From Stenotrophomonas sp. SAU14A_NAIMI4_8 (GTDB taxonomy: Bacteria; Pseudomonadota; Gammaproteobacteria; Xanthomonadales; Xanthomonadaceae): 64,000 nucleotides of DNA. Where the stretch lies: NCBI RefSeq assembly GCF_003086695.1, contig NZ_CP025999.1:4044344-4108343 (forward strand), given 5' to 3'. The notes beneath the pieces are model-generated. The model was not told where the DNA came from. It searched no databases and saw only the letters and a program-made list of their open reading frames with translations. Positions 1 through 64,000 of the stretch are shown here, piece after piece; within the stretch, counting starts at the first letter, position 1; each line of letters opens with the position of its first letter. A program made the translations under genes and the position numbers.

Positions 1-193
1 ACCGCAACAGCGGGCTCCGGCGCGCCCATCGCATGCTGGCGGCCTGCGCGGGTGCTGCATCGCGACACGAAATCGGGAGGTGCCAGCGCCCCTCATGTCG
101 TGGCAACATCCGCCTGCTTCGGCAACATCGACCGGGTCGGCACGCACTACCATCGCCGCGTGCCCGCCGCCTTCCAGGAGGAACCATCGCACC
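1..193. other. upstream flank, no supported gene
   Basis: I see no convincing gene in these bases. They form the region upstream of the LacI regulator and may hold its promoter. Short ATG-led frames run off the left edge on the minus strand, but too little is present to support a gene. Confidence 0.5.
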
Positions 194-1201
194 ATGCGCA
201 GTCGAATCGAGGATGTCGCCGCCGTTGCCGGAGTGTCGATCAAGACCGTGTCCCGCGTGCTCAACCATGAGCCGAACGTGCGCGAGCAGACCCGTGAACG
301 CGTGCTGGCGGCGGTGGCGCGGCTGGGCTACAAGCCGAACCTGTCGGCGCGCAGCCTGGCCGGCCAGCGCTCGTATGCACTGGCGCTGGTCTACAACAAT
401 CCGTCGCGCAACTACCTGATGGAAATCCAGAGCGGCATGCTGGAAGCGTGTCATGCCCAGCACTACAACCTGATCCTGGGCCCGGTCGGCATCGGCCGCC
501 GCACCCTGCCCGACCTGGCCGCGCTGTTCGAGAACTCGCGCCCGGATGGCGTGGTGCTGATCCCGCCACTGACCGACGATGAGGTGGTGCTGTCCTACCT
601 GGAAGAGCAGGACATCCCCTTCGCCTGCATCGCGCCACGCCACCCGGAAGGCCGCATCGGCGTGCGCATGGATGAAACCACCGCCGTGGTCGAACTGATC
701 GGCCACCTGGTCGCGCAGGGCCATCGCCGCATCGGCCACATCAAGGGCCCGCGCGCGCACGGTGCCTGCCAGTGGCGCCATGCCGGTTACCGCCAAGCGC
801 TGCGCGACGCAGGCATCGCCTACGACCCGGCACTGGTGGTCAGCGGCCAGTTCTCTTTCGAGTCCGGCGTGGACGCGGCCAACCTCCTGCTTGACCTGGA
901 TGACCCGCCGACAGCGATCTTCGCCGCCAACGACGACATGGCCGCCGCGGTGTACCGCGTGGCGGGCGAGCGTGGCCTGCGCGTGCCGCGCGACCTGTCG
1001 GTGTGTGGCTTCGACGACACGCCCATCGCGGGCCACATCTACCCGGCGTTGACCACCGTGCGCCAGCCGACCGCGCACATGGGCCGGCTGGCCACCGAGC
1101 AGCTGATCGAGCACATCCGCACCGAGACGGCCGGACGCATGATCACGGTCGAACACGCGGTGCTGGACCGCGAATCGACCGCCGCACCGCGCCGACGCTG
1201 A
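194..1201 (+). CDS. LacI-family transcriptional regulator
   Basis: This 335-residue protein has the LacI layout. An N-terminal helix-turn-helix with hinge lies at about residues 3-55 (IEDVAAVAGVSIKTVSRVLN), followed by a periplasmic-binding-protein-like sugar-sensing domain that ends with the family-typical PALTTVRQP stretch. The ATG at 194 is chosen because it puts the helix-turn-helix at the N-terminus and follows an AGGAGG at 177-182; the open frame extends further upstream without homology. The next gene on the same strand is a large TonB-dependent receptor after a 564-base gap with LacI-type palindromes. A LacI regulator beside a TonB receptor is typical of xanthomonad carbohydrate-utilisation loci. 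I infer local repression relieved by a sugar; the ligand cannot be read from the sequence. Confidence 0.93.
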   Translation: MRSRIEDVAAVAGVSIKTVSRVLNHEPNVREQTRERVLAAVARLGYKPNLSARSLAGQRSYALALVYNNPSRNYLMEIQSGMLEACHAQHYNLILGPVGIGRRTLPDLAALFENSRPDGVVLIPPLTDDEVVLSYLEEQDIPFACIAPRHPEGRIGVRMDETTAVVELIGHLVAQGHRRIGHIKGPRAHGACQWRHAGYRQALRDAGIAYDPALVVSGQFSFESGVDAANLLLDLDDPPTAIFAANDDMAAAVYRVAGERGLRVPRDLSVCGFDDTPIAGHIYPALTTVRQPTAHMGRLATEQLIEHIRTETAGRMITVEHAVLDRESTAAPRRR

Positions 1202-1423
1202 CGCCCCCTGCCGCAGCGGACCTGCGCGTCCGTTGCCGGTTCCCACACACGTGCGTGCACGCGCGCGGCGGCCGCTTCGCCGTGCGCGATGACAGGCCTG
1301 CATGCGGACACTGCGCTGCATGCGTTGTCCGTGCATCGTCGTTGCCATGTCCAGAACCTGTCCTCCCGGTCATCGATTCAAGCCATCCAGAGGACATGCA
1401 CGACATCCTCCGGGCATTGCGTT

Positions 1424-1440
1424 TGTCCAGCGCTGTCAAT
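1424..1440 (+). promoter_or_regulatory. weak LacI-type half-operator
   Basis: The right half, GCGCTGTCAA, matches the strongest site at 1661-1678, but the left half is poorly conserved. It is reported because the same half-site recurs three times in this gap. Confidence 0.25.
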
Positions 1441-1525
1441 CGCACCAACACCCTCGCCCCCAGCTCGCTGCACCTGCATCCGCGCAGTTCCGTTCTGCAC
1501 CGCACAACACGATTCCACCGATCCA

Positions 1526-1541
1526 TTGGCAGCGCTGTCAT
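1526..1541 (+). promoter_or_regulatory. second LacI-type operator candidate
   Basis: TTGGCAGCGCTGTCAT is an imperfect palindrome centred on CG with core CAGCGCTG, as expected for LacI-family operators. It shares its right half with the site at 1661-1678. Confidence 0.35.
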
Positions 1542-1660
1542 GGCTGAAAAACCGCTGCAAATGCTGCAACCAAAGGCAATTCATCCGCGTGAGCACTTTC
1601 ATGGCAACGGTTACATCGCGACCTGCGCGCACGTTGCTGAGGCGCACTTGATGGCAGTTT

Positions 1661-1678
1661 GTTGACAACGCTGTCAAC
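1661..1678 (+). promoter_or_regulatory. LacI-type operator candidate before TonB receptor
   Basis: GTTGACAACGCTGTCAAC has 7-base arms that are perfect inverted repeats, and a central CG, the usual LacI-family signature. It lies about 88 bases upstream of the receptor start and downstream of the LacI gene. That this regulator binds here is inference. Confidence 0.55.
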
Positions 1679-1765
1679 CGTCGCTCCAATCCGGCCACGT
1701 GCAGTAACCCGCCATCGAGAAGACGCCGCAACGACACCACCGAATTCCCTGGGGAGGGAGCTTCC

Positions 1766-4753
1766 ATGAAGACGTACAAGGCAGTACCTCGCAAGACGAT
1801 GCTCACTTCCGCGCTGCTGGCAGCGCTCGCTGCACCGGCCTGGGCGCAGGATGCACCTGCCGGCGAAGCTCCCGACCCGGCCACGCTCGATACGGTGCAG
1901 GTCACCGGTATCCGCGGCAGCCTGCAGTCTTCCATGAACCTCAAGCGCGACAGCCAGGGCGTGGTCGATGGCATCGTTGCCGAGGACATCGGCAAGTTCC
2001 CCGATACCAATCTGGCCGAATCACTGCAGCGCATCAGCGGTGTCTCGATCGACCGCACGTCCAGTGGCGAAGGCTCGAAGGTGACCGTGCGCGGCATCGG
2101 CCCCGACTACAACCTGGTGCTGTTGAACGGCCGGCAGATGCCGGCGTCCAATCTCGGCAACGGCGGTGGTGGCCTGAACGGGTCGCGCTCGTTCGACTTC
2201 GCCAATCTCGCCTCGGAGTCGATTTCGGCGGTGGAGGTCTACAAGACCAGTCGCGCCGACAATCCGGCCGGCGGCATCGGTGCCACCATCAACATCAAGA
2301 CACTGCGCCCGCTCGAATCAGAGCCGGTGATCAGCCTCGGCCTGAAGGCGGTCAACGATTCGTCCAACGACAACCTGCCGCGCACGCTGCAGGGTTCCAA
2401 CGTGACCGGCGAACTGTCGGGCATCTTCAGCCAGCGCTATGCCGACGACCGCTTCGGCGTGTCGCTCAGTGCCAGCCACCAGGAGCGTGATTCCGGCTTC
2501 AACCAGGCCACCGTGGCCGAGGGTTGGGCCACGTTCTACGGCAACAACACCACCGACTGGCGTGCCTTGCCGCTGCCGGGACAGGGCTACTCGGACCGCA
2601 TCACCAACCGGCCGGGCCCGAACGATGTGTATGGGCGGCCGCAGAACACCGCCTACAACGTCAACGGCGTGCAGCGCCAGCGCACCAACGCGCAGGCCAC
2701 CTTCCAGTGGAAGCCGGCCGACAATGTCACGACCACGCTGGACTACACCTATGTCGAGAACAAGGTGCAGCAGCAGCGCAGCGAGCTGTCGGTGTGGTTC
2801 AACTACGGCCCGGGCGACAGCACCTGGACCAATGGCCCGGTGGCGGCGCCGATCATCTACAGCGAGGACATGACCAACTCGGACGTGTCGATGGGCGGTG
2901 CGCGGCTGGCGACCAAGACCGACATGCACTCGCTCGGCTTCAACGTGGACTGGGAAGTGAACGACGCGCTGGATCTGTCTTTCGACGCACACAATTCCCA
3001 GGCCGAATCGCAGCCGGACAGCCCCTACGGCTCGGCCGGCGTGCTCGGCGTGGCCGCCTTCGTACGCGGCAAGACCACCGTCGACTACAGCGGTGACCTG
3101 CCGATCATCAACATCGCCCTGCCGCCGGGTGGCGTACAGGCGTCCGATGCGCTGGTCACCGGCTCGGTGTTCCAGAACAGCTACAACAAATCCAAGGTGC
3201 AGCAGTACCAGGGTCGCGGCACGTTCCGCTTCGCCGACTACTCGGCACTGGACTTCGGCATCGGCCACACCCAGGTGGAAAACCGCTCGGCCTCGGCCAT
3301 CATGCAGCGCAATACCTGGGGCGGCCTGGGTTCGCCGTCCGACTATGCCGATGACATCTGGTATGCGGACAACATGGCCAAGTACTTCAAGGCCTTCTCC
3401 GGGCACAGCGATCCGCGCCTGACCGGCCAGTTCCTGGTGTTCGACTTCGACCGCCTGATCGACCGCGCCGCGCAGGTCGGCACCGACGCCGATCCGGCCT
3501 GCCCGACCTGCTACTACGCGCCCACCGAGTACTCCGAAGACATCCGCACCACCGAAAAGACCCGCAGCGCCTTCCTGCAGTACCGCACCACCTTCGACTG
3601 GTCGATGCCGCTGCACGTGGCGGCCGGCGTGCGCTACGAACAGACCGAGGTGGAATCCAGCGCGATGGTGCGGGTGCCCACGGGCATCAGCTGGGGCTCG
3701 GCCAATGAACTGAACATCGTCTACGCACCGGAAAGCAGCTTCGTCGGCGGCCGCGGCAAGTACGACTACGTGCTGCCCAATGTCGACCTGAAGCTGGATC
3801 TGAGCGAGACGCTGGCACTGCGCGGCAGCTACAGCCGCACGCTGGGCCGGCCGAGCTGGACGCAGATCCAGAGCGGCCAGTCACTGGCCGACATCGTACG
3901 CACCCAGGGCGGCAGCGGCAGCCGCGGCAACCCGGGGCTGGAACCGCTGATCTCGGACAACTTCGATCTGTCGCTGGAGTGGTATTACGGCGAAGGCAGC
4001 TACGCCTCGGCCGGCTTCTTCCGCAAGAACATCAAGAACTTCATCAGCGACACCGTGGTGCGCGAGAACGCCGGCAGCCTGCACACGCCGGTCGGTGGTG
4101 CGTACTGGAACGAAGCGCTGGCCTCGTGCGGCGGCACCGACATGCCGTGCATCCGCGATTACATCTTCACCAACCACGCCGGCGACCCGGGCGTGAACTT
4201 CACCGGGGTCAATTCGGCCGGCCAGCTGACCGGCACCATCGAAGGCCTGCCGACCGACCCGATCGCCGGCTTCGACATCACCGTGCCGGCCAACCAGCAT
4301 TCGGACCACCTCGATGGCTGGGAAGTGGCGGTGCAGCACCTGTTCGGCCAGTCCGGTTTCGGCGTGGCCGCCAACTACACCAAGGTGAAGTCCGGGCTGA
4401 CCTTCAACAACCTCAGCCTGGGTGACCAGTACCCGATGATCGGCCTGAGCGACTCGGCCAACGTGGTTGCGTTCTACGACAAGAACGCCTGGCAGGTCCG
4501 CGCGGCTTACAACTGGCGCGACAAATTCCTCAACGGCATCGGCGGCCAGGGCCCGAACCCGAACTACACCGCCGCCTACGGCCAGCTCGATCTGAACATC
4601 AGCTACGCGGTAAGCGAGCAGCTGAGCCTGAGCCTGGAAGCGATCAACCTGACCGACGAGACCATGCGCACCTATTCGCGCCACACCAACATGCTGCGCT
4701 ACGCCACCCAGACCGGCCCGCGCTACATGTTCGGCGTGCGTTACAAGTTCTGA
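1766..4753 (+). CDS. TonB-dependent outer-membrane receptor
   Basis: This 995-residue receptor probably imports a glycan or other scarce nutrient across the outer membrane using TonB energy. Residues 1-27 form a signal peptide ending PAWA before QDAP. The plug begins near residue 45 with DTVQVTGIRGSL and contains EDIGKFPDTNLAESLQRISGVSIDR-type sequence, characteristic of the large receptor subfamily of Xanthomonas and Caulobacter. The beta-barrel fills the rest and ends in the expected C-terminal aromatic (RYKF). The length suits the family. The ATG at 1766 follows GGGAGGGAG. A palindrome lies between it and the cupin-like gene that follows on the same strand. Control by the LacI protein upstream is likely; the substrate is unknown. 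Confidence 0.94.
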   Translation: MKTYKAVPRKTMLTSALLAALAAPAWAQDAPAGEAPDPATLDTVQVTGIRGSLQSSMNLKRDSQGVVDGIVAEDIGKFPDTNLAESLQRISGVSIDRTSSGEGSKVTVRGIGPDYNLVLLNGRQMPASNLGNGGGGLNGSRSFDFANLASESISAVEVYKTSRADNPAGGIGATINIKTLRPLESEPVISLGLKAVNDSSNDNLPRTLQGSNVTGELSGIFSQRYADDRFGVSLSASHQERDSGFNQATVAEGWATFYGNNTTDWRALPLPGQGYSDRITNRPGPNDVYGRPQNTAYNVNGVQRQRTNAQATFQWKPADNVTTTLDYTYVENKVQQQRSELSVWFNYGPGDSTWTNGPVAAPIIYSEDMTNSDVSMGGARLATKTDMHSLGFNVDWEVNDALDLSFDAHNSQAESQPDSPYGSAGVLGVAAFVRGKTTVDYSGDLPIINIALPPGGVQASDALVTGSVFQNSYNKSKVQQYQGRGTFRFADYSALDFGIGHTQVENRSASAIMQRNTWGGLGSPSDYADDIWYADNMAKYFKAFSGHSDPRLTGQFLVFDFDRLIDRAAQVGTDADPACPTCYYAPTEYSEDIRTTEKTRSAFLQYRTTFDWSMPLHVAAGVRYEQTEVESSAMVRVPTGISWGSANELNIVYAPESSFVGGRGKYDYVLPNVDLKLDLSETLALRGSYSRTLGRPSWTQIQSGQSLADIVRTQGGSGSRGNPGLEPLISDNFDLSLEWYYGEGSYASAGFFRKNIKNFISDTVVRENAGSLHTPVGGAYWNEALASCGGTDMPCIRDYIFTNHAGDPGVNFTGVNSAGQLTGTIEGLPTDPIAGFDITVPANQHSDHLDGWEVAVQHLFGQSGFGVAANYTKVKSGLTFNNLSLGDQYPMIGLSDSANVVAFYDKNAWQVRAAYNWRDKFLNGIGGQGPNPNYTAAYGQLDLNISYAVSEQLSLSLEAINLTDETMRTYSRHTNMLRYATQTGPRYMFGVRYKF

Positions 4754-4762
4754 TCGGCTGCA

Positions 4763-4800
4763 GTAGTGTGGAGCCGAGCCCAGGCCCGGCTCCACACTGC
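4763..4800 (+). repeat. GTAG-headed palindrome between receptor and cupin genes
   Basis: GTAG is followed by a 12-base stem (AGTGTGGAGCCG at 4765-4776 against CGGCTCCACACT at 4787-4798). This fits the GTAG REP style of S. maltophilia. Lying inside a likely operon, it could separate the mRNA stability of the two genes or act as a partial terminator. Confidence 0.6.
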
Positions 4801-4815
4801 CCCGGATACCCGCGC

Positions 4816-5832
4816 ATGCCTTCACCGCCCCGCCCCATCGAAGAGATCCACGGCCTGGACCCGGCGCAGCTGCACGTGCAGCTGTCCACCTGGACGACGC
4901 CGAAGGTGATCCGTGGACTGGTGGCGCACTGGCCACTGGTGGCCGCAGCGCGCCGGTCCGCGGCCGAAGCGGTGGCCCACCTGGCCAGCTTCGACCATGG
5001 GCAGATGCCGGTAACGGCGACCACCGCCGCGCCCGAGACCCGCGGCCGGTTGTTCTACAACGAAGACATGAGCGGCTTCAATTTCCGCCGCGAACAGATT
5101 CCGCTGAAGGTGGTGCTGGCCACGTTGCTGAAGTACGCCAGTGATCCCGCGCCGCCGTCCATCTATGTGGCGTCGACCACGCTGGACAGCTTCCTGCCCG
5201 GTTTCAGCCAGGCCAATCCGCTGCACCTCGGCGTGGCCGACCCGCTGGCCAGCATCTGGATCGGCAACCGCTCGCGCATCGCTGCCCACCAGGACGTGCC
5301 GGACAATCTGGCCTGCGTGGCGGCCGGCCGCCGCCGCGTCACCCTGTTCGCACCGGAGCAGATCGACAACCTGTACGTGGGCCCGCTGGACTTCACCCCA
5401 GCCGGGCAGGCGATCAGCCTGGTCGATTTCCACGCACCGGACCTGCAGCGCTTCCCGCGCTTCGCGCAGGCGTGGGCGCAGGCCCAGGTGGCCGAGCTGG
5501 CGCCCGGCGATGCGGTGTTCATTCCGTCGTTGTGGTGGCACCACATGGAAGGGCTGGAAGCGTTCAACGTGCTGGTCAACAGCTGGTGGCGGCCGGTACC
5601 GGCGTGGATGGATTCACCGATGAACGCGCTGATGCTGGCCATCCTTGCACTGCGCGACCTGCCGCCGGAACAACGCGCACACTGGCGCACGATGCTCGAC
5701 CACTATGTGTTCGAGGCGGGCGAACATACGGCCGCGCATGTGCCGCAGGACGCGCGTGGCGTGCTTGCACCGCTGGAGGCGGCCGGTGCCGAACGCGTGC
5801 GCGATACGCTGCGGCGCCGCCTGCAACGATGA
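4816..5832 (+). CDS. cupin-like (JmjC/FIH-type) domain protein
   Basis: This 338-residue protein belongs to the cupin-8 group of possible Fe(II)/2-oxoglutarate oxygenases. The expected metal triad is visible: H158-x-D160 in AHQD and a distal histidine at H242/H243 in LWWHH. A cupin barrel spans roughly residues 130-275. The ATG at 4816 places the MPSPPRPIEEIHGL N-terminus 62 bases after the receptor stop; an upstream in-frame ATG at 4768 falls inside the palindrome and is less likely. In xanthomonads and caulobacters such proteins often follow TonB receptors, so a role linked to the imported substrate is inferred. No flavin halogenase, a frequent further partner, is nearby. The substrate is unknown. 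Confidence 0.82.
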   Translation: MPSPPRPIEEIHGLDPAQLHVQLSTWTTPKVIRGLVAHWPLVAAARRSAAEAVAHLASFDHGQMPVTATTAAPETRGRLFYNEDMSGFNFRREQIPLKVVLATLLKYASDPAPPSIYVASTTLDSFLPGFSQANPLHLGVADPLASIWIGNRSRIAAHQDVPDNLACVAAGRRRVTLFAPEQIDNLYVGPLDFTPAGQAISLVDFHAPDLQRFPRFAQAWAQAQVAELAPGDAVFIPSLWWHHMEGLEAFNVLVNSWWRPVPAWMDSPMNALMLAILALRDLPPEQRAHWRTMLDHYVFEAGEHTAAHVPQDARGVLAPLEAAGAERVRDTLRRRLQR

Positions 5833-5939
5833 CACCGGGGCACCGGAGTTAACCCCGCCGCGCGCGAATGTGCCCATAATGGCGGTTCCCCCCACCGTCT
5901 GCGCCGGCTGCGATTGTTCGCGCCGCGCTCCGCTGCCGC

Positions 5940-7514
5940 ATGCCACCGATCTCCAACCGCCTGAACCTGGGCAAGCTGATTCTTGCGCTGGCCCTGCTGA
6001 GTACGCTCATTGCGTTGGCCAACACCCTGCTGGCCAGCTACCGCGTGCAGCGCGACCAGCTGGTGGGCAACACCCTGGAAGCCAACCGGGTCTACGCCAG
6101 CAAACTGGCCGAGACCACGCAGAACTTCCTGTTGTCGGCGCAGCAGCAGCTGGCCTACGCCGCGACCCGGCTGGGTGAAACCGGCCTGGAGCCGGAGCAG
6201 GCGCAGCGCGAGGCCAGCCGCCTGCAGCTGCAGTCCAGCAGCTTCAATTCCTCGCTGGTGGTGAACGTGGATGGCCGGGTCATCGCGACCTCACCGCAGA
6301 CCCTGCAGCTGCAGGGTGAAGTGCTCAAGAGCGTGGGCAGCCAGATGGCCCTGGCACGGCGCCAGCCATTGATCAGCGATCCCTACCAGTCGGCCACCGG
6401 CAAACTGCTGATCTCGCTGTCGCACCCCATCTTCGACCGCCAGGGCAACTACCTGGGCTACGTCAGCGGCACCCTGTACCTGCGCCAGCGCAGCGCCCTG
6501 CACACCCTGCTGGGCAAGCACTACTACCGCGATGGCTCGTACCTGTACGTGGTGGACCACAACGGTCGCATCATCTACCACAACGATGCCAAGGAAGTGG
6601 GCACCTACGCGCTGGACAACCCGGCGGTGAAGGCGCTGATGCGCGGCCGTTCCGGCAGCCAGCAGCTGGTCAACAACCACGGCGTGGCCCAGCTGTCCGG
6701 CTATGCGCCGGTGCCGGCCACCGGCTGGGGCATCATCGCCCAGCGCCCCACCGAAGCGACCCTGCAGCCGCTGTCGCGCCTGATGAGCTCGGTCATCTGG
6801 AATGCCATTCCGCTGGGCGTGCTGTCGCTGCTGATCACCTGGTGGTTCGCACGGCGCATCTCGCTGCCGCTGTGGCAGCTGGCGCGCAACGTGCAGGAAG
6901 GCGAAGACACCGGCAACGCGATCAACCACGTGACCGGCATCCGCGCCTGGTATTTCGAAGTGGCGCAGTTGAAGCAGGCGGTGCTGTACAGCTTCAACGC
7001 CCTGCAGGACCGCATCGGTTCGCTGAACCGGGCCAGCCGCACCGACCCGCTGACCGGGCTGCTGAACCGCCGTGGCCTGCAGCACGCACTGGAGCTGCTG
7101 CAGGCGCAGGGCGTACCGTTCGCGATCGTGGCGCTGGACATCGACCGCTTCAAGTCGATCAACGACACGCACGGCCACGATGTGGGCGACGCGGCCATCG
7201 TGCACATTGCCGAACAGATGCGCCGGCATTCGCGCGAAACCGACGTGCTGTGCCGCGCCGGCGGCGAGGAATTCCTGCTGCTGTTGCCGGGCGTCGGCAC
7301 CGATGCCGCACGCCAGGCCGCCGAACGGCTGCGCCGGCACATCGCCGACGAAGCCTTCGCCCCGGTCGGCACGATCACCGTGTCGCTGGGCGTGGCCCAT
7401 TTCCCCAGCTTCCATGCCGATGTGGAGCAGGCGCTGCGGCTGGCCGACAAGGCCCTGTACCTGGCCAAGGAACAGGGCCGCAACCAGGTGGTGGTGTACC
7501 CGCACGCCGATTGA
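5940..7514 (+). CDS. membrane diguanylate cyclase with periplasmic sensor
   Basis: This 524-residue protein is predicted to make cyclic di-GMP from two GTP. Transmembrane helices lie at about residues 12-34 and 286-304 and enclose a periplasmic sensor of the dCACHE type. A short linker leads to a GGDEF domain (about 365-520). The active-site motif is intact as GGEEF at 441-445, and D400 supplies the metal ligand. RETD at 432-435 lies five residues before it, the standard position of the inhibitory I-site, so product feedback is expected. The gene stands alone, with the minus-strand TonB_C gene converging on it 24 bases downstream. The signal sensed is unknown. Confidence 0.93.
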   Translation: MPPISNRLNLGKLILALALLSTLIALANTLLASYRVQRDQLVGNTLEANRVYASKLAETTQNFLLSAQQQLAYAATRLGETGLEPEQAQREASRLQLQSSSFNSSLVVNVDGRVIATSPQTLQLQGEVLKSVGSQMALARRQPLISDPYQSATGKLLISLSHPIFDRQGNYLGYVSGTLYLRQRSALHTLLGKHYYRDGSYLYVVDHNGRIIYHNDAKEVGTYALDNPAVKALMRGRSGSQQLVNNHGVAQLSGYAPVPATGWGIIAQRPTEATLQPLSRLMSSVIWNAIPLGVLSLLITWWFARRISLPLWQLARNVQEGEDTGNAINHVTGIRAWYFEVAQLKQAVLYSFNALQDRIGSLNRASRTDPLTGLLNRRGLQHALELLQAQGVPFAIVALDIDRFKSINDTHGHDVGDAAIVHIAEQMRRHSRETDVLCRAGGEEFLLLLPGVGTDAARQAAERLRRHIADEAFAPVGTITVSLGVAHFPSFHADVEQALRLADKALYLAKEQGRNQVVVYPHAD

Positions 7515-7538
7515 GCGTGCGGGCATGGCGGCGCCGCC

Positions 7539-8411
7539 TCAGCCCAGCGGGGTCAACAGGCGCGGGCCGTCCTGGGTGCCGACCATATACACGCCACCTG
7601 CGGGCAGCAGATCGGTGCCGGTGGCCTGCGCATCCTCACCGGTAATCCACGGCGCCTTCTGGCGCGGGCCCGGGATATAGGCCGACCAGCGGCCGTAGCG
7701 TTCGTCGCGGTTGTCGATGTCGTAGTGCACGGGCACGCGCACGGTCCAGAACTCGCTGTCCTTGTACTTGCCGGTGGTGGGCGGGGTGAAGGTCCAGCCC
7801 TTGGCGGTCCTGACGCTGGCATCTGCCAGGGTCTTGCGCAGCAGGTCCATGGTGCGCGCCGGGCCCACCGATGTCAGGTTGGTCTGCTCGGCCACGACAT
7901 CGGCCACGGTACCGTCCCGGGCGACCTTCACCAGCAGCAGCACCATGCCCTGCCCGCGCATGGCCCACGCACGCTGCGGGTATTCCGGCCGTGTCAGGCG
8001 CAGGCCCTTCACCTCATCGGTGCTGGCCCCCTTGCTGGCATTGGCCGGGCCGAAGTTGGCGTCGGCCACCCGCACCTGCATGCTTTCCTCGGACATGTTG
8101 TCGGCCAGCAGGCGCAGCCGCACCGCGGTGCGTGCCGGCACGGCAGTGCCGTCCACCTTCACCGGTTCAAAACGCCACTGGCCCACGGTGCTTTCCACCA
8201 GTGCGGCAACGCCCTCGCCCACCTTGTCGCGCTTGTCCAGACGGAAGCCTTCCACCTGTCCTTCGCGGCCGATATCGATGACGCCCGTGAGGGTCAGGCT
8301 GGCCTCGGCCTGCTTGCGCACTTCCCGCGCGGTCTGCGCCTGCGCGCTGTCGAAGGTCACTGCGCCGGCACCCACTGCCAGGGCCACGGCCAGGAAAAGA
8401 GATGTACGCAT
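7539..8411 (-). CDS. periplasmic protein with TonB C-terminal-like domains
   Basis: This 290-residue exported protein has a signal peptide (residues 1-25, ending SAQA). A first half-domain around 45-102 ends in WRFEP...DGTAVPARTAVRLRL, and a fuller TonB_C-like domain starts at about 139 with RLTRPEYPQRAWAMRGQG. It lacks the proline-rich spacer and retained N-terminal anchor of true TonB, so it is probably a soluble periplasmic relative rather than an energy transducer. The ATG at 8411 is chosen for the signal peptide and an AGGAGT just upstream. It follows aceK on the same strand after 62 bases. Function is not established. Confidence 0.75.
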   Translation of the reverse strand: MRTSLFLAVALAVGAGAVTFDSAQAQTAREVRKQAEASLTLTGVIDIGREGQVEGFRLDKRDKVGEGVAALVESTVGQWRFEPVKVDGTAVPARTAVRLRLLADNMSEESMQVRVADANFGPANASKGASTDEVKGLRLTRPEYPQRAWAMRGQGMVLLLVKVARDGTVADVVAEQTNLTSVGPARTMDLLRKTLADASVRTAKGWTFTPPTTGKYKDSEFWTVRVPVHYDIDNRDERYGRWSAYIPGPRQKAPWITGEDAQATGTDLLPAGGVYMVGTQDGPRLLTPLG

Positions 8412-8473
8412 CACAGCCACTCCTTGTGCATGAAGACCACAGGCTACCCCATCCCGGCCAGGGCATCCAAGGC

Positions 8474-10204
8474 TCAGGCCAGGCGGTGCGCCCCTGCGTA
8501 AGGGGGCGTATCGGGGTAGTCGCCGGCCGCGAAACGCGCCTGCAGCCCCTGCCACCACAGCGGATCGAACAGATGGCGATAGTGCTCGCGCACCGCCGCC
8601 AGTTCCTGCGCGGGCAGCCCCATGAACGGGCCGAAGCGCTCGGGAAAAACGTCACGCGGGCCCACATGGAACCAGGGTTCGTCGGCCATGGCCTCTTCCG
8701 GTGAGCGCGGCTGCGGCCAGGCGCGGAACACGCATTCGCTGACCAGGCACAGTTCGTCGTAGTCATAGAACACCGCGCGCCCATGCCGCGATACACCGAA
8801 GTTCTTCGGCAGCATGTCGCCCGGAAAGATGTTGTTGCGCGCCATGTCGGTGATCGCCTGCGCGTAGTCCAGCACCGCTGCACGCACGGCGTCGCCGCTC
8901 TGTTCGCGCAGGTACAGATTCAATGGCCGGAAACGGCGCTGCACGTAGCACAGCGCAATCTCGATCTCATCGCCATCCACGCGCACGCTCTGCGCGCACT
9001 GCTGCAGCAGCTCATCCAGCAGCGCCGGAGCAAACCGCGCACGCGGGAAACGCAGGTGCCGGTACGGCTGCGCGTCCAGCAGGCGCCCCACCCGGTCCAG
9101 GTTGAACACCAGCGCGTATTTCTCTTCCACCTGCTGCCGCGACATGGCCTTGGGCCAGGCGAAACGGTCGCGTATCAGCTTGAACACCAGCGGGTAGCTG
9201 GGCAGGGTGAACACCGCCATCACCATGCCCGGTGTGCCCTCGGCATGCACCAGCTGCTCGTTGGGATGGTCGCCGAAATGGCGGAAGAACGTACGGTAAC
9301 GCTCGGTCTTACCCTGCTTGGCGCGGCCCAGCACGGTGTACAGCTCATCGATGGGTTTGCCCGGCAGCAGGCTGCGCAGGAACACCACCGCATCGCCCAC
9401 CGTGGCCAGGTCGGCCTGGAAGTAGCTGCGCGATACACCGAACAGGTGGGCGACATCGCGCCGGCGGGTCAGCACGGCGTCGGCACGCAGGCCGCCGGCA
9501 TCGTTCACCAGGGCAATCACGCAGGGCGAGAAACGGTGTTCGCCAAATACACGCCCCACCAGGTACGCGCGGCGCTCGCGGTAGAACACCGTATCGAGCA
9601 GTTCGATGCTGCGTACCGGGGTATCGCCCCAGTGGGCAAGATCGTCCTGCAGGCGAACCGCGATGGCCGCAGCGCAACGCAACTGGTGGGCATACGGCAC
9701 ATCGAAGCGATAGTCGGCCAGCACCCGCTGCAGGGCCTCCACTGGCCGGGTGGCCGAGACCGAGTAGGTGTGGCGGGCCACCGGGTGGGTGATCGCATCG
9801 GAGGGCTCGACGTCGAAGGCGATGAACTCCACCGCCGGATCGACGCCGCGGGTGCCGAACAAACGCCGTGACAGCGTGTTGTAGAAGGTCTTGTACAGCT
9901 CGGCGTCGATCAGCCCCTGCAGCAGGGTGGTGAAGTGCGCGTGCACCTGCAGCCACAGCGCGCGCTCGCCGACGGCCTCGCCGGCCAACCGCCGCAGGGC
10001 ATCCATGCGTTCGGCAATGCACAGGTCGTACAGGGCGATGCGCTCGACCGCGTCCTGGCGTGCGCCGGCCCAGTCGCGCTGCTCGAAGCGGCCACGCGCG
10101 CGCGCCGTGATGGCGGCAAAGCGCGCGTGGTAATCCTCGAAGCCGGCCGCGATGGCCTGGGCAAGGCGCAGGGGCAGTTCCGGCGGGAAGTGGAGGGCGG
10201 CCAT
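8474..10204 (-). CDS. aceK: isocitrate dehydrogenase kinase/phosphatase
   Basis: This 576-residue protein, the size of E. coli AceK (578), reversibly phosphorylates isocitrate dehydrogenase and so sets the split between the TCA cycle and the glyoxylate shunt. The ATP-binding loop AEGTPGMV is at 321-328 with the invariant lysine K342 in VFKLIRDR. The acidic catalytic region includes [14 protein letters not shown] (457-470) and YDYDEL (480-485). No aceA or aceB lies beside it, unlike the enterobacterial operon. The isocitrate dehydrogenase gene 2.8 kb upstream encodes the monomeric enzyme, not the homodimer that E. coli AceK recognises. Identity is firm; which dehydrogenase it acts on is open. 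Confidence 0.96.
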
Positions 10205-10266
10205 GGGTAAACCATACGCCGCCGTGGGGTGGCTTGTGTAGCGTCGAGCGCGGCGGCTGCTTTTCC

Positions 10267-10395
10267 GTAGAGTCGAGCTTGCTCGACTGCCTTTCCGTAG
10301 AGTCGAGCTTGCTCGACTGCCTTGGGTAGAAGCAGTCGAGCAAGCTCGACTCTACGAACGCCCGGTGCGGAGCAGTCGAGCAAGCTCGACTCTAC
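10267..10395. repeat. array of four GTAG REP units
   Basis: Four copies of a 24-base palindrome (GTAGAGTCGAGCTTGCTCGA plus CTGC) lie at 10267-10290 and 10297-10320 in the plus orientation and 10332-10355 and 10372-10395 inverted. A degenerate fifth copy is near 10238. They fill the gap between aceK and the roadblock gene and match the GTAG (SMAG-type) REPs of S. maltophilia. Confidence 0.9.
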
Positions 10396-10416
10396 GAAAG
10401 GCGGTCAGGCGGGCGG

Positions 10417-10776
10417 TCAGATCGCCAGTTCGGCTTCCACGTCCTGCACCTTGCGCCGGGCCAGGGCCAGGTTGCTCTTGGTCCGGTCCAGCACGATGTA
10501 GAAGAACAGGCCCTTCTTGCGCGCCACCGGGCGCATGATGTGGTACGCCTTGCCCAGCGAAATCAGGATGTCTTCAATGCTGTCGTTGAGGTTCAGCGAT
10601 GCGGCGGTCTTCATCTTGGCGCGGATCACTTCGGTGTTGCCGGCGGCCGCCACCTCCATGTCCATGCCCGCGCCGGCCTCGCCCAGCAGCATGCCGCTCT
10701 CGTAATCGACCAGGGCGACGGCCTGCGCGCCGTCAATCCCCATCAGTGCATTCAGCGATTCAGTCAGTCCAGCCAC
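10417..10776 (-). CDS. roadblock/LC7-domain protein A
   Basis: This 119-residue single-domain protein resembles the Roadblock/LC7 superfamily (MglB-like), whose members regulate small Ras-like GTPases. The domain covers nearly the whole chain, with the hydrophobic core segments AVALVDYESGMLLGEA and LFFYIVLDRTKSNLALAR. The start is GTG at 10776, preceded by GGGGAG. It is the last gene of a four-gene minus-strand cassette (315-residue protein, GTPase, roadblock B, roadblock A), 54 bases after roadblock B. I infer that it binds or modulates the GTPase at 11240-11788. The cellular process is unknown. Confidence 0.75.
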   Translation of the reverse strand: MAGLTESLNALMGIDGAQAVALVDYESGMLLGEAGAGMDMEVAAAGNTEVIRAKMKTAASLNLNDSIEDILISLGKAYHIMRPVARKKGLFFYIVLDRTKSNLALARRKVQDVEAELAI

Positions 10777-10830
10777 GTGCGCTCCCCTTCATCTTGTTGG
10801 TTCGAGCCCCTCGTTCCCCTGCGGCCGGGC

Positions 10831-11247
10831 TCACGTTCCGCCGAGTTCGGCCAGGATCTCCCGGCCACATTCCCTGCTCTGCCACAGCACCTGGCCGATC
10901 ACGCTGCGCTGGTTGCACGCGGCCATCAGCAGCAGCGGTGCGCGCCCTTCGGCGGTAATGGTCAGCATCAGCACCTTGCCGCCGGCGGCCTCCAGCATCA
11001 GCGTCTGCAGTTCGCCCAGTACCAGTTCGCGCCCCACCGCGCCGGCCAGCGCCAGCATGGCGCTGGTCATCGCCGCCAGCCGTTCGCCGCGCCCTTCGGC
11101 ACCGGCACTGACCACCGCAAAGCCATCCACGCTGGCCAGCACCACCGCACGCACGCCCTCCACGCGCTGTCGCAGGTCGTGCAACAGCGGTTGCAGGCGC
11201 GCGCGTTGTCGTTCGTCAGGCAGCAGGGCCGGCTGTCCGTCAGCCAT
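10831..11247 (-). CDS. roadblock/LC7-domain protein B
   Basis: This 138-residue protein is a second roadblock/LC7-like protein. It has VRAVVLASVDGFAVVSAG near residue 32 and a conserved central helix MTSAMLALAGAVGRELVLGE. Its ATG at 11247 overlaps the 3' end of the GTPase gene by 8 bases, so the two are probably translationally coupled. Roadblock proteins of this size act as GTPase-activating or scaffold partners in MglA/MglB and in Streptomyces conservons. It differs clearly in sequence from roadblock A, which suggests two distinct roles or a heterodimer. Confidence 0.78.
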   Translation of the reverse strand: MADGQPALLPDERQRARLQPLLHDLRQRVEGVRAVVLASVDGFAVVSAGAEGRGERLAAMTSAMLALAGAVGRELVLGELQTLMLEAAGGKVLMLTITAEGRAPLLLMAACNQRSVIGQVLWQSRECGREILAELGGT

Positions 11248-11788
11248 GCGCGGCCACCAGGGCGTGCGCTTCCATCTCGCTCATCAGTACATCCATCAGC
11301 AGCAGTCCCTGCTCACGATCGCGGGCATCCAGCGGCAGCAGCGGCAACGGTTGCCCGTCCAGCACGGCGCGTGCCGCCCAGTCGTCCAGTACCGCTGCCG
11401 GTGCCAGGTCCAGGTGGGTGACCGCCACCACCAGCGCCAGCGCACCGGCGAAGGGCTGCAGGGCCTGCAGGTAGGTGTCCAGTTCGGTGGTCAGGCCGCT
11501 GCGGCGCGCGTCCAGCAGCAGCACCGCGCCACGCGCGCCCTGCAGCAGGATCGGCCACAGGAAGTCGAAGCGCTGCTGGCCCGGCGTGCCGTACAGGCGC
11601 AGGCGCTCGCCGTTGGGCAGGTCGATGTCGGCGTAGTCCAGGGCCACCGTGGTCGATGCTTTGTCGGCACCGCCGCGATCACTGTTGGCCACATCGGTAT
11701 CGATCACCGCGCCGGCCGCGATGCTGCGCACCAGCGTCGATTTGCCGCTGCCCATGCCGCCCAGCACCACCACCTTGTGTTCACGCAT
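11240..11788 (-). CDS. small Ras-like GTPase (MglA/CvnD-like)
   Basis: This 182-residue protein is a small P-loop GTPase. Walker A is GGMGSGKS (10-17), the switch II region is GTPGQQRF (67-74), and THLD (124-127) stands at the guanine-specificity NKxD position with Asn and Lys replaced. This kind of bacterial GTPase is typically encoded with roadblock proteins, as here. The ATG at 11788 overlaps the preceding 315-residue gene by 8 bases, and its stop overlaps roadblock B by 8 bases, so the three reading frames are coupled. It is likely a molecular switch at the membrane or a polar complex; the output is unknown. Confidence 0.85.
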   Translation of the reverse strand: MREHKVVVLGGMGSGKSTLVRSIAAGAVIDTDVANSDRGGADKASTTVALDYADIDLPNGERLRLYGTPGQQRFDFLWPILLQGARGAVLLLDARRSGLTTELDTYLQALQPFAGALALVVAVTHLDLAPAAVLDDWAARAVLDGQPLPLLPLDARDREQGLLLMDVLMSEMEAHALVAAHG

Positions 11789-12728
11789 GGCGCTCGTTCC
11801 CGCGCAGGCTGCGCCACAGACGGGCCAGCAGGCCAGGGTCGGGGCTGCTGCCGCGCAGCGGCGTGGCCGTGGGTGTGGCAGAACCCTGCAACTGGGCGTA
11901 GCCGCACAGGTAGGCCGCATGCACGAAGTCACGCACGGCCGCGGCGGGAAGCTCCAGCAGCATCGCGCACTCATCCACCGTGCTGGCGCGCTTGAGCAGC
12001 AGCGAGCACAGACGGAAGGCATCGTGATCGTGGCCCAGCACGCGGAAATCCGGCCAGCGCAGCAGCTTCACCGTGGCCCCGCGCAGGCGCTCGTCCAGTG
12101 CCTGCCAGTGGCGGCTGCGCTGCGCCCATTGCCACAGCAGCGGGCGCAGCGGCTGGCGCGGCCGCGTACCGGCCAGCGCCTGCAGCTGCACGGCCGTGAC
12201 CGCGTCCAGCTGCAGGTGTTCGAATCCGTCGGCCAGGCGCTCCACGAGGTGCGCGGCCGGCTCCTGCAGCAGCACGGCCTGGTCCTGTTCGATATCCATC
12301 AGCAGCAGCGGCTGGCCCTCCAGGGCCAGCAGCAACTGGCCCTGGCGCAACGGCAAACGCTCGCGCAGCAGGCGGGTGATGGCATGGGCGCCGTCGGCCA
12401 GGCGTACCGGTGTGGACGGCGGCGCGGCCTGCATGCCACGCAGTGCATGGCCGATGGCGCCGTCGTCCAGCACATCCTGGCCACCATCGCCGCGGCGCAG
12501 CTGCCCACCGATGTCTTCTATCCAGCACTGCAGGCGGGGCCGCTGCTGGCGCATGCGCAGTGCCGCATTGCGCAGGGCCGGCGTATCGCGGATCACCAGC
12601 AGATCGCAGTCATCCAGATCCTGGCTGCGGCGGATCTGCCCGTCGGGCAATGCCGAGGCCACGCGCAGGCGCTGCAGCAGTGCCTGCTCGCCCTGGATAT
12701 CGGTTCCCACCACCAGCACGCGTGCCAT
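11781..12728 (-). CDS. uncharacterised first protein of GTPase cassette
   Basis: I do not recognise a named family in this 315-residue protein. The N-terminus (ARVLVVGTDIQGEQALLQRL) has a receiver-like or Rossmann-like look but lacks a clear phospho-acceptor. The middle is leucine- and arginine-rich. The part around residues 225-290 (FRLCSLLLKRASTVDECAML, then AVRDFVHAAYLCGY) resembles a winged-helix or DUF4388-type end domain. It is the promoter-proximal gene of the four-gene cassette and overlaps the GTPase by 8 bases. By position it could be the sensor or effector that the GTPase switch acts with. The ATG at 12728 is preceded by GGGGAA. Confidence 0.7.
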   Translation of the reverse strand: MARVLVVGTDIQGEQALLQRLRVASALPDGQIRRSQDLDDCDLLVIRDTPALRNAALRMRQQRPRLQCWIEDIGGQLRRGDGGQDVLDDGAIGHALRGMQAAPPSTPVRLADGAHAITRLLRERLPLRQGQLLLALEGQPLLLMDIEQDQAVLLQEPAAHLVERLADGFEHLQLDAVTAVQLQALAGTRPRQPLRPLLWQWAQRSRHWQALDERLRGATVKLLRWPDFRVLGHDHDAFRLCSLLLKRASTVDECAMLLELPAAAVRDFVHAAYLCGYAQLQGSATPTATPLRGSSPDPGLLARLWRSLRGNERHA

Positions 12729-12905
12729 CCGAGTTCCCCGGGCAACCGCCTCCCCGGCGGTTTCGCAGGCCAAGGCTAGGACAAGTGAGACACGGCGGGC
12801 CGTGACCCATTGCTCAGATTGCAGCGGGTGGTGAAAGGGCACACAGCGGTTCTGCGACGGCCATCGGGGGCAAGTTTCATGCCGTGTTGACGGCGTTGGG
12901 GGAAG

Positions 12906-12943
12906 GGTTCGGAGCCGTCTGCTTCGCAGCGGGATCCGACCCC
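12906..12943. repeat. degenerate GGGGTC-type palindrome
   Basis: The right half GGGATCCGACCCC (12931-12943) matches the family seen at 17849, 27325, 46606, 48412, 48474 and 51538; the left half is eroded. It lies between the cassette and icd. Confidence 0.45.
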
Positions 12944-12965
12944 GGGCACCAACCCCTGGCCCCAG

Positions 12966-12999
12966 CAAAAAGAAACCCGCGCCGGAGCGCGGGTTTCTT
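12966..12999 (-). terminator. rho-independent terminator of icd
   Basis: AAACCCGCGC pairs with GCGCGGGTTT around a CGGA loop. On the minus strand the hairpin is followed by a T-rich run. It lies just beyond the icd stop at 13023. Confidence 0.88.
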
Positions 13000-13022
13000 C
13001 TTCACAACCAGGCGGCGATGGA

Positions 13023-15567
<2,545 letters not shown>

Positions 15568-15595
15568 AAAAAAGACGCAGCCTCGCGGCTGCGTC
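15568..15595 (-). terminator. terminator of the lipoprotein gene
   Basis: GACGCAGCC (15574-15582) pairs with GGCTGCGTC (15587-15595) around TCGC. The minus-strand transcript then runs into six U residues. It lies 36 bases past the stop at 15631. Confidence 0.88.
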
Positions 15596-15630
15596 CATCG
15601 TGAGTCCAACCGGGAGAGAGTCGGCGGGAC

Positions 15631-16140
15631 TTACTTGACCTCGAACTCCTGCGGCGTTCCGGCCGCCTTACCATCAACCATGACTTCGGCGCGGTACTTG
15701 CCGGCCGGCCAGCCATTGGCATTCTTGAACGTGATGTTGGTGGTCTCGGCGCCGCTGGTGTTCAGCGTGGCGCTCTGTTCACCGGCCACCTGGCCGTCCT
15801 GGAAGGTCAGCTTGGCGCCGACGTTGACGTTGCTGGCCGCGCCATCGGTCTTCACCGAAACGACGACATCATCCTTCGGTGCAAACAGGGCGGCCGTGGC
15901 GACGGACTTGTCCGCAGCCGCGCTCTTGCCCACGGTGACCGAGGACACGGCCACGGCGCTTGCGGCGGCCATCGGCGGCGGCGCGCCGGTCATCGGCGCC
16001 GGTGCCGGCTCGGCCGGGGCAGTGGCTGCCGGGGCGGCATTGGTATCGGTGGATTCTTCTTTCTTCTTGCAGCCCACCAGGGCGACACTGCCCAGCAGGG
16101 CGGCCAGCAGGGCGTTCTGAAGCGGCGTGGTCTTGATCAT
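15631..16140 (-). CDS. putative lipoprotein, unknown function
   Basis: This 169-residue protein has an N-terminal signal with lipobox LVGC and lipidated cysteine C24, followed by a KKKEES charged patch and a proline/alanine-rich linker to about residue 60. The C-terminal part (about 75-169) is a compact beta-rich domain ending GKAAGTPQEFEVK. I recognise no named family. It is probably an envelope lipoprotein. It lies 57 bases downstream of the LysM gene on the same strand and may be co-transcribed with it. A good terminator follows. Confidence 0.72.
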   Translation of the reverse strand: MIKTTPLQNALLAALLGSVALVGCKKKEESTDTNAAPAATAPAEPAPAPMTGAPPPMAAASAVAVSSVTVGKSAAADKSVATAALFAPKDDVVVSVKTDGAASNVNVGAKLTFQDGQVAGEQSATLNTSGAETTNITFKNANGWPAGKYRAEVMVDGKAAGTPQEFEVK

Positions 16141-16197
16141 TCGTGGTTTCTCCCAGGCATGTTCGGATAGCGATCGTGGGCCGGTTACGGGTCCGGC

Positions 16198-16491
16198 TTA
16201 CTTCGGCGGCAGCTTCAGGGTCTGGCCCGGGAAGATCTTGTCCGGGTCGTCAAGCACATCGCGGTTGGCCTCGAAGATCTTCTTCCAGGCATTGGCATCG
16301 CCCAGGTGCTGCTTGGCGATCTTCGACAGCGAATCTCCCTTCTGCACGGTGTAGGTGCCGCCACTGACAACCTCAGCGGTACTGTCCACCGATGCGCTCA
16401 CGCCGGAAAAGTCCGCCTTGGGAACCTGTTGCGCGGTACTGTCGACGCTGGCGCTTACGCCGGAGAAATCGGCCTTCTTCTCGGTACTCAT
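16198..16491 (-). CDS. small LysM-domain protein
   Basis: This 97-residue protein ends in one LysM domain (YTVQKGDSLSKIAKQHLGDA, about residues 47-96), which binds peptidoglycan or related glycans. The N-terminal part is a direct repeat: KADFSGVSASVDSTA occurs at about residues 6-20 and again at 25-39. No signal peptide is visible, as in cytoplasmic or non-classically localised YgaU/LysM proteins. The ATG at 16491 has a GGGAG upstream. Residues 1-40 look like a recently duplicated low-complexity leader. Confidence 0.85.
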   Translation of the reverse strand: MSTEKKADFSGVSASVDSTAQQVPKADFSGVSASVDSTAEVVSGGTYTVQKGDSLSKIAKQHLGDANAWKKIFEANRDVLDDPDKIFPGQTLKLPPK

Positions 16492-16619
16492 CCACACACT
16501 CCCGTCTGCATGACTACGTGGTATGCACGGTGCCATGGCGGTTGTTAAATGGGGATGGTGCAGATGTGAAGCCGCCCCCCGGGGCGGCTGAACAATCGGG
16601 GTGGCCGATGGCCGCTGCG

Positions 16620-16686
16620 CTCGCCGGGCGTGAACCGGCGCTACCGCCGGCCATCCCCCGCGGTAGCGCCGGGCCATGCCCGGCGG
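16620..16686. repeat. inverted pair of GTAG REPs
   Basis: GTAGCGCCGGGCCATGCCCG and its stem lie at 16663-16686. A facing copy (complement of GTAGCGCCGGTTCACGCCCG) lies at about 16620-16644. The pair sits between queF and the LysM gene. The same forward unit recurs at 51497-51520. Confidence 0.75.
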
Positions 16687-16689
16687 CGC

Positions 16690-17517
16690 TTATTGGCGCA
16701 GTTCGCGGTAGGTCGCAGCGGGGGCTGCGATGCCGGGGCTGGCACGCCAGGGATTGATGTCCAGGCCACCGCGGCGGGTGTAGCGCGCTTCCACTTCCAG
16801 CCACTGCGGCTGGCAGCGTGCGGACACCTCGCTGAAGATGCGCTCGACGCACTGCTCGTGGAACTCGGCGTGCTCGCGGTAGCTGACCAGATAACGCAGC
16901 AGGCCAGCACGATCGATCTTCGGGCCGCGGTAGCGCAGGCTGACCGTGGCCCAATCCGGCTGGCCGGTCACCGGGCAGTTGGATTTCAGCAAGGCCGACA
17001 CCAGGGTCTCTTCCACCACGTTGCCCGCGTCGGCAGCCAGATAATTGGCCTGCGGCGGGCCATAGCAGTCGATCTCCACCTCCAGCCCGTCGATGGACTC
17101 ACCCAGCGGCGCTTCGCGCAGCGCCGGCAGACCGAATTCCACCTGCACCGGCGCACCGGCACAGGCCGACAGGTCGGCGGCCAGGCGCTCGCGCAGGGCT
17201 TCGGCACTGTCGATACGGGTGCTGTTGAGGGAGTTCAGGTACAGCTTGAACGACTTCGATTCGATCAGCCGCGGCGAGGTGCACGGCACCTGCACGGTGG
17301 CCACGGCCACCTGCGGCTTGCCACGCGGGTCGAGCCAGCTCAGTTCGAAGGCGTGCCAGCGGTCATGGCCGACGAACGGCAGCGCGGCATCATCGAGGCC
17401 GATTTCCGAACGGGCGCCGATGCGCGGGATGGGAAACAGCAGGCCGGGATCGTACTGCGACGGGTAACTGACCTCGCGACCGAGGCTGGAGTCCTGGGGG
17501 GTGTTCATGGGCGTCAT
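16690..17517 (-). CDS. queF: NADPH-dependent preQ0 reductase
   Basis: This 275-residue enzyme reduces 7-cyano-7-deazaguanine (preQ0) to preQ1 in queuosine tRNA modification. It is the long two-domain QueF type. The substrate and cofactor motif ESKSFKLY is at 86-93, the nucleophile is C181 in [11 protein letters not shown], and D188 is the proton donor. The ATG at 17517 or a second ATG at 17508 (MNTPQD) could be the start. The gene stands alone beside a REP pair and a repeat-rich spacer. Queuosine modifies GUN-anticodon tRNAs. Confidence 0.96.
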
Positions 17518-17616
17518 TGTATCGCGCGCAGGGCGGGCCTTCGGCCGGGTCGGCCAACGGCGGAGCCCCTCCGTGGTGGGGGTGTTGGTTGGTCGCGGAA
17601 GGCGGTCTATCGGCTT

Positions 17617-17733
17617 GGCCGGGTGGGCAGGCGGGTCGGGGGACGCCGTAAACCCGTCCTTGGGGGCTTGGCCGCGGCATCCATGCCGCGGACACCCCCG
17701 CCCCGCCTGCCCACCCGGCCCCTGACAGTTTCC
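17617..17733 (+). repeat. 117-bp structured palindromic element, copy 1
   Basis: The outer arms at 17617-17642 and 17695-17720 pair at 25 of 26 positions. The core at 17643-17694 begins ACGCCGTAAA and contains two hairpins, one capped by CATCCATG with stem CCGCGG/CCGCGG. GACAGTTTCC follows the right arm at 17724-17733. Compared with the other two copies, stems vary but remain paired. Function is unknown; it could be a structured RNA or a REP-like mobile unit. Confidence 0.8.
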
Positions 17734-17848
17734 TGCGCGCGGCCGCCACCACGGGAAAGATCAGGAAAATCAAATTCAAAAGCCCATGCTTCGGACGTTC
17801 ATGACGTCCGCCGAGTCGACCAAGGTCGACACCTACCAGAGCAGCGTT

Positions 17849-17887
17849 GGGGTCAGAGCCCGTTGCGAAGCAACGGGATCCGACCCC
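17849..17887. repeat. GGGGTC...GACCCC palindrome
   Basis: GGGGTCAGAGCCCGTTGC and GCAACGGGATCCGACCCC form a long imperfect hairpin. It is one of seven family members in this window. Confidence 0.8.
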
Positions 17888-17907
17888 GTGCCGTTCCGAC
17901 AGTTGCG

Positions 17908-18024
17908 GGAAACTGTCGGGGGCGGGGTGGTGTGGGCTTGCAGGACCGCAGGCGCCATGGATGGCGCCTACGAGCCTCCATGGATGGATTTACGGCGTGT
18001 CCTGCAAGCCCACACCGCCCCGCC
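17908..18024 (-). repeat. 117-bp structured palindromic element, copy 2 (inverted)
   Basis: This copy is on the minus strand. The arms at 18000-18024 and 17921-17945 pair at 24 of 25 positions. The core (17946-17999) reads ACGCCGTAAATCC... on the minus strand, with hairpin stems AGGCGC/GCGCCT around CATCCATG. The GACAGTTTCC tag is at 17908-17917. The total length equals that of copies 1 and 3. Confidence 0.8.
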
Positions 18025-18053
18025 CCGCCCAACCCACAGTAAACCAGCCCCGC

Positions 18054-18102
18054 TTTTGACGTTGACGTTGACGTTAGCGGGTGCAGGGCTGCAAGCCCTG
18101 CC
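18054..18102. repeat. GACGTT hexamers plus GCAGGGCT palindrome
   Basis: TTTTGACGTTGACGTTGACG runs into TTAGCGGGTGCAGGGCTGCA and AGCCCTGCC. The same block lies at 35901-35955. Both copies sit just after the stop of a minus-strand gene (18111 and 35963), so a 3'-end role is possible. Confidence 0.7.
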
Positions 18103-18110
18103 GGTAACCC

Positions 18111-19430
18111 TCACCCCGCCGGGGTGCCGGCGCCGTGCAGATAATCCAGGCTGACCTGCAGCAACGCGCGCAGGCCAACATCCAGCGCCTTCTCATCCAA
18201 CAGGAACTTCGGCGAATGGTTCGCCGGCGCCGTCGCCGGGTCGATGCCCACGCTGGTGGAACCGACGAAGAAGAACATGCCCGGCACTTCCTTGGCGTAC
18301 AGCGAGAAATCCTCCGCGCCCATCTGCAGCGGCGGCTCATAGACGTTGTCCTTGCCCACTACCGCCTGCAGGCTCGGCAGCATCTTCGCGGTCAGCGCCG
18401 GGTCGTTCACCGTGGCCGGGTTGCCCTCGGCCTCGTAGATCTCGGTCACCGCCTTGGCCCCGTGCGCCGCGGCCGTGTGCTCGGCCACGTTGCGCAGATC
18501 GGCGAAGATCTGCTGGCGCATGCCCTCATCGAAGGTGCGGATGGTGCCGACCATCTCCACTTCGTCGGGAATGATGTTGTAGCGGATGCCGCCGTTGATC
18601 GCACCGAAGGTCAGCACCGCCGGCTGCTTGGACAGATTGGTGCGGCGGCTGACGATGGTCTGCGCGGTGCCGACCAGATCGGCGGTGGCCACGATCGGGT
18701 CCACCCCGTTCCACGGTGCCGAACCATGCGTCTGGCGACCGATCACCTTGATCCCGAAGCGATCGGAAGCGGCCATCAACGGGCCGCCACGCACCGCGAT
18801 CTGCCCGGCCTGCACGCTGGAGAATACGTGCAGACCAAACACGGCCTCGGGCTTGAAGTCGGCGAACAGGCCTTCCTTCAGCATCAGCGCGGCACCACCC
18901 TCTTCCGGCGGCGGCGCACCTTCTTCGGACGGCTGGAAGATCAGCATCACCTGGCCTGGCAGGTCCTTCTTCATCGCCACCAAGGCCTCGGCCACGCCCA
19001 GCAGGGTGGCGGTGTGCGCATCATGGCCACAGGCGTGCATCACCCCCACGGTCTGCCCGCGGTATTGCGCCGTAGCCTTGGAGGCGAACGGCAGGCCGGT
19101 CTGTTCGGTTACCGGCAACGCGTCCATGTCCGCGCGCAGGGCGATCTTCGGGCCCGGCTTGCCGCCTTCGATGATCGCCACCACGCCGTGGTGGGCAATG
19201 CCGGTCTTCGGCTTCAGGCCCATCGCGCGCAGGCGCTTGGCCACCTCGGCCGAGGTGCGCGCTTCGCGGTTGGACAGTTCCGGGTGCTGGTGGAAGTCGC
19301 GGCGCCATTCCACCACCTGCGCCTGCAGGCGCTGCGCGGCAGCGGTCACCTCCGGGCGCTCGGCCACGTCGGCATGGGCAAGGGCCGGCACAGCCAGCAG
19401 CAGGGCGGACAGCAGCAGGGAACGGCGCAT
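18111..19430 (-). CDS. exported M20-family amidohydrolase/carboxypeptidase
   Basis: This 439-residue metallohydrolase is of the M20D amidohydrolase type (hippurate hydrolase/IAA-amino-acid hydrolase-like), which cleaves N-acyl amino acids. A signal peptide (MRRSLLLSALLLAVPALAHA, residues 1-20) sends it to the periplasm. The metal-binding motifs HACGHDAHTA (about 135-144) and QPSEEG (about 172-177) are visible, as is RRDFHQHPEL near the N-terminus. The ATG at 19430 is chosen for the signal peptide over an upstream in-frame ATG at 19526. It is divergent from smeI by 186 bases. The natural substrate is not shown by the sequence. Confidence 0.92.
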   Translation of the reverse strand: MRRSLLLSALLLAVPALAHADVAERPEVTAAAQRLQAQVVEWRRDFHQHPELSNREARTSAEVAKRLRAMGLKPKTGIAHHGVVAIIEGGKPGPKIALRADMDALPVTEQTGLPFASKATAQYRGQTVGVMHACGHDAHTATLLGVAEALVAMKKDLPGQVMLIFQPSEEGAPPPEEGGAALMLKEGLFADFKPEAVFGLHVFSSVQAGQIAVRGGPLMAASDRFGIKVIGRQTHGSAPWNGVDPIVATADLVGTAQTIVSRRTNLSKQPAVLTFGAINGGIRYNIIPDEVEMVGTIRTFDEGMRQQIFADLRNVAEHTAAAHGAKAVTEIYEAEGNPATVNDPALTAKMLPSLQAVVGKDNVYEPPLQMGAEDFSLYAKEVPGMFFFVGSTSVGIDPATAPANHSPKFLLDEKALDVGLRALLQVSLDYLHGAGTPAG

Positions 19431-19616
19431 CACGGGCTCCACGGAAGGGGTCTGCACCTGAATGTAGGGCAAGGCTGCCGCTACGGGAACCTCTTTCGCC
19501 ACGCCGGGTCTGAGCGCCCGTCCCATCCGTCATGCAGGAAATGGCATGGGTCACAGGTATGCTTTGCGCATTGCCAACCGGGGCGCCGCCCCGTCCAGCC
19601 TTCTTGGAGTCCTTGA

Positions 19617-20858
19617 ATGTCACGTGTTTGGAAGATCGTGCTGCTGGTCGTGGCAGTGCTGGTGCTGGCAGTCGTCGGCGTGCGGGTACTGGGCGGCGGC
19701 AAGGACAAGGCGGCAGGCCCGGGCGCCGCGGCGCGCCAGGGCGGCGAAGACCCCGATGCCGGCCCGGTGCCGGTTACCGTGGTCGATGCCACCCGCCAGG
19801 ATGTGCCGGTGTATGCCAGCGCCCTGGGTACGGTCACGGCCATGAACACCGTCACGGTCAGCCCGCAGGTGGGTGGCCAGCTGATGAGCCTCAACTTCCG
19901 CGAAGGCCAGGAAGTGAAGCAGGGCGACCTGCTGGCGCAGATCGACCCGCGCAGCGCGCAGGCCAGCTATGACCAGGCCGTGGCCGCCCAGCGCCAGAAC
20001 GAGGCGCTGCTGGCCACCGCCCGTTCCAACTACCAGCGCTCCAACGCGCCGGAGTATCGCCAGTTCGTCGCCAAGACCGATCTGGATACACAACGAAACC
20101 AGGTGTCACAGTACGAAAGCGCAGTGGCCGCCAACGAGGCCAGCGCGCGCGCCGCGCAGGTGCAGCTGCAGTACACCCGCATCACCGCGCCGATCTCCGG
20201 CATTGCCGGCATCCGTGCGGTCGACGCTGGCAACGTGGTCAATGCCGGTACCGCGCTGGTCACCCTCACCCAGATCCACCCGATCCATGTGCTGTTCAAC
20301 CTGCCCGAACGCCAGCTGGGCGACGTGCGCCAGGCGCAGGCCGCAGGCAAGGTGCCGGTCGCTGCGCTGGACCGCGCCGATTCGCACGTGCTGTCCGGTG
20401 ACGGCTCGCTGGACGTGGTGGACAACCTGATCAGCGCCGACAGCGGCACCTTCAAGGCCCGCGCGATCTTCGAAAACACCGACAACGGCCTGTGGCCGGG
20501 CCAGTTCGTGAACGTGCGCATGCAGCTGCGCACCATTGCCGGTGGCGTGGTCATTCCCACCCAGGCCGTGCTGCGCGGGCCCGATGGCGAGTACGTCTAT
20601 CTTGTGCAGGGCGACAACACGGTCAAGATGCAGACCGTGCGCAGTGGCGTGGAAGTGGGCGACAGCCACGTGCAGATCACCGAAGGCCTGAAGGGTGGCG
20701 AGCGGGTGGTCAGCGAAGGCCAGTTCCGCCTGAAGCCGGGCAGCAAGGTGACCGCGCTGAAGCCGGGCGAAACCCCCGCTGCGCCCACCGAGGCCGAACT
20801 GAAGGCCGCCGAACAGAAGAGCGGCGGCCGCGGCCGTCCCGGTGGTGGCCCGCGCTGA
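19617..20858 (+). CDS. smeI: RND efflux periplasmic adaptor (SmeI/MdtA-like)
   Basis: This 413-residue membrane-fusion protein links inner-membrane RND pumps to an outer-membrane channel. It has an N-terminal membrane anchor (residues 4-25), a barrel-sandwich hybrid from about 55 (VTVSPQVGGQLMSLNFREGQEVKQGD), an alpha-hairpin from about 110-175, a beta-barrel, and a Gly/Arg-rich tail. It is the first gene of adaptor-pump-pump, the MdtABC arrangement. In S. maltophilia that arrangement is SmeIJK, which is the basis of the symbol. The ATG at 19617 follows TTGGAG. No TolC-type gene is adjacent, so the outer-membrane partner is encoded elsewhere. Confidence 0.93.
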   Translation: MSRVWKIVLLVVAVLVLAVVGVRVLGGGKDKAAGPGAAARQGGEDPDAGPVPVTVVDATRQDVPVYASALGTVTAMNTVTVSPQVGGQLMSLNFREGQEVKQGDLLAQIDPRSAQASYDQAVAAQRQNEALLATARSNYQRSNAPEYRQFVAKTDLDTQRNQVSQYESAVAANEASARAAQVQLQYTRITAPISGIAGIRAVDAGNVVNAGTALVTLTQIHPIHVLFNLPERQLGDVRQAQAAGKVPVAALDRADSHVLSGDGSLDVVDNLISADSGTFKARAIFENTDNGLWPGQFVNVRMQLRTIAGGVVIPTQAVLRGPDGEYVYLVQGDNTVKMQTVRSGVEVGDSHVQITEGLKGGERVVSEGQFRLKPGSKVTALKPGETPAAPTEAELKAAEQKSGGRGRPGGGPR

Positions 20859-20932
20859 GCGCAGGCCACCCTTTCCTTTCGCGCCGGCCCTGCTGCCGGC
20901 GCAGCCATTGAAGCGACAGCAAGGATCAGTCC

Positions 20933-23900
20933 GTGGGCTTTTCGACGATCTTCATCCGCCGTCCCATCGCTACCTCGCTGTTGATGGCGGGCCTGTTGCT
21001 GCTGGGCATCCTGGGTTACCGCAAGCTGCCGGTGTCGGCGCTGCCGGAAATCGATGCGCCCAGCCTGGTGGTCACCACCCAGTACCCCGGTGCCAACGCC
21101 ACCACCATGGCGTCGCTGGTCACCACCCCGCTGGAGCGCCAGTTCGGGCAGATTTCCGGGCTGGAACTGATGACCTCCGATTCGTCGGCCGGGTTGTCCA
21201 CGATCATCCTGCAGTTCTCGATGGACCGCGACATCGATATCGCCGCGCAGGACGTGCAGGCGGCGATCCGCCAGGCCACCCTGCCCTCGTCGCTGCCCTA
21301 CCAGCCGGTCTACAACCGGGTGAACCCGGCCGACGCGGCCATCGTCACCCTGAAGCTGACCTCTGACACGCGGCCGCTGCGCGAGGTCAACAACTACGCC
21401 GATTCGATCCTGGCCCAGCGCCTGTCGCAGGTGCAGGGCGTGGGTCTGGTATCGATTGCCGGCAACGTGCGCCCGGCCGTGCGCATCCAGGTCAATCCGG
21501 CGCAGCTGTCGAACATGGGCCTGACCATGGAAGAGCTGCGCAGCGCGCTCACCCAGGCCAACGTCAACGCGCCCAAGGGCTCGTTGAACGGCAAGACCCA
21601 GTCCTACAGCATCGGTACCAACGACCAGCTGGCCAGTGCCGCCGAGTACCGCGACACCATCATCAGCTACAAGAACGGCCGCCCGGTGCGGCTGTCCGAC
21701 GTGGCCCAGGTGGTGGACGGCGTGGAGAACGACCAGCTGGCCGCCTGGGCCGATGGCAAGCCGGCGGTGCTGCTGGAAGTGCGCCGCCAGCCCGGTGCCA
21801 ACATCGTGCAGACCGTCGAACGCATCCGCGCCATCCTGCCGCAGCTGCAGGGTGTGCTGCCGGCCGACGTGCACCTGGAAGTCTTCAACGACCGCACCGA
21901 AACGATCCGTGCGTCGGTGCATGAAGTGCAGTTCACCCTGATCCTGACCATCGGCCTGGTGGTGGCGGTCATCTTCGTGTTCCTGCGCCGGCTGTGGGCC
22001 ACCATCATTCCCTCGGTGGCGGTACCGCTGTCGCTGGCCGGCACGTTCGCGGTGATGGCCTTCACCGGCATGTCGCTGGACAACCTTTCGCTGATGGCGC
22101 TGGTGGTGGCGACCGGCTTCGTGGTGGACGATGCGATCGTGATGATCGAGAACATCGTGCGCTACATCGAGCAGGGCAAGAGTGGCCGCGAAGCGGCCGA
22201 GATCGGCGCGCGCCAGATCGGCTTCACCGTGCTGTCGCTGACCGTCTCGCTGGTGGCCGTGTTCCTGCCGCTGCTGCTGATGCCCGGCGTCACCGGCCGC
22301 CTGTTCCACGAATTCGCCTGGGTGCTCAGCATCGCCGTGGTGCTGTCGATGCTGATCTCGCTGACGCTGACGCCGATGATGTGCGCCTACCTGCTCAAGC
22401 CCGACGCGCTGCCCGAGGGCGAAGACGCGCATGAGCGCGCAGCGGCCGCCGGCAAGCAGAACCTGTGGACGCGCACCGTGGGCCTGTACGAACGCAGCCT
22501 GGACTGGGTGCTGGACCACCAGCGCGCCACCCTGGTCGTGGCCGCCGCCGCGCTGGTGCTGACCGTGCTGCTGTACGTGCTGATTCCCAAGGGCCTGCTG
22601 CCCGAACAGGACACCGGCCTGATCACCGGCGTGGTGCAGGCCGACCAGAACATCGCCTTCCCGCAGATGGAGCAGCGCACCAAGCAGGTGGCCGAGGCCC
22701 TGCGCCAGGACCCGGACGTGACCGGCGTGTCGGCCTTCATCGGTGCCGGCAGCATGAACCCCACGCTCAACCAGGGCCAGCTGTCGATCGTGCTGAAGGA
22801 GCGCGGCCAGCGCGATGGCCTGGATGAGATCCTGCCGCGCCTGCAGAAGGCGGTGGCCGGCATTCCCGGCGTGGCGCTGTACCTGAAACCGGTGCAGGAC
22901 GTGACCCTGGATACGCGCGTGGCCGCCACCGAGTACCAGTACTCGCTGTCGGACGTCGATTCGGCCACCGTGGCCACCCAGGCCACGCGCCTGACCGAGG
23001 CGCTGCGCCAGCGCCCGGAGCTGGCGGACGTGGACAACAACCTGTCCAACCAGGGCCGTGCGCTGGAACTGAACATCGACCGCGACAAGGCCAGCGTGCT
23101 GGGCGTGCCGATGCAGACCATCGATGACACGCTCTACGATGCGTTCGGCCAGCGCCAGATCTCCACCATCTTCACCGAGCTCAACCAGTACCGCGTGGTG
23201 CTGGAAGTGGCGCCGGAATTCCGCACCAGCACCGCGCTGATGGAACAGCTGGCCGTGGCCTCCAACGGCGCCGGCGCGCTGACCGGCACCAACGCCACCA
23301 GTTTCGGCCAGGTCACCTCGTCCAACTCGTCCACCGCCACCGGCATCGGTGCGCAGAACACCGGCATTACCGTGGGCGCGGGCAACATCATTCCGCTGTC
23401 GGCGCTGGCCGAAGGCAAGGTGACCAGCGCGCCGCTGGTGGTCAGCCACCAGCAGCAGCTGCCGGCGGTGACCGTCTCCTTCAACGTGGCGCCGGGCTAC
23501 TCGCTGTCCGATGCGGTCAAGGCCATCGAAGAGACCAAGGCCAGCCTGGACATGCCGGCCCACCTGCATGCCGAGTTCATCGGCAAGGCCGCCGAGTTCA
23601 CCGGCAGCCAGACCGACGTGGTGTGGCTGCTGCTGGCTTCGCTGGTGGTGATCTACATCGTGCTGGGCGTGCTGTACGAAAGCTACATCCACCCCATCAC
23701 CATCATTTCCACCCTGCCGCCGGCCGGCGTGGGCGCGCTGCTCGCGCTGATGGTGTGCGGCCTGAGCCTGTCGGTGGATGGCATCGTCGGCATCGTGCTG
23801 CTGATCGGCATCGTGAAGAAGAACGGCATCATGATGGTGGACTTCGCCATCGAAGCCCGCCGTGCCGGCGCCAACGCCCACGAAGCGATCCGCCGCGCCT

Positions 23901-24166
23901 GCCTGCTGCGCTTCCGCCCGATCATGATGACCACCGCCGCGGCGATGCTGGGCGCGCTGCCGCTGGCACTGGGCACCGGCATCGGCTCGGAACTGCGCCG
24001 CCCGCTGGGCATCGCCATCGTCGGCGGCCTGCTGCTGTCGCAGCTGGTAACGCTGTACACCACGCCGGTGATCTACCTGTACATGGAACGGTTCTCGGAA
24101 TGGCTGGCCCGCCGCCGCGAGCAGCGCGCGTTGCGCGACGGTTCGCTGCAGGAGCCGCAGGCATGA
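20933..24166 (+). CDS. smeJ: RND multidrug efflux pump 1 (SmeJ/MdtB-like)
   Basis: This 1077-residue inner-membrane proton antiporter expels drugs through the adaptor SmeI. It has the RND pattern of twelve helices and two large periplasmic loops. The proton-relay aspartate pair is in ATGFVVDDAIVMIENIVRY (about 400). The start is GTG at 20933 after AAGGA, 74 bases after smeI. An internal serine/threonine-rich insert near residues 785-810 (GTNATSFGQVTSSNSSTATG) is visible in a periplasmic part. MdtB and MdtC form a mixed trimer, so SmeJ probably works with SmeK. Confidence 0.95.
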   Translation: MGFSTIFIRRPIATSLLMAGLLLLGILGYRKLPVSALPEIDAPSLVVTTQYPGANATTMASLVTTPLERQFGQISGLELMTSDSSAGLSTIILQFSMDRDIDIAAQDVQAAIRQATLPSSLPYQPVYNRVNPADAAIVTLKLTSDTRPLREVNNYADSILAQRLSQVQGVGLVSIAGNVRPAVRIQVNPAQLSNMGLTMEELRSALTQANVNAPKGSLNGKTQSYSIGTNDQLASAAEYRDTIISYKNGRPVRLSDVAQVVDGVENDQLAAWADGKPAVLLEVRRQPGANIVQTVERIRAILPQLQGVLPADVHLEVFNDRTETIRASVHEVQFTLILTIGLVVAVIFVFLRRLWATIIPSVAVPLSLAGTFAVMAFTGMSLDNLSLMALVVATGFVVDDAIVMIENIVRYIEQGKSGREAAEIGARQIGFTVLSLTVSLVAVFLPLLLMPGVTGRLFHEFAWVLSIAVVLSMLISLTLTPMMCAYLLKPDALPEGEDAHERAAAAGKQNLWTRTVGLYERSLDWVLDHQRATLVVAAAALVLTVLLYVLIPKGLLPEQDTGLITGVVQADQNIAFPQMEQRTKQVAEALRQDPDVTGVSAFIGAGSMNPTLNQGQLSIVLKERGQRDGLDEILPRLQKAVAGIPGVALYLKPVQDVTLDTRVAATEYQYSLSDVDSATVATQATRLTEALRQRPELADVDNNLSNQGRALELNIDRDKASVLGVPMQTIDDTLYDAFGQRQISTIFTELNQYRVVLEVAPEFRTSTALMEQLAVASNGAGALTGTNATSFGQVTSSNSSTATGIGAQNTGITVGAGNIIPLSALAEGKVTSAPLVVSHQQQLPAVTVSFNVAPGYSLSDAVKAIEETKASLDMPAHLHAEFIGKAAEFTGSQTDVVWLLLASLVVIYIVLGVLYESYIHPITIISTLPPAGVGALLALMVCGLSLSVDGIVGIVLLIGIVKKNGIMMVDFAIEARRAGANAHEAIRRACLLRFRPIMMTTAAAMLGALPLALGTGIGSELRRPLGIAIVGGLLLSQLVTLYTTPVIYLYMERFSEWLARRREQRALRDGSLQEPQA

Positions 24167-24197
24167 TCCAGGCCCCGCACCTGCGGGGGGCCGCACG

Positions 24198-27100
24198 ATG
24201 AACCTGTCCGGCCCCTTCATCCGCCGCCCGATCGGCACCGCGCTGCTGGCCATCGGCCTGTTCATCATCGGCCTGATCTGCTACCTGAAGCTGGGCGTGT
24301 CGGCGCTGCCGAACATCCAGATTCCGGTCATCTTCGTGCACGCCAGCCAGTCCGGCGCCGATGCGGCCACCATGGCCTCCACGGTCACCGCGCCGCTGGA
24401 ACGCCACCTGGGCCAGCTGCCCGGCATCGACCGCATGCGCTCTTCCAGTTCGGAAGGCAGCTCGCTGGTGTTCATGATCTTCCAGACCGACCGCGATATC
24501 GATTCGGCGGCGCTGGACGTGCAGACCGCGATCAACTCGGCGCAGGCCGACCTGCCTTCGGGCATGGGCTCGCCGATGTACCAGAAGGCGAACCCGAACG
24601 ACGACCCTGTGATCGCCATCGCGCTGACTTCGCAGACGCAGTCGGCCGACGAGCTGTACAACGTGGCCGATTCGCTGCTGGCCCAGCGCATCCGCCAGAT
24701 CGGCGGCGTGGCCTCGGTGGATATCGCCGGGGCCTCCACGCCGGCCGTGCGCGTGGACGTGAACCTGCGCCTGATGAACGCCCTGGGCCTGACCGCCGAT
24801 GACCTGCGCAACGCCGTGCGCGCGGCCAACGTCACCTCGCCCACCGGCTTCCTCAGCGACGGCAACACCACCACGGCGATCATCGCCAACGATTCGGTCG
24901 CACGCGCGGCCGACTTCGCCAACCTGGTGGTGAAGACCCAGGGCGATGGCCGGGTGATCCGCCTGAAGGACATCGCCAACGTCTACGACGGCCAGCAGGA
25001 TGCCTACCAGGCCGCGTGGTTCGACCACAAACCGGCCGTGGTGATGTACGTGTTCACCCGTGCCGGCGCCAACATCGTGGAAACCGTGGACCGGGTGAAG
25101 GCGCAGATTCCCGCGCTGCGCGACTACCTGCAGCCCGGCACCACCATGACCCCGTACTTCGACCGCACGCCGACCATCCGCTCGTCGCTGCATGAAGTGC
25201 AGATCACGTTGCTGATCAGCCTGGCCATGGTGGTGCTGACCATGGCGCTGTTCCTGCGCCGCCTGGCCCCCACCCTGATCGCCGCGGTCACCGTGCCGCT
25301 GTCGCTGGCCGGCGCCGCGCTGGTGATGTACGCGCTGGGCTTCACCCTGAACAACCTGAGCCTGCTGGCGCTGGTGATCGCCATCGGCTTCGTGGTGGAC
25401 GATGCGATCGTGGTGATCGAGAACATCATGCGCCACCTGGACGAAGGCATGCCGCGCCTGCAGGCGGCCTTCACCGGTGCGCGCGAGATCGGCTTCACCA
25501 TCGTCTCGATCACCGCCTCGCTGGTTGCAGTGTTCATTCCGCTGCTGTTTGCCAGCGGCATGATGGGCGCCTTCTTCCGCGAGTTCACCGTGACCCTGGT
25601 GGCGGCCATCGTGGTGTCGATGATCGTCTCGCTGACACTCACCCCGGCACTGTGCAGCCGCTTCCTGAGCGCGCACGACCACAACGCCGCACCGTCGCGC
25701 TTCGGCCGTTGGCTCGATGCCGGGCACGAGCGCATGCTGCGCATCTACACCGTGTTCCTGGACTTTTCGCTGCGCCATGCGCTGCTGCTCTCGCTCACCC
25801 CGCTCATCCTGATCGGCGTCACCATCTTCCTGTTCGGTGCGGTGAAGAAGGGCGCGTTCCCGCCACAGGACACCGGCCTGATCTGGGGCCGCGCCAATTC
25901 CAGCGCCACCGTCTCCTTCGAAGACATGGTCAGCCGCCAGCGGCGCATCACCGACATGCTGATGGCCGACCCGGCGGTGAAGACCGTGGGCGTGCGCCTG
26001 GGCAGTGGCCGCCAGGGCTCCAGCGCGCAGTTCAACGTGGAACTGAAGTCGCGCAAGGAAGGGCGTCGAGAGACCACCGCCCATGCACTGGCCCGCCTGA
26101 GCGCCAAGGCCGACCGCTACCCTGACCTGCAGCTGCGCCTGCGCGCGATCCAGGACCTGCCCAGCAACGATGGCGGCGGCAACAGCCAGGGCGCGCAGTA
26201 CCGCATTTCCCTGCAGGGCAACGACCTGGCTGCACTGCAGGAATGGCTGCCCAAGCTGCAGGCCGAGCTGAAGAAGAACCCCAAGCTGCGTGACGTGGGC
26301 ACCGACGTGGACAACGCCGGCCTGCGCCAGAACATCGAAATCGATCGCGCCAAGGCGGCGCGCCTGGGTGTCTCGGTCGGTGCCATCGACGGTGCGCTGT
26401 ACGGTGCGTTCGGCCAGCGACAGATTTCCACCATCTATTCGGACATCAACCAGTACAGCGTGGTGGTGAACGCCCTGCCCTCGCAGACCGCCACCCCGGC
26501 GGCGCTGGACGAGGTGTATGTGAAGGCCAGCAATGGGCAGATGGTGCCGATCACCGCGGTGGCCAGCCAGGTGCCTGGCCTGGCGCCTTCGCAGATCACC
26601 CATGAAAACCAGTACACCACGATGGACCTGAGCTACAACCTGGCTCCCGGCGTGAGCATGGGCGAAGCGAAGGCGATCATCGATGCCACCGTGGCGGGCA
26701 TGCGCATGCCCGGCGACATCCGCCTGGCCGACGACGCCGGCTTCGGCTTCAACTCCGATCCCAGCGACATGCTGATCCTGGTGTTCGCGGCGATCCTGAC
26801 CGTGTACCTGGTGCTGGGCATGCTGTACGAGAGCCTGATCCATCCGGTCACGATCCTGTCCACCCTGCCGGCGGCGGGCGTGGGCGCGCTGCTGGCGTTG
26901 TTCGGCACCAACACCGAACTGTCGGTGATCTCGATGATCGCGCTGGTGCTGCTGATCGGCATCGTGAAGAAGAACGCGATCATGATGATCGACTTCGCCC
27001 TGGTGGCGCAGCGCGAACACGGCCTGGCCCCGCGCGAAGCGGCACGCGAGGCCAGCATCGTGCGCTTCCGCCCGATCATGATGACCACGATGGTGGCGAT

Positions 27101-27320
27101 CCTGGCGGCGGTGCCGCTGGCGATCGGCCTGGGCGAAGGCTCCGAACTGCGTCGGCCGCTGGGCATCGCGATGATCGGCGGCCTGCTGTTCTCGCAGAGC
27201 CTGACCCTGCTGAGCACGCCGGCGCTGTACGTGATCTTCTCGTGCCTGGCCGATCGCTGGCGGGCACGCCGCGCACGCAAGCGCGAAGCGAAGCTGCTCA
27301 AGCGCGCGGCCCGCGCATAG
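24198..27320 (+). CDS. smeK: RND multidrug efflux pump 2 (SmeK/MdtC-like)
   Basis: This 1040-residue second RND pump of the operon has its ATG 31 bases after the smeJ stop. The conserved IGFVVDDAIVVIENIMRHLDE block (about 395-415) carries the paired aspartates of the proton path. The C-terminal half has the GIVKKNAIMMIDFA helix and a basic tail (RARRARKREAKLLKRAARA). By analogy with MdtBC the pump is likely a heterotrimer. A GGGGTC palindrome starts five bases after the stop and may end the operon. Confidence 0.95.
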   Translation: MNLSGPFIRRPIGTALLAIGLFIIGLICYLKLGVSALPNIQIPVIFVHASQSGADAATMASTVTAPLERHLGQLPGIDRMRSSSSEGSSLVFMIFQTDRDIDSAALDVQTAINSAQADLPSGMGSPMYQKANPNDDPVIAIALTSQTQSADELYNVADSLLAQRIRQIGGVASVDIAGASTPAVRVDVNLRLMNALGLTADDLRNAVRAANVTSPTGFLSDGNTTTAIIANDSVARAADFANLVVKTQGDGRVIRLKDIANVYDGQQDAYQAAWFDHKPAVVMYVFTRAGANIVETVDRVKAQIPALRDYLQPGTTMTPYFDRTPTIRSSLHEVQITLLISLAMVVLTMALFLRRLAPTLIAAVTVPLSLAGAALVMYALGFTLNNLSLLALVIAIGFVVDDAIVVIENIMRHLDEGMPRLQAAFTGAREIGFTIVSITASLVAVFIPLLFASGMMGAFFREFTVTLVAAIVVSMIVSLTLTPALCSRFLSAHDHNAAPSRFGRWLDAGHERMLRIYTVFLDFSLRHALLLSLTPLILIGVTIFLFGAVKKGAFPPQDTGLIWGRANSSATVSFEDMVSRQRRITDMLMADPAVKTVGVRLGSGRQGSSAQFNVELKSRKEGRRETTAHALARLSAKADRYPDLQLRLRAIQDLPSNDGGGNSQGAQYRISLQGNDLAALQEWLPKLQAELKKNPKLRDVGTDVDNAGLRQNIEIDRAKAARLGVSVGAIDGALYGAFGQRQISTIYSDINQYSVVVNALPSQTATPAALDEVYVKASNGQMVPITAVASQVPGLAPSQITHENQYTTMDLSYNLAPGVSMGEAKAIIDATVAGMRMPGDIRLADDAGFGFNSDPSDMLILVFAAILTVYLVLGMLYESLIHPVTILSTLPAAGVGALLALFGTNTELSVISMIALVLLIGIVKKNAIMMIDFALVAQREHGLAPREAAREASIVRFRPIMMTTMVAILAAVPLAIGLGEGSELRRPLGIAMIGGLLFSQSLTLLSTPALYVIFSCLADRWRARRARKREAKLLKRAARA

Positions 27321-27324
27321 CCCC

Positions 27325-27361
27325 GGGGTCAGATCCCTCGCTCTGCGAGGGCTCTGACCCC
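27325..27361. repeat. GGGGTC...GACCCC palindrome after smeK
   Basis: GGGGTCAGATCCCTCGC pairs with GCGAGGGCTCTGACCCC around TCT. Directly behind smeK, it could terminate or stabilise the transcript; no U-run follows. Confidence 0.8.
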
Positions 27362-27390
27362 GTGCGGCGGTCACGGTTTGACGCGCTGTA

Positions 27391-27412
27391 ACGAAAAGAG
27401 AACAATTCGCAA
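27391..27412 (-). promoter_or_regulatory. possible Fur box before siderophore receptor
   Basis: On the minus strand this reads TTGCGAATTGTTCTCTTTTC then GT, similar to gamma-proteobacterial Fur sites of the GCGAATGATTCTCATT type. It lies about 130 bases before the receptor start, a suitable place for iron control. Confidence 0.35.
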
Positions 27413-27541
27413 CCAGCCATGGTCCTGCGCCCCTGCGGCGCCCCGCTCCCGGTTCCCGGTCAGCCTGCGTGATCCCAGCCACTGCCCCTTCCCCCAACCA
27501 TGGGTGGATGGCCCGTGGCCGTCCGCCGAGGAACCTGATCG

Positions 27542-29599
27542 ATGCCTTCGTTCCGCACCCCGCGCGTGGCCCTGCTGGCCGCCGCCCTGACCGCTGCCTG
27601 CGTGGCCCATGCAGAAGCCCCGGCCGACACCCGCAGCGCCACCGACCTGGACGCCATCAAGGTGGTCGGCGAACGCACCCACACCGAAGCCGGTGCGCTG
27701 GGCGACCGTGCCCTGCGTGACACCCCGTTCGCCATCACCGCCGTCGGCCGCGAACAGCTGGAGCAGCGCCAGGTCGTCTCACTGGGTGAAGCCTTCCTGT
27801 TCGATCCCTCGGTCACCACCCAGGTCAGCGCCTACGCCAGTGGCTGGAGCTCGCCCATCCGCAACCGCGGCATCGATCTGAACTACGACAGCTACCGCGT
27901 GAACGGCCTGCAGGTGTCCTCGTGGGGCACCGAATGGCCGCTGGAAGTGATGGAACAGGTCGACCTGCTGAAGGGCCCCGGTGGCTTCCTGTACGGCTTC
28001 GGCGCACCCGGCGGCATCGTCAACTACATCACCAAGAAGCCGACCGACACCCCGACGTTCTCCGCGCAGCTGGGCTGGCGCGAACAGGGCATCGTCAGCG
28101 GCGGCGTCGATGCCGGCGGGCGCTTCGGCAACGAAGAGATGTTCGGCTACCGCTTCAACGCGTACCAGGAGAAGGGCGAAACCTTCAACGGCGGCCATGT
28201 CGACCGCAAGGTCGGCGCACTGTCGCTGGACGCGCGCTTGAGCGATGCGCTCACCTGGACCTTCGACGGCGTGTTCCAGTCGCGCGACCTGAGCGAAGAA
28301 TCGCCGCAGTACTATTTCATCGGCCTGACCTCGCTGCCGCGGCCGATTGCCGGCGACGTCGACAACAGCGTGCCGGGCACCTACTACGACACCCGTTCCA
28401 GCCTGCTGTCGACCGCGTTGAACTGGCAGATCAACAGCGACTGGAAGGCCAGCGTGAGCTACGGCGTCACCACCTCGTGGAACGACGTCAACAAGATCTT
28501 CGCCTACATCGACGATCCGAACGGCGACTACAACGTGAACGTGTACGAGCTGGGCGGCAAGAGCGAATGGAAGCTCGCGCAGGCGCTGGTGCAGGGCAAC
28601 TTCCGCACCGGTCCGCTGCAGCACCAGCTGGTGGCCGGCATCAGCCACCAGACCGGGCTGGGCTGGGACCGCCCCTACGAGTGGAACACCATCGGCCGCG
28701 CCAACCTGTACCAGCGTTCGGCGATCCGCCACGACGCGGTGGGTTCGCGGGTGATGACCCGCGGCGATGAAACCGTGCAGCAGGCGGTGTTCGCCAGCGA
28801 TACCGTCGACTTCGGCGGCGGCTGGTCGGTGCTGGCCGGCTGGCGCTACAACGACTTCGAGACCAAGGGCCGTTACCACACCTACCCGGTCACTCCGACC
28901 TATGCAGTCATGTTCAAGCCCAGCGAGGCAGTGACCCTGTACGCCAGCTACATCGAATCGCTGGAAGCCGGCAGCCGCGTGGGCAACACCTACATCAACG
29001 CCGGCGATGTGCTGGACCCGACCATCAGCAAGCAGTATGAAATCGGCGCCAAGGTGGAAGCCTCGCGCTGGAATGCGAACGTGGCCGCGTTCCGGCTGGA
29101 ACGTGGCGCCAACATCGACCAGCAGACCGACACCGGCCTGCGCCTGGTGCAGGATGGAATCACCCTGTACGAAGGCGTGGAAGCCAGCGCCGACCTGCAC
29201 CTGACCGACGCGCTGACCGTGGGTGGCGGCGTGACCTGGCTGGACCCGACCTACGACAAGCTGTCGCCGGACAGCGCCGCGCAGGAAGGCAACCGCACCG
29301 TCGGTGCCGCCCGCTGGAGCGGCGTGCTGCATGCCAGCTACCAGCTGCCGTGGGTGGATGGCCTGGAAACCTACGCCGCCGTGCGCTACTACGGCGATGT
29401 CTGGTACGACGCCGACAACACCCTGAAGCTGCCTGACTACACCCTGGTCAATGCCGGCGTGGGCTATCGCCTGATGGCCAGCGGCCATCCGGTCACCCTG
29501 CGCGCCAGCGTGGAAAACCTGGGCAACCGCAAGTACTGGTCCAACGCTGGCATCGGCCTGCCGCGCACCTTCGCCGTGAGCGTGCGCTGGGAGATGTAA
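27542..29599 (+). CDS. TonB-dependent siderophore receptor
   Basis: This 685-residue outer-membrane receptor is of the ferric-siderophore (FhuA/FoxA-like) type. A signal peptide covers about residues 1-24 (ending VAHA). The plug starts DLDAIKVVGERT and includes DTPFAITAVGREQLEQRQ, RNRGIDLNYDSYRVNGLQ and VEMEQVDLLKGPGGFLYG-like sequence (EVMEQVDLLKGPGGFLYGFG) typical of siderophore receptors. The barrel ends FAVSVRWEM. The ATG at 27542 follows GAGGAA. Iron control through Fur is plausible given the candidate site upstream. The cognate siderophore cannot be read from sequence. Confidence 0.93.
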   Translation: MPSFRTPRVALLAAALTAACVAHAEAPADTRSATDLDAIKVVGERTHTEAGALGDRALRDTPFAITAVGREQLEQRQVVSLGEAFLFDPSVTTQVSAYASGWSSPIRNRGIDLNYDSYRVNGLQVSSWGTEWPLEVMEQVDLLKGPGGFLYGFGAPGGIVNYITKKPTDTPTFSAQLGWREQGIVSGGVDAGGRFGNEEMFGYRFNAYQEKGETFNGGHVDRKVGALSLDARLSDALTWTFDGVFQSRDLSEESPQYYFIGLTSLPRPIAGDVDNSVPGTYYDTRSSLLSTALNWQINSDWKASVSYGVTTSWNDVNKIFAYIDDPNGDYNVNVYELGGKSEWKLAQALVQGNFRTGPLQHQLVAGISHQTGLGWDRPYEWNTIGRANLYQRSAIRHDAVGSRVMTRGDETVQQAVFASDTVDFGGGWSVLAGWRYNDFETKGRYHTYPVTPTYAVMFKPSEAVTLYASYIESLEAGSRVGNTYINAGDVLDPTISKQYEIGAKVEASRWNANVAAFRLERGANIDQQTDTGLRLVQDGITLYEGVEASADLHLTDALTVGGGVTWLDPTYDKLSPDSAAQEGNRTVGAARWSGVLHASYQLPWVDGLETYAAVRYYGDVWYDADNTLKLPDYTLVNAGVGYRLMASGHPVTLRASVENLGNRKYWSNAGIGLPRTFAVSVRWEM

Positions 29600-29612
29600 T
29601 GCGGTTTCGGTG

Positions 29613-29635
29613 GGTGCGGACCGTTGGTCCGCACC
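29613..29635. terminator. GGTGCGGACC hairpin after receptor gene
   Basis: This is a perfect 10-base stem with loop GTT, 13 bases after the receptor stop and before the FUSC gene. A near copy lies at 50654-50673. There is no U-run, so it may be a REP-type 3'-end hairpin rather than a classic terminator. Confidence 0.5.
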
Positions 29636-29695
29636 TCGAACACCCTACACACGCGCGCACCGCCATAATGGGGGCACTCCGCCCCCCGAGCCTGC

Positions 29696-31876
29696 ATGTC
29701 CGCGCCCCATTCCCGCCTCAGTCGCCTGTGGGCCCATGAAAAGGCCAGCTACGGCCTGCGCGTCTTCATTGCCCTGACCACCGCGCTGGGCGTGTGCTGG
29801 CACATGGACGCACTGCCGGCCCTGCCCGGTGTGTTCCTGGGCATCATCGCCAGCGCCATCGCCGAAACCGATGACAACTGGTGGGGCCGCACCAAGGCGG
29901 TGCTGCTGTCGCTGCTGTGCTTCTGCATTGCCGCCGCGTCGGTCATCTGGCTGTTCCCGTGGCCGTGGCTGTTCATCGCCGCGCTGGCGCTGTCCACCTT
30001 CGGCCTGACCCTGCTGGGCGCGCTGGGCGAACGCTACGCCTCCATCGCCCAGGCCACGGTCACCCTGGCCATCTACACCATGATCGGGCTGGAGCAGCAC
30101 GGCGGCGCCGGCGATCTGCCACGCGCCCTGCATGCGGTCAGCCACCTGCTGGCCGGTGCGGTCTGGTATGGCCTGTTGTCCATTGTCTGGACCGCCCTGT
30201 TCGCCAACCGCCCGGTACGCGAACGCGTAGCCCGCCTGTACCAGGAACTGGGCCGCTACCTGCAGTTGAAGGCCGCGCTGTTCGAGCCGGTGCGTGAAGC
30301 GGACCTGCACCGTCGCCAGCTGGACCTGGCCGAGCAGAACCGCAGGGTGGTGGGCGCACTCAATGAAGCCAAGGCCGCGATCATGGCGCGCTTCGGCCGC
30401 TCCGGCCGCCCCGGGGTGAATTCCGGCTTGTACCTGCGCCTGTACTACATGGCCCAGGATTTCCATGAGCGTGCCAGCTCGTCGCACTACCCCTACGGCG
30501 CCCTGGTGGATGCGTTCTTCCACAGTGACGTGCTGTACCGCTGCCAGCGCCTGCTGGACCTGCAGGGCCAGGCCTGCGCACGGCTGGGCGAGGCGATCCG
30601 CCTGCGCCGGCCGTTCGTGTACGGGGAAAGCAACCAGCAGGCCGGGCGTGACCTGGCCGATGCCCTGGCCTACCTGCGCGACCAGCAGCGCCCGCAGTGG
30701 CAGCGCCTGCTGGGTTCGCTGGACCTGCTGGTGCACAACCTGCGCAGCATCGAACGCCGCCTGCTGGACGCCGAACGCTCCGAAGCCAGCCTGGACAACG
30801 TCGATACCCGCCTGCGCGACAGCAACCCCCATACCCTGCGCGAAATGGGCGTGCGCATCCGCCAGCAGCTCACCCCCGGTTCGGTGCTGTTCCGCCACGG
30901 CCTGCGCATGGCGCTGGCGCTGATTGCCGGCTTCCTGGCCATCCGCCTGTTCAATGCACAGAACGGCTCGTGGGTGCTGCTGACCATCGTGTTCGTGTGC
31001 CGGCCCAACTTCGGCGCCACCCGCCAGCGCCTGGCCCAGCGCATCGTCGGCACCCTGGCCGGCCTGGTGCTGACCTGGGCACTACTGCAGCTGTTCCCGC
31101 AGCTGCACGTGCAGTTGTTGATCGCCCTGCTGTCGGCCCTGCTGTTCTTCTTCACCCGCACCGACCGCTACCTGGTGGCCTCGGCGGCGATCACGGTGAT
31201 GGCGCTGACCTGCTTCAACCTGATCGGCGATGGCTTCGTGCTGATCGTGCCGCGCATGGTCGATACCCTGCTGGGTTGCGCCATCGCCGCCGCCGCGGCC
31301 TTCCTGATCCTGCCCGACTGGCAGGGGCGGCAGCTGCACAAGGTACTGGCGCGGGTGCTGGACACCGCCGCGCGCTATCTGGAATCGGTGCTGGGCCAGT
31401 ACCGCAGCGGCATGCGCGACGACTTGGCCTACCGCATTGCCCGCCGCGACATGCACAACGCCGATGCAGCGCTGTCCACGGCCTTGTCGAACATGCTGCG
31501 CGAACCCGGCCATGTGCGCCGCAACCTGGATGCCGGCTTCCGCTTCCTGGCACTGTCCAACACCCTGCTGGGCCACCTTTCCGCACTGGGCGCGCACCGC
31601 GACCAGGTGGACAGCTTCGCCGCCGACCCGCTGGCCCTGGCCGCCGGCGAACGCGTGCGCAAGGCGCTGGAACAGCTGGGCAGTGCGCTGGGCGCACGGC
31701 AGCCGGTCAGCGAAGACGACAACGACGCCGACCGCGCCGTGGCCGCCGAACTGGAACAGACCGACGACAGCATGGCGCCGAAGCTGCAGCTGATCCGCAC
31801 CCAGATGGCACTGGTGCTGCGCATGCTGCCGAAAATGCGCGCGGCGGCCAACGAAGCGGTGCGTGGCCTGACCTGA
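29696..31876 (+). CDS. FUSC-family inner-membrane transporter (YccS-like)
   Basis: This 726-residue protein has the two-cluster membrane layout of the fusaric-acid-resistance/YccS family: helices at about residues 20-150, a large cytoplasmic region, and a second helix group at about 395-520 (including MALALIAGFLAIRLF and GSWVLLTIVFVCRPNFGATRQR). The family is linked to efflux of aromatic acids and similar compounds. The N-terminal YccS/YhfK module and C-terminal FUSC signature are both present. No membrane-fusion partner lies next to it. The substrate is unknown. Confidence 0.88.
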   Translation: MSAPHSRLSRLWAHEKASYGLRVFIALTTALGVCWHMDALPALPGVFLGIIASAIAETDDNWWGRTKAVLLSLLCFCIAAASVIWLFPWPWLFIAALALSTFGLTLLGALGERYASIAQATVTLAIYTMIGLEQHGGAGDLPRALHAVSHLLAGAVWYGLLSIVWTALFANRPVRERVARLYQELGRYLQLKAALFEPVREADLHRRQLDLAEQNRRVVGALNEAKAAIMARFGRSGRPGVNSGLYLRLYYMAQDFHERASSSHYPYGALVDAFFHSDVLYRCQRLLDLQGQACARLGEAIRLRRPFVYGESNQQAGRDLADALAYLRDQQRPQWQRLLGSLDLLVHNLRSIERRLLDAERSEASLDNVDTRLRDSNPHTLREMGVRIRQQLTPGSVLFRHGLRMALALIAGFLAIRLFNAQNGSWVLLTIVFVCRPNFGATRQRLAQRIVGTLAGLVLTWALLQLFPQLHVQLLIALLSALLFFFTRTDRYLVASAAITVMALTCFNLIGDGFVLIVPRMVDTLLGCAIAAAAAFLILPDWQGRQLHKVLARVLDTAARYLESVLGQYRSGMRDDLAYRIARRDMHNADAALSTALSNMLREPGHVRRNLDAGFRFLALSNTLLGHLSALGAHRDQVDSFAADPLALAAGERVRKALEQLGSALGARQPVSEDDNDADRAVAAELEQTDDSMAPKLQLIRTQMALVLRMLPKMRAAANEAVRGLT

Positions 31877-31936
31877 TTCCGCCTGCAGGGGCGGAGGTGG
31901 TGCGGTGCCGTTGGCTGTGACGGTGCCGATGGCGGT

Positions 31937-31978
31937 GGGGATGGGGATGGGGATGGGGATGGGGATGGGGATGGGGAT
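31937..31978 (+). repeat. GGGGAT hexanucleotide repeat, seven copies
   Basis: Seven perfect GGGGAT units run in tandem, with degenerate units just upstream. They lie between the FUSC gene and a REP pair. Such a tract is prone to slippage. Confidence 0.92.
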
Positions 31979-31982
31979 GGCG

Positions 31983-32040
31983 GTAGAGTCGAGCTTGCTC
32001 GACTGCTCTGCCAACAGCAGTCGAGCAAGCTCGACTCTAC
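31983..32040. repeat. inverted pair of GTAG REPs
   Basis: Units at 31983-32006 (plus) and 32017-32040 (minus) of the GTAGAGTCGAGCTTGCTCGA type face each other. Confidence 0.9.
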
Positions 32041-32043
32041 GCA

Positions 32044-32218
32044 GCGCAGCATCGCGGCATCATTCGTCCCGACATCGCGCAGCATCGCGGCATCGTTCGG
32101 CCCGGGCATCGCGCATCATCGCGGCATCGTTCGACCCGGGCATCGCGCAGCATCACAGCATCGTTCGGTCCGCCATCGCGGCAGCATCGCGGCATCGTCC
32201 GGCCCGGTGCCAGGCATC
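32044..32218. repeat. 33/34-bp tandem repeat, about five copies
   Basis: Units begin GCGCAGCATCGCGGCATC and start at 32044, 32077, 32111, 32145 and 32178; the last is longer and eroded. Units differ by a few bases. The array ends about 90 bases before the MFS-acyltransferase start, so it may affect that promoter. Confidence 0.85.
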
Positions 32219-32309
32219 GTTCGGATGGAGCGCCACCACTGCGTGTCCCGCCGCCCCGCACCCGCCGTGCAGGCAGGAATGCTAGGCTGCGGCGGTCCAA
32301 GGAGGTTCC

Positions 32310-34199
32310 ATGTCCGGCCACAACCAGTTCGCCCTGCTGCGCCAGCGCCGCTTCCTGCCGTTCTTCATCGTGCAGGCGCTCGGTGCCTTCAACGACAACG
32401 TCTACCGGCAAGCGATCATCGGCCTGCTGTTCTACCTGGGCGTATCGGAAGAGCAGCGTTCGCTCTACACCACGCTGGCGCCGGCCATCTTCATCCTGCC
32501 CTACTTCCTGTTTTCAGCCCTTGCCGGCCAGATCGCCGACAAACTGGAAAAATCGCGCCTGATCGTGATCACCACCACCATGGAGATCGTGATCATGTCG
32601 ATGGCGGCGGTCGGCTTCCTGACCGAAAGCCTGCCGTTCCTGCTGGTGGCACTGTTCTGCACCGGCATGCAGTCCACCCTGTTCGGCCCGGTGAAGTACT
32701 CGGTGCTGCCGGCCGTGCTGAAGCCCGAAGAGCTGACCGGCGGCAATGGCCTGGTGGAGATGGGCACCTCCATCTCGATCCTGTCGGGCATGATCCTGGG
32801 CGGCGCGGTGTTCCTGCTGGCCGGCAGCCAGGGTCCGATCGTGGCGGCCACGGCGGTCATCGCGCTGGCGGTATGCGGCAACATCGCCGCACGCATGATC
32901 CCCAAGGTCGATGCCGGCGACCCGGACCTGAAGATCAACTGGAACCCGTTGCCGGAATCGTTGGTCGTGCTGCGCATGGCACGGCAGCAGAAGGCGGTGC
33001 GCAACGCGATCCTGGGCGTGTCCTGGTTCTGGTTCGTCGGCACCGTGCTGACCTCGCAGCTGCCCAACTACGCACTGGCCAACCTGGGCGGCGAACCGAA
33101 GCTGTACCTGTTCGCGCTGGCCCTGTTCTCGGTCGGCACCGGCGTCGGCTCGCTGCTGTGCGAAAAGCTGTCCGCGCGCACCGTTGAAATCGGCCTGGTG
33201 CCGCTGGGCGCCTTCGGCATGACCGCCTTCCTGCTCGATCTGTACTTCGCCCGCCCGGGCGAGGCCACGGTGCACGGCATGGGCATCCTGGCCTTCCTGC
33301 AGCAGGCCGGCAGCGTGCGCATCGTCGTCGATCTTGTCGGTATCGGCCTGTTCACCGGCGTGTTCGTGGTGCCGCTGTTCGCGCTCATCCAGAGCCGCAC
33401 CCCGAAGGCGCAGATGTCGCGCGTGTTCGCCGCACTGAACATCCAGAATTCCGGTTTCATCGTCGGCGCCGCCCTGATTTCACTGGCCGCGCGCGAATGG
33501 CTGCACTGGACCATCCCGCAGTTGTTCCTGGCACTGGCCATCGCCAATGCCGTGGTGGCGATCTACATCTTCACCATCGTCCCCGAATTCCTGATGCGCT
33601 TCCTGAGCTGGGTGATGGTGCGCACGCTGTACCGGCTGCGCCCGCATGGCATTGAAGCCAACGTGCCCGACGAAGGCGCCGCGCTGCTGGTCTGCAACCA
33701 TGTCAGCTACATGGATGCGCTGATCCTGTCGGCGACGATTCCGCGCCCGGTGCGCTTCGTCATGTACTACCGCATCTTCAACATCCCGGTGATGCGTTGG
33801 ATCTTCCGCACCGCCAAGGCGATCCCGATTGCCGGCGCACGCGAAGACCCGGCCTTGATGCAGCGCGCGTTCGACGAAGTGGATGCCGCGTTGGCCGAGG
33901 GCGAACTGGTCTGCATCTTCCCCGAAGGCGCACTGACCCGCGATGGCGAGATGGCGCCGTTCAAATCGGGCGTGGAGAAGATCCTGGAGCGCAGGCCGGT
34001 GCCGGTGGTGCCCATGGCCCTGCGCGGCATGTGGTCGAGCATGTGGAGCCGGCGCGATACCCGCCTGGGCCGCATGCGCGTTCCGCGCCGCTTCCGCGCC
34101 ACCGTGGAAGTGGTCGCCGCACCCGCCGTGGACGGCCAGCGTACCGATGCGGCCGCGCTGGAAACGCAGGTGCGAAGCCTGCGCGGCGACAACGCCTGA
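32310..34199 (+). CDS. MFS transporter-PlsC acyltransferase fusion
   Basis: This 629-residue protein joins an LplT-like MFS lysophospholipid transporter (about 1-410, starting RRFLPFFIVQALGAFNDNVYRQ) to a PlsC-type glycerolipid acyltransferase. The acyltransferase motif HX4D is H464-VSYM-D469, and FPEG is at 537-540. In E. coli LplT and Aas do this as separate proteins, and Aas also carries an acyl-ACP synthetase domain. That domain is absent here, so the acyl donor must come from elsewhere. The role is probably uptake and re-acylation of lysophospholipids at the inner membrane. The ATG follows AAGGAGG. The gene stands alone. Confidence 0.88.
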   Translation: MSGHNQFALLRQRRFLPFFIVQALGAFNDNVYRQAIIGLLFYLGVSEEQRSLYTTLAPAIFILPYFLFSALAGQIADKLEKSRLIVITTTMEIVIMSMAAVGFLTESLPFLLVALFCTGMQSTLFGPVKYSVLPAVLKPEELTGGNGLVEMGTSISILSGMILGGAVFLLAGSQGPIVAATAVIALAVCGNIAARMIPKVDAGDPDLKINWNPLPESLVVLRMARQQKAVRNAILGVSWFWFVGTVLTSQLPNYALANLGGEPKLYLFALALFSVGTGVGSLLCEKLSARTVEIGLVPLGAFGMTAFLLDLYFARPGEATVHGMGILAFLQQAGSVRIVVDLVGIGLFTGVFVVPLFALIQSRTPKAQMSRVFAALNIQNSGFIVGAALISLAAREWLHWTIPQLFLALAIANAVVAIYIFTIVPEFLMRFLSWVMVRTLYRLRPHGIEANVPDEGAALLVCNHVSYMDALILSATIPRPVRFVMYYRIFNIPVMRWIFRTAKAIPIAGAREDPALMQRAFDEVDAALAEGELVCIFPEGALTRDGEMAPFKSGVEKILERRPVPVVPMALRGMWSSMWSRRDTRLGRMRVPRRFRATVEVVAAPAVDGQRTDAAALETQVRSLRGDNA

Positions 34200-34374
34200 C
34201 GCAGCTGACACGGGGCGCAGCGTGCCCCGTTACGTCGACTGGACACCCGCCGAGCCCCCCTTGGCGGGCATGTAAACGCATACATGAAGCCCGCGTTGCG
34301 GTAGATTACGCACCCACAGGGGGGAGGTTCGGCCTGTCCGCGACAGACCGACCGCCAAGGAATGGAGTCTTGCT

Positions 34375-34662
34375 TTGAATCAACCGCCACCTATCGAGCG
34401 TCCGGTGTACATCCCCAACCATCTGGTCTGGGCGATCGTGACCACGCTGTTCTGCTGCCTGCCGCTGGGGGTGGTGTCGATTGTCTATGCGTCCCAGGTG
34501 GACGGCCGCCGCGCGGCCGGTGATCTGCCGGGGGCCTTCAGTGCGTCGCGCAAGGCGGGCTGGTGGGCGGTGGCTTCGGCCGTCGCACTGCCGGTCCTGT
34601 TGCTGTTGTGGTTCGGGCTGTTCGGCGGCTTGGCCGCGCTGGGCGCTCTTTCCGACCTTTGA
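34375..34662 (+). CDS. CD225/dispanin-family membrane protein 1
   Basis: This 95-residue protein has the CD225 pattern: NHLVWAIVTTLFCCLPLGVVSIVYASQV (about 15-42) forms the first membrane-associated helix with its CC pair, followed by an acidic/basic loop and a second helix (about 65-90). The start is TTG at 34375 after AAGGAATGGAG; no in-frame ATG fits. It is followed 32 bases later by a paralogue. The family includes eukaryotic IFITM proteins, but bacterial roles are undefined. Confidence 0.85.
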   Translation: MNQPPPIERPVYIPNHLVWAIVTTLFCCLPLGVVSIVYASQVDGRRAAGDLPGAFSASRKAGWWAVASAVALPVLLLLWFGLFGGLAALGALSDL

Positions 34663-34694
34663 TTCACACCACCACCCATCGAGGAGCTTGAACC

Positions 34695-34967
34695 ATGAAC
34701 ACCACCACCCCGCAGGTCCCCAACAATCTGGTCTGGGCCATCCTGTCGACCCTGTTCTGCTGCCTGCCGGCCGGCATCGTGTCGATCGTCTACGCCGCCC
34801 AGGTCAACGGCAAGCTGGCCGCTGGCGACATCGCCGGTGCCCGTGAGTCGTCGGAAAAGGCCAAGAAGTGGGCCATCTGGTCGGCCATCGCCGCTGTCGT
34901 GGTCGGTATCCTGTACGGCATCCTGATCGCCGTGGTCGGCGTGATGGGCGGCGGCAGCAGCTACTGA
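34695..34967 (+). CDS. CD225/dispanin-family membrane protein 2
   Basis: This 90-residue paralogue of the preceding protein has NNLVWAILSTLFCCLPAGIVSIVYAAQVNGK at the N-terminus and a second helix near 55-80. A GAGGAGCTTGAACC precedes the ATG. The pair arose by tandem duplication, followed by divergence in the C-terminal half. It is probably co-transcribed with the first. The role at the membrane is unknown. Confidence 0.88.
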   Translation: MNTTTPQVPNNLVWAILSTLFCCLPAGIVSIVYAAQVNGKLAAGDIAGARESSEKAKKWAIWSAIAAVVVGILYGILIAVVGVMGGGSSY

Positions 34968-34977
34968 TGCACCCTGC

Positions 34978-35002
34978 GGGATCCGGCTCCGCGCCGGATC
35001 CC
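34978..35002. terminator. hairpin between CD225 pair and DUF2752 gene
   Basis: GGGATCCGGC (34978-34987) pairs with GCCGGATCCC (34993-35002) around TCCGC. Only a weak T tract follows, so it may attenuate rather than stop transcription. Confidence 0.5.
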
Positions 35003-35010
35003 GTTGTCGC

Positions 35011-35436
35011 ATGTCCGTCCTTCCCGCACGTTCCCGACTGGCCCGCTGGGCCCCACTGCTGGCCGCTTCCGGCCTGGCCGCGGGTGCCGCCGTGGTGCTG
35101 CGCCACGTCAATCCCTATGTCTCGGGCAATCCACTGCCCGGCTGCCCGCTGTATGCACTGACCGGGCTGTACTGCCCCGGCTGCGGCAGCACGCGCTGCC
35201 TGTACTCGCTGGTCCACTTCGACCTGCCCGGCGCGATGGCGATGAATCCGCTGCTGGTCATCAGCCTGCCGTTCCTGTTCCTGATGCTGCTCAACAGCGC
35301 CGGCATCCGTCCACGCGTGCTGGACCCGCTGATGCGGGTGCTGGCCAACCCGATGTTCTGGCTATGGCTGCTGCCGGGCTACGCGCTGCTGCGCAACCTG
35401 CCCTGGGCCCCCTTCACCGCCCTGGCCCCGGTCTAG
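35011..35436 (+). CDS. DUF2752 membrane protein
   Basis: This 141-residue protein carries the DUF2752 signature GLYCPGCGSTRCLYSLVHFD (about residues 51-70), with cysteines spaced as a possible metal or redox site. Three hydrophobic helices lie at about 13-30, 80-96 and 110-130. DUF2752 genes are often found beside CD225 genes, as here. Function is unknown. Confidence 0.85.
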   Translation: MSVLPARSRLARWAPLLAASGLAAGAAVVLRHVNPYVSGNPLPGCPLYALTGLYCPGCGSTRCLYSLVHFDLPGAMAMNPLLVISLPFLFLMLLNSAGIRPRVLDPLMRVLANPMFWLWLLPGYALLRNLPWAPFTALAPV

Positions 35437-35491
35437 GGTTCAAGCCAACGGCGCAGCCCCTCGTGGTGGGGCGTTTGGCGATCATGAGGTT

Positions 35492-35608
35492 GGCCGGATG
35501 CGATGGGCTTGCGGGGGACGCCGTAAACCCATCCATGGGGGCTTAGCCGCGCCATCCATGGCGCGGATACCCCCGCAAGCCCATCGCACCCGGCCACGGA
35601 CAGTTTCC
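35492..35608 (+). repeat. 117-bp structured palindromic element, copy 3
   Basis: The arms at 35492-35517 and 35570-35595 pair at 25 of 26 positions. The 52-base core begins ACGCCGTAAACCCATCCATG and includes stems CGCGC/GCGCG around CATCCATG. GACAGTTTCC lies at 35599-35608. See copies at 17617 and 17908. Confidence 0.8.
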
Positions 35609-35633
35609 GTGCGCGTCCACCACGGAAAAGAAA

Positions 35634-35819
35634 AGAAGATCAAAAGCCACAGCGGGTCGCTGCGCTCGGTATCCACGCATGGCGTGGATCTACTGTGTCG
35701 ACCAAGGTCGACACCTACCAACGGCTGCAAAGAAGATCAAAAGCCACAGCGGGTCGCTGCGCTCGGTATCCACGCATGGCGTGGATCTACTGTGTCGACC
35801 AAGGTCGACACCTACCAAC
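35634..35819 (+). repeat. 89-base direct repeat, two copies
   Basis: 35634-35722 and 35731-35819 are near identical with a 97-base period. Each contains a GTAGATCCACGCCATGCGTG palindrome (reversed) and a GTCGACCAAGGTCGAC palindrome. Confidence 0.88.
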
Positions 35820-35900
35820 AGCCGGGCGTTCGAACAGTCGTCGATACCCACAGCCGCTCCTGCCCACCCACACCGCCCCGCCATCCCTCAGAAATCCCGT

Positions 35901-35955
35901 TTTTGACGTTGCCGTTGCCGTTGACGTTAGCGGGTGCAGGGCTGCAAGCCCTGCC
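35901..35955. repeat. GACGTT-type hexamers plus GCAGGGCT palindrome
   Basis: This matches the block at 18054-18102, with one more hexamer. It ends 7 bases before the stop of the minus-strand gene at 35963. Confidence 0.7.
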
Positions 35956-35962
35956 CGAACAC

Positions 35963-36850
35963 CTACGTTACCCAGCCGGCAATCACCAGCAGGGCCAGCA
36001 CCGCCAGCCACAGCAGCAGCATGCGCCACACCAGACTCATCGCATCGCGCAGGTCCGGCAGCCGCTGCCACACCGGCAACAGCCCCGCTTCGGTGTAATC
36101 GTGCGCGTCCTCGCGCAGCTCTGCGTTCACGCTGGCTCGCGCAACCGCGCCCAGGAAACCGATGCCGCCGGCCAGCCGCTCGCCATGGGCCTGCCGCCAG
36201 GCCTTCCACGCGGTATCGAAGTTGCCCACCAGCGCCATCGAAAACGCCATCAGTTGGGCCACCGGCCACTCAATCCACGACAGCACGCGCTGCGCCAAGG
36301 CCAGCGGTTCCACCGGCACCCGCGCCCGCATCGGGCTCTCGGCCATCAGCGCCAACAGTCGGTAGGCCAACGCCCCGACCGGGCCCAGCAACAGGAACCA
36401 GAACAGCACCGCGAACCAGCGCCGCAGTGCATTCAACACGGTCGCTTCCACCAGCGACGGAACATCCTCGCGCAGGCTGCCACCAGCGGCCTGCAGGTGC
36501 CGCACCGCCGCCTGGCGGGCACTGGCCTCGTCGGCATCGATCACCGCTTCAACATCACGGTCCAGATCGCGCGGGCCCCAGCACCAGGCCAGCACCGCCA
36601 CGCCCAGCAACAGCGCGGGCAGCCCGAACAGCACCCCGCTCAGCAGCCACACCAGCAGCCCCATCAGCAGCAGCGGCGGCAGCAATGCCACCACCACCCC
36701 GACCGGCCCCTGCCAGGCCCGCCCGCCATGCGCGTCCAACCAGCCCAGCCAGCGCCGGAAACCCTCGAAACGGCGCAGTGAAGCGGCAGCGGCCGGGGCA
36801 ACATGGCCCAGGGCCAGCGCCACCAGCACGGCAACCAGGGTGGTGAACAT
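35963..36850 (-). CDS. ampE: AmpE-like membrane protein
   Basis: This 295-residue protein matches the AmpE/CobD-like family, described as a modulator near AmpD in beta-lactamase regulation. The N-terminus MFTTLVAVLVALALGHVAP and the central RARVPVEPLALAQRVLSWIEWPVAQLMAF region fit. Four to five hydrophobic helices are visible (about 1-20, 45-85, 135-155, 275-293). The ATG at 36850 is chosen for the GGGAGACC upstream. No ampD is adjacent. The role in beta-lactam response here is inferred from family only. Confidence 0.78.
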   Translation of the reverse strand: MFTTLVAVLVALALGHVAPAAAASLRRFEGFRRWLGWLDAHGGRAWQGPVGVVVALLPPLLLMGLLVWLLSGVLFGLPALLLGVAVLAWCWGPRDLDRDVEAVIDADEASARQAAVRHLQAAGGSLREDVPSLVEATVLNALRRWFAVLFWFLLLGPVGALAYRLLALMAESPMRARVPVEPLALAQRVLSWIEWPVAQLMAFSMALVGNFDTAWKAWRQAHGERLAGGIGFLGAVARASVNAELREDAHDYTEAGLLPVWQRLPDLRDAMSLVWRMLLLWLAVLALLVIAGWVT

Positions 36851-36961
36851 GGCGGGTCTCCCGATGAACAAGCGTTCGGCGCCGCTACCTTACCTGCCGC
36901 AGCCGCGCCTTCAGCGACGGATTCCACTGTAACCCGTCGCGTGTTCAGGTGGCGGCAATGC

Positions 36962-37867
36962 TCAGCCGCGCTGCTGTCGGTACCAGTGTTCGATCAGGCC
37001 ACGCGAGATCGAGATCGGCGGCGAAAGACGGATGCCCTGGCCGTCGTCTTCCACGTCGCGCGCCAGTGCCGCGCCCACTTCATCGACCGTGAACCAGCGC
37101 GCATCCTCCAGCTCGCCATCCACGGTGGGCACATCGTCGTGCGCCTGCGCGCGGAAGCCAACCATCAGCGCGCCGGGGAACGGCCACGGTTGCGAGCCCA
37201 GGTACTGCGCGGCGATCACGCGCACCTTGCTCTCCTCGTGCACTTCACGGGCCACGGTCTGTTCAAACGTTTCGCCCGGCTCGACGAACCCGGCCAGCAC
37301 CGAATAGCGGCGCGGCGCCCAGTTGGCCTGCCGACCCAGCAGCAGCCGGCCCTGGTTTTCCACGGCCACGATCACCGCCGGGTCCACCCGTGGGTAGTGT
37401 TCGGTGGCGCACTGCGGGCAACGGCCGACGAAGCCACCGCGGGCGAAGGCCACCGCACTGCCGCAGACACCGCAGAAGCGCGTGCGCGACTGCCAGTACG
37501 ACATGCCGCGCGCGTAGCTGAAGGCCGTGGCATCGGCCACCGTCCACAACAACGCCGCCTGTCGCAGGTCCAGCCGCCGCGGCGCGGTCACGCTGACCTG
37601 CGCGGCATCCACGCCGAACCACGCCTGGCCCTCGCGCAGGCCAAGGAAGATCGCCGCACCCGGCCCGCCGCCCAGTGCGGCGCCGGTCAGCGCCAGGGGC
37701 TGGTCATCCTCATCGGTGAAGGCCGTGCCGTCCTGGTCCAGCACAAGAATGCGCGCATCCGGCCACAGGCGCGCCAGTGCATCGGCATCGGCGCGCAGGG
37801 CATCGGCGCGCTCCAGCGGTTCGTCCACGAAGGCGAAACCGGAAAGCGGCGAAGGAGTCGTAAGCAT
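36962..37867 (-). CDS. nudC: NAD-capped RNA hydrolase / NADH pyrophosphatase
   Basis: This 301-residue Nudix enzyme hydrolyses NADH and removes NAD caps from RNA. A zinc ribbon is formed by C132, C135, C150 and C153. The Nudix box covers GFVEPGETFEQTVAREVHEE (193-212) and continues to about 215. The NudC-specific SQPWPFPGALM follows at 225-235. The length is slightly above E. coli NudC (257) because of a longer N-terminal domain. It is followed by ampE on the same strand. Confidence 0.95.
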   Translation of the reverse strand: MLTTPSPLSGFAFVDEPLERADALRADADALARLWPDARILVLDQDGTAFTDEDDQPLALTGAALGGGPGAAIFLGLREGQAWFGVDAAQVSVTAPRRLDLRQAALLWTVADATAFSYARGMSYWQSRTRFCGVCGSAVAFARGGFVGRCPQCATEHYPRVDPAVIVAVENQGRLLLGRQANWAPRRYSVLAGFVEPGETFEQTVAREVHEESKVRVIAAQYLGSQPWPFPGALMVGFRAQAHDDVPTVDGELEDARWFTVDEVGAALARDVEDDGQGIRLSPPISISRGLIEHWYRQQRG

Positions 37868-37933
37868 TCCACAAGCCTGCCGCCATTCGCCGCAGGTGGC
37901 AAGGTCGGCGTTACCCGCCGCGCGTGCCGGTGG

Positions 37934-38326
37934 TTACATGCTGAAGCTGCTGCCGCAGCCGCAGGTGGTCTTCGCGTTCGGGTTGCGGATCACGAACTGC
38001 GCACCGGTCAGGCTCTCGGTGTAATCCACCTCGGCGCCCATCAGGTACTGCAGGCTGAGCGGATCGACCAGCAGGGTAACCCCGCTGGTCTGTACCGCCA
38101 GATCATCCTCGGCGCGGTTCTCGTCGAACTCGAAGCCGTACTGGAAGCCGGAACAGCCACCGCCTTCGATGTACACGCGCAGGGCCAGGTCGGGGTTGCC
38201 CTCGTCCTGGATCAGTTCCTTCACCTTGGCCGCAGCGGATTCGGTGAAGTTCAGCGGCCGCTCCAGCGACTGGTAGTCGGGAGCGGCGGCCGGCGTGGCG
38301 CCGGGCAGGGAAACTAGCGTGCTCAT
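37934..38326 (-). CDS. erpA: iron-sulfur cluster insertion protein ErpA
   Basis: This 130-residue A-type Fe-S carrier passes clusters to target proteins. The three cluster cysteines are C58 ([11 protein letters not shown]), C122 and C124 (CGCGSSF). The ATG at 38326 removes an unsupported upstream extension. The N-terminal 25 residues are a variable proline-rich leader. It stands between the bactofilin and nudC on the minus strand. Confidence 0.93.
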
Positions 38327-38357
38327 GGCCCCAGCATGGGGGCGCCGGGCGTGGCTT

Positions 38358-38825
38358 TCAAGCCATGGCCTCGGCCAGCTTGCGACGCGCGGCATCGCCG
38401 CCCTTGCCCTTGCCGGCGGTCTCCTCGCCTTCCGGGGCGGGCAGCGCGGCAACCGGGCTGCTGGCGTGGATCAGGCGGCCGTTCAGCTGCGCGCCGGCGT
38501 TCATTTCCACCACCTGGTAATGCACGTTGCCGTTCACCCGGGCGCTGGGGGTCAGTTCCACCTTCTCGGTGGCATGCACGTCGCCATCCATGCGGCCGCT
38601 GATGACCACCACCTGGGCGCGGATCTCCCCTTCGATCACGCCATGCTCGGCCACCGTCAGGGTGGCACCGCTGGCGCCTTCCTGGGCGATCACCTTGCCG
38701 TGGATGCGGCCTTCCACATACAGGCCCCCACTGAATTCCACATCACCACGGATCACCACCTGGTTGCCGATCAGGGCATCCACCACCAGCTGGCCATCAC
38801 GGCTCGACTTGCTGTTTCCGAACAT
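38358..38825 (-). CDS. bactofilin-family cytoskeletal protein
   Basis: This 155-residue protein has the bactofilin beta-helix core (about residues 10-115), with repeating hydrophobic/glycine steps such as [23 protein letters not shown] and [21 protein letters not shown] disordered charged tail ([20 protein letters not shown]) follows. Bactofilins polymerise without nucleotide and organise envelope machinery. Its ATG is 5 bases after the stop of the DUF6776-like membrane gene, so they are co-translated neighbours. Confidence 0.9.
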
Positions 38826-38829
38826 CTGC

Positions 38830-39573
38830 CTACTCCCCATTGCTGGCCGGTGCACCGGCCTGTTTCCAGTCAAATACCTGGGTCGTGCCCCCCGCACCCC
38901 CACCCAATGTCACCCGCACGCGTTGCGGGGTGAAGTCTGTCGGCAGCATGACGCTGCCGCTGAGCTGCTGGAAGTACCGGAACGAGTAATCCTGCCCCGG
39001 TACCTTGTTGCGCTGGTGCAGCTCATCCCAGCTGATCGTGGCCAGCTTGCCGTTCTTCACACCTTCCACCGTGAAGCGCATCTGCCCCTGGCTGATCGCG
39101 CCACGGTTGAGGTTCTGGGTCAGCACGGCGGTGTACTGCCAGGTGCCGGCCGATTCCGGGCTGAACTCGATGGAATGGGTGTTCAGGCCCTTGCGCTGGC
39201 TGGTGGAACCCACCAGGCGCTCGTAGAACGCCACGTCGGCGCGCAGCCCGGCGATCTCTTCATCGCGCTCGGCCAGCGACGACTGCACCTCGGTGTTGGC
39301 CGCGCGACTGATCCGGTCCGACGCTTCCAGGGTGGCCTGCTTCTGGCGCACCTCGGTCAACTGGGCCTGCAGGGTCTCGGCGCGCTTTTCGGCGGCCTGC
39401 AGGCGCTGGCCCTGGGCATCGCGCGGCGCGCCCAGCCAGCAGCCACCCAGCACGGCCAGCACCAGGCTCAGCAGCCAGATACCGGCCAGTATCAGCAGGC
39501 GACGGCGATCGAGCGGCGGTTGTGATGCACCCGGCAGGCGAACCTGCACACGCATGGGAGGGCGGTTGTTCAT
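38830..39573 (-). CDS. DUF6776-like bitopic membrane protein
   Basis: This 247-residue protein has one N-terminal membrane helix (about residues 27-47, LLILAGIWLLSLVLAVLGG), a coiled coil at about 58-115, and a periplasmic beta-rich domain after residue 120. It is followed 4 bases later by the bactofilin gene. A membrane partner that anchors or is positioned by the bactofilin is a reasonable inference. The ATG at 39573 is used; another in-frame ATG at 39591 is possible. Confidence 0.78.
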   Translation of the reverse strand: MNNRPPMRVQVRLPGASQPPLDRRRLLILAGIWLLSLVLAVLGGCWLGAPRDAQGQRLQAAEKRAETLQAQLTEVRQKQATLEASDRISRAANTEVQSSLAERDEEIAGLRADVAFYERLVGSTSQRKGLNTHSIEFSPESAGTWQYTAVLTQNLNRGAISQGQMRFTVEGVKNGKLATISWDELHQRNKVPGQDYSFRYFQQLSGSVMLPTDFTPQRVRVTLGGGAGGTTQVFDWKQAGAPASNGE

Positions 39574-39751
39574 GGGTAGTCTCCGGGGCATCGCATTGGC
39601 AACACCGTCACGGCCCCTGTGGCAAACGACGGGCTAGTGTAAGTCAGGAACGGCGGGTTTCCCCGGGGGCGGCCGCCAGCGGCCAGTGGTGTTCAGGCAC
39701 GCCATCGCCGATAGTGTGGCACCCCGCACAGTTCCGCCGCCGGAGTCCGCC

Positions 39752-40369
39752 ATGACCGAAGCCCACCTGTTCGTGATCGGCATCCTGCTGGCCTGGCTGG
39801 CCGGCATCCGCGTCTACCTCACCGTGTTTGGCGTTGGCCTGGCCGGCCTGCTGGGCTGGGTGGACCTGCCCCCTGCGCTGCAGGCCACCGAATCATGGTG
39901 GGTGCTGGGCACCTCGGCGGCGCTGGCCGCGGCCGAATTCGTCGCCGACAAGATCCCCGGCGTCGATTCGATCTGGGACCTGCTGCAGACCCTGGCCCGT
40001 GTGCCGGCGGGCGCCTTCCTGGCCGCCGCCACGCTGTCGCCCGACGGCGATCTGGGCACCGGTGCGCTGGTGGCCGGCGCCGGCGTGGCCCTGGCCAGCC
40101 ATGGCCTGAAGGCCGGCACCCGCGCCCTGTTGAACACCTCGCCGGAACCGGCCAGCAACTGGATTGCCTCGGCCGCCGAAGACACCGTGGTGATCGGCGG
40201 CCTCGCGCTTGCCCTGGCCCACCCGTGGATCGCGTTGATCGTGGCGCTGGCCTGCAGCCTGGCCGGTGCCCTGCTGGTGTGGCTGGTGTGGCGCACGCTG
40301 TGGAACGGCGTGCGCTGGCTTGCCCGTGCTGGCGGCAGCGCCGGCAGCGGGCCCGCCCGCGCAGGATGA
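39752..40369 (+). CDS. DUF4126 membrane protein
   Basis: This 205-residue hydrophobic protein has about five membrane helices and the DUF4126 hallmarks GIRVYLTVFGVGLAGLLGW, EFVADKIPGVDSIWD and NTSPEPASNWIASAAED. The ATG at 39752 removes a non-homologous extension. Function is unknown. Confidence 0.85.
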   Translation: MTEAHLFVIGILLAWLAGIRVYLTVFGVGLAGLLGWVDLPPALQATESWWVLGTSAALAAAEFVADKIPGVDSIWDLLQTLARVPAGAFLAAATLSPDGDLGTGALVAGAGVALASHGLKAGTRALLNTSPEPASNWIASAAEDTVVIGGLALALAHPWIALIVALACSLAGALLVWLVWRTLWNGVRWLARAGGSAGSGPARAG

Positions 40370-40413
40370 CGGCTGGCCTTGCCGCATAATGGCCGTGAAC
40401 ATCAGGAGCCCCC

Positions 40414-42312
40414 ATGGCCGCAAATGAATTTCCCGCGGGCGCCCGCCAAGGACGCGCTGAAACCCCACCTGCCGACCACTGGCAGCGCTGGGCCACGCCC
40501 GACGCCGCGCCTGCCGTGGCGGTGGCCGCTCCGGCGCCCCTGAGCCTGGTGCAGGCCACTACCGAACACGCCGCTGGCAGCGAGCTGCCGGCACCGCCGC
40601 CGCTGCCGTTCCCGCCGCCGCAGGGCGAAGCCGGCAACAGCGACGCCGCACCGCCCCCGGCCGATTCGCCATATCGCGTGCTGATCGTCGAAGACGACCG
40701 CGCGCAGGCCCTGTTCGCACAGAGCGTGCTGCACGGCGCCGGCATGCAGGCGGTGGTGCTGGGCGACCCGGATGCCGTACCGCAGGCGATCCGCGAACAG
40801 CGCCCCGACCTGATCCTGATGGACCTGCACCTGCCGGGCGTGGATGGCATGCGGCTGACCGCGATGATCCGCCAGCAGCCGGGCATGCAGCTGCTGCCGA
40901 TCGTGTTCCTCAGCGGCGATCCGGACCCGGAACGTCAGTTCGAAGTGCTGGACTGCGGCGCCGACGACTACCTGAGCAAGCCGATCCGGCCGCGCCACCT
41001 GATTGCTGCCGTGGCCAACCGCATCCGCCGCGCCCGTGCGCAGGCCGCCACCCTGCCCGGCGCCAACGGTGCACCGGCCACCAGCAACCCGGAAACCGGC
41101 CTGCCCACCCGCCACCACGTGCTGCAGCAGCTGAGCGCCAGCCTGGCCCACCACGGCCATGGCGGCGTGTTCTTCATCGAGATTTCCAGCGCGCTTGGCC
41201 TGCGCGAACGCTACGGCTACGCCGCATTCGAACGGCTGATGGTGCAGGCCGGGCAGCGCCTGGCCGAAGCGGGCCATCCGCACCTGCTGGCGCGCCTGAA
41301 CGACAACAGCTTCCTGCTGCTGGCCCGCGATGCCCACGAAGACCATCTGGAAACCCTGGCCGCCAACCTGCGCGAACAGCTGTCCGCGCGCGCCTTCGTG
41401 ATCCGCGACGACGAATCGGTGCATCTGCGCGGCGTGGTCGGCTATGCGCCGCTGTCGCCCGGCTTCGACGATGCCACCAGCGCACTGGAAGCGGTGGAAC
41501 GCACCACCCTGCAGGCGCGACTGCTCAGCTCCGGCGTGGCCGGCCACGTGCACCGCCCCACGGTGAACGAGGAAGAGCACCTGGCGCTGCTGGAAGGCCA
41601 GCTGGAACTGGCCTACCAGCCGATCGTGGCGGTGGCCGGTGGCGGCAGTGCGCAGTACCAGCTGCTGCTGCGCCTGCGCCAGGAAGACGGCACCGTGCTG
41701 ACTGCCGGCCAGGTGATTCCCGCTGCCGAAGCGGCCGGGCGCATTGCCGACCTGGACCAGCAGGTGCTGGAACATGCCATGGGCCTGCTGGATCTATACC
41801 GCCACGCCACCCACCCGTTGAACCTGTTCGTCTCGCAGTCGCTGCGCACCCTGCAGCGCGATGCCTTCGCCGATTGGCTGCTGGAATCGCTGCAGCAGCG
41901 CGACCTGCCGGGCAGTGCGCTGGTGATCGACGTGCGCCTGCCCGATGCGCTCATCCACACGGTGCCGCTGCAGCAGTTCTGCCAGCGCATGGCCAGCGCC
42001 GGCGTGCGCTTCTGCCTGAGCCAGTTCGAACCCGGCAGCGAAGCCGATGCCCTGCTGACCCAGCTGCCGCTGGCCTTCGTGCGCATGGCCGCGCGTTTTT
42101 CCAGCAGCCATTCCAACCCGGGCACGCGCGAGGAACTGCGCCGTGCGATCGAACAGGCGCATGCCGCTGGCCTGCAGATCATCGGCCAGCAGATCGAAGA
42201 CCCGCAGGCCGCGGCGGCCATGTGGGTGGGCGGTGTCGATTACATCCAGGGCAACATGGTGCAGTCGGCCGGCAGCGACCTGAACTTCGACTTCCAGAAC
42301 GCGGTGCTCTGA
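40414..42312 (+). CDS. receiver protein with degenerate GGDEF and EAL domains
   Basis: This 632-residue protein has a proline-rich leader (1-85), an intact receiver (about 87-205; E93, D94, phospho-acceptor D137, K189), a GGDEF-like domain (about 220-375) and an EAL-like domain (about 385-625). Both output domains look dead: RLNDNSFLLL replaces GGDEF, QLLLRL replaces the EAL-LR glutamate motif, LSQFEPG replaces DDFG, and IIGQQIED replaces the catalytic EGVE. It probably signals by phosphorylation and protein contact, as in FimX-like scaffolds. The next gene, a hybrid kinase, starts directly after the stop, so the two probably form one pathway. Confidence 0.86.
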   Translation: MAANEFPAGARQGRAETPPADHWQRWATPDAAPAVAVAAPAPLSLVQATTEHAAGSELPAPPPLPFPPPQGEAGNSDAAPPPADSPYRVLIVEDDRAQALFAQSVLHGAGMQAVVLGDPDAVPQAIREQRPDLILMDLHLPGVDGMRLTAMIRQQPGMQLLPIVFLSGDPDPERQFEVLDCGADDYLSKPIRPRHLIAAVANRIRRARAQAATLPGANGAPATSNPETGLPTRHHVLQQLSASLAHHGHGGVFFIEISSALGLRERYGYAAFERLMVQAGQRLAEAGHPHLLARLNDNSFLLLARDAHEDHLETLAANLREQLSARAFVIRDDESVHLRGVVGYAPLSPGFDDATSALEAVERTTLQARLLSSGVAGHVHRPTVNEEEHLALLEGQLELAYQPIVAVAGGGSAQYQLLLRLRQEDGTVLTAGQVIPAAEAAGRIADLDQQVLEHAMGLLDLYRHATHPLNLFVSQSLRTLQRDAFADWLLESLQQRDLPGSALVIDVRLPDALIHTVPLQQFCQRMASAGVRFCLSQFEPGSEADALLTQLPLAFVRMAARFSSSHSNPGTREELRRAIEQAHAAGLQIIGQQIEDPQAAAAMWVGGVDYIQGNMVQSAGSDLNFDFQNAVL

Positions 42313-44526
42313 GTGCCGCTGACGGTCGCGCTGCTGGCGGCGCTGTGCCTGGCCGCCGTGGCTCTGGCAGTGCTGGGCCTGCGCCTGCGGGCGCGCGGCC
42401 GGCAACTGGCTGCCAGCCAGCGCGAACGCACCGTGCTGGCCAGCGAACGCGACCAGCTGCGGCGCACCACCGAACGCCAGGGGCAGCTGGAACACCAGCT
42501 GCTGCAGGCCAAGCAGGCCGCCGAAGCCGCGGTGCTGGCCAAGGGTGAATTCCTGGCCACCATGAGCCACGAAATCCGCACCCCGCTCAACGGCATCCTG
42601 CCGATGCTGGAACTGATCGCGCGTGGGCCGCTGGGCGAGGACCAGCGGCAGATGCTGGCCACCGCATCGGCCAGTTCGCAGCAGCTGCTGCGCATCGTCG
42701 ATGACATCCTGGATTACTCGCGGCTGGAAGCGCAGGCGCTGGAACTGGAAATCACCACGTTCAATCTGCGCGAACTGCTCGATGGCGTGGTGCAGCTGAT
42801 GCAGCGCGCCGCCGAATCGAAGGGGCTTTCCGTAAGCCTGCAGCTGGACCCAGCGGTGCGCCTGTCGGTGCGTGGCGATCCGGTGCGGCTGCGCCAGGTG
42901 CTCAGCAACCTGCTGGCCAATGCCATCAAGTTCACCGCGCGCGGCCACGTGCAGCTGCGCGTGCAGCGGCTGGGCGAAGGCCCGGCCCAGCACCAGCTGC
43001 GGTTTGACGTGATCGATACCGGCATCGGCATCGACCAGGCGCTGCAGGCGCGTCTGTTCCAGTCCTTCAGCCAGGCCGATGCGTCGACCACCCGCCTGTA
43101 TGGCGGCACCGGCCTGGGCCTGGCCATCTGCAAGCGCATCATCGACCTGATGCACGGCCAGATCGGCGTGCAGTCCACGCCCGGCCATGGCGCCACGTTC
43201 TGGTTCGAGATCCCGCTGTTGAAGGTGCCCGGCGACCTGCCGGCATCGACCCGCGGCCCGGCCGCGCTGCTGCTGTACAGCGCCGACCCGCTGCTGCAGG
43301 CCCGGGTGGAACGCATTGCCGTGCACCACGGCCTGCAGGCGCAGGCGCTGTCCGATCTGGAGGCACTGGTGCAGCGCCTGCGAAGTGCGCCGCGGCCCGG
43401 CCAGCCGGCGCCGGCATGGCTGCTGGTGGATGCACGCCAGCGCCGCCAGGGCGAGGCCACGCTGCAACGGGCCCTGGCCGAGCGCGGCGACGACGACGCG
43501 CTGCAGGTGCTGTGGCTGCAGGATGACGCCGCGCCCGCGCGGCCGCGCCAGCAGCAGCTGCCCGCCGCCTTCACCGACGCCGCCCTGCACACCCTGCTGG
43601 GCGCGCCCATGGCCAGTGCGCGGCCCGCCCCGCTGCTGGCGGCCGACGCCGGCGCGCCGCTGCCCACGCTGCCTGCGCTGGGGCTGCAGGTACTGCTGGT
43701 GGAAGACAACGCGGTGAACCGCATGGTGGCCGAGCAGCTGCTGAAGGTCTTCCAGTGCCAGGTACGCAATGCGGCCGACGGCGAACAGGCGCTGGCGGCC
43801 ATGCGCGCCGGTGGCATCGACGTGGTGCTGATGGATTGCCAGATGCCGGTGCTGGACGGCTACAGCGCCACCCGCCACTGGCGGCATGAAGAAGCGCAGA
43901 CCGGCCAGGCCCGCCTGCCGATCATCGCGATGACCGCCAACGCCATGGCCGGCGATCGCGAGCGCTGCCTGCAGGCGGGCATGGATGATTACCTGTCCAA
44001 GCCGATCGACCGCGAAGCCCTGCACACGCTGCTGCAGCGCTGGGGCGGCGCACCCGCCCCGGTAGAGTCGAGCTTGCTCGACTGCCCGCCCCCCGTAGAG
44101 TCGAGCTTGCTCGACTGCGATAAGCATGGCGACAGTCGAGCAAGCTCGACTCTACCAGCGCCCGACAAAGACACTCAGCCGCAGCCGGTGCTCGACCGCA
44201 GCGTGCTGGAAGAACTGCAGAGCGTGATCGGTCCGGCCGCGCTGCAGATCGTGGCCGTATTCCTGGAAGATGCGCCGCTGCTGGTGCAGCAGTTGCAGCA
44301 GGCCGCACAGGGCGAAGACATCGAGCGCCTGCAGGCACTGTCGCACAGCCTCAAATCATCCAGCGCGAATGTGGGTGCGCTGTCGCTGTCGGCCGTGGCC
44401 ACGCGCATCGAGCGCGAAGCCCGCGGCGGCACGCTGCAGCGCCCCGCCGTGGCGGTGGCGCTGCTGGTGGCCGAATTCGCCCGTGCGCGCGTGGCGCTGA
44501 CCGGCTACCTGGGGCAGCAACGGTAA
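42313..44526 (+). CDS. hybrid histidine kinase with REP-encoded linker
   Basis: This 737-residue sensor kinase starts at GTG immediately after the previous stop. In order it has one membrane helix (4-24), a coiled coil, HisKA with H86 in MSHEIRTPLNG, an ATPase domain (about 190-300, GGTGLGLA), a degenerate receiver (about 315-430) lacking an acceptor aspartate, a true receiver (about 458-578, acceptor D508, K563) and an HPt domain with H678 in LSHSLKSSSANVGA. Residues 584-615 are translated from three GTAG REP units (44062-44155) in frame: VESSLLDC twice, then DSRASSTL. They form the linker between receiver and HPt. The kinase lacks a periplasmic sensor domain and probably phosphorylates the adjacent receiver protein. 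Confidence 0.92.
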   Translation: MPLTVALLAALCLAAVALAVLGLRLRARGRQLAASQRERTVLASERDQLRRTTERQGQLEHQLLQAKQAAEAAVLAKGEFLATMSHEIRTPLNGILPMLELIARGPLGEDQRQMLATASASSQQLLRIVDDILDYSRLEAQALELEITTFNLRELLDGVVQLMQRAAESKGLSVSLQLDPAVRLSVRGDPVRLRQVLSNLLANAIKFTARGHVQLRVQRLGEGPAQHQLRFDVIDTGIGIDQALQARLFQSFSQADASTTRLYGGTGLGLAICKRIIDLMHGQIGVQSTPGHGATFWFEIPLLKVPGDLPASTRGPAALLLYSADPLLQARVERIAVHHGLQAQALSDLEALVQRLRSAPRPGQPAPAWLLVDARQRRQGEATLQRALAERGDDDALQVLWLQDDAAPARPRQQQLPAAFTDAALHTLLGAPMASARPAPLLAADAGAPLPTLPALGLQVLLVEDNAVNRMVAEQLLKVFQCQVRNAADGEQALAAMRAGGIDVVLMDCQMPVLDGYSATRHWRHEEAQTGQARLPIIAMTANAMAGDRERCLQAGMDDYLSKPIDREALHTLLQRWGGAPAPVESSLLDCPPPVESSLLDCDKHGDSRASSTLPAPDKDTQPQPVLDRSVLEELQSVIGPAALQIVAVFLEDAPLLVQQLQQAAQGEDIERLQALSHSLKSSSANVGALSLSAVATRIEREARGGTLQRPAVAVALLVAEFARARVALTGYLGQQR
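44062..44155. repeat. three GTAG REP units inside a coding region
   Basis: Units at 44062-44085 and 44095-44118 (plus) and 44133-44155 (minus) lie inside the kinase frame. They add no stop codon; the 24-base unit equals eight codons. Confidence 0.93.
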
Positions 44527-44529
44527 CCG

Positions 44530-44662
44530 GTAGAGTCGAGCTTGCTCGACTGCCGTGGCCCCTCGGTAGAGTCGAGCTTGCTCGACTGCTTCAGGCAAAA
44601 ACAGTCGAGCAAGCTCGACTCTACAAACCGCGGGTAGAGCAGTCGAGCAAGCTCGACTCTAC
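44530..44662. repeat. array of four GTAG REP units
   Basis: Units lie at 44530-44553 and 44566-44589 (plus), and 44601-44624 and 44639-44662 (minus). The array separates the convergent kinase and bfr genes, starting 4 bases after the kinase stop. Confidence 0.92.
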
Positions 44663-44675
44663 GCTGCGGGTTACA

Positions 44676-45146
44676 TCACTCTTCCAGCTTGCTCAGCAGG
44701 TACTTCGGCTCGCCGATGCGCTCGATCAGGTCCAGCTGGGTTTCCAGCCAGTCGATGTGCTCTTCTTCCGAATCCAGGATCTTCACGAACAGCTGGCGGC
44801 TGACGTAGTCACCGACCGAATCGGCATAGGCCACGGCGTCGCGCAGGGTGACCACGCCGTCGCGTTCCAGCGACAGGTCGCACTGCAGGATCTCGGTCGG
44901 GTTTTCGCCAATGCGCAGCTTGCCCAGTGCCTGGAAGTTCGGCAGACCTTCCAGGAACAGGATGCGGTCGGCCAGCATGTCGGCATGCTTCATCTCGTCG
45001 ATCGATTCCTTGTACTCATGCTCGGCCAGTTCCTTGATGCCCCAGTTCTTGAGCATCTTGGCGTGCAGGAAGTACTGGTTGATCGCGGTCAGCTCGTTGT
45101 AGAGGACCTTGTTGAGGAATTCGATGACCTTGGTGTCGCCCTTCAT
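44676..45146 (-). CDS. bfr: bacterioferritin
   Basis: This 156-residue haem-containing ferritin stores iron as a 24-mer. The ferroxidase ligands E18, E51 and H54 and the haem-binding M52 are all present ([15 protein letters not shown]). The ATG at 45146 gives the canonical [13 protein letters not shown]-terminus. Its electron donor bfd lies 141 bases upstream on the same strand. Confidence 0.97.
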
Positions 45147-45287
45147 GGGGATGCTCCTGCACGCTGAAAACGCGGGCACTGTAACCCCTTGCGCGCGAGC
45201 GTGAAGGAACGCGAATCGTGCGCATTGGCCAGTGCAGCCAGCAGCGAAGCAGAAGTGGGCGCGGCGTCAATGCCGCGCGAAGGCGGA

Positions 45288-45494
45288 TCAGGCCGCCTGC
45301 AGGCCCAGCACGGGCAGCGGCAGGTCGTGCGTGGCCAGCGCCTTGGCCAGCAGGTCGCCGGCCATGTCCAGGCAGGAACCGCAGGTGGCGCCGCAACCGG
45401 TACGCATGGTCAGCTCGCCCACCGACGTGACGCCCTGCGAGGCGGCTTCACGGATCTGGTGGTCGGTAACACCATTGCAGATGCAGACGTACAC
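45288..45494 (-). CDS. bfd: bacterioferritin-associated ferredoxin
   Basis: This 68-residue [2Fe-2S] protein reduces stored ferric iron in bacterioferritin for release. With the GTG at 45494 as start, the cluster cysteines fall at C4, C6, C38 and C41, the exact Bfd spacing. An in-frame ATG at 45569 would add 25 unrelated residues and sit inside the promoter palindrome, so GTG is preferred. Induction under iron limitation is expected. Confidence 0.88.
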   Translation of the reverse strand: MYVCICNGVTDHQIREAASQGVTSVGELTMRTGCGATCGSCLDMAGDLLAKALATHDLPLPVLGLQAA

Positions 45495-45548
45495 GGGCAG
45501 GAACCAGGCTGACAGGCCGGAAGCGGCCTGGTCGCTATTCCAATGCAA

Positions 45549-45587
45549 ACGAGAATGGTTGTCAATCAATGACCTGAACCATTCTCG
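45549..45587. promoter_or_regulatory. possible Fur-controlled promoter region of bfd
   Basis: CGAGAATGGTT (45550-45560) and AACCATTCTCG (45577-45587) form a perfect 11-base inverted repeat. The left arm with its flank (AACGAGAATGGTTGTCA) resembles a Fur box. It lies upstream of bfd, a typical Fur target. Confidence 0.45.
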
Positions 45588-45602
45588 CTACCGTTCAGGC
45601 CA

Positions 45603-46223
45603 CTAGGTGGCCGGACCGTCACCCTGGGCCTTTTTTGGCCAGTACCCGCGGCTGCGCGGGCGCTTGCGTGGGCGGTCATGGCCGGCAGCCTGGCCGGGCA
45701 TCCAGGCCTCGGCCGCGCTCTTGGGCATGGAGGTGACCCCCTGCCCCGCCACCCCGCGTGCGAGCGGCGCCAGATGGCGCAGGGCACGGGCATAGACGCC
45801 ACGCTTGAACATGACCACGTGTTCCACCGGGTACCAGAAATCGACCCAGCGCCAGTGGTCGAACTCGGGCGAGTCGGTGTGGTCCAGGCGCACGTGCGAT
45901 TCATCGCCGGTCAGGCGCAGCAGGAACCAGACCTGCTTCTGGCCGATGCAGACCTGCCGTTCATTGCGGCGGATTGCCCGCGCCGGCAGCTTGTAGCGCA
46001 GCCAGCCCGGTGTCGCGCCCAGCACTTCCACGTGCTCGGGCAGCAGTCCGGTTTCTTCCTGCAGTTCACGATACATGGCTTCGACGGGGGTCTCGTCGGT
46101 GTTCATTCCGCCCTGCGGGAACTGCCAGCCATCCCGGCGCACACGTCGTGCCCAGAATACCTGCCCGTCCTGCCGCATCAGCACAATGCCGACGTTCGGT
46201 CGATAGCCGTCCGGATCGATCAC
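45603..46223 (-). CDS. rppH: RNA pyrophosphohydrolase
   Basis: This 206-residue Nudix enzyme removes pyrophosphate from 5'-triphosphate mRNA ends and so starts decay. The N-terminus [15 protein letters not shown] and Nudix box [20 protein letters not shown] (38-57), extending to residue 60, are canonical. The chain continues about 45 residues past E. coli RppH with a basic, probably disordered tail ([15 protein letters not shown]), a usual xanthomonad feature. Confidence 0.95.
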
Positions 46224-46301
46224 GATGCGGACTCCTAAGAAAATCTACTGGCTGGGACTATCCCATGACGCCTGTCAGGCCACAAGCACGTTACAAAGGT
46301 G

Positions 46302-46330
46302 TTGACAGGCCCAGTACACATGCGCAGAAT
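46302..46330 (+). promoter_or_regulatory. sigma-70 promoter for the tRNA pair
   Basis: TTGACA (46302-46307), a 17-base spacer and CAGAAT (46325-46330) form a good housekeeping promoter. The tRNA-Met gene begins 15 bases after the -10 box. Confidence 0.75.
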
Positions 46331-46344
46331 AGCGGGCTCACCAA

Positions 46345-46421
46345 GGCTATGTAGCTCAGCCGGTTAGAGCACAGCACTCATAATGCTGGGGTCGGTGGTT
46401 CGAGTCCACCCATAGCCACCA
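46345..46421 (+). tRNA. tRNA-Met (CAT), elongator type
   Basis: The acceptor stem GGCTATG pairs with CATAGCC, with an encoded CCA end. The anticodon CAT is at 46379-46381 and GTTCGAGTC forms the T-arm. The paired first base of the acceptor indicates elongator rather than initiator tRNA. Confidence 0.95.
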
Positions 46422-46473
46422 CATTGAAGTTGTTTTTCAATGTGAAAAATGTGAGAATAGCAGTTCGCGACAT

Positions 46474-46548
46474 TGCCCCGTCGCCAAGCGGTAAGGCACC
46501 TGACTCTGACTCAGGCATTCGGTGGTTCGAATCCATCCGGGGCAGCCA
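46474..46548 (+). tRNA. tRNA-Gln (CTG)
   Basis: The acceptor TGCCCCG pairs with CGGGGCA, with encoded CCA. The anticodon stem CCTGA/TCAGG holds anticodon CTG at 46506-46508. It lies 52 bases after tRNA-Met, probably in one transcript. Confidence 0.95.
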
Positions 46549-46556
46549 AATTCAAG

Positions 46557-46588
46557 AAAGGCCAGATCGAAAGATCTGGCCTTTTTCT
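46557..46588 (+). terminator. terminator of the tRNA operon
   Basis: AGGCCAGATC (46559-46568) pairs with GATCTGGCCT (46573-46582) around GAAA, followed by TTTTC and TTT. Confidence 0.93.
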
Positions 46589-46605
46589 TTGTGTGCGCAT
46601 CACTG

Positions 46606-46646
46606 GGGGGTCAACGCCTTTTCCTGCGGAAAAGGATCCGACCCCC
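46606..46646. repeat. GGGGTC...GACCCC palindrome
   Basis: GGGGGTCAACGCCTTTTCC and GGAAAAGGATCCGACCCCC pair around TGC. It lies between the tRNA terminator and the rpsI terminator. Confidence 0.8.
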
Positions 46647-46661
46647 AATCCCCAGAACGAC

Positions 46662-46687
46662 AAAAGCCCGGCCGAAGCCGGGCTTTT
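46662..46687 (-). terminator. terminator of rplM-rpsI
   Basis: AAAAGCCCGGC pairs with GCCGGGCTTTT around CGAA, giving a U-tract in the minus-strand transcript. It lies 49 bases after the rpsI stop. Confidence 0.92.
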
Positions 46688-46736
46688 GCGTTTCCAACCA
46701 GCGGGCTCCCGAAGGAGCCCAACCAGGCGCAGTGGA

Positions 46737-47129
46737 TCAGCGCTTGGAGAACTGGGTGGCGCGACGGGCCTTGTGCAGACCGACCTTCTTACGCTCGACT
46801 TCACGGGCGTCACGGGTCATGAAGCCAGCCTTGCGCAGCTCGGACTTCAGGGTTTCGTCGTACTCGACCAGTGCACGGGCGATGCCCAGACGGATCGCAC
46901 CGGCCTGGCCGGTGGTGCCGCCGCCAGCGGCGGTGACCAGGATGTCGAAGCTTTCGGTGTTCTTGGTCAGCTCGAGCGGCTGGCGCACGATCATGCGCGC
47001 GGTCTCACGACCGAAGAACTCGTCCAGCGGACGGCCATTGACGGTGATGTTGCCCGAACCCTTGCGCAGGAACACGCGAGCGGTGGAGGACTTGCGGCGG
47101 CCAGTGCCGTAGTTTTGAGTGATAGCCAT
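46737..47129 (-). CDS. rpsI: 30S ribosomal protein S9
   Basis: This 130-residue ribosomal protein ends in the universally conserved [17 protein letters not shown] tail that reaches the P-site tRNA. Y6 of [17 protein letters not shown] is typical. It follows rplM by 2 bases in the conserved rplM-rpsI operon. Confidence 0.98.
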
Positions 47130-47131
47130 GA

Positions 47132-47560
47132 TTAGATATCCAGAACCTGCGGCTGCTGTGCGGCGTGCGGATGCTCAGTGCCGGCGTAGACCTTGAGCTT
47201 GCGGTACATCTGGCGACCCAGCGGGCCCTTCGGCAGCATGCCCTTCACGGCGATCTCGATCACGCGCTCCGGGTGGCGCTCCAGCGCCTGTGCCAGGGAT
47301 TCGGTCTTCAGGTTGCCGATGTAGCCGGTGAAACGGTGATACATCTTGTCCTGCAGCTTCTTGCCGGTGACGGCAATCTTTTCTGCATTGATGACGACCA
47401 GGTAGTCGCCGGTATCAACGTGGGGGGTGTAGACCGGCTTGTGCTTGCCGCGCAGACGGCGGGCCAGCTCGGTGGCGAGACGGCCCAGGGTCTTGCCCTC
47501 GGCGTCGACGAGGTACCAGTCGCGCTGGACGGTCTCGTTCTTGGCAGTGAAAGTGCTCAT
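47132..47560 (-). CDS. rplM: 50S ribosomal protein L13
   Basis: This 142-residue protein has L13 family blocks [38 protein letters not shown] and [19 protein letters not shown]. It is the first gene of the operon; its promoter lies in the 196-base gap shared with divergent coq7. Confidence 0.98.
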
Positions 47561-47756
47561 GAAGAACTCTAGGTTAGGTCGGGCTCATTGCGGCGAAAGG
47601 CTCGCCGGAACTCTGCCACGCGTTGTGAAAAGGTGAAGCGTAAGAGGCGGGATTGTACGCACCCGGCCTGCCCGGTGCAAGCGCCCCCTGCCCTGGGTTG
47701 GCAGGGCCCGGGCGCCGGGCGAGAATCGCAGGTCTCCCCGCCCCACCCGTGCTGCC

Positions 47757-48401
47757 ATGACCGCGCTCCGCCAGACCACCCCGCTGGACCACCTGCTGAC
47801 CGAGGCGCAGCGCGCCCTGGACACGGTGTTCGGCAACCCGCCGGCCGCCCGCCCCTACCCGGCCGCGGACACCGACGAACCGGGCATGGACCGCGCACAG
47901 CGGCGCCATGCCGCCGGCCTGATGCGCATCAACCACGTGGGCGAGGTCTGCGCGCAGGGCCTGTATTTCGGACAGGCCGCCGTGGCCCGCGACCCGGCCA
48001 CCCGCGAACACCTGCTGGAAGCGGCGCAGGAAGAGACCGACCACCTGGCCTGGTGCGCCACCCGCCTGGGCGAGCTGGACAGCCGGCCCAGCCTGTTCAA
48101 TCCGCTGTGGTACGCCGGCAGCTACACCATCGGCACCCTGGCCGGGTTGCGCGGTGATGGCTGGAACCTGGGCTTCGTGGTGGAAACCGAGCGCCAGGTG
48201 GAAGCCCACTTGGACGAGCACCTGGTGGACCTGCCGCCGGGCGACCTGCGCAGCCGCGCGGTCATCCAGGTGATGAAGGAAGACGAAGCCCGGCACGCCG
48301 AGCACGCCGAACAGGCCGGCGCCCGCCGCCTGCCGTTCCCGATTCCAGGCGCGATGGCGCTGGCATCGAAGGTGATGAAGACCATCGCCTACCGGCTGTA
48401 G
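47757..48401 (+). CDS. coq7: demethoxyubiquinone hydroxylase Coq7
   Basis: This 214-residue di-iron monooxygenase carries out a late hydroxylation in ubiquinone synthesis. Iron ligands are visible in two halves: E63 ([14 protein letters not shown]), E93 and H96 (EETDH), then [14 protein letters not shown] and [11 protein letters not shown]. The size matches bacterial Coq7. Organisms use either Coq7 or UbiF for this step. It is divergent from rplM. A GGGGTC palindrome follows the stop. Confidence 0.95.
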
Positions 48402-48411
48402 GGAACCCGCC

Positions 48412-48452
48412 GGGGTCGGATCCCTTTCCCAAGGGGAAAGGGCTCTGACCCC
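48412..48452. repeat. GGGGTC...GACCCC palindrome after coq7
   Basis: GGGGTCGGATCCCTTTCCC pairs with GGGAAAGGGCTCTGACCCC-type sequence. It lies 11 bases after the coq7 stop and 21 bases before its sister at 48474. Confidence 0.82.
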
Positions 48453-48473
48453 TGACGGTCCGTGATCCATGAT

Positions 48474-48514
48474 GGGGTCAGAGCCCTTTTCCCGTGGAAA
48501 AGGGATCCGACCCC
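48474..48514. repeat. GGGGTC...GACCCC palindrome after sugE
   Basis: GGGGTCAGAGCCCTTTTCC pairs with GGAAAAGGGATCCGACCCC. It ends 5 bases before the minus-strand sugE stop. Together with 48412-48452 it forms the spacer between the convergent genes. Confidence 0.82.
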
Positions 48515-48519
48515 GTCAA

Positions 48520-48840
48520 TCAATTGGGCGACACCAGCTTCAGGCCGATCACGCCGGCCACGATCAGGGCCACGCAGCCCAGCCGCGCCGGCGAGGCGCT
48601 GTCGTTGAACAGGAAGATGCCCAGCACCGCCACGCCCAGCGCGCCGATACCGGTCCAGATGGCGTAGGCCGTGCCCACCGGAATGCTCTTCATCGCCTGG
48701 CTCATCAGGTACAGGCTGATCAGCGCCGAGACGACGGTGGCGGCGGTGGGCAGGGGCTTGCTGAAGCCTTCGGAGTACTTCATTCCAATGGCGAAGCCGA
48801 TTTCGAACAGGCCGGCCAGCAGCAGATAGATCCAGGGCAT
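48520..48840 (-). CDS. sugE: SMR transporter, guanidinium exporter SugE/Gdx
   Basis: This 106-residue small multidrug resistance protein has four helices and the essential glutamate E13 (AGLFEIGFAIGMKYSEGF). The GTAYAIWTGIGALG block and the K20-containing start fit the SugE/Gdx branch, which exports guanidinium, rather than the EmrE/Qac branch. The ATG at 48840 gives the standard MPWIYLLLAG start. Upstream are a terminator hairpin and an ACGA-loop hairpin discussed in findings. Confidence 0.9.
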   Translation of the reverse strand: MPWIYLLLAGLFEIGFAIGMKYSEGFSKPLPTAATVVSALISLYLMSQAMKSIPVGTAYAIWTGIGALGVAVLGIFLFNDSASPARLGCVALIVAGVIGLKLVSPN

Positions 48841-48875
48841 GGGTGGGGTCCTTACCTTGTTGAACAAAAACGAAA

Positions 48876-48901
48876 CGGCCCGGTGTTTTCACACCGGGCC
48901 G
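48876..48901 (-). terminator. terminator between speD and sugE
   Basis: CGGCCCGGTGT pairs with ACACCGGGCCG around TTTC; the minus-strand transcript continues TTTCGTTTTTG. It ends speD transcripts and lies 35 bases before the sugE start. Confidence 0.88.
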
Positions 48902-48954
48902 GAGGTCGGTACATCGCCGTGGAACCACTGATTGCGCAGCATTCGGTTCCACGG

Positions 48955-48970
48955 GGCGGGTCGTCCCGCC
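48955..48970 (-). promoter_or_regulatory. ACGA-loop hairpin, possible half guanidine-II motif
   Basis: On the minus strand GGCGGG-ACGA-CCCGCC is a stem capped by ACGA. Guanidine-II (mini-ykkC) riboswitches use stems with ACGR loops upstream of sugE-type genes. Only one such hairpin is seen instead of two, so this is tentative. Confidence 0.25.
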
Positions 48971-49006
48971 TGGGTGGGCGATGCCAAGGGGCATCGCGCA
49001 CGGGTG

Positions 49007-49801
49007 TTACTCGGACAGATTGCGGCCGTGGAACAGCTCTTCGATCTCGCGCTTGAGCAGCGCTTCGATCTTCATGCGTTCCTTGAACGACAGGTTCTTG
49101 GCCTTTTCCTCGAACAGGTACTGGTCCAGGTCGAAGTCCTTCAGGTGCATCTTCGTGTGGAAGATGTTTTCCTGGTAGACGTTGACGTCGAACATCTCGT
49201 AACGCGACTTGATGTTCTTGGCCAGGAAGTTCTGGATCGAGTTGATCTTGTGATCGATGTAGTGCTTCTTGCCCTTCACATCGCGGGTGAAGCCACGGAC
49301 GCGGTAGTCCATGATCACGATGTCCGATTCCAGGCTCTCGATCAGGTAGTTCAACGCCTTCAGCGGCGAAATAACGCCACAGGTAGCCACGTCGATGTCG
49401 GCGCGGAAGGTGGCGATGCCTTCCTGCGGGTGCGTTTCCGGATAGGTGTGCACGGTGATGTGCGACTTGTCCATGTGCGCGACCACGGCGTCGGAGATCA
49501 GCTCCTTGCCGGCCTGCTTCTTGTCGATCACCGGTTCTTCGGAGATCAGGATGGTCACCGAGGCACCCTGCGGATCGTAGTCCTGGCGGGCCACGTTCAG
49601 GATGTTCGCGCCGATGATCTCGGCGACATCGGTCAAGATTTGAGTCAGCCTGTCGGCGTTGTACTCTTCATCGATGTATTCAATGTAACGCTGACGCTCC
49701 TCTTCGGTGCGCGCGTAACACACGTCATAGATGTTGAAGCTCAGCGCCTTGGTGAGGTTGTTGAAACCCTGCAACCTCAGGCGAGGCAACGGCTTGACCA
49801 C
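49007..49801 (-). CDS. speD: S-adenosylmethionine decarboxylase proenzyme
   Basis: This 264-residue pyruvoyl enzyme supplies decarboxylated SAM for spermidine synthesis. It is of the E. coli type, with self-cleavage expected between K112 and S113 in [13 protein letters not shown], where S113 becomes the pyruvoyl group. Length equals E. coli SpeD. It is divergent from clp. Confidence 0.97.
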
Positions 49802-49950
49802 GGCGGTCGATTCCTGTGTGAGATGGGAAAGGGGGAATTATGGGGCAAACTGCCCGCCGGGGGAACGTGAAGGGCTCACGCATCTGGCACACTATTTGCC
49901 CTTAACAGGTGCGCTGGTTAAGCTCCGCCATCGAACCCGTGAATCCGTTC

Positions 49951-50640
49951 ATGCGCAGAGGGAGCGCCCCTATCGTGTCAACCGTGCGCCTAGCTAGCAG
50001 CCCATTGGCCTTGGATATCGCCACCATCGATCGCTTCTTGGCGCACAGCCATCGGCGGCGTTACCCCACCCGTACCGACGTTTTCCGCCCCGGGGACCCG
50101 GCGGGAACGCTGTATTACGTCATCAGCGGCTCTGTCTCGATCATGGCCGAGGAGGACGACGACCGCGAACTGGTACTGGGCTACTTCGGTGCCGGCGAGT
50201 TCGTGGGCGAAATGGGCCTGTTCGTGGAATCGGACCGCCGCGAGGTGATCCTGCGCACCCGTACGGCCTGTGAACTGGCCGAGATCAGCTACGAACGCCT
50301 GCACCAGCTGTTCCTGGGCCCGCTGTCGGCCGACGCCCCGCGCCTGCTGTACGCGCTGGGCCAGCAGATCTCCAAGCGCCTGCTCGATACCAGCCGCAAG
50401 GCCAGCCGCCTGGCGTTCCTGGACGTGACCGACCGCATCGTGCGCACCCTGCACGATCTGGCCCAGGAACCGGAAGCAATGAGCCACCCGCAGGGCAGCC
50501 AGCTGCGCGTTTCGCGCCAGGAACTGGCCCGCCTGGTCGGCTGCTCGCGTGAAATGGCCGGCCGCGTGCTGAAGAAGCTGCAGACCGACGGCCTGCTGCA
50601 TGCCCGCGGCAAGACCGTGGTGCTGTACGGCACCCGTTGA
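49951..50640 (+). CDS. clp: Crp/Fnr-family global regulator Clp
   Basis: This 229-residue protein is a close match to xanthomonad Clp (CAP-like protein), a transcription factor that controls virulence and biofilm genes and in Xanthomonas responds to cyclic di-GMP. A cNMP-binding beta-roll covers about residues 30-140 (GTLYYVISGSVSI, GAGEFVGEMGLF). The C-terminal winged helix has SRQELARLVGCSREMAGRVLKKL (about 185-208). The ATG at 49951 gives the expected size of about 230; in-frame GTG at 49939 and ATG at 49909 are alternatives. The N-terminal 15 residues differ from Xanthomonas. Diguanylate cyclases such as that at 5940 could feed it. Confidence 0.93.
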   Translation: MRRGSAPIVSTVRLASSPLALDIATIDRFLAHSHRRRYPTRTDVFRPGDPAGTLYYVISGSVSIMAEEDDDRELVLGYFGAGEFVGEMGLFVESDRREVILRTRTACELAEISYERLHQLFLGPLSADAPRLLYALGQQISKRLLDTSRKASRLAFLDVTDRIVRTLHDLAQEPEAMSHPQGSQLRVSRQELARLVGCSREMAGRVLKKLQTDGLLHARGKTVVLYGTR

Positions 50641-50653
50641 GCACGCCCGGTGG

Positions 50654-50673
50654 GTGCGGACCTTGGTCCGCAC
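50654..50673. terminator. GTGCGGACC hairpin after clp
   Basis: GTGCGGACC and GGTCCGCAC pair around TT, 13 bases after the clp stop. It is a sister of 29613-29635. No U-run follows. Confidence 0.5.
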
Positions 50674-50716
50674 ACCATCGCACGCCCCGCACATGCGCAT
50701 CCGCTAGGCTCGGTGC

Positions 50717-51478
50717 ATGGAACTGAGCAGCGAATTCTGGTGGTTCATCCTCATCGGCCTGGGCGCACAGCTGGTCGATGGTGCGCTGGGCATGGCCTTT
50801 GGCCTGGTGTCATCGTCGGTGCTGCTGGCCATGGGCATCCCGCCGGCGCAGGCCAGCGCCGCTATCCACACCGCCGAAGTGTTCACCACCGGCGCGTCCG
50901 GCGTGTCGCATCTGGTCGCCGGCAATGTCGATAAACGCCTGTTCTTCCGTCTGGCCCTGCCCGGTGCCCTGGGCGGCGCGGTGGGCGCCTATGTGCTGAC
51001 CCAACTGCCGGGCGACATCATCCGCCCGCTCATCTACCTGTACCTGCTGGTGCTGGCCATCCTCATCCTGGCGCGTGCAGCCGGGCGCTGGATGCCCCGG
51101 GGCGAGATCCGTCGGGTTCCGCTGCTGGGCTTCTTCGCCGGCCTGCTGGACGCCAGCGGCGGCGGTGGCTGGGGCCCGGTGGCCACCTCCACCCTGCTGG
51201 CCCGCGGCGGCCAGGCGCGCACCACCATCGGCACGGTCAATGCCGCCGAGTTCGTGGTGACGGTGACCATTTCGGCCACCTTCCTGCTGTCGATGGGCCT
51301 GCAGCACCTGCAGATCGTCGCCGGCCTGTTGATCGGCGGCATGATGGCCGCGCCGGTGGCGGCGATCCTGGTCAAGCGGGTGAAGGAACGCTGGGTGCTG
51401 GTGGCAGTAGGCGTGCTGGTGCTGGGCATCAGCCTGTTCCAGATCGGCCACGCGCTGGGCGGTTACCTGGGGCGCTGA
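50717..51478 (+). CDS. TSUP (TauE/SafE) family permease
   Basis: This 253-residue inner-membrane protein has seven to eight helices and the TSUP start LIGLGAQLVDGALGMAFGLVSSSVLLAMG. The second half repeats the pattern (GFFAGLLDASGGGGWGPVATSTLLARG). Members export sulfite, sulfoacetate or similar organosulfur anions. No sulfur-metabolism gene is adjacent, so the substrate is open. Confidence 0.92.
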   Translation: MELSSEFWWFILIGLGAQLVDGALGMAFGLVSSSVLLAMGIPPAQASAAIHTAEVFTTGASGVSHLVAGNVDKRLFFRLALPGALGGAVGAYVLTQLPGDIIRPLIYLYLLVLAILILARAAGRWMPRGEIRRVPLLGFFAGLLDASGGGGWGPVATSTLLARGGQARTTIGTVNAAEFVVTVTISATFLLSMGLQHLQIVAGLLIGGMMAAPVAAILVKRVKERWVLVAVGVLVLGISLFQIGHALGGYLGR

Positions 51479-51496
51479 CGGCCCGCGCCTGTCCCG

Positions 51497-51520
51497 GTAG
51501 CGCCGGGCCATGCCCGGCGG
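51497..51520 (+). repeat. GTAG REP unit
   Basis: GTAGCGCCGGGCCATGCCCG plus GCGG, the same unit as at 16663-16686. It lies 18 bases after the TSUP stop. Confidence 0.85.
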
Positions 51521-51537
51521 ATCATTCACCGTGCGAT

Positions 51538-51567
51538 GGGGTCAGAGCCCCTGCGGGGATCTGACCC
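51538..51567. repeat. short GGGGTC...GACCC palindrome
   Basis: GGGGTCAGAGCCCC and GGGGATCTGACCC pair around TGC. It is the shortest family member here and lies 4 bases before the minus-strand HAD stop, between convergent genes. Confidence 0.8.
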
Positions 51568-51571
51568 TGGG

Positions 51572-52288
51572 TCAGGCCTTGTCGCCGCCGCGGTCGACGC
51601 AGCCCCAGTTGAGGATGCGGGTACCGGCGGGCAGCACGCTGCGGAAGAAGTCGACCTTGGAGCGCTTCGGGTTCACCACCACCGGCGCCTTGGCGGCCAG
51701 CAGCAGCGGCAGGTCGGCGGTGCTGTCCGAATAGGCGATGTCGATGTCGCCATAGCCGCGCTCGCGCAGCATGCGCATCTTTTCTTCGTTGTGGCAGTGT
51801 CGGGTCGGGCCGACCCCGCCCAGGCGCGGGCCCACTTCGGTGCCGATCACCGGCACATCCTGGTGCGCCACGAAGGCCAGGATGGCACGGGCCAGCTCCG
51901 GCGGTGCGCCGGTGGCCACTACTACCCGGTCGCCCTTGGCGCGGTGTGCGGCGAATACTTCCAGCGCCTGCGGCAGCAGCTTGGCGCGCATCTGCTGCTC
52001 GTTGCGGATCACGTAGGCGTCGATCACCCGGTTGAACTCGCGCGCCCGATGCAGGCCAAAACTGCCGATCCACACGTAGACCGAAATGCCGGTACGGCGG
52101 GTCGGCAGCATCGCCACCAGCGGCCCGGCGATCGGCGTGACCAGCAGCGCGGCCAGCATGCGCAGCGGATTGCGCTTGATCAGCGAGGCGAACAGGTGGG
52201 TGCCCGAATCACCGTCGTAGAGAGTGTGGTCGAAGTCGAAAACGACCAGCGGCGCATCCTCGCGCGGCGTTGGATAGTGCGTTGTCAT
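51572..52288 (-). CDS. HAD-family phosphatase
   Basis: This 238-residue HAD hydrolase of the IB subclass has motif I DFDHT (about 18-22, nucleophile D18 in [16 protein letters not shown]), motif II in VVVATGAP, and motif [13 protein letters not shown]. It may act on phosphoserine-like or phospholipid-head substrates. Its ATG overlaps the trpC stop by 4 bases (52285-52288), so it is translationally coupled to the trp operon. Confidence 0.86.
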
Positions 52289-53079
52289 GCCCCGAAGAAT
52301 AGCTGACGCAGGCCCTCACCCGGCTCTTCCACGCGCATGAAGGCCTCGCCCACCAGGAACGCATGGATGCCGGCGTCGCGCATCAGGGCCACGTCCTGCG
52401 GGCCCAGGATGCCGCTCTCGGTCACCAGCAGGCGGTCGCGCGGCACCGCCTGCTGCATGTCCAGGGTGGTCTGCAGCGAGACCTCGAAGGTGCGCAGGTT
52501 GCGGTTGTTGATGCCGATCATCGGCGCCGGCACCTGCAGGGCGCGCTCCAGTTCGTCGATGTCGTGCACTTCCACCAGCACGTCCATGCCCAGCGACAGC
52601 GCCAGTTCGGACAGGGTGGCCAGCTGGGTGTCGTCCAGCGCGGCCACGATCAGCAGGATGCAGTCGGCGCCCAGCACACGGGCCTCGTACACCTGGTAGG
52701 CGTCGATCACGAAGTCCTTGCGCAGCACCGGCAGCGTGCAGGCTTCGCGGGCCTGCTGCAGGTAGGCATCGGCGCCCTGGAAGAAGTCCACGTCGGTCAG
52801 CACCGACAGGCAGCTGGCGCCGCCGAACTCGTAGCTGACGGCGATGTCGGCCGGGCGGAAGTCGGGGCGGATCACGCCCTTGGACGGGCTGGCCTTCTTC
52901 ACCTCGGCAATCACCGCCGGGTCGCCGTTGGCCACCGCCGCCTGCAGCGCGCGCACGAAGCCGCGCACCGGGGGGGCACTGGCCACGGCCGCCTGCAGCG
53001 CCTCCAGCGGGCGCTGGGCGCGGCGCTGGGCCACTTCTTCGGCCTTGCGGGCCAGGATCGTCTGCAGGATGTCGCTCAT
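52285..53079 (-). CDS. trpC: indole-3-glycerol phosphate synthase
   Basis: This 264-residue TIM-barrel enzyme closes the indole ring in tryptophan synthesis. Conserved blocks include [16 protein letters not shown] (about 60-75), [16 protein letters not shown] and [11 protein letters not shown]. It is the stand-alone type, not fused to TrpF. The ATG at 53079 gives [16 protein letters not shown]. It follows trpD by 74 bases. Confidence 0.97.
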
Positions 53080-53153
53080 CGTCGTCGCTTCAGTACTGGG
53101 GCGGTGAGGACGGCCATTATCGGCCATCGGGTGGGTCAGGCTGAACCGCGCGC

Positions 53154-54185
53154 TCAGGCAACCAGCGCGCGGGTGGTATCAACGTACTGCTGCAGGCGCT
53201 GGCGGGCACTGCCGTCGGCGATGGCGGCACGGGCACGGGCCAGGCCGTCGCCGATGTCGCTGGCCACGCCGGCCACGTACAGCGCTGCGCCGGCATTGAG
53301 CGCCACGATGTCCAGCGCCGGGCCGGCCTGGTTGTCCAGCACCGCGCGCAGCATCTGGATCGACTGCTCCGGGCTGTCCACGCGCAGGTTGCGGCTGGCC
53401 GACATGGCAATGCCGAAGTCTTCGGGGTGGATCTCGTATTCGCGCACCTTGCCGTCGCGCAGCTCGCCCACCAGGGTGCCGGCGCCCAGCGAGATCTCGT
53501 CCATGTTGTCGCGGCCCCAGACCACCATGGCGCGCTCGGTGCCCAGCTCGCGCAGCACGCGCGCCTGGATACCCACCAGATCGGGATGGAACACGCCCAT
53601 CAGCACCGACGGTGCGCTGGCCGGGTTGGTCAGCGGGCCGAGGATGTTGAAGATGGTGCGCACGCCCATCTCGCGGCGGACCGGCGCGACCACCTTCATC
53701 GACGGGTGATGGATCGGCGCGAACATGAAGCCGATGCCGGTCTGCTCGATCGCCGCGGCCACCTGCGCCGGCTGCAGCTCGATGGCCGCGCCCAGCGCTT
53801 CCACCGCATCGGCGCTGCCGGACTTGGACGACACGCTGCGGTTGCCGTGCTTGGCCACGCGCGCGCCGGCGGCGGCCGCCACGAACATCGCGCAGGTGGA
53901 AATGTTGAAGGTGTGCGAACCATCGCCACCGGTGCCGACGATATCGACCAGGTGGGTGGTATCGGCCACCGGCACCGCCAGCGCGAATTCGCGCATGACC
54001 GTGGCGGCCGCAGCGATCTCGTCGATGGTTTCCTTCTTCACCCGCAGGCCGGTGAGGATGGCGGCGGTCATCATCGGCGAGACATCGCCGCGCATGATCT
54101 GCCGCATCAGGTCGACCATTTCGTCGAAGAAGATTTCGCGGTGTTCGATGGTGCGTTGCAGGGCTTCCTGGGGGGAGAAGCTCAT
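53154..54185 (-). CDS. trpD: anthranilate phosphoribosyltransferase
   Basis: This 343-residue enzyme joins anthranilate to PRPP. The PRPP loop is [15 protein letters not shown] (about 85-99), and the anthranilate region [22 protein letters not shown] follows. It starts 16 bases after trpG. Confidence 0.97.
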
Positions 54186-54201
54186 CGGAATGCTCCTTGG
54201 A

Positions 54202-54789
54202 TCAGGCCGCCGGGCGCTGCAGGAAATTGCGCAGCAGGGCGTGGCCGTGTTCGGTGAGGATGGATTCGGGGTGGAACTGCACGCCTTCCACCGGGAACTG
54301 GCGATGGCGCAGGCCCATGATCTCTTCGATCGAGCCGTCCTCGTTCTCGGTCCAGGCGGTCACTTCCAGCGCGTCGGGCAGGCTGGTCTTGTCCACCACC
54401 AGCGAGTGGTAGCGGGTGGCCTGGTAGCGGTCCGGCAGCCCGGCAAACACGCCCTTGCCTTCATGGCGGATGGGCGAGGTCTTGCCGTGCATGATGTTGC
54501 CGGCGCGGATGACCGTGCCGCCGTAGACCTGGCCGATGCTCTGGTGGCCCAGGCACACGCCGAGGATCGGCGTGGTCGGGCCCAGCCGCTGGATCAGCTC
54601 CAGCGACACGCCTGCTTCATTGGGCGTGCACGGGCCGGGCGAAATGACGATGCGCTCGGGTTTCTGCGCGGCGATCTCGTCCACGCTCATCGCATCGTTG
54701 CGCACCACCTTCACTTCGGCGCCCAGCGTCTGCAGGTACTGCACGAGGTTGTAGGTGAAGCTGTCGTAGTTGTCGATCATCCACAACAT
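54202..54789 (-). CDS. trpG: anthranilate synthase glutamine amidotransferase subunit
   Basis: This 195-residue class I amidotransferase supplies ammonia to TrpE and may also serve para-aminobenzoate synthase. The nucleophile is C79 in [11 protein letters not shown]; the histidine and glutamate of the triad are in [10 protein letters not shown]. It starts 2 bases after the stop of the SIMPL gene. Confidence 0.96.
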
Positions 54790-54791
54790 GG

Positions 54792-55571
54792 TCAGGTTCC
54801 GTCGCTTATCAGGAAAATGGCGTACACGTTTTCGGTGTAGGTGATGGGGCCGGCTTCGATGGATTCGCGCGTACCAGGCTCAGGCGCTGCGGCGTAGCCG
54901 TGACTGCCGGTCACCGAGATCCGGTCCAGGTTCTGGCCATCCTCGTCCAGCTGGGGCCACTGCCCGGCCTGGATGCCATAGGCGAAATCCGGTGCCACAT
55001 CGGAAATGCTGTACAGGCCGCGCAGCGACGTTCCATAGGCCTTGGCCAGGCCCTGCGCCGATTCACGGGTCTGGGCCGCTGCTTCAGACTTCAGCTCGCG
55101 GCGCAGTGCGACCTCACCGGAGTAGGTCGGGGCGACGCTGCTGACCTGCACATGCTCATTCGCTTTCAGCGCGGCCAGCACGTCCTGCATCTGCTTCACG
55201 CTGGCAAAGCTGGCACGCAGCTGGCGCGACACGCGGGTACCAATGAACACCTGTCGGCTGTCCTCGTAGCGCGTGGCGGGGCCGATGCGCAGGTTGTCCG
55301 CGCGCACGCTGCCGTCCACCGCCTTGTGCTGCTTGAACTGCGCCAGCGCGCGCGCCACGTTGTCCTGCACGCGGCGGCGCGCCGCATCGGCGTCCATGTC
55401 GGTCTCTTCGATGTTCAACTGCAGGCCGAAGCGGTCGGGCATCACCGTGCGGGTGCCCTGCCCCTTCACCAGCAGATGCGGCTGCGAGGGAATGGTATTG
55501 GCCTGCGCCCACACGGACGGGGCCATCGTGGCCAGCAGCGACGACCACAGCAATGCGCTCAGCAGCTTCAT
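54792..55571 (-). CDS. SIMPL-domain periplasmic protein inside the trp operon
   Basis: This 259-residue protein has a signal peptide (about 1-22, ending SVWA before QANT) and one SIMPL (DUF541/BP26-Omp28) domain with [22 protein letters not shown] and [22 protein letters not shown]. Homologues form ring-shaped periplasmic oligomers of unclear role. It lies between trpE and trpG (67-base gap to trpE, 2-base gap to trpG), so it should share the trp transcript. It has no known link to tryptophan. Confidence 0.87.
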
Positions 55572-55638
55572 GCGGTACTCCTTGTCTTGGGTGGGAACAG
55601 CGGAAGGTGCCGCGGCGCAGGCCACGGCACGGGGAAAC

Positions 55639-57114
55639 TCACAGGCCCTTGGCGGCCTGGGCGACGGCGCGGAACAGCGCACGGCCCTTGTTCATCGTCT
55701 CGTCCCATTCCTTGTCCGGGTCCGAGTCGTAGACGATGCCGGCGCCGGCCTGCACGTACAGGCGGCCATCCTTGATGACCGCGGTGCGGATCGCGATCGC
55801 GGTATCGGCATCGCCGTGCCAGCCGATGTAGCCGATGCTGCCGGCGTAGACATTGCGCTTGATCGGTTCCAGTTCGCGGATCACTTCCAGCGCGCGGATC
55901 TTCGGCGCGCCGCTGACCGTACCGGCCGGGAAGGTGGCACGCAGCACGTCGGCGTAGCTCAGGCCAGGCTGCAGCTGCCCGGTCACTTCGCTGACGATGT
56001 GCATGACGTGGCTGTAGCGCTCGATCACGAACTGCTCGCCTACTTCCACGGTGCCGGCCTTCGAAACACGGCCAGCATCATTGCGGCCCAGGTCGATCAG
56101 CATCAGGTGCTCGGCGCGTTCCTTCGGATCGGCCAGCAGCTCGGCTTCCAGCGCCAGGTCCTGTTCGACGGTGGCCCCGCGCGGGCGGGTGCCGGCGATC
56201 GGGCGCACGGTCACTTCGCCATCCTGCAGGCGCACCAGGATTTCCGGCGACGAACCGACCACCTGCAGGTCGCCCACATCCAGGAAATACATGTACGGCG
56301 ACGGGTTCAGCGCACGCAGCGCGCGGTACACATCCACCGGGCGCGCCTTGAACGGCACGCTCAAGCGCTGGCTCAGCACTACCTGGAAGATGTCACCGGC
56401 GCGGATGTACTCCTTGCTGCGCTGGACCGCATCGACGAAGCCTTCGCGGGTGAAACCGGAAACGAAATCGGACTCGTCCAGCACATCGCTGTTCAGCGGT
56501 GCCGGGTAGCCCGCGCCCGGTGCGCGCAGCTTGGCGGTCAGTGCATCCAGGCGCGCCTGCGCCTGCTCGAACGCGCCGTCGACCCGCGGGTCGGCATGCA
56601 CGATCAGGTACAGCCGGCCCTTCAGGTTGTCGAACACCGCCAGTTCGTTGGAATCCAGCAGCAGGATGTCCGGCGTGCCCAGTTCATCGCGGCCGGCCGG
56701 CGGGGCCAGGCGCGGTTCGATGTAGCCGATGCATTCAAAGCCGAACCAGCCGACCAGGCCACCGGTGAAGCCCGGCAGGCCGTCCAGCTTGGGCACCGAG
56801 TGGGCGCTGCGCAGCGCCTCGACCTCGGCGAAGGGGTCGGCCACCTCGCGGGTATCCACCACCTGGCCATCCTCGCGCACGGTCAGGGTGTGGCCGTGGA
56901 AGGCGTACACGCGGCGTGCCGGCAGGCCGATGATCGAGTAACGACCAAAGCGCTCGCCGCCTTCGACGGATTCAAACAGGTAGGTATTGGGGCCGTCGGC
57001 GAGCTTCAGATAGACCGAAAGCGGCGTGTCCAGGTCGGACAGCACTTCGCGGACAACGGGGATATGGGTGTGGCCTTCAGCGGCCTGCTGCTGAAACTGA
57101 GCGTGCGAGTTCAA
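55639..57114 (-). CDS. trpE: anthranilate synthase component I
   Basis: This 491-residue enzyme converts chorismate to anthranilate with ammonia from TrpG. The tryptophan feedback region TYLFESVEGGERFGRYS is near residue 45. The chorismate-binding domain has AGDIFQVVLSQR, IAGTRPRG, HLMLIDLGRND and GTVSGAPKIRALEVI. The start is assigned to TTG at 57114, since an AAGGAAA lies six bases before it and the protein then begins LNSHAQFQQQAAEGHTHIPV as in relatives. An ATG at 57162 would add 16 unlikely residues. No leader peptide with Trp codons was seen. Confidence 0.95.
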   Translation of the reverse strand: MNSHAQFQQQAAEGHTHIPVVREVLSDLDTPLSVYLKLADGPNTYLFESVEGGERFGRYSIIGLPARRVYAFHGHTLTVREDGQVVDTREVADPFAEVEALRSAHSVPKLDGLPGFTGGLVGWFGFECIGYIEPRLAPPAGRDELGTPDILLLDSNELAVFDNLKGRLYLIVHADPRVDGAFEQAQARLDALTAKLRAPGAGYPAPLNSDVLDESDFVSGFTREGFVDAVQRSKEYIRAGDIFQVVLSQRLSVPFKARPVDVYRALRALNPSPYMYFLDVGDLQVVGSSPEILVRLQDGEVTVRPIAGTRPRGATVEQDLALEAELLADPKERAEHLMLIDLGRNDAGRVSKAGTVEVGEQFVIERYSHVMHIVSEVTGQLQPGLSYADVLRATFPAGTVSGAPKIRALEVIRELEPIKRNVYAGSIGYIGWHGDADTAIAIRTAVIKDGRLYVQAGAGIVYDSDPDKEWDETMNKGRALFRAVAQAAKGL

Positions 57115-57271
57115 GACGACTTTCCTTCCGGGACACAGCGTTATGGGGGCGGACGACGGCAACGGGCCACCATCGCCACCAACGGCGTGCGGAAGAAAGG
57201 GTATGCGGGGTCGTCAGGCTGGACACCCGTTGACTGTAGCGCAGGTTCGGCGGCAGGGAAACCCTGCGGCC

Positions 57272-59641
57272 CTAGCCCATGCGTCGCGCAAGTTCCTGCG
57301 ACTCCTGCACCTGCTGCTGGGCCAGACCGGCCTCCACAGACGCGGACCGGCTGGCCGTGACGGCATCGACCTGGGCCGTGCTGACGCTGAGGGGCTGGGC
57401 CATGCCCTGGGCCACCTCCACATGGGCATGGCGCCGGTGCGGGGCATTGAGGTCGGCGGTATCGACGGCGAAGGCCCGGGCGCGGTCGTCGCTGAGGACC
57501 ACATGGGAAATGGTCTCGAGCCCTTCGCGCTTGGCCTGGGCCGCCAGCGCGCCGGCCAGCTGGTCGCTTTGCAGGTCGGGCACGCGGTTGTGGGCCCGGT
57601 CCAGGGCGTGGACGCCGGACTGGGCGCCGAGGAACAGCGGATTGGCCACATGGGAGGGGTGATCGATGCCGATCGCCTGCGCGCTGGGTCCCGTGGTCCG
57701 GCCACCTGCGGCAGGCACGATGCCCGGCTGTTGCTCGATCAGCTTGCGCGCGGCGGCCTCCTGCGTGATCAGCGCGGAATCCAGGCTGGGGATTACGGTC
57801 GGGTCCATGCCGTGGCGGGCGGTCGCCTCGCCGAAGGCTGCCCCGATGCCACGAATCACGCGGGCGGACTGGTCCAGGTTGTGCAGCTTCACCGCGACCA
57901 TTGGCAGGTTTCCGCTGGGCAGATGCGTGGCGGCGGCCGCCTCAAGGCCAGCTTTTGCCCCGCCAACGGTGGCCAGGGCAACCGGTGCGGTCGCGGTAAT
58001 GCCCCTCATGTGGGATGCCACCAGATCGTAGCCACGTTCCACATGGGCACCGGCCGTGGCAAAGCCGTTCTGCAGCTTGCCCGCCACCCACTGCCCATCA
58101 TGGTTGATGGCGGCGGCCACGCGCTCGCCCGTCGCGCGAGCGCCCACAGCTTCGGCATGGGCCTGCTTTGTCGCGTGCTGCGCACGTTGCTCGCCGAGAT
58201 CACGAACGGCGTCGCCCTGCCGGGACAGTCTGTCGGCCACGTTGTCCATGCCCACGCTGCCCGCTACCCACGACAGCGCGGACAGCCCACGGGCGCCGGC
58301 CTGCGACTGCACGCGATGCACCGTGGCTTCGATGCTGCCGGTCAGTTCACGCCCGGAAGCAATCACCGTGCTTGCCGCGCGCGTCCCCACCTGCAGGCTG
58401 GCCGAGCCCATGTTCACCACCTGGCCGATGGCCATGCCTTCGGTCTTCAGCACGCGCTCGACGCCATCGCCGGTTCTGTCCAGCACATGGGCAGTGACAG
58501 CGCCTGCCTTTTCCACCTGCTCGCCGATCAAGCGACCGTTGCGCATGCCATGTGCCGTGGCGTGCAGCACGGTGGACAGCGGGCCCGCCAGTTCGGCCAC
58601 CTGGCTGGGCGCGGCCACCTGCGGGCGATCAATCAGCGCGCCCTGCGCATCGCGCGTCTTTGGCTCCAGCAGCAGCTCAAGACGCCCTGCCGCAAGTGGA
58701 ATATCGCGCAGCGCCTGCTGACCCGGCTGGGTCGCCAGCTGTTCGATGAACTGTGCAGCGGCGGTCTGCGCGCCCGGCGGCAGACTCTCGCGCAGCTGCT
58801 CACCGACAACCTTCTGCATGACCGGGTCCTTCAGCACCATGCCCAGCTCGTTGGCGAGCACACCATAGCCGCGGCGCTGATGCTCGCTCAGGCGGTGCAT
58901 GCCGTTCTGCACATCATTCAGCACCTCACCCGTGGTCTGGTAGGTGTGCACGGTCTGCCCGGTGTCGAACGTCGGCAGGCCGTTGTCCTTGGCGTAACGC
59001 GATGCGGTTGCCGGATGCAGGCCAGCGGCGTTGAAGGTCGTGGCGCGCGCGCCGGTGACGGCGGAAGCGGCGGAGGCCATGCCGCCGCCGAGAGAGTGGC
59101 CGGCTATTTCGAAGCCGCCCGGGATCTGCTGATTCATGACAGATGCAAGGCGCATGGCGCGATCATAGTAATCGCTGCGCATGCCGATACCCTGCTGACC
59201 GTTGTTGAGGAAGTCCTCGCTCCCGGACTGGCGGCGGCCATCAGGTGAAGACGGATCAACAATTTCACCGGTGGAGCCTTTGTAGACGATTACCGGCTTG
59301 GCGTCCTCGCCCAGAACATGCTTGTCGGGAAGATATATTTCTGCCCGGAACCCCGAACGCGTGGGCTCCAACAGCTCTTTGAGGTCAGCGTCGGAGATAT
59401 CAAACCCAGCCTTGCGAAGTGCAGCTGGATCGCTGCTTGCGCGCGTCCATCCTGCTGGCGGGGTCCCTTCATGCTTCGCAGACTGGTACACATCGGCCGC
59501 CAGCCCCGACATTTCGCGAGCGTGGTACGTTTCTTTTAGACGATCTGCCTCACCTTCATTTCCACTATCGCGCAACTGCTGGACGAGCAAGTTCTGCTCA
59601 CGGACTACGCGGCCGCGCACCTCATTGTCCTGATCGCTCAT
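57272..59641 (-). CDS. lipase-type T4SS antibacterial effector (X-Tfe)
   Basis: This 789-residue protein has an N-terminal alpha/beta-hydrolase region with lipase elbow GHSLGG (nucleophile S183) and a long alanine/glycine-rich middle. Its C-terminus (about 660-789) matches the XVIPCD domain recognised by VirD4 in the Xanthomonadales killing T4SS: LDRAHNRVPDLQSDQLAGAL, GLETISHVVLSDD and RAFAVD fit the known pattern. It is predicted to be injected into rival bacteria and attack membrane lipids. The ATG at 59641 is used because GGAG lies six bases before it; an ATG at 59653 is possible. No T4SS structural genes are in the window. The divergent ankyrin lipoproteins are the probable immunity. Confidence 0.87.
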   Translation of the reverse strand: MSDQDNEVRGRVVREQNLLVQQLRDSGNEGEADRLKETYHAREMSGLAADVYQSAKHEGTPPAGWTRASSDPAALRKAGFDISDADLKELLEPTRSGFRAEIYLPDKHVLGEDAKPVIVYKGSTGEIVDPSSPDGRRQSGSEDFLNNGQQGIGMRSDYYDRAMRLASVMNQQIPGGFEIAGHSLGGGMASAASAVTGARATTFNAAGLHPATASRYAKDNGLPTFDTGQTVHTYQTTGEVLNDVQNGMHRLSEHQRRGYGVLANELGMVLKDPVMQKVVGEQLRESLPPGAQTAAAQFIEQLATQPGQQALRDIPLAAGRLELLLEPKTRDAQGALIDRPQVAAPSQVAELAGPLSTVLHATAHGMRNGRLIGEQVEKAGAVTAHVLDRTGDGVERVLKTEGMAIGQVVNMGSASLQVGTRAASTVIASGRELTGSIEATVHRVQSQAGARGLSALSWVAGSVGMDNVADRLSRQGDAVRDLGEQRAQHATKQAHAEAVGARATGERVAAAINHDGQWVAGKLQNGFATAGAHVERGYDLVASHMRGITATAPVALATVGGAKAGLEAAAATHLPSGNLPMVAVKLHNLDQSARVIRGIGAAFGEATARHGMDPTVIPSLDSALITQEAAARKLIEQQPGIVPAAGGRTTGPSAQAIGIDHPSHVANPLFLGAQSGVHALDRAHNRVPDLQSDQLAGALAAQAKREGLETISHVVLSDDRARAFAVDTADLNAPHRRHAHVEVAQGMAQPLSVSTAQVDAVTASRSASVEAGLAQQQVQESQELARRMG

Positions 59642-59743
59642 GGCAAACTCCATTGCACTTTGAAATGCCGCTTGTTCTGCGGTAACTATGGATTACCAGA
59701 ACCCTTTGCTACTGTCACGCCAGGAACGGACCAAAAGGGAAAA

Positions 59744-60625
59744 ATGAACGTCACTCTTCACAATTTGACGACAAGATTCCTCGCAGGCGCGGCATGGATC
59801 ACACTTTTTCTTGCAACGGGGTGCTCTGCGACCACGGCAACTTCTGCCCATGACGCTGAGGGTTACTTTGAAGGCAAGGCTTTACAGCTGGCGATTGCCG
59901 CCGAAGGCGGCGACTCCGATGCCATACGTCACCTTGTCAAAGACGAGGGCGTCGACCCGGACAAGACGTTTTCATCGCGCGACGGAATTCCCCTGATCGC
60001 ATGGCCGCTGCGAGCCCGCAGCATCGAGGGACTGAAAGCCTTGCTCGATGCCGGTGCAGACCCCAACGCCCGCGAGTCGAAGGAGATGAACGGGGAGTTG
60101 ATCAACTTCGACAACGCGATGGTCTACGCGGCAAAGATGGACGACCCGCGTTATCTGGATCTTCTACTGAAACACGGTGGCGATCCCAATACGCGGAACA
60201 TCAACAATGAGACGTTGCTGCTGCAGGCGTTTCTCAGCGGAAATCAGTGGAAGAACGTGCAAGTTCTGGTCGAGAACGGGGCCGACATAAACGAATCCAA
60301 CTTGAAGAGCCTTGGGAGCGACACCGTCCTGAGCTGGTACACAGGAAGAGGTGGGTTCGACTATGCCTACTGGCTGCTGGAGCACGGTGCAGATCCCACC
60401 ATCTCCCAGCCTGTACAGGAAGGATCGGGCAAGACTGCCCGTCAGCTGATGGTCGAAGACATCTACTGGGAAATCACCACGCCCGACAACCTGCCGTGGC
60501 AGAAGAAGTGCCAGCAATGGTTGGCTGACCGCAACATCCCACGCCCGCCGATGCCCGAGCACATCCGCAGGAAGCGGGAGGCCTTCAATTTCCCGAGCAG
60601 GGAGGAAGACATCCCACTTCTGTAA
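59744..60625 (+). CDS. ankyrin-repeat lipoprotein 1, probable effector immunity
   Basis: This 293-residue protein has a signal with lipobox FLATGC (lipidated C27) and about five ankyrin repeats (residues 45-245; for example LKALLDAGADPNARE, LDLLLKHGGDPNTRN, VQVLVENGADINES, YWLLEHGADPTIS). Placement in the periplasm suits neutralising a lipase that arrives there. It is divergent from the effector by 102 bases in a noticeably AT-richer patch, and a near copy follows 11 bases later. X-Tfi immunity proteins are commonly exported lipoproteins. Immunity is inferred from context. Confidence 0.8.
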   Translation: MNVTLHNLTTRFLAGAAWITLFLATGCSATTATSAHDAEGYFEGKALQLAIAAEGGDSDAIRHLVKDEGVDPDKTFSSRDGIPLIAWPLRARSIEGLKALLDAGADPNARESKEMNGELINFDNAMVYAAKMDDPRYLDLLLKHGGDPNTRNINNETLLLQAFLSGNQWKNVQVLVENGADINESNLKSLGSDTVLSWYTGRGGFDYAYWLLEHGADPTISQPVQEGSGKTARQLMVEDIYWEITTPDNLPWQKKCQQWLADRNIPRPPMPEHIRRKREAFNFPSREEDIPLL

Positions 60626-60636
60626 GGACAGATGAA

Positions 60637-61503
60637 ATGGACTCTCGCTTTCGTAATCCCATCTTCGGTTCCGCCGTATTGGCGGCAGCGTTGACTCTGC
60701 TTTCAGCATGCACGTCGCAGTCGATGCATGGCGCTGAGGGTTACTTTGAAGGCAAGGCTTTACAGCTGGCGATTGCCGCCGAAGGCGGCGACTCCGATGC
60801 CATACGTCACCTTGTCAAAGACGAGGGCGTCGACCCGGACAAGACGTTTTCATCGCGCGACGGAATTCCCCTGATCGCATGGCCGCTGCGAGCCCGCAGC
60901 ATCGAGGGACTGAAAGCCTTGCTCGATGCCGGTGCAGACCCCAATGCCCGCGAGTCCAAGCAGATGAACGGGCAGTTGATCAACTTCGACAACGCGATGG
61001 TCTACGCGACGAAGATGGACGACGCGCGCTATCTGGATCTTCTGCTTAAGCATGGCGGAAATCCCGATACGCGCAACGTCAACAATGAGACGCTTCTCTA
61101 CCAGGCGTTCATCAGCGGAAATCAATGGAAGAATGTCCAGACGCTGGTGAAAAACGGCGCAGATGTAAATGAATCCAATCGCCGCAGCTTGGGTGACGAC
61201 ACCGTCCTGAGCTGGTACACAGGAAGAGGTGGATTCGACTATGCCTACTGGCTGCTGGAGCACGGAGCAGATCCCACCATCTCCCAACCTGTCCAGGAAG
61301 GATCGGGCAAGACTGCGCGTCAGCTGATGGTCGAAGACATCTACTGGGAAATCACCACGCCCGACAACCTGCCGTGGCAGAAGAAGTGCCAGCAATGGTT
61401 GGCTGACCGCAACATCCCACGCCCGCCGATGCCCGAGCACATCCGCAGAAAGCGGGAGGCCTTCAAGTTCCCCAGCCGGGAAGAAGACATCCCGCTGCTG
61501 TAG
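60637..61503 (+). CDS. ankyrin-repeat lipoprotein 2, duplicate of the first
   Basis: This 288-residue paralogue has lipobox LLSAC (C25) and a signal peptide unrelated to that of copy 1. From EGYFEGKALQLAIAAEGG onward it is almost identical: 213 bases (60732-60944) match 59854-60066 exactly. Differences cluster in the third and fourth repeats (GGNPDTRNVNNETLLYQAFI, TLVKNGADVNESNRRSLGDD), suggesting a changed binding surface. It may protect against a variant effector or add dose. Confidence 0.8.
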   Translation: MDSRFRNPIFGSAVLAAALTLLSACTSQSMHGAEGYFEGKALQLAIAAEGGDSDAIRHLVKDEGVDPDKTFSSRDGIPLIAWPLRARSIEGLKALLDAGADPNARESKQMNGQLINFDNAMVYATKMDDARYLDLLLKHGGNPDTRNVNNETLLYQAFISGNQWKNVQTLVKNGADVNESNRRSLGDDTVLSWYTGRGGFDYAYWLLEHGADPTISQPVQEGSGKTARQLMVEDIYWEITTPDNLPWQKKCQQWLADRNIPRPPMPEHIRRKREAFKFPSREEDIPLL

Positions 61504-61511
61504 CCCGTAGC

Positions 61512-62444
61512 TCAAGCCCCGGAAAGCAGCTCGCAGCCAGCCGGCAGGTGCATGCGCACCCGGCCCGGCACGCAGTCGATACGGAAACGGCGGGCCTGCA
61601 CCGGCTCGCCGTCCAGGTTCAAGGTCAGCGCCTGCGGGGCCTCGATCTGCAACCACGGCAACTGTGCGCGCGTTGCCACGCGCTCCAGCGCGGCTTCCTT
61701 GCCACCGGTCAGCATCTGGCCAATCGTGGCGGCCACCTCGCCTTCCAGTTCGGGCACCACGGTCACGTCCAGCAGGCCGTCATCGATCAATGCCTGCGGG
61801 CACAGCTGCTGGCCGCCACCGGCCTGGCGGCCATTGCCGATGCCCAGGGCGATGAAGCCGCCTTCCCATGCGAAATCCGGGCCGGACAGGCGCGCGGTGA
61901 TCGGCTCGATGCGGCCCAGTTTGGCGATGCCGGTGATGACGTAGGCAAGCCCACCCAGCATTTTCTTCAGGCCCGCATCGGTTTCCACCGTCACCTGCGT
62001 GCCGAAGCCGCCGCTGGCCAGGTTGGCACACCACCAGGTGCGCCCGTCGGCGTCCACGCGCAGCAGATCCACAGCGCGCGCGGCGGCCTGCCCGATCAGT
62101 GCAAAGGCCTGCTGGGGTTCGGTGGGAATGCCGGCGGAAGTGGCGAAATCATTGGCCGTGCCCATCGGCACCAGCGCCAGCGAGGGCAGCGCCTCGGCCG
62201 GTTCATCGCGGTGGGCCAGGGTTTCGGCCACGGCGCTGAGCGTGCCATCGCCGCCGGCGGCCACGATCACGTCCACGCCGTGGTCGATGGCCTCGGCCAC
62301 GTAACGCTCGGCGTCGCCCTCTTCCCAGGTCACCCGCACTTCCAGCTGTACGCCCTGCTGCCGCCAATGGCCGACGGCACTGCGCAGGTCGTCGTCGCCT
62401 GCGGATTTGCCGTTGAGGATCAGGCGCCAGCGCGGGGTGCTCAT
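61512..62444 (-). CDS. YegS-like lipid kinase
   Basis: This 310-residue protein belongs to the diacylglycerol/lipid kinase family. The nucleotide motif [13 protein letters not shown] is at about 62-74, and [15 protein letters not shown] follows. It may phosphorylate phosphatidylglycerol or a related lipid. The ATG at 62444 gives [15 protein letters not shown]. It converges on the ankyrin genes with an 8-base gap. Confidence 0.92.
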
Positions 62445-62640
62445 GCAGTGCTTCCGGGAGGGGGGTGGCACAGGCTATCAACGCCGCGTTTGCCTGCGGT
62501 GAATGTCATTCAGGTGTCATGGATGGCCCGGAGAATGGAAGGCCATAGCAGGGATGATGGATGGAGGCAGGATCAGCCTCCCACGCATGCAGCGAAGCCG
62601 CGCCGGGGGTTGGCGCGGCTTTTTTTTTCAGGCTCGAGCA

Positions 62641-62736
62641 GTGCGAACCAAGGTTCGCACCTACCGGGTGGCGGTTCGCACCCACCACACCCGGGTTGAG
62701 GCGCCGGCCCGGTAGAGCCACGCCATGCGTGGCTGC
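62641..62736. repeat. mixed REP-type palindromes
   Basis: GTGCGAACCAAGGTTCGCAC followed by CTACC (62641-62668), a related GGTTCGCACCCACC piece, and GTAGAGCCACGCCATGCGTG plus GCTGC (62712-62736) form a mosaic between the GNAT and lipid-kinase genes. Confidence 0.7.
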
Positions 62737-62744
62737 CCTACGCA

Positions 62745-63236
62745 TCAACCGTTGGCGAAATCGTGCAGGGCCTGGCCCTGCAGCCGGTACACGGTCCACT
62801 CGTCCTGCGGCTTTGCGCCGGCGGCGGTGTAGAACGCGATGGCCGGGGTGTTCCAGTCCAGCACCGACCATTCGAAACGACCGCAACCTTCGGCCACGGC
62901 CTGGCGCGCGATGTACTTCAGCAGTGCCTTGCCAGCGCCGCCGCCGCGCTTTTCCGGGCTGATGTACAGGTCTTCCAGGTAGATGCCCTTGCGGCCCAGC
63001 CAGGTGGAATAGTTGTAGAAGTACACCGCGTAGCCGATGGCTTCGCCGTCGGCTTCACAGATCAGCGCGCGGGCGCTGGCATCGGCGCCGAACAGGCTCT
63101 CGGCAATGCCGATCTCATCGGTCTGCACCGCGTGCTCGGCCTTCTCGTAGATGGCCAGTTCGCGGATGAAGCGCAGGATCAGGCCGGCGTCGGCCACGGT
63201 GGCCGCGCGGATGTTCAACACGGCCGCCGTGCCCAT
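62745..63236 (-). CDS. GNAT N-acetyltransferase (SSAT-like)
   Basis: This 163-residue acetyltransferase has the acetyl-CoA site RGGGAGKALLKYIARQAV (about 98-115) and the WLGRKGIYLEDLYISPEKR block typical of the spermidine/spermine or thialysine acetyltransferase branch. It could acetylate polyamines or small amines. Its start is 3 bases after the rpe stop, so both lie in one operon. Confidence 0.9.
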   Translation of the reverse strand: MGTAAVLNIRAATVADAGLILRFIRELAIYEKAEHAVQTDEIGIAESLFGADASARALICEADGEAIGYAVYFYNYSTWLGRKGIYLEDLYISPEKRGGGAGKALLKYIARQAVAEGCGRFEWSVLDWNTPAIAFYTAAGAKPQDEWTVYRLQGQALHDFANG

Positions 63237-63239
63237 GGC

Positions 63240-63917
63240 TCAGCCCCGCGCCGCAGCGACATTCGCGCGCATCTGCGCGATCACGTCCTGGTAGCTGGTC
63301 TTGGCGTTGAAGATGGCCGAACCGGCAACGAAGGTGTCGGCGCCGGCGGCGGCGATGGCACCGATGTTGTCGGCCTTCACGCCACCGTCGATCTCCAGGC
63401 GGATGTCCTTGCCGCTGGCATCGATCTTCTGGCGCACCACGCGCAGCTTGTCCAGCGCCGAGGGAATGAAGGCCTGGCCGCCGAAGCCCGGGTTGACCGA
63501 CATCAGCAGCACCAGGTCAAGGTCATCCAGCACCCAATCCAGGATGTCCACCGGGGTAGCCGGGTTCAGCACGATGCCCGGCTTGCAGCCCAGCGAGCGG
63601 ATCAGCTGGATGGTGCGGTGCACGTGGCGGCTCGCTTCCGGGTGGAAGCTGATGTAGGTGGCACCGGCCTCGGCGAAATCGGGAATGATGCGGTCCACCG
63701 GCTCGACCATCAGGTGCACGTCGATCGGCGCGGTGACGCCGTGCTTGCGCAGCGCCTGGCAGACCATCGGGCCGATGGTCAGGTTCGGCACGTAGTGGTT
63801 GTCCATCACATCGAAATGGACCCAGTCCGCACCGGCGGCCAGGACGTTGTCCACTTCCTCGCCCAGGCGGGCGAAATCGGCGGACAGGATGGACGGGGCG
63901 ATGAGGCAGTTGGACAT
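63240..63917 (-). CDS. rpe: ribulose-phosphate 3-epimerase
   Basis: This 225-residue TIM-barrel enzyme interconverts ribulose-5-phosphate and xylulose-5-phosphate in the pentose phosphate pathway. Signatures are [33 protein letters not shown] and [16 protein letters not shown]. The ATG at 63917 gives [11 protein letters not shown]; an ATG at 63935 is less likely. Confidence 0.97.
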
Positions 63918-63949
63918 GGCCGGGGCCTTGGGCACGAGGGGAAAGGGGT

Positions 63950-64000
63950 TCAGCGCTTGCGCAGGGTCTTGATGCGGTCGTAGGCGGCATTGATGCGCCG
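63950..64000 (-). CDS. C-terminal end of a gene, possibly DjlA-like
   Basis: Sixteen codons and a TGA stop are present, ending [14 protein letters not shown]. The tail resembles the J-domain end of DjlA/TerB-type co-chaperones. The rest lies outside the window, so the identity is tentative. Confidence 0.4.

Follow-up and report, generated by a model that had tools for sequence, protein, structure and literature searches.

Large branched hairpins in inverted pairs form an interspersed repeat that occurs patchily from Stenotrophomonas across Gammaproteobacteria

The window, the whole 64,000-nt stretch of the genome of Stenotrophomonas sp. SAU14A_NAIMI4_8 analysed here, holds three branched hairpin elements, hereafter called arms, which together with the remnant of a further arm lie as inverted pairs at two intergenic sites among other repeats. 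Bit scores refer to model R1, whose seed contains all three window copies.

17551..17576, plus strand: type-2 outer flank repeat (GCCAACGGCGGAGCCCC type), left of arm 1
17617..17733, plus strand: arm 1, left arm of the first pair (124.4 bits); outer stem 17617-17642 with 17695-17720, hexaloops 17656-17661 (hairpin 1) and 17679-17684 (hairpin 2), tag 17724-17733
17734..17907, no strand: 174-nt interior of the first pair, in which other repeats form a mosaic, a REP-like hairpin among them
17849..17887, no strand: 39-nt palindrome starting GGGGTCAG; palindromes of this kind also border a Y1 transposase gene (locus L051)
17908..18024, minus strand: arm 2, right arm of the first pair, tag inward (129.8 bits); hexaloops 17980-17985 (hairpin 1) and 17957-17962 (hairpin 2), tag 17908-17917
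18079..18101, no strand: type-1 outer flank palindrome (GCAGGGCTGCAAGCCCTGC), to the right of arm 2, from which a GTTGAC repeat separates it
35444..35471, plus strand: type-2 outer flank repeat, left of arm 3
35492..35608, plus strand: arm 3, left arm of the second pair (124.9 bits); outer stem 35492-35517 with 35570-35595, hexaloops 35531-35536 and 35554-35559, tag 35599-35608
35857..35882, minus strand: right-arm remnant of the second pair, one outer-stem half with the core lost; a complete arm in five relatives
35932..35954, no strand: type-1 outer flank palindrome, right of the degraded partner of arm 3

The lengths of 117 nt, the coordinates and the strands that the original prediction gave for the three elements were all correct, and the outer stems indeed pair at all positions but one, the single mismatch, read from the sequence with 26-nt stem strands, being T.C in 17617-17733, C.A in 17908-18024 and A.C in 35492-35608. 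In each arm a freely variable outer stem of 20–26 bp closes a conserved core of two hairpins, 1 and 2, the first of which bears a 5-nt bulge. Folded as DNA, the three elements reached z = -8.3, -9.6 and -10.0, and none of 200 shuffles of each was equally stable. When at most two mismatches are allowed, the core pattern is matched three times in the window, against 0.03 expected from shuffles; the tag GACAGTTTCC alone, with one mismatch allowed, is unremarkable (4 window matches, 1.9 expected) and is variable or missing in many further copies. Arm 3 does not represent a solitary element, as five related genomes carry an inverted pair at that site and one half of the partner's outer stem is left in the window.

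Three copies, as counted initially, turned out to be too few. The family has 128 matches in the own genome, corresponding to 124 places after removal of 4 opposite-strand mirror hits. With the own genome counted in each case, arms were found in 23 of 31 genomes of the genus, in 17 of 79 genomes of the family sample and in 43 of 274 sampled Gammaproteobacteria (38 of 221 genera), so the spread is class-wide yet patchy, and 29 arms taken class-wide from 26 genomes share conserved loops and a conserved bulge. Methylotuvimicrobium buryatense 5G also carries arms. At gathering score, Rfam 15 recognised only two tRNAs in the window and gave no match to the three elements, while six further loci of the own genome produced sub-threshold matches only, mostly to microRNA-type hairpins. 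Judged by title and start of abstract, none of 30 papers containing one of six core strings deals with a bacterial interspersed repeat; the portions available of PMC6006769 and PMC9788540 hold no description of the arm family, and a single query with the core of one same-family arm (L072) found no match in 72,556 plasmid records. The statement that no named family fits thus agrees with Rfam and with these titles and abstract starts, and the arm family appears to be uncatalogued in the searched sources.

In a MAFFT alignment of 37 own-genome copies, standard pairs make up 96.3% of the paired cells and double changes are seen in 29 of 41 pairs, values of which neither was reached in any of 500 shuffles, the tested structure having been taken from the same alignment. 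Independently of any model, the 5' strand of arms from distant genomes pairs with its own 3' strand at a median score of 21, compared with 5 for the 3' strand of another arm. The stems are therefore arm-specific and covarying. At orthologous sites, whole arms are replaced as blocks, and at one such site a compensatory point change was seen together with a mismatched intermediate (L121/L123/L125). Since whole arms are swapped, many paired changes arrive together, and part of the apparent compensation is module replacement. Selection on a folded single strand, as originally proposed, is consequently supported by covariation and arm-specific stems, but its derivation from three copies was too simple.

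The strand of the fold could be narrowed down from isolated stem mismatches. Among 119 distant arms, 77 distinct mismatches keep the minus-strand hairpin stable vs 12 in the opposite direction (A.C 37 vs G.T 9, C.T 25 vs G.A 2, C.C 15 vs G.G 1), and a set of named genomes that had no part in an initial, earlier count gave 38 vs 8 (P = 9e-6). The bias is weaker in arms of the own genome and genus (35 vs 15, with C.T 6 vs G.A 5). Relative to tandem genes, its direction is the same where the minus strand is sense (12:0) and where it is antisense (16:4), and sense and antisense arms do not differ in the integrity of their stems (P = 0.40). This independence from gene direction points to DNA. The minus strand is the strand whose hairpin is held stable, regardless of the direction of nearby genes, and the asymmetry could also arise from a mutational process tied to the hairpin. 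The choice left by the prediction, RNA or single-stranded DNA, is narrowed to the minus strand, for which RNA and DNA both have arguments on their side.

Neighbouring arms mostly share one layout. The own genome shows inverted pairs with tags inward ('+-') in 44 of 46 cases, as in REPINs, and its sole '-+' pair falls between two tandem copies of a composite; orientation is less strict in other genomes, where 15 pairs comprise 10 '+-', 2 '-+' and 3 same-strand cases. Spacing lies at 108-226 nt in 35 of the 44 pairs. Own-genome pairs flanked by two called genes occupy convergent (7), tandem (10) and divergent (3) positions, one of the convergent pairs (L025) enclosing a gene. The direction of neighbouring genes does not set pair orientation, and we reject an origin of this orientation as a by-product of terminators because it is constant across all three contexts. 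Near-identical partner stems are avoided (0 of 34 pairs vs 5.1 expected, P = 0.002; 34 of the 44 pairs were examined, with a cut-off fixed at first look at the data), yet the mean stem similarity of partners is not below random (P = 0.12). Among 148 distant arms, 35 overlapped called genes and 24 more had no usable flanking gene; the remaining 89 are intergenic, often less than 150 nt from a gene start or end. Six wide pairs of the own genome, with gaps of 566-950 nt, contain no transposase, which speaks against an autonomous copy with its own enzyme: the gene in L025 is, from its translation, probably aldolase-like, and L101-L105 enclose no called gene. Of two distant pairs, L198 encloses a T2SSE-family ATPase gene and L200 open reading frames that we take to be CcdA/CcdB-like and AbrB-like. 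Most copies stand back to back in pairs between genes.

Both window sites are kept across related species, with the pairs in identical intergenic positions, and in five related genomes arms of this region occur only at those two sites. No transposition was seen in this comparison, and the suggested search for empty sites found no clean one with a target duplication at orthologous loci among the relatives. More distant relatives are without the pair, with intergenic sequence that aligns too poorly to place an insertion point.

Taking known systems into account, the closest resemblance is to REPINs and BIMEs, in which, according to the available parts of PMC2817692 (see also PMC3116915), REP palindromes form inverted pairs and are associated with RAYT Y1 transposases. 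Like these, the arms are interspersed, intergenic and hairpin-forming, stand in inverted pairs with diverse stems and carry IS insertions within their hairpins; one genome or more has them as an alternating array. They differ in length (about 105-117 nt vs 20-40 nt), in forming a three-way junction in which a bulge and two loops are conserved, and in that no RAYT gene was found flanked by arms and some positive genomes are without a detected Y1 gene. A REP, as defined in the accessible text of PMC3733652, is a palindrome of 20-40 bp that bears GTAG or CGTC as an unpaired tag on one of its ends, whereas the arm is a 117-nt branched hairpin with such motifs at its feet near shuffle level: in 12-nt foot stretches of 249 arms (kept from 296 rows), GTRG was counted 66 times at the 5' foot on the plus strand and 59 times at the 3' foot on the minus strand vs 58 and 50 in shuffles, and CGTC 5 and 7 times vs 8.0 and 7.5. 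Extracts of the same paper report for S. maltophilia TIRYT families that many TIRs share GGGGWSAS, that they are moderately abundant and that the members of one family are self-complementary and frequently lie close together. In the own genome, GGGGTCAG palindromes and not arms flank the Y1 gene at L051, and it is unlikely that the arms are one of the two S. maltophilia TIR families, which are set apart here by description only. The attC sites of integrons end in RYYYAAC ... GTTRRRY, and none of the 249 arms, read on the plus strand, has such ends. MITE-type repeats such as ERIC, NEMIS/Correia and RUP, about 100 nt long, are likewise palindromic, intergenic and without coding capacity; the arms, however, lack a conserved terminal repeat, their outer stem being free and the conserved part lying inside, and no target duplication was found. 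ERIC, NEMIS and RUP are named in the available text of PMC3733652.

We propose, with a confidence that stays slightly below even, that the arms constitute a giant REP/REPIN-like interspersed repeat acting as a minus-strand ssDNA hairpin with GGA in both loops. A different, unlikely, possibility is that the minus strand acts as RNA, each arm being a putative two-site CsrA/RsmA element that serves as a decoy or as a leader or trailer. At the sequence level, both hairpins carry a hexaloop ANGGAX closed by C-G that fits the high-affinity motif (C-ANGGAN-G), and the spacing of 20 nt between the GGA motifs would let a single CsrA dimer bridge both. Exactly two NTCCNTG loops are present in 180 of 198 unique arms (kept from 238), with 20 nt between the TCCs in 173 of these 180, and hairpin 2 of the distant arms agrees with the pattern in 106 of 120 cases, neither N position being fixed. 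As far as the accessible parts of the publications go, high-affinity sites present ANGGAX, with N and X variable, as a hexaloop that sits immediately on a stem (PMC4005645), SELEX returned RUACARGGAUGU, and two sites can be bridged at 10-63 nt, best at more than 18 nt (both PMC7652899). The GGA motifs lie on the strand that the strand test singles out, and CsrA was detected in 51 of the 55 arm-positive genomes; it is, however, also present in 21 of 23 arm-negative genomes and was not detected in one arm-positive genome that is 98% complete (G312). GGA hexaloops on minus-strand stems, two per arm, recall decoy RNAs of the CsrB/RsmZ type, yet the arms are not a single-locus sRNA gene and the GGA strand is not favoured by gene orientation: 21 minus-sense arms face 34 plus-sense arms in tandem contexts, and cruder gene calls, after dropping 24 of 69 arms that overlap long ORFs, gave 11 GGA-sense vs 23 near gene ends. 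As antisense arms are also as intact as sense arms, RNA acting in cis is unsupported by orientation to genes or by relative arm integrity. In terms of DNA mismatch stability, the G.A and G.G asymmetries of distant arms, as strong as that of G.U, fit DNA at least equally. The CsrA reading further leaves the conserved 5-nt bulge of hairpin 1 unaccounted for, and the motif was recognised post hoc, after the loops had been seen. Under the ssDNA reading, the fit of the loops to an RNA–protein motif would be a coincidence, although they fit unusually well.

The intergenic position of the arms close to gene starts and ends and the persistence of both window sites are also what ordinary housekeeping would produce, in which the hairpins are transcription barriers or stabilisers of mRNA ends, as proposed for many REPs. 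We consider this quite unlikely, as pair orientation is unchanged in convergent, tandem and divergent positions, and a role in mRNA predicts neither a fixed pair orientation nor a minus-strand bias. Moreover, a run of five T follows the 3' foot in 11 of 249 arms and a run of five A precedes the 5' foot in 1 of 249, which is not the GC hairpin with U tract of an intrinsic terminator. Lower still we place the view of the arms as selfish leftovers of a once-mobile, MITE-like repeat, with stems matched only through template-switching palindrome correction and gene conversion. The block exchange at an orthologous site, one-base deletions that occur symmetrically in both strands of a stem, and inserts and one fusion located at hairpin loops would suit such a history; class-wide conservation of loops and bulge would not, and symmetric correction would not give a minus-strand bias.

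For the favoured ssDNA hairpin, we envisage that the folded minus strand would be processed strand-specifically by a putative enzyme acting in trans, modelled on what has been proposed for REPINs and RAYTs, and that the family would have spread in this way. It would now be largely fixed in place, with the arms kept folded by selection plus exchange between copies, and partners with matching stems would have been lost because a long unstable palindrome would form. Y1 genes are commoner in arm-positive genomes (48 of 55) than in chosen arm-negative ones (14 of 23). A RAYT as the mobiliser was nevertheless rejected, since no arm lies within 1.5 kb of any of the five PF01797 genes of the own genome and no Y1 gene was detected in 7 of the 55 arm-positive genomes, four of which carry at least 12 arms. 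Among the 25 of 106 Pfam families listed for ORFs near distant arms (68 of 73 ORFs), there is no Y1 family.

A structured repeat is thus present in about one in six sampled Gammaproteobacteria, with more than 100 copies in some genomes, which departs from REP rules in size, tag and flanking RAYT yet retains the REP paired layout. If the match of its loops to CsrA/RsmA sites is real, it would tie interspersed repeats to a global regulator; dispersed two-site hairpins might then form a class-wide chromosomal sink or addressing system for that regulator, spread as a mobile structured element and providing at least 100 copies in some genomes with paired ANGGAX hexaloops on one strand, a scenario that we regard, from the motifs, as unlikely. 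If the match is due to chance, the enzyme reading these hairpins is still to be found. The combination of free stem sequence with held fold, loops and bulge and with a strand bias makes the family a natural data set on the recognition of folded single strands.

The arms in the window are present as originally predicted, each consisting of a long outer stem which closes a core with two hairpins:

17617–17733, plus strand, 117-nt arm
17908–18024, minus strand, 117-nt arm
35492–35608, plus strand, 117-nt arm

Folded as DNA, they reached z-scores of −8.3, −9.6 and −10.0, and in no case was any of 200 shuffles as stable. They gave no match to Rfam 15 at gathering scores; when thresholds were relaxed, six loci carrying additional copies yielded sub-threshold matches only, mostly to microRNA-type hairpins. 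An exact search of the genome for ACGCCGTRAA returned 54 places, comprising 37 complete arms, 11 arms interrupted by inserts and 6 chance matches outside the family. From the 37 complete arms, an alignment (A2) and a covariance model (R1) were built. R1 found many further copies in the genome and in relatives, with 128 matches in the genome at E ≤ 0.01, of which 124 were kept after removal of 4 opposite-strand mirror matches. In A2, standard pairing and double changes exceeded shuffles: for the RNAalifold structure, standard pairs made up 96.3% of 1503 cells compared to 77.9% in shuffles, double changes occurred at 29 of 41 pairs compared to 19.5, and the covariation score was 0.476 compared to 0.156, with 0 of 500 shuffles attaining any of five measures. 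Since this structure came from A2 itself, a model-free pairing test was added, in which the 5′ strand of 120 distant arms reached a median of 21 against its own 3′ strand and 5 against that of another arm (23 and 11 for 97 arms of this genome and its genus). The arms are a real, large structured repeat family, which is apparently uncatalogued. Arms of the GGTC...TCAC type (e.g. locus L006, 1252–1366) carry a fixed C·T mismatch in hairpin 2, corresponding to a tandem G·A/A·G on the minus strand, which we take to resemble a kink-turn.

Within the genus, 23 of 31 genomes have R1 matches (E ≤ 1e-6), as do 17 of 79 in a family sample (E ≤ 1e-5) and 43 of 274 in a class sample (38 of 221 genera), each of these counts including the window's genome; in a phylum sample, 15 of 299 genomes match, all of the same class. 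Copy numbers from these wide searches are lower bounds. The distribution is patchy, as two genomes of one genus hold at least 46 arms and none, respectively. A degenerate core pattern retrieved at least 120 stretches, the matches listed including Methylotuvimicrobium buryatense, Methylomonas, Marinobacter, Thioalkalivibrio and Thiohalophilus. Distant arms have unrelated outer stems and mostly retain the loops of the core, the GCC/GGC helix and the 5-nt bulge. Pfam matches were obtained for 68 of 73 nearby ORFs, covering 106 families; the 25 families listed are mostly metabolic and housekeeping, do not include the Y1 (HUH) transposase, and contain one phage-integrase-type domain, in an ORF that we read as XerD-like. 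The window's genome is Stenotrophomonas-like, because two (L052, L053) of the five Y1 genes in it are flanked by REPs identical or nearly identical to some that PMC2817692 lists for the genus Stenotrophomonas.

Mismatches were counted after alignment of 5′ and 3′ strands, with all mismatches scored alike and isolated ones counted once per sequence context and position. For the distant arms, 173 rows gave 154 unique arms of usable length, from which 34 without recognisable loops and 1 whose stem was too short were removed. In the remaining 119, A·C outnumbered G·T by 37 to 9, C·T outnumbered G·A by 25 to 2 and C·C outnumbered G·G by 15 to 1, in sum 77 to 12 (P about 1e-12; this and the following P values for strand bias are too small, since related arms may share one event), while T·T (4) and A·A (2) are uninformative on strand. 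Taken by itself, the named-genome set (60 arms used from 93 rows) gave 38 to 8 (P = 9e-6), and arms of this genome and its genus (97 from 123 rows) gave 35 to 15 (P = 0.007), with no skew between C·T (6) and G·A (5); an earlier tally had yielded 73 to 23. Converted to the minus strand, the classes in excess become G·U, G·A and G·G, mismatches that are better tolerated. In the window's genome, replication direction is balanced by the inverted pairing, and by gene context the bias was 16:4 (tandem plus-sense), 12:0 (tandem minus-sense), 12:0 (convergent) and 13:3 (divergent). Since it holds in all four contexts, it is the fold of one strand, the minus strand, which is maintained. The skew of G·A and G·G is at least as large as that of G·U, which, considering mismatch stabilities, agrees with single-stranded DNA no less well than with RNA.

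The main rival is that the arms may act as CsrA/RsmA-binding RNA. Both hairpins have the sequence C-ANGGAN-G when read on the minus strand, exactly two such loops being found in 180 of 198 unique arms (from 238), with a spacing of 20 nt in 173 of these 180. Hairpin 2 fits the motif in 106 of 120 distant arms, with both N positions varying; named-genome arms were fetched by a pattern fixing hairpin 1, and only their hairpin 2 is independent. Such loops constitute the published high-affinity CsrA/RsmA motif and the spacing suits one CsrA dimer, according to PMC4005645 and PMC7652899. This sequence match carries limited weight, because the motif was recognised after the loops had been seen. Arms in tandem contexts are not preferentially oriented for the GGA strand to be transcribed (21 vs 34, P = 0.10). 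CsrA is present in 51 of 55 arm-positive and 21 of 23 arm-negative genomes, Y1 transposases in 48 of 55 and 14 of 23. CsrA was not detected in one arm-positive genome (G312, 98% complete), nor a Y1 gene in another (G355, 99% complete, at least 13 arms); several arm-positive genomes without Y1 or CsrA are incomplete assemblies. Neither Y1 nor CsrA presence or absence settles the matter.

Among 46 neighbouring pairs less than 1.5 kb apart in the genome, 44 are '+−', their tags facing inward, and 35 of these 44 have gaps of 108–226 nt; one pair is '++', and the only '−+' falls between a composite and its tandem copy. Of 15 neighbouring pairs (<1 kb) in other genomes, 10 are '+−', 2 '−+' and 3 same-strand. 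In 35 clusters examined, pairs with a gene called on both sides by our own codon-score script were convergent (7), tandem (10) or divergent (3), and a gene lies inside one of the convergent pairs (L025). Between partners, matching stems are avoided: near-identical outer stems occurred in 0 of 34 pairs examined compared to 5.1 expected (P = 0.002, the cut-off having been set at first look at the data), and the same named subtype in 2 pairs compared to 5.6–5.7 expected (P about 0.04); mean stem similarity did not differ from expectation (P = 0.12). The arms are surrounded by two types of outer flank repeat, hexanucleotide runs, REP hairpins and GGGGTCAG palindromes, and BLAST matches across relatives often begin at the type-2 flank repeat and extend 200–280 nt. 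A dispersed unit wider than the arm is seen at 35444–35720 of the window and at many loci, and at G000:C1:2041133-2042549 (L109) an entire composite is duplicated in tandem with 948 nt spacing. Five arms alternate + − + − + with gaps of 27–36 nt in L071 (genome G093, 1063–1762), a BIME-like cluster. In genome G223, which has only two matched arms, an inverted pair (L200, 152–1034) encloses genes that are presumably CcdA/CcdB-like and AbrB-like.

Three arms contain the ends TGAAGTGACCCCC ... GGGGGTCACTTCA, which we assign to an IS3-like family, inside the loop of hairpin 1:

L024, 836–1040, short remnant
L037, from 1088 onward
L043, 1424–1652, short remnant

TGG stands at both ends of the remnants in L024 and L043, and it seems likely that the IS targets hairpin loops. 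Hairpin-rich inserts at fixed loop positions were further observed in L009, L018, L022, L028, L030, L036, L045, L103, L109 and L125, with about 72 nt in hairpin 1 (L045, L103) and 78 nt in hairpin 2 (L009, L109). L125 holds both kinds, and its orthologous arms in L126 and L127 neither.

The queF-M20 site was compared in 19 genomes of the genus (L121–L139). R1 detects arms in 8 of these, each with a queF identity of 93% or more and one of them cut by a contig end, and none in the other 11 (queF ≤ 85%), one of which is cut off beside queF and some of which have M20 elsewhere. Between the eight, entire arms differ as blocks and outer flanks remain alignable; L121, L123 and L125 display a paired C/T–G/A change with a mismatched intermediate. 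The second site, searched in 13 genomes, has one arm and half a stem in the window's genome and a pair in five relatives; 4 of the 13 are without an arm and one further stretch ends at a contig edge. In a further genome (L152) one arm of the pair has an insert. In another (L154, G016) fusion at the hairpin-2 loop has joined the two arms; the interior is missing and a 35-nt hairpin marks the join, as though the loops had been cut and then rejoined. Across 269 kb from five relatives, R1 matches at E ≤ 1e-6 are restricted to the same two sites, which are therefore stable over the divergence compared, and no fresh insertion was seen in these stretches. The best reading is a putative REP/REPIN-like element, for which the folded minus strand of the arm would be the working form, as a DNA hairpin, with the arms now apparently fixed at the sites compared.
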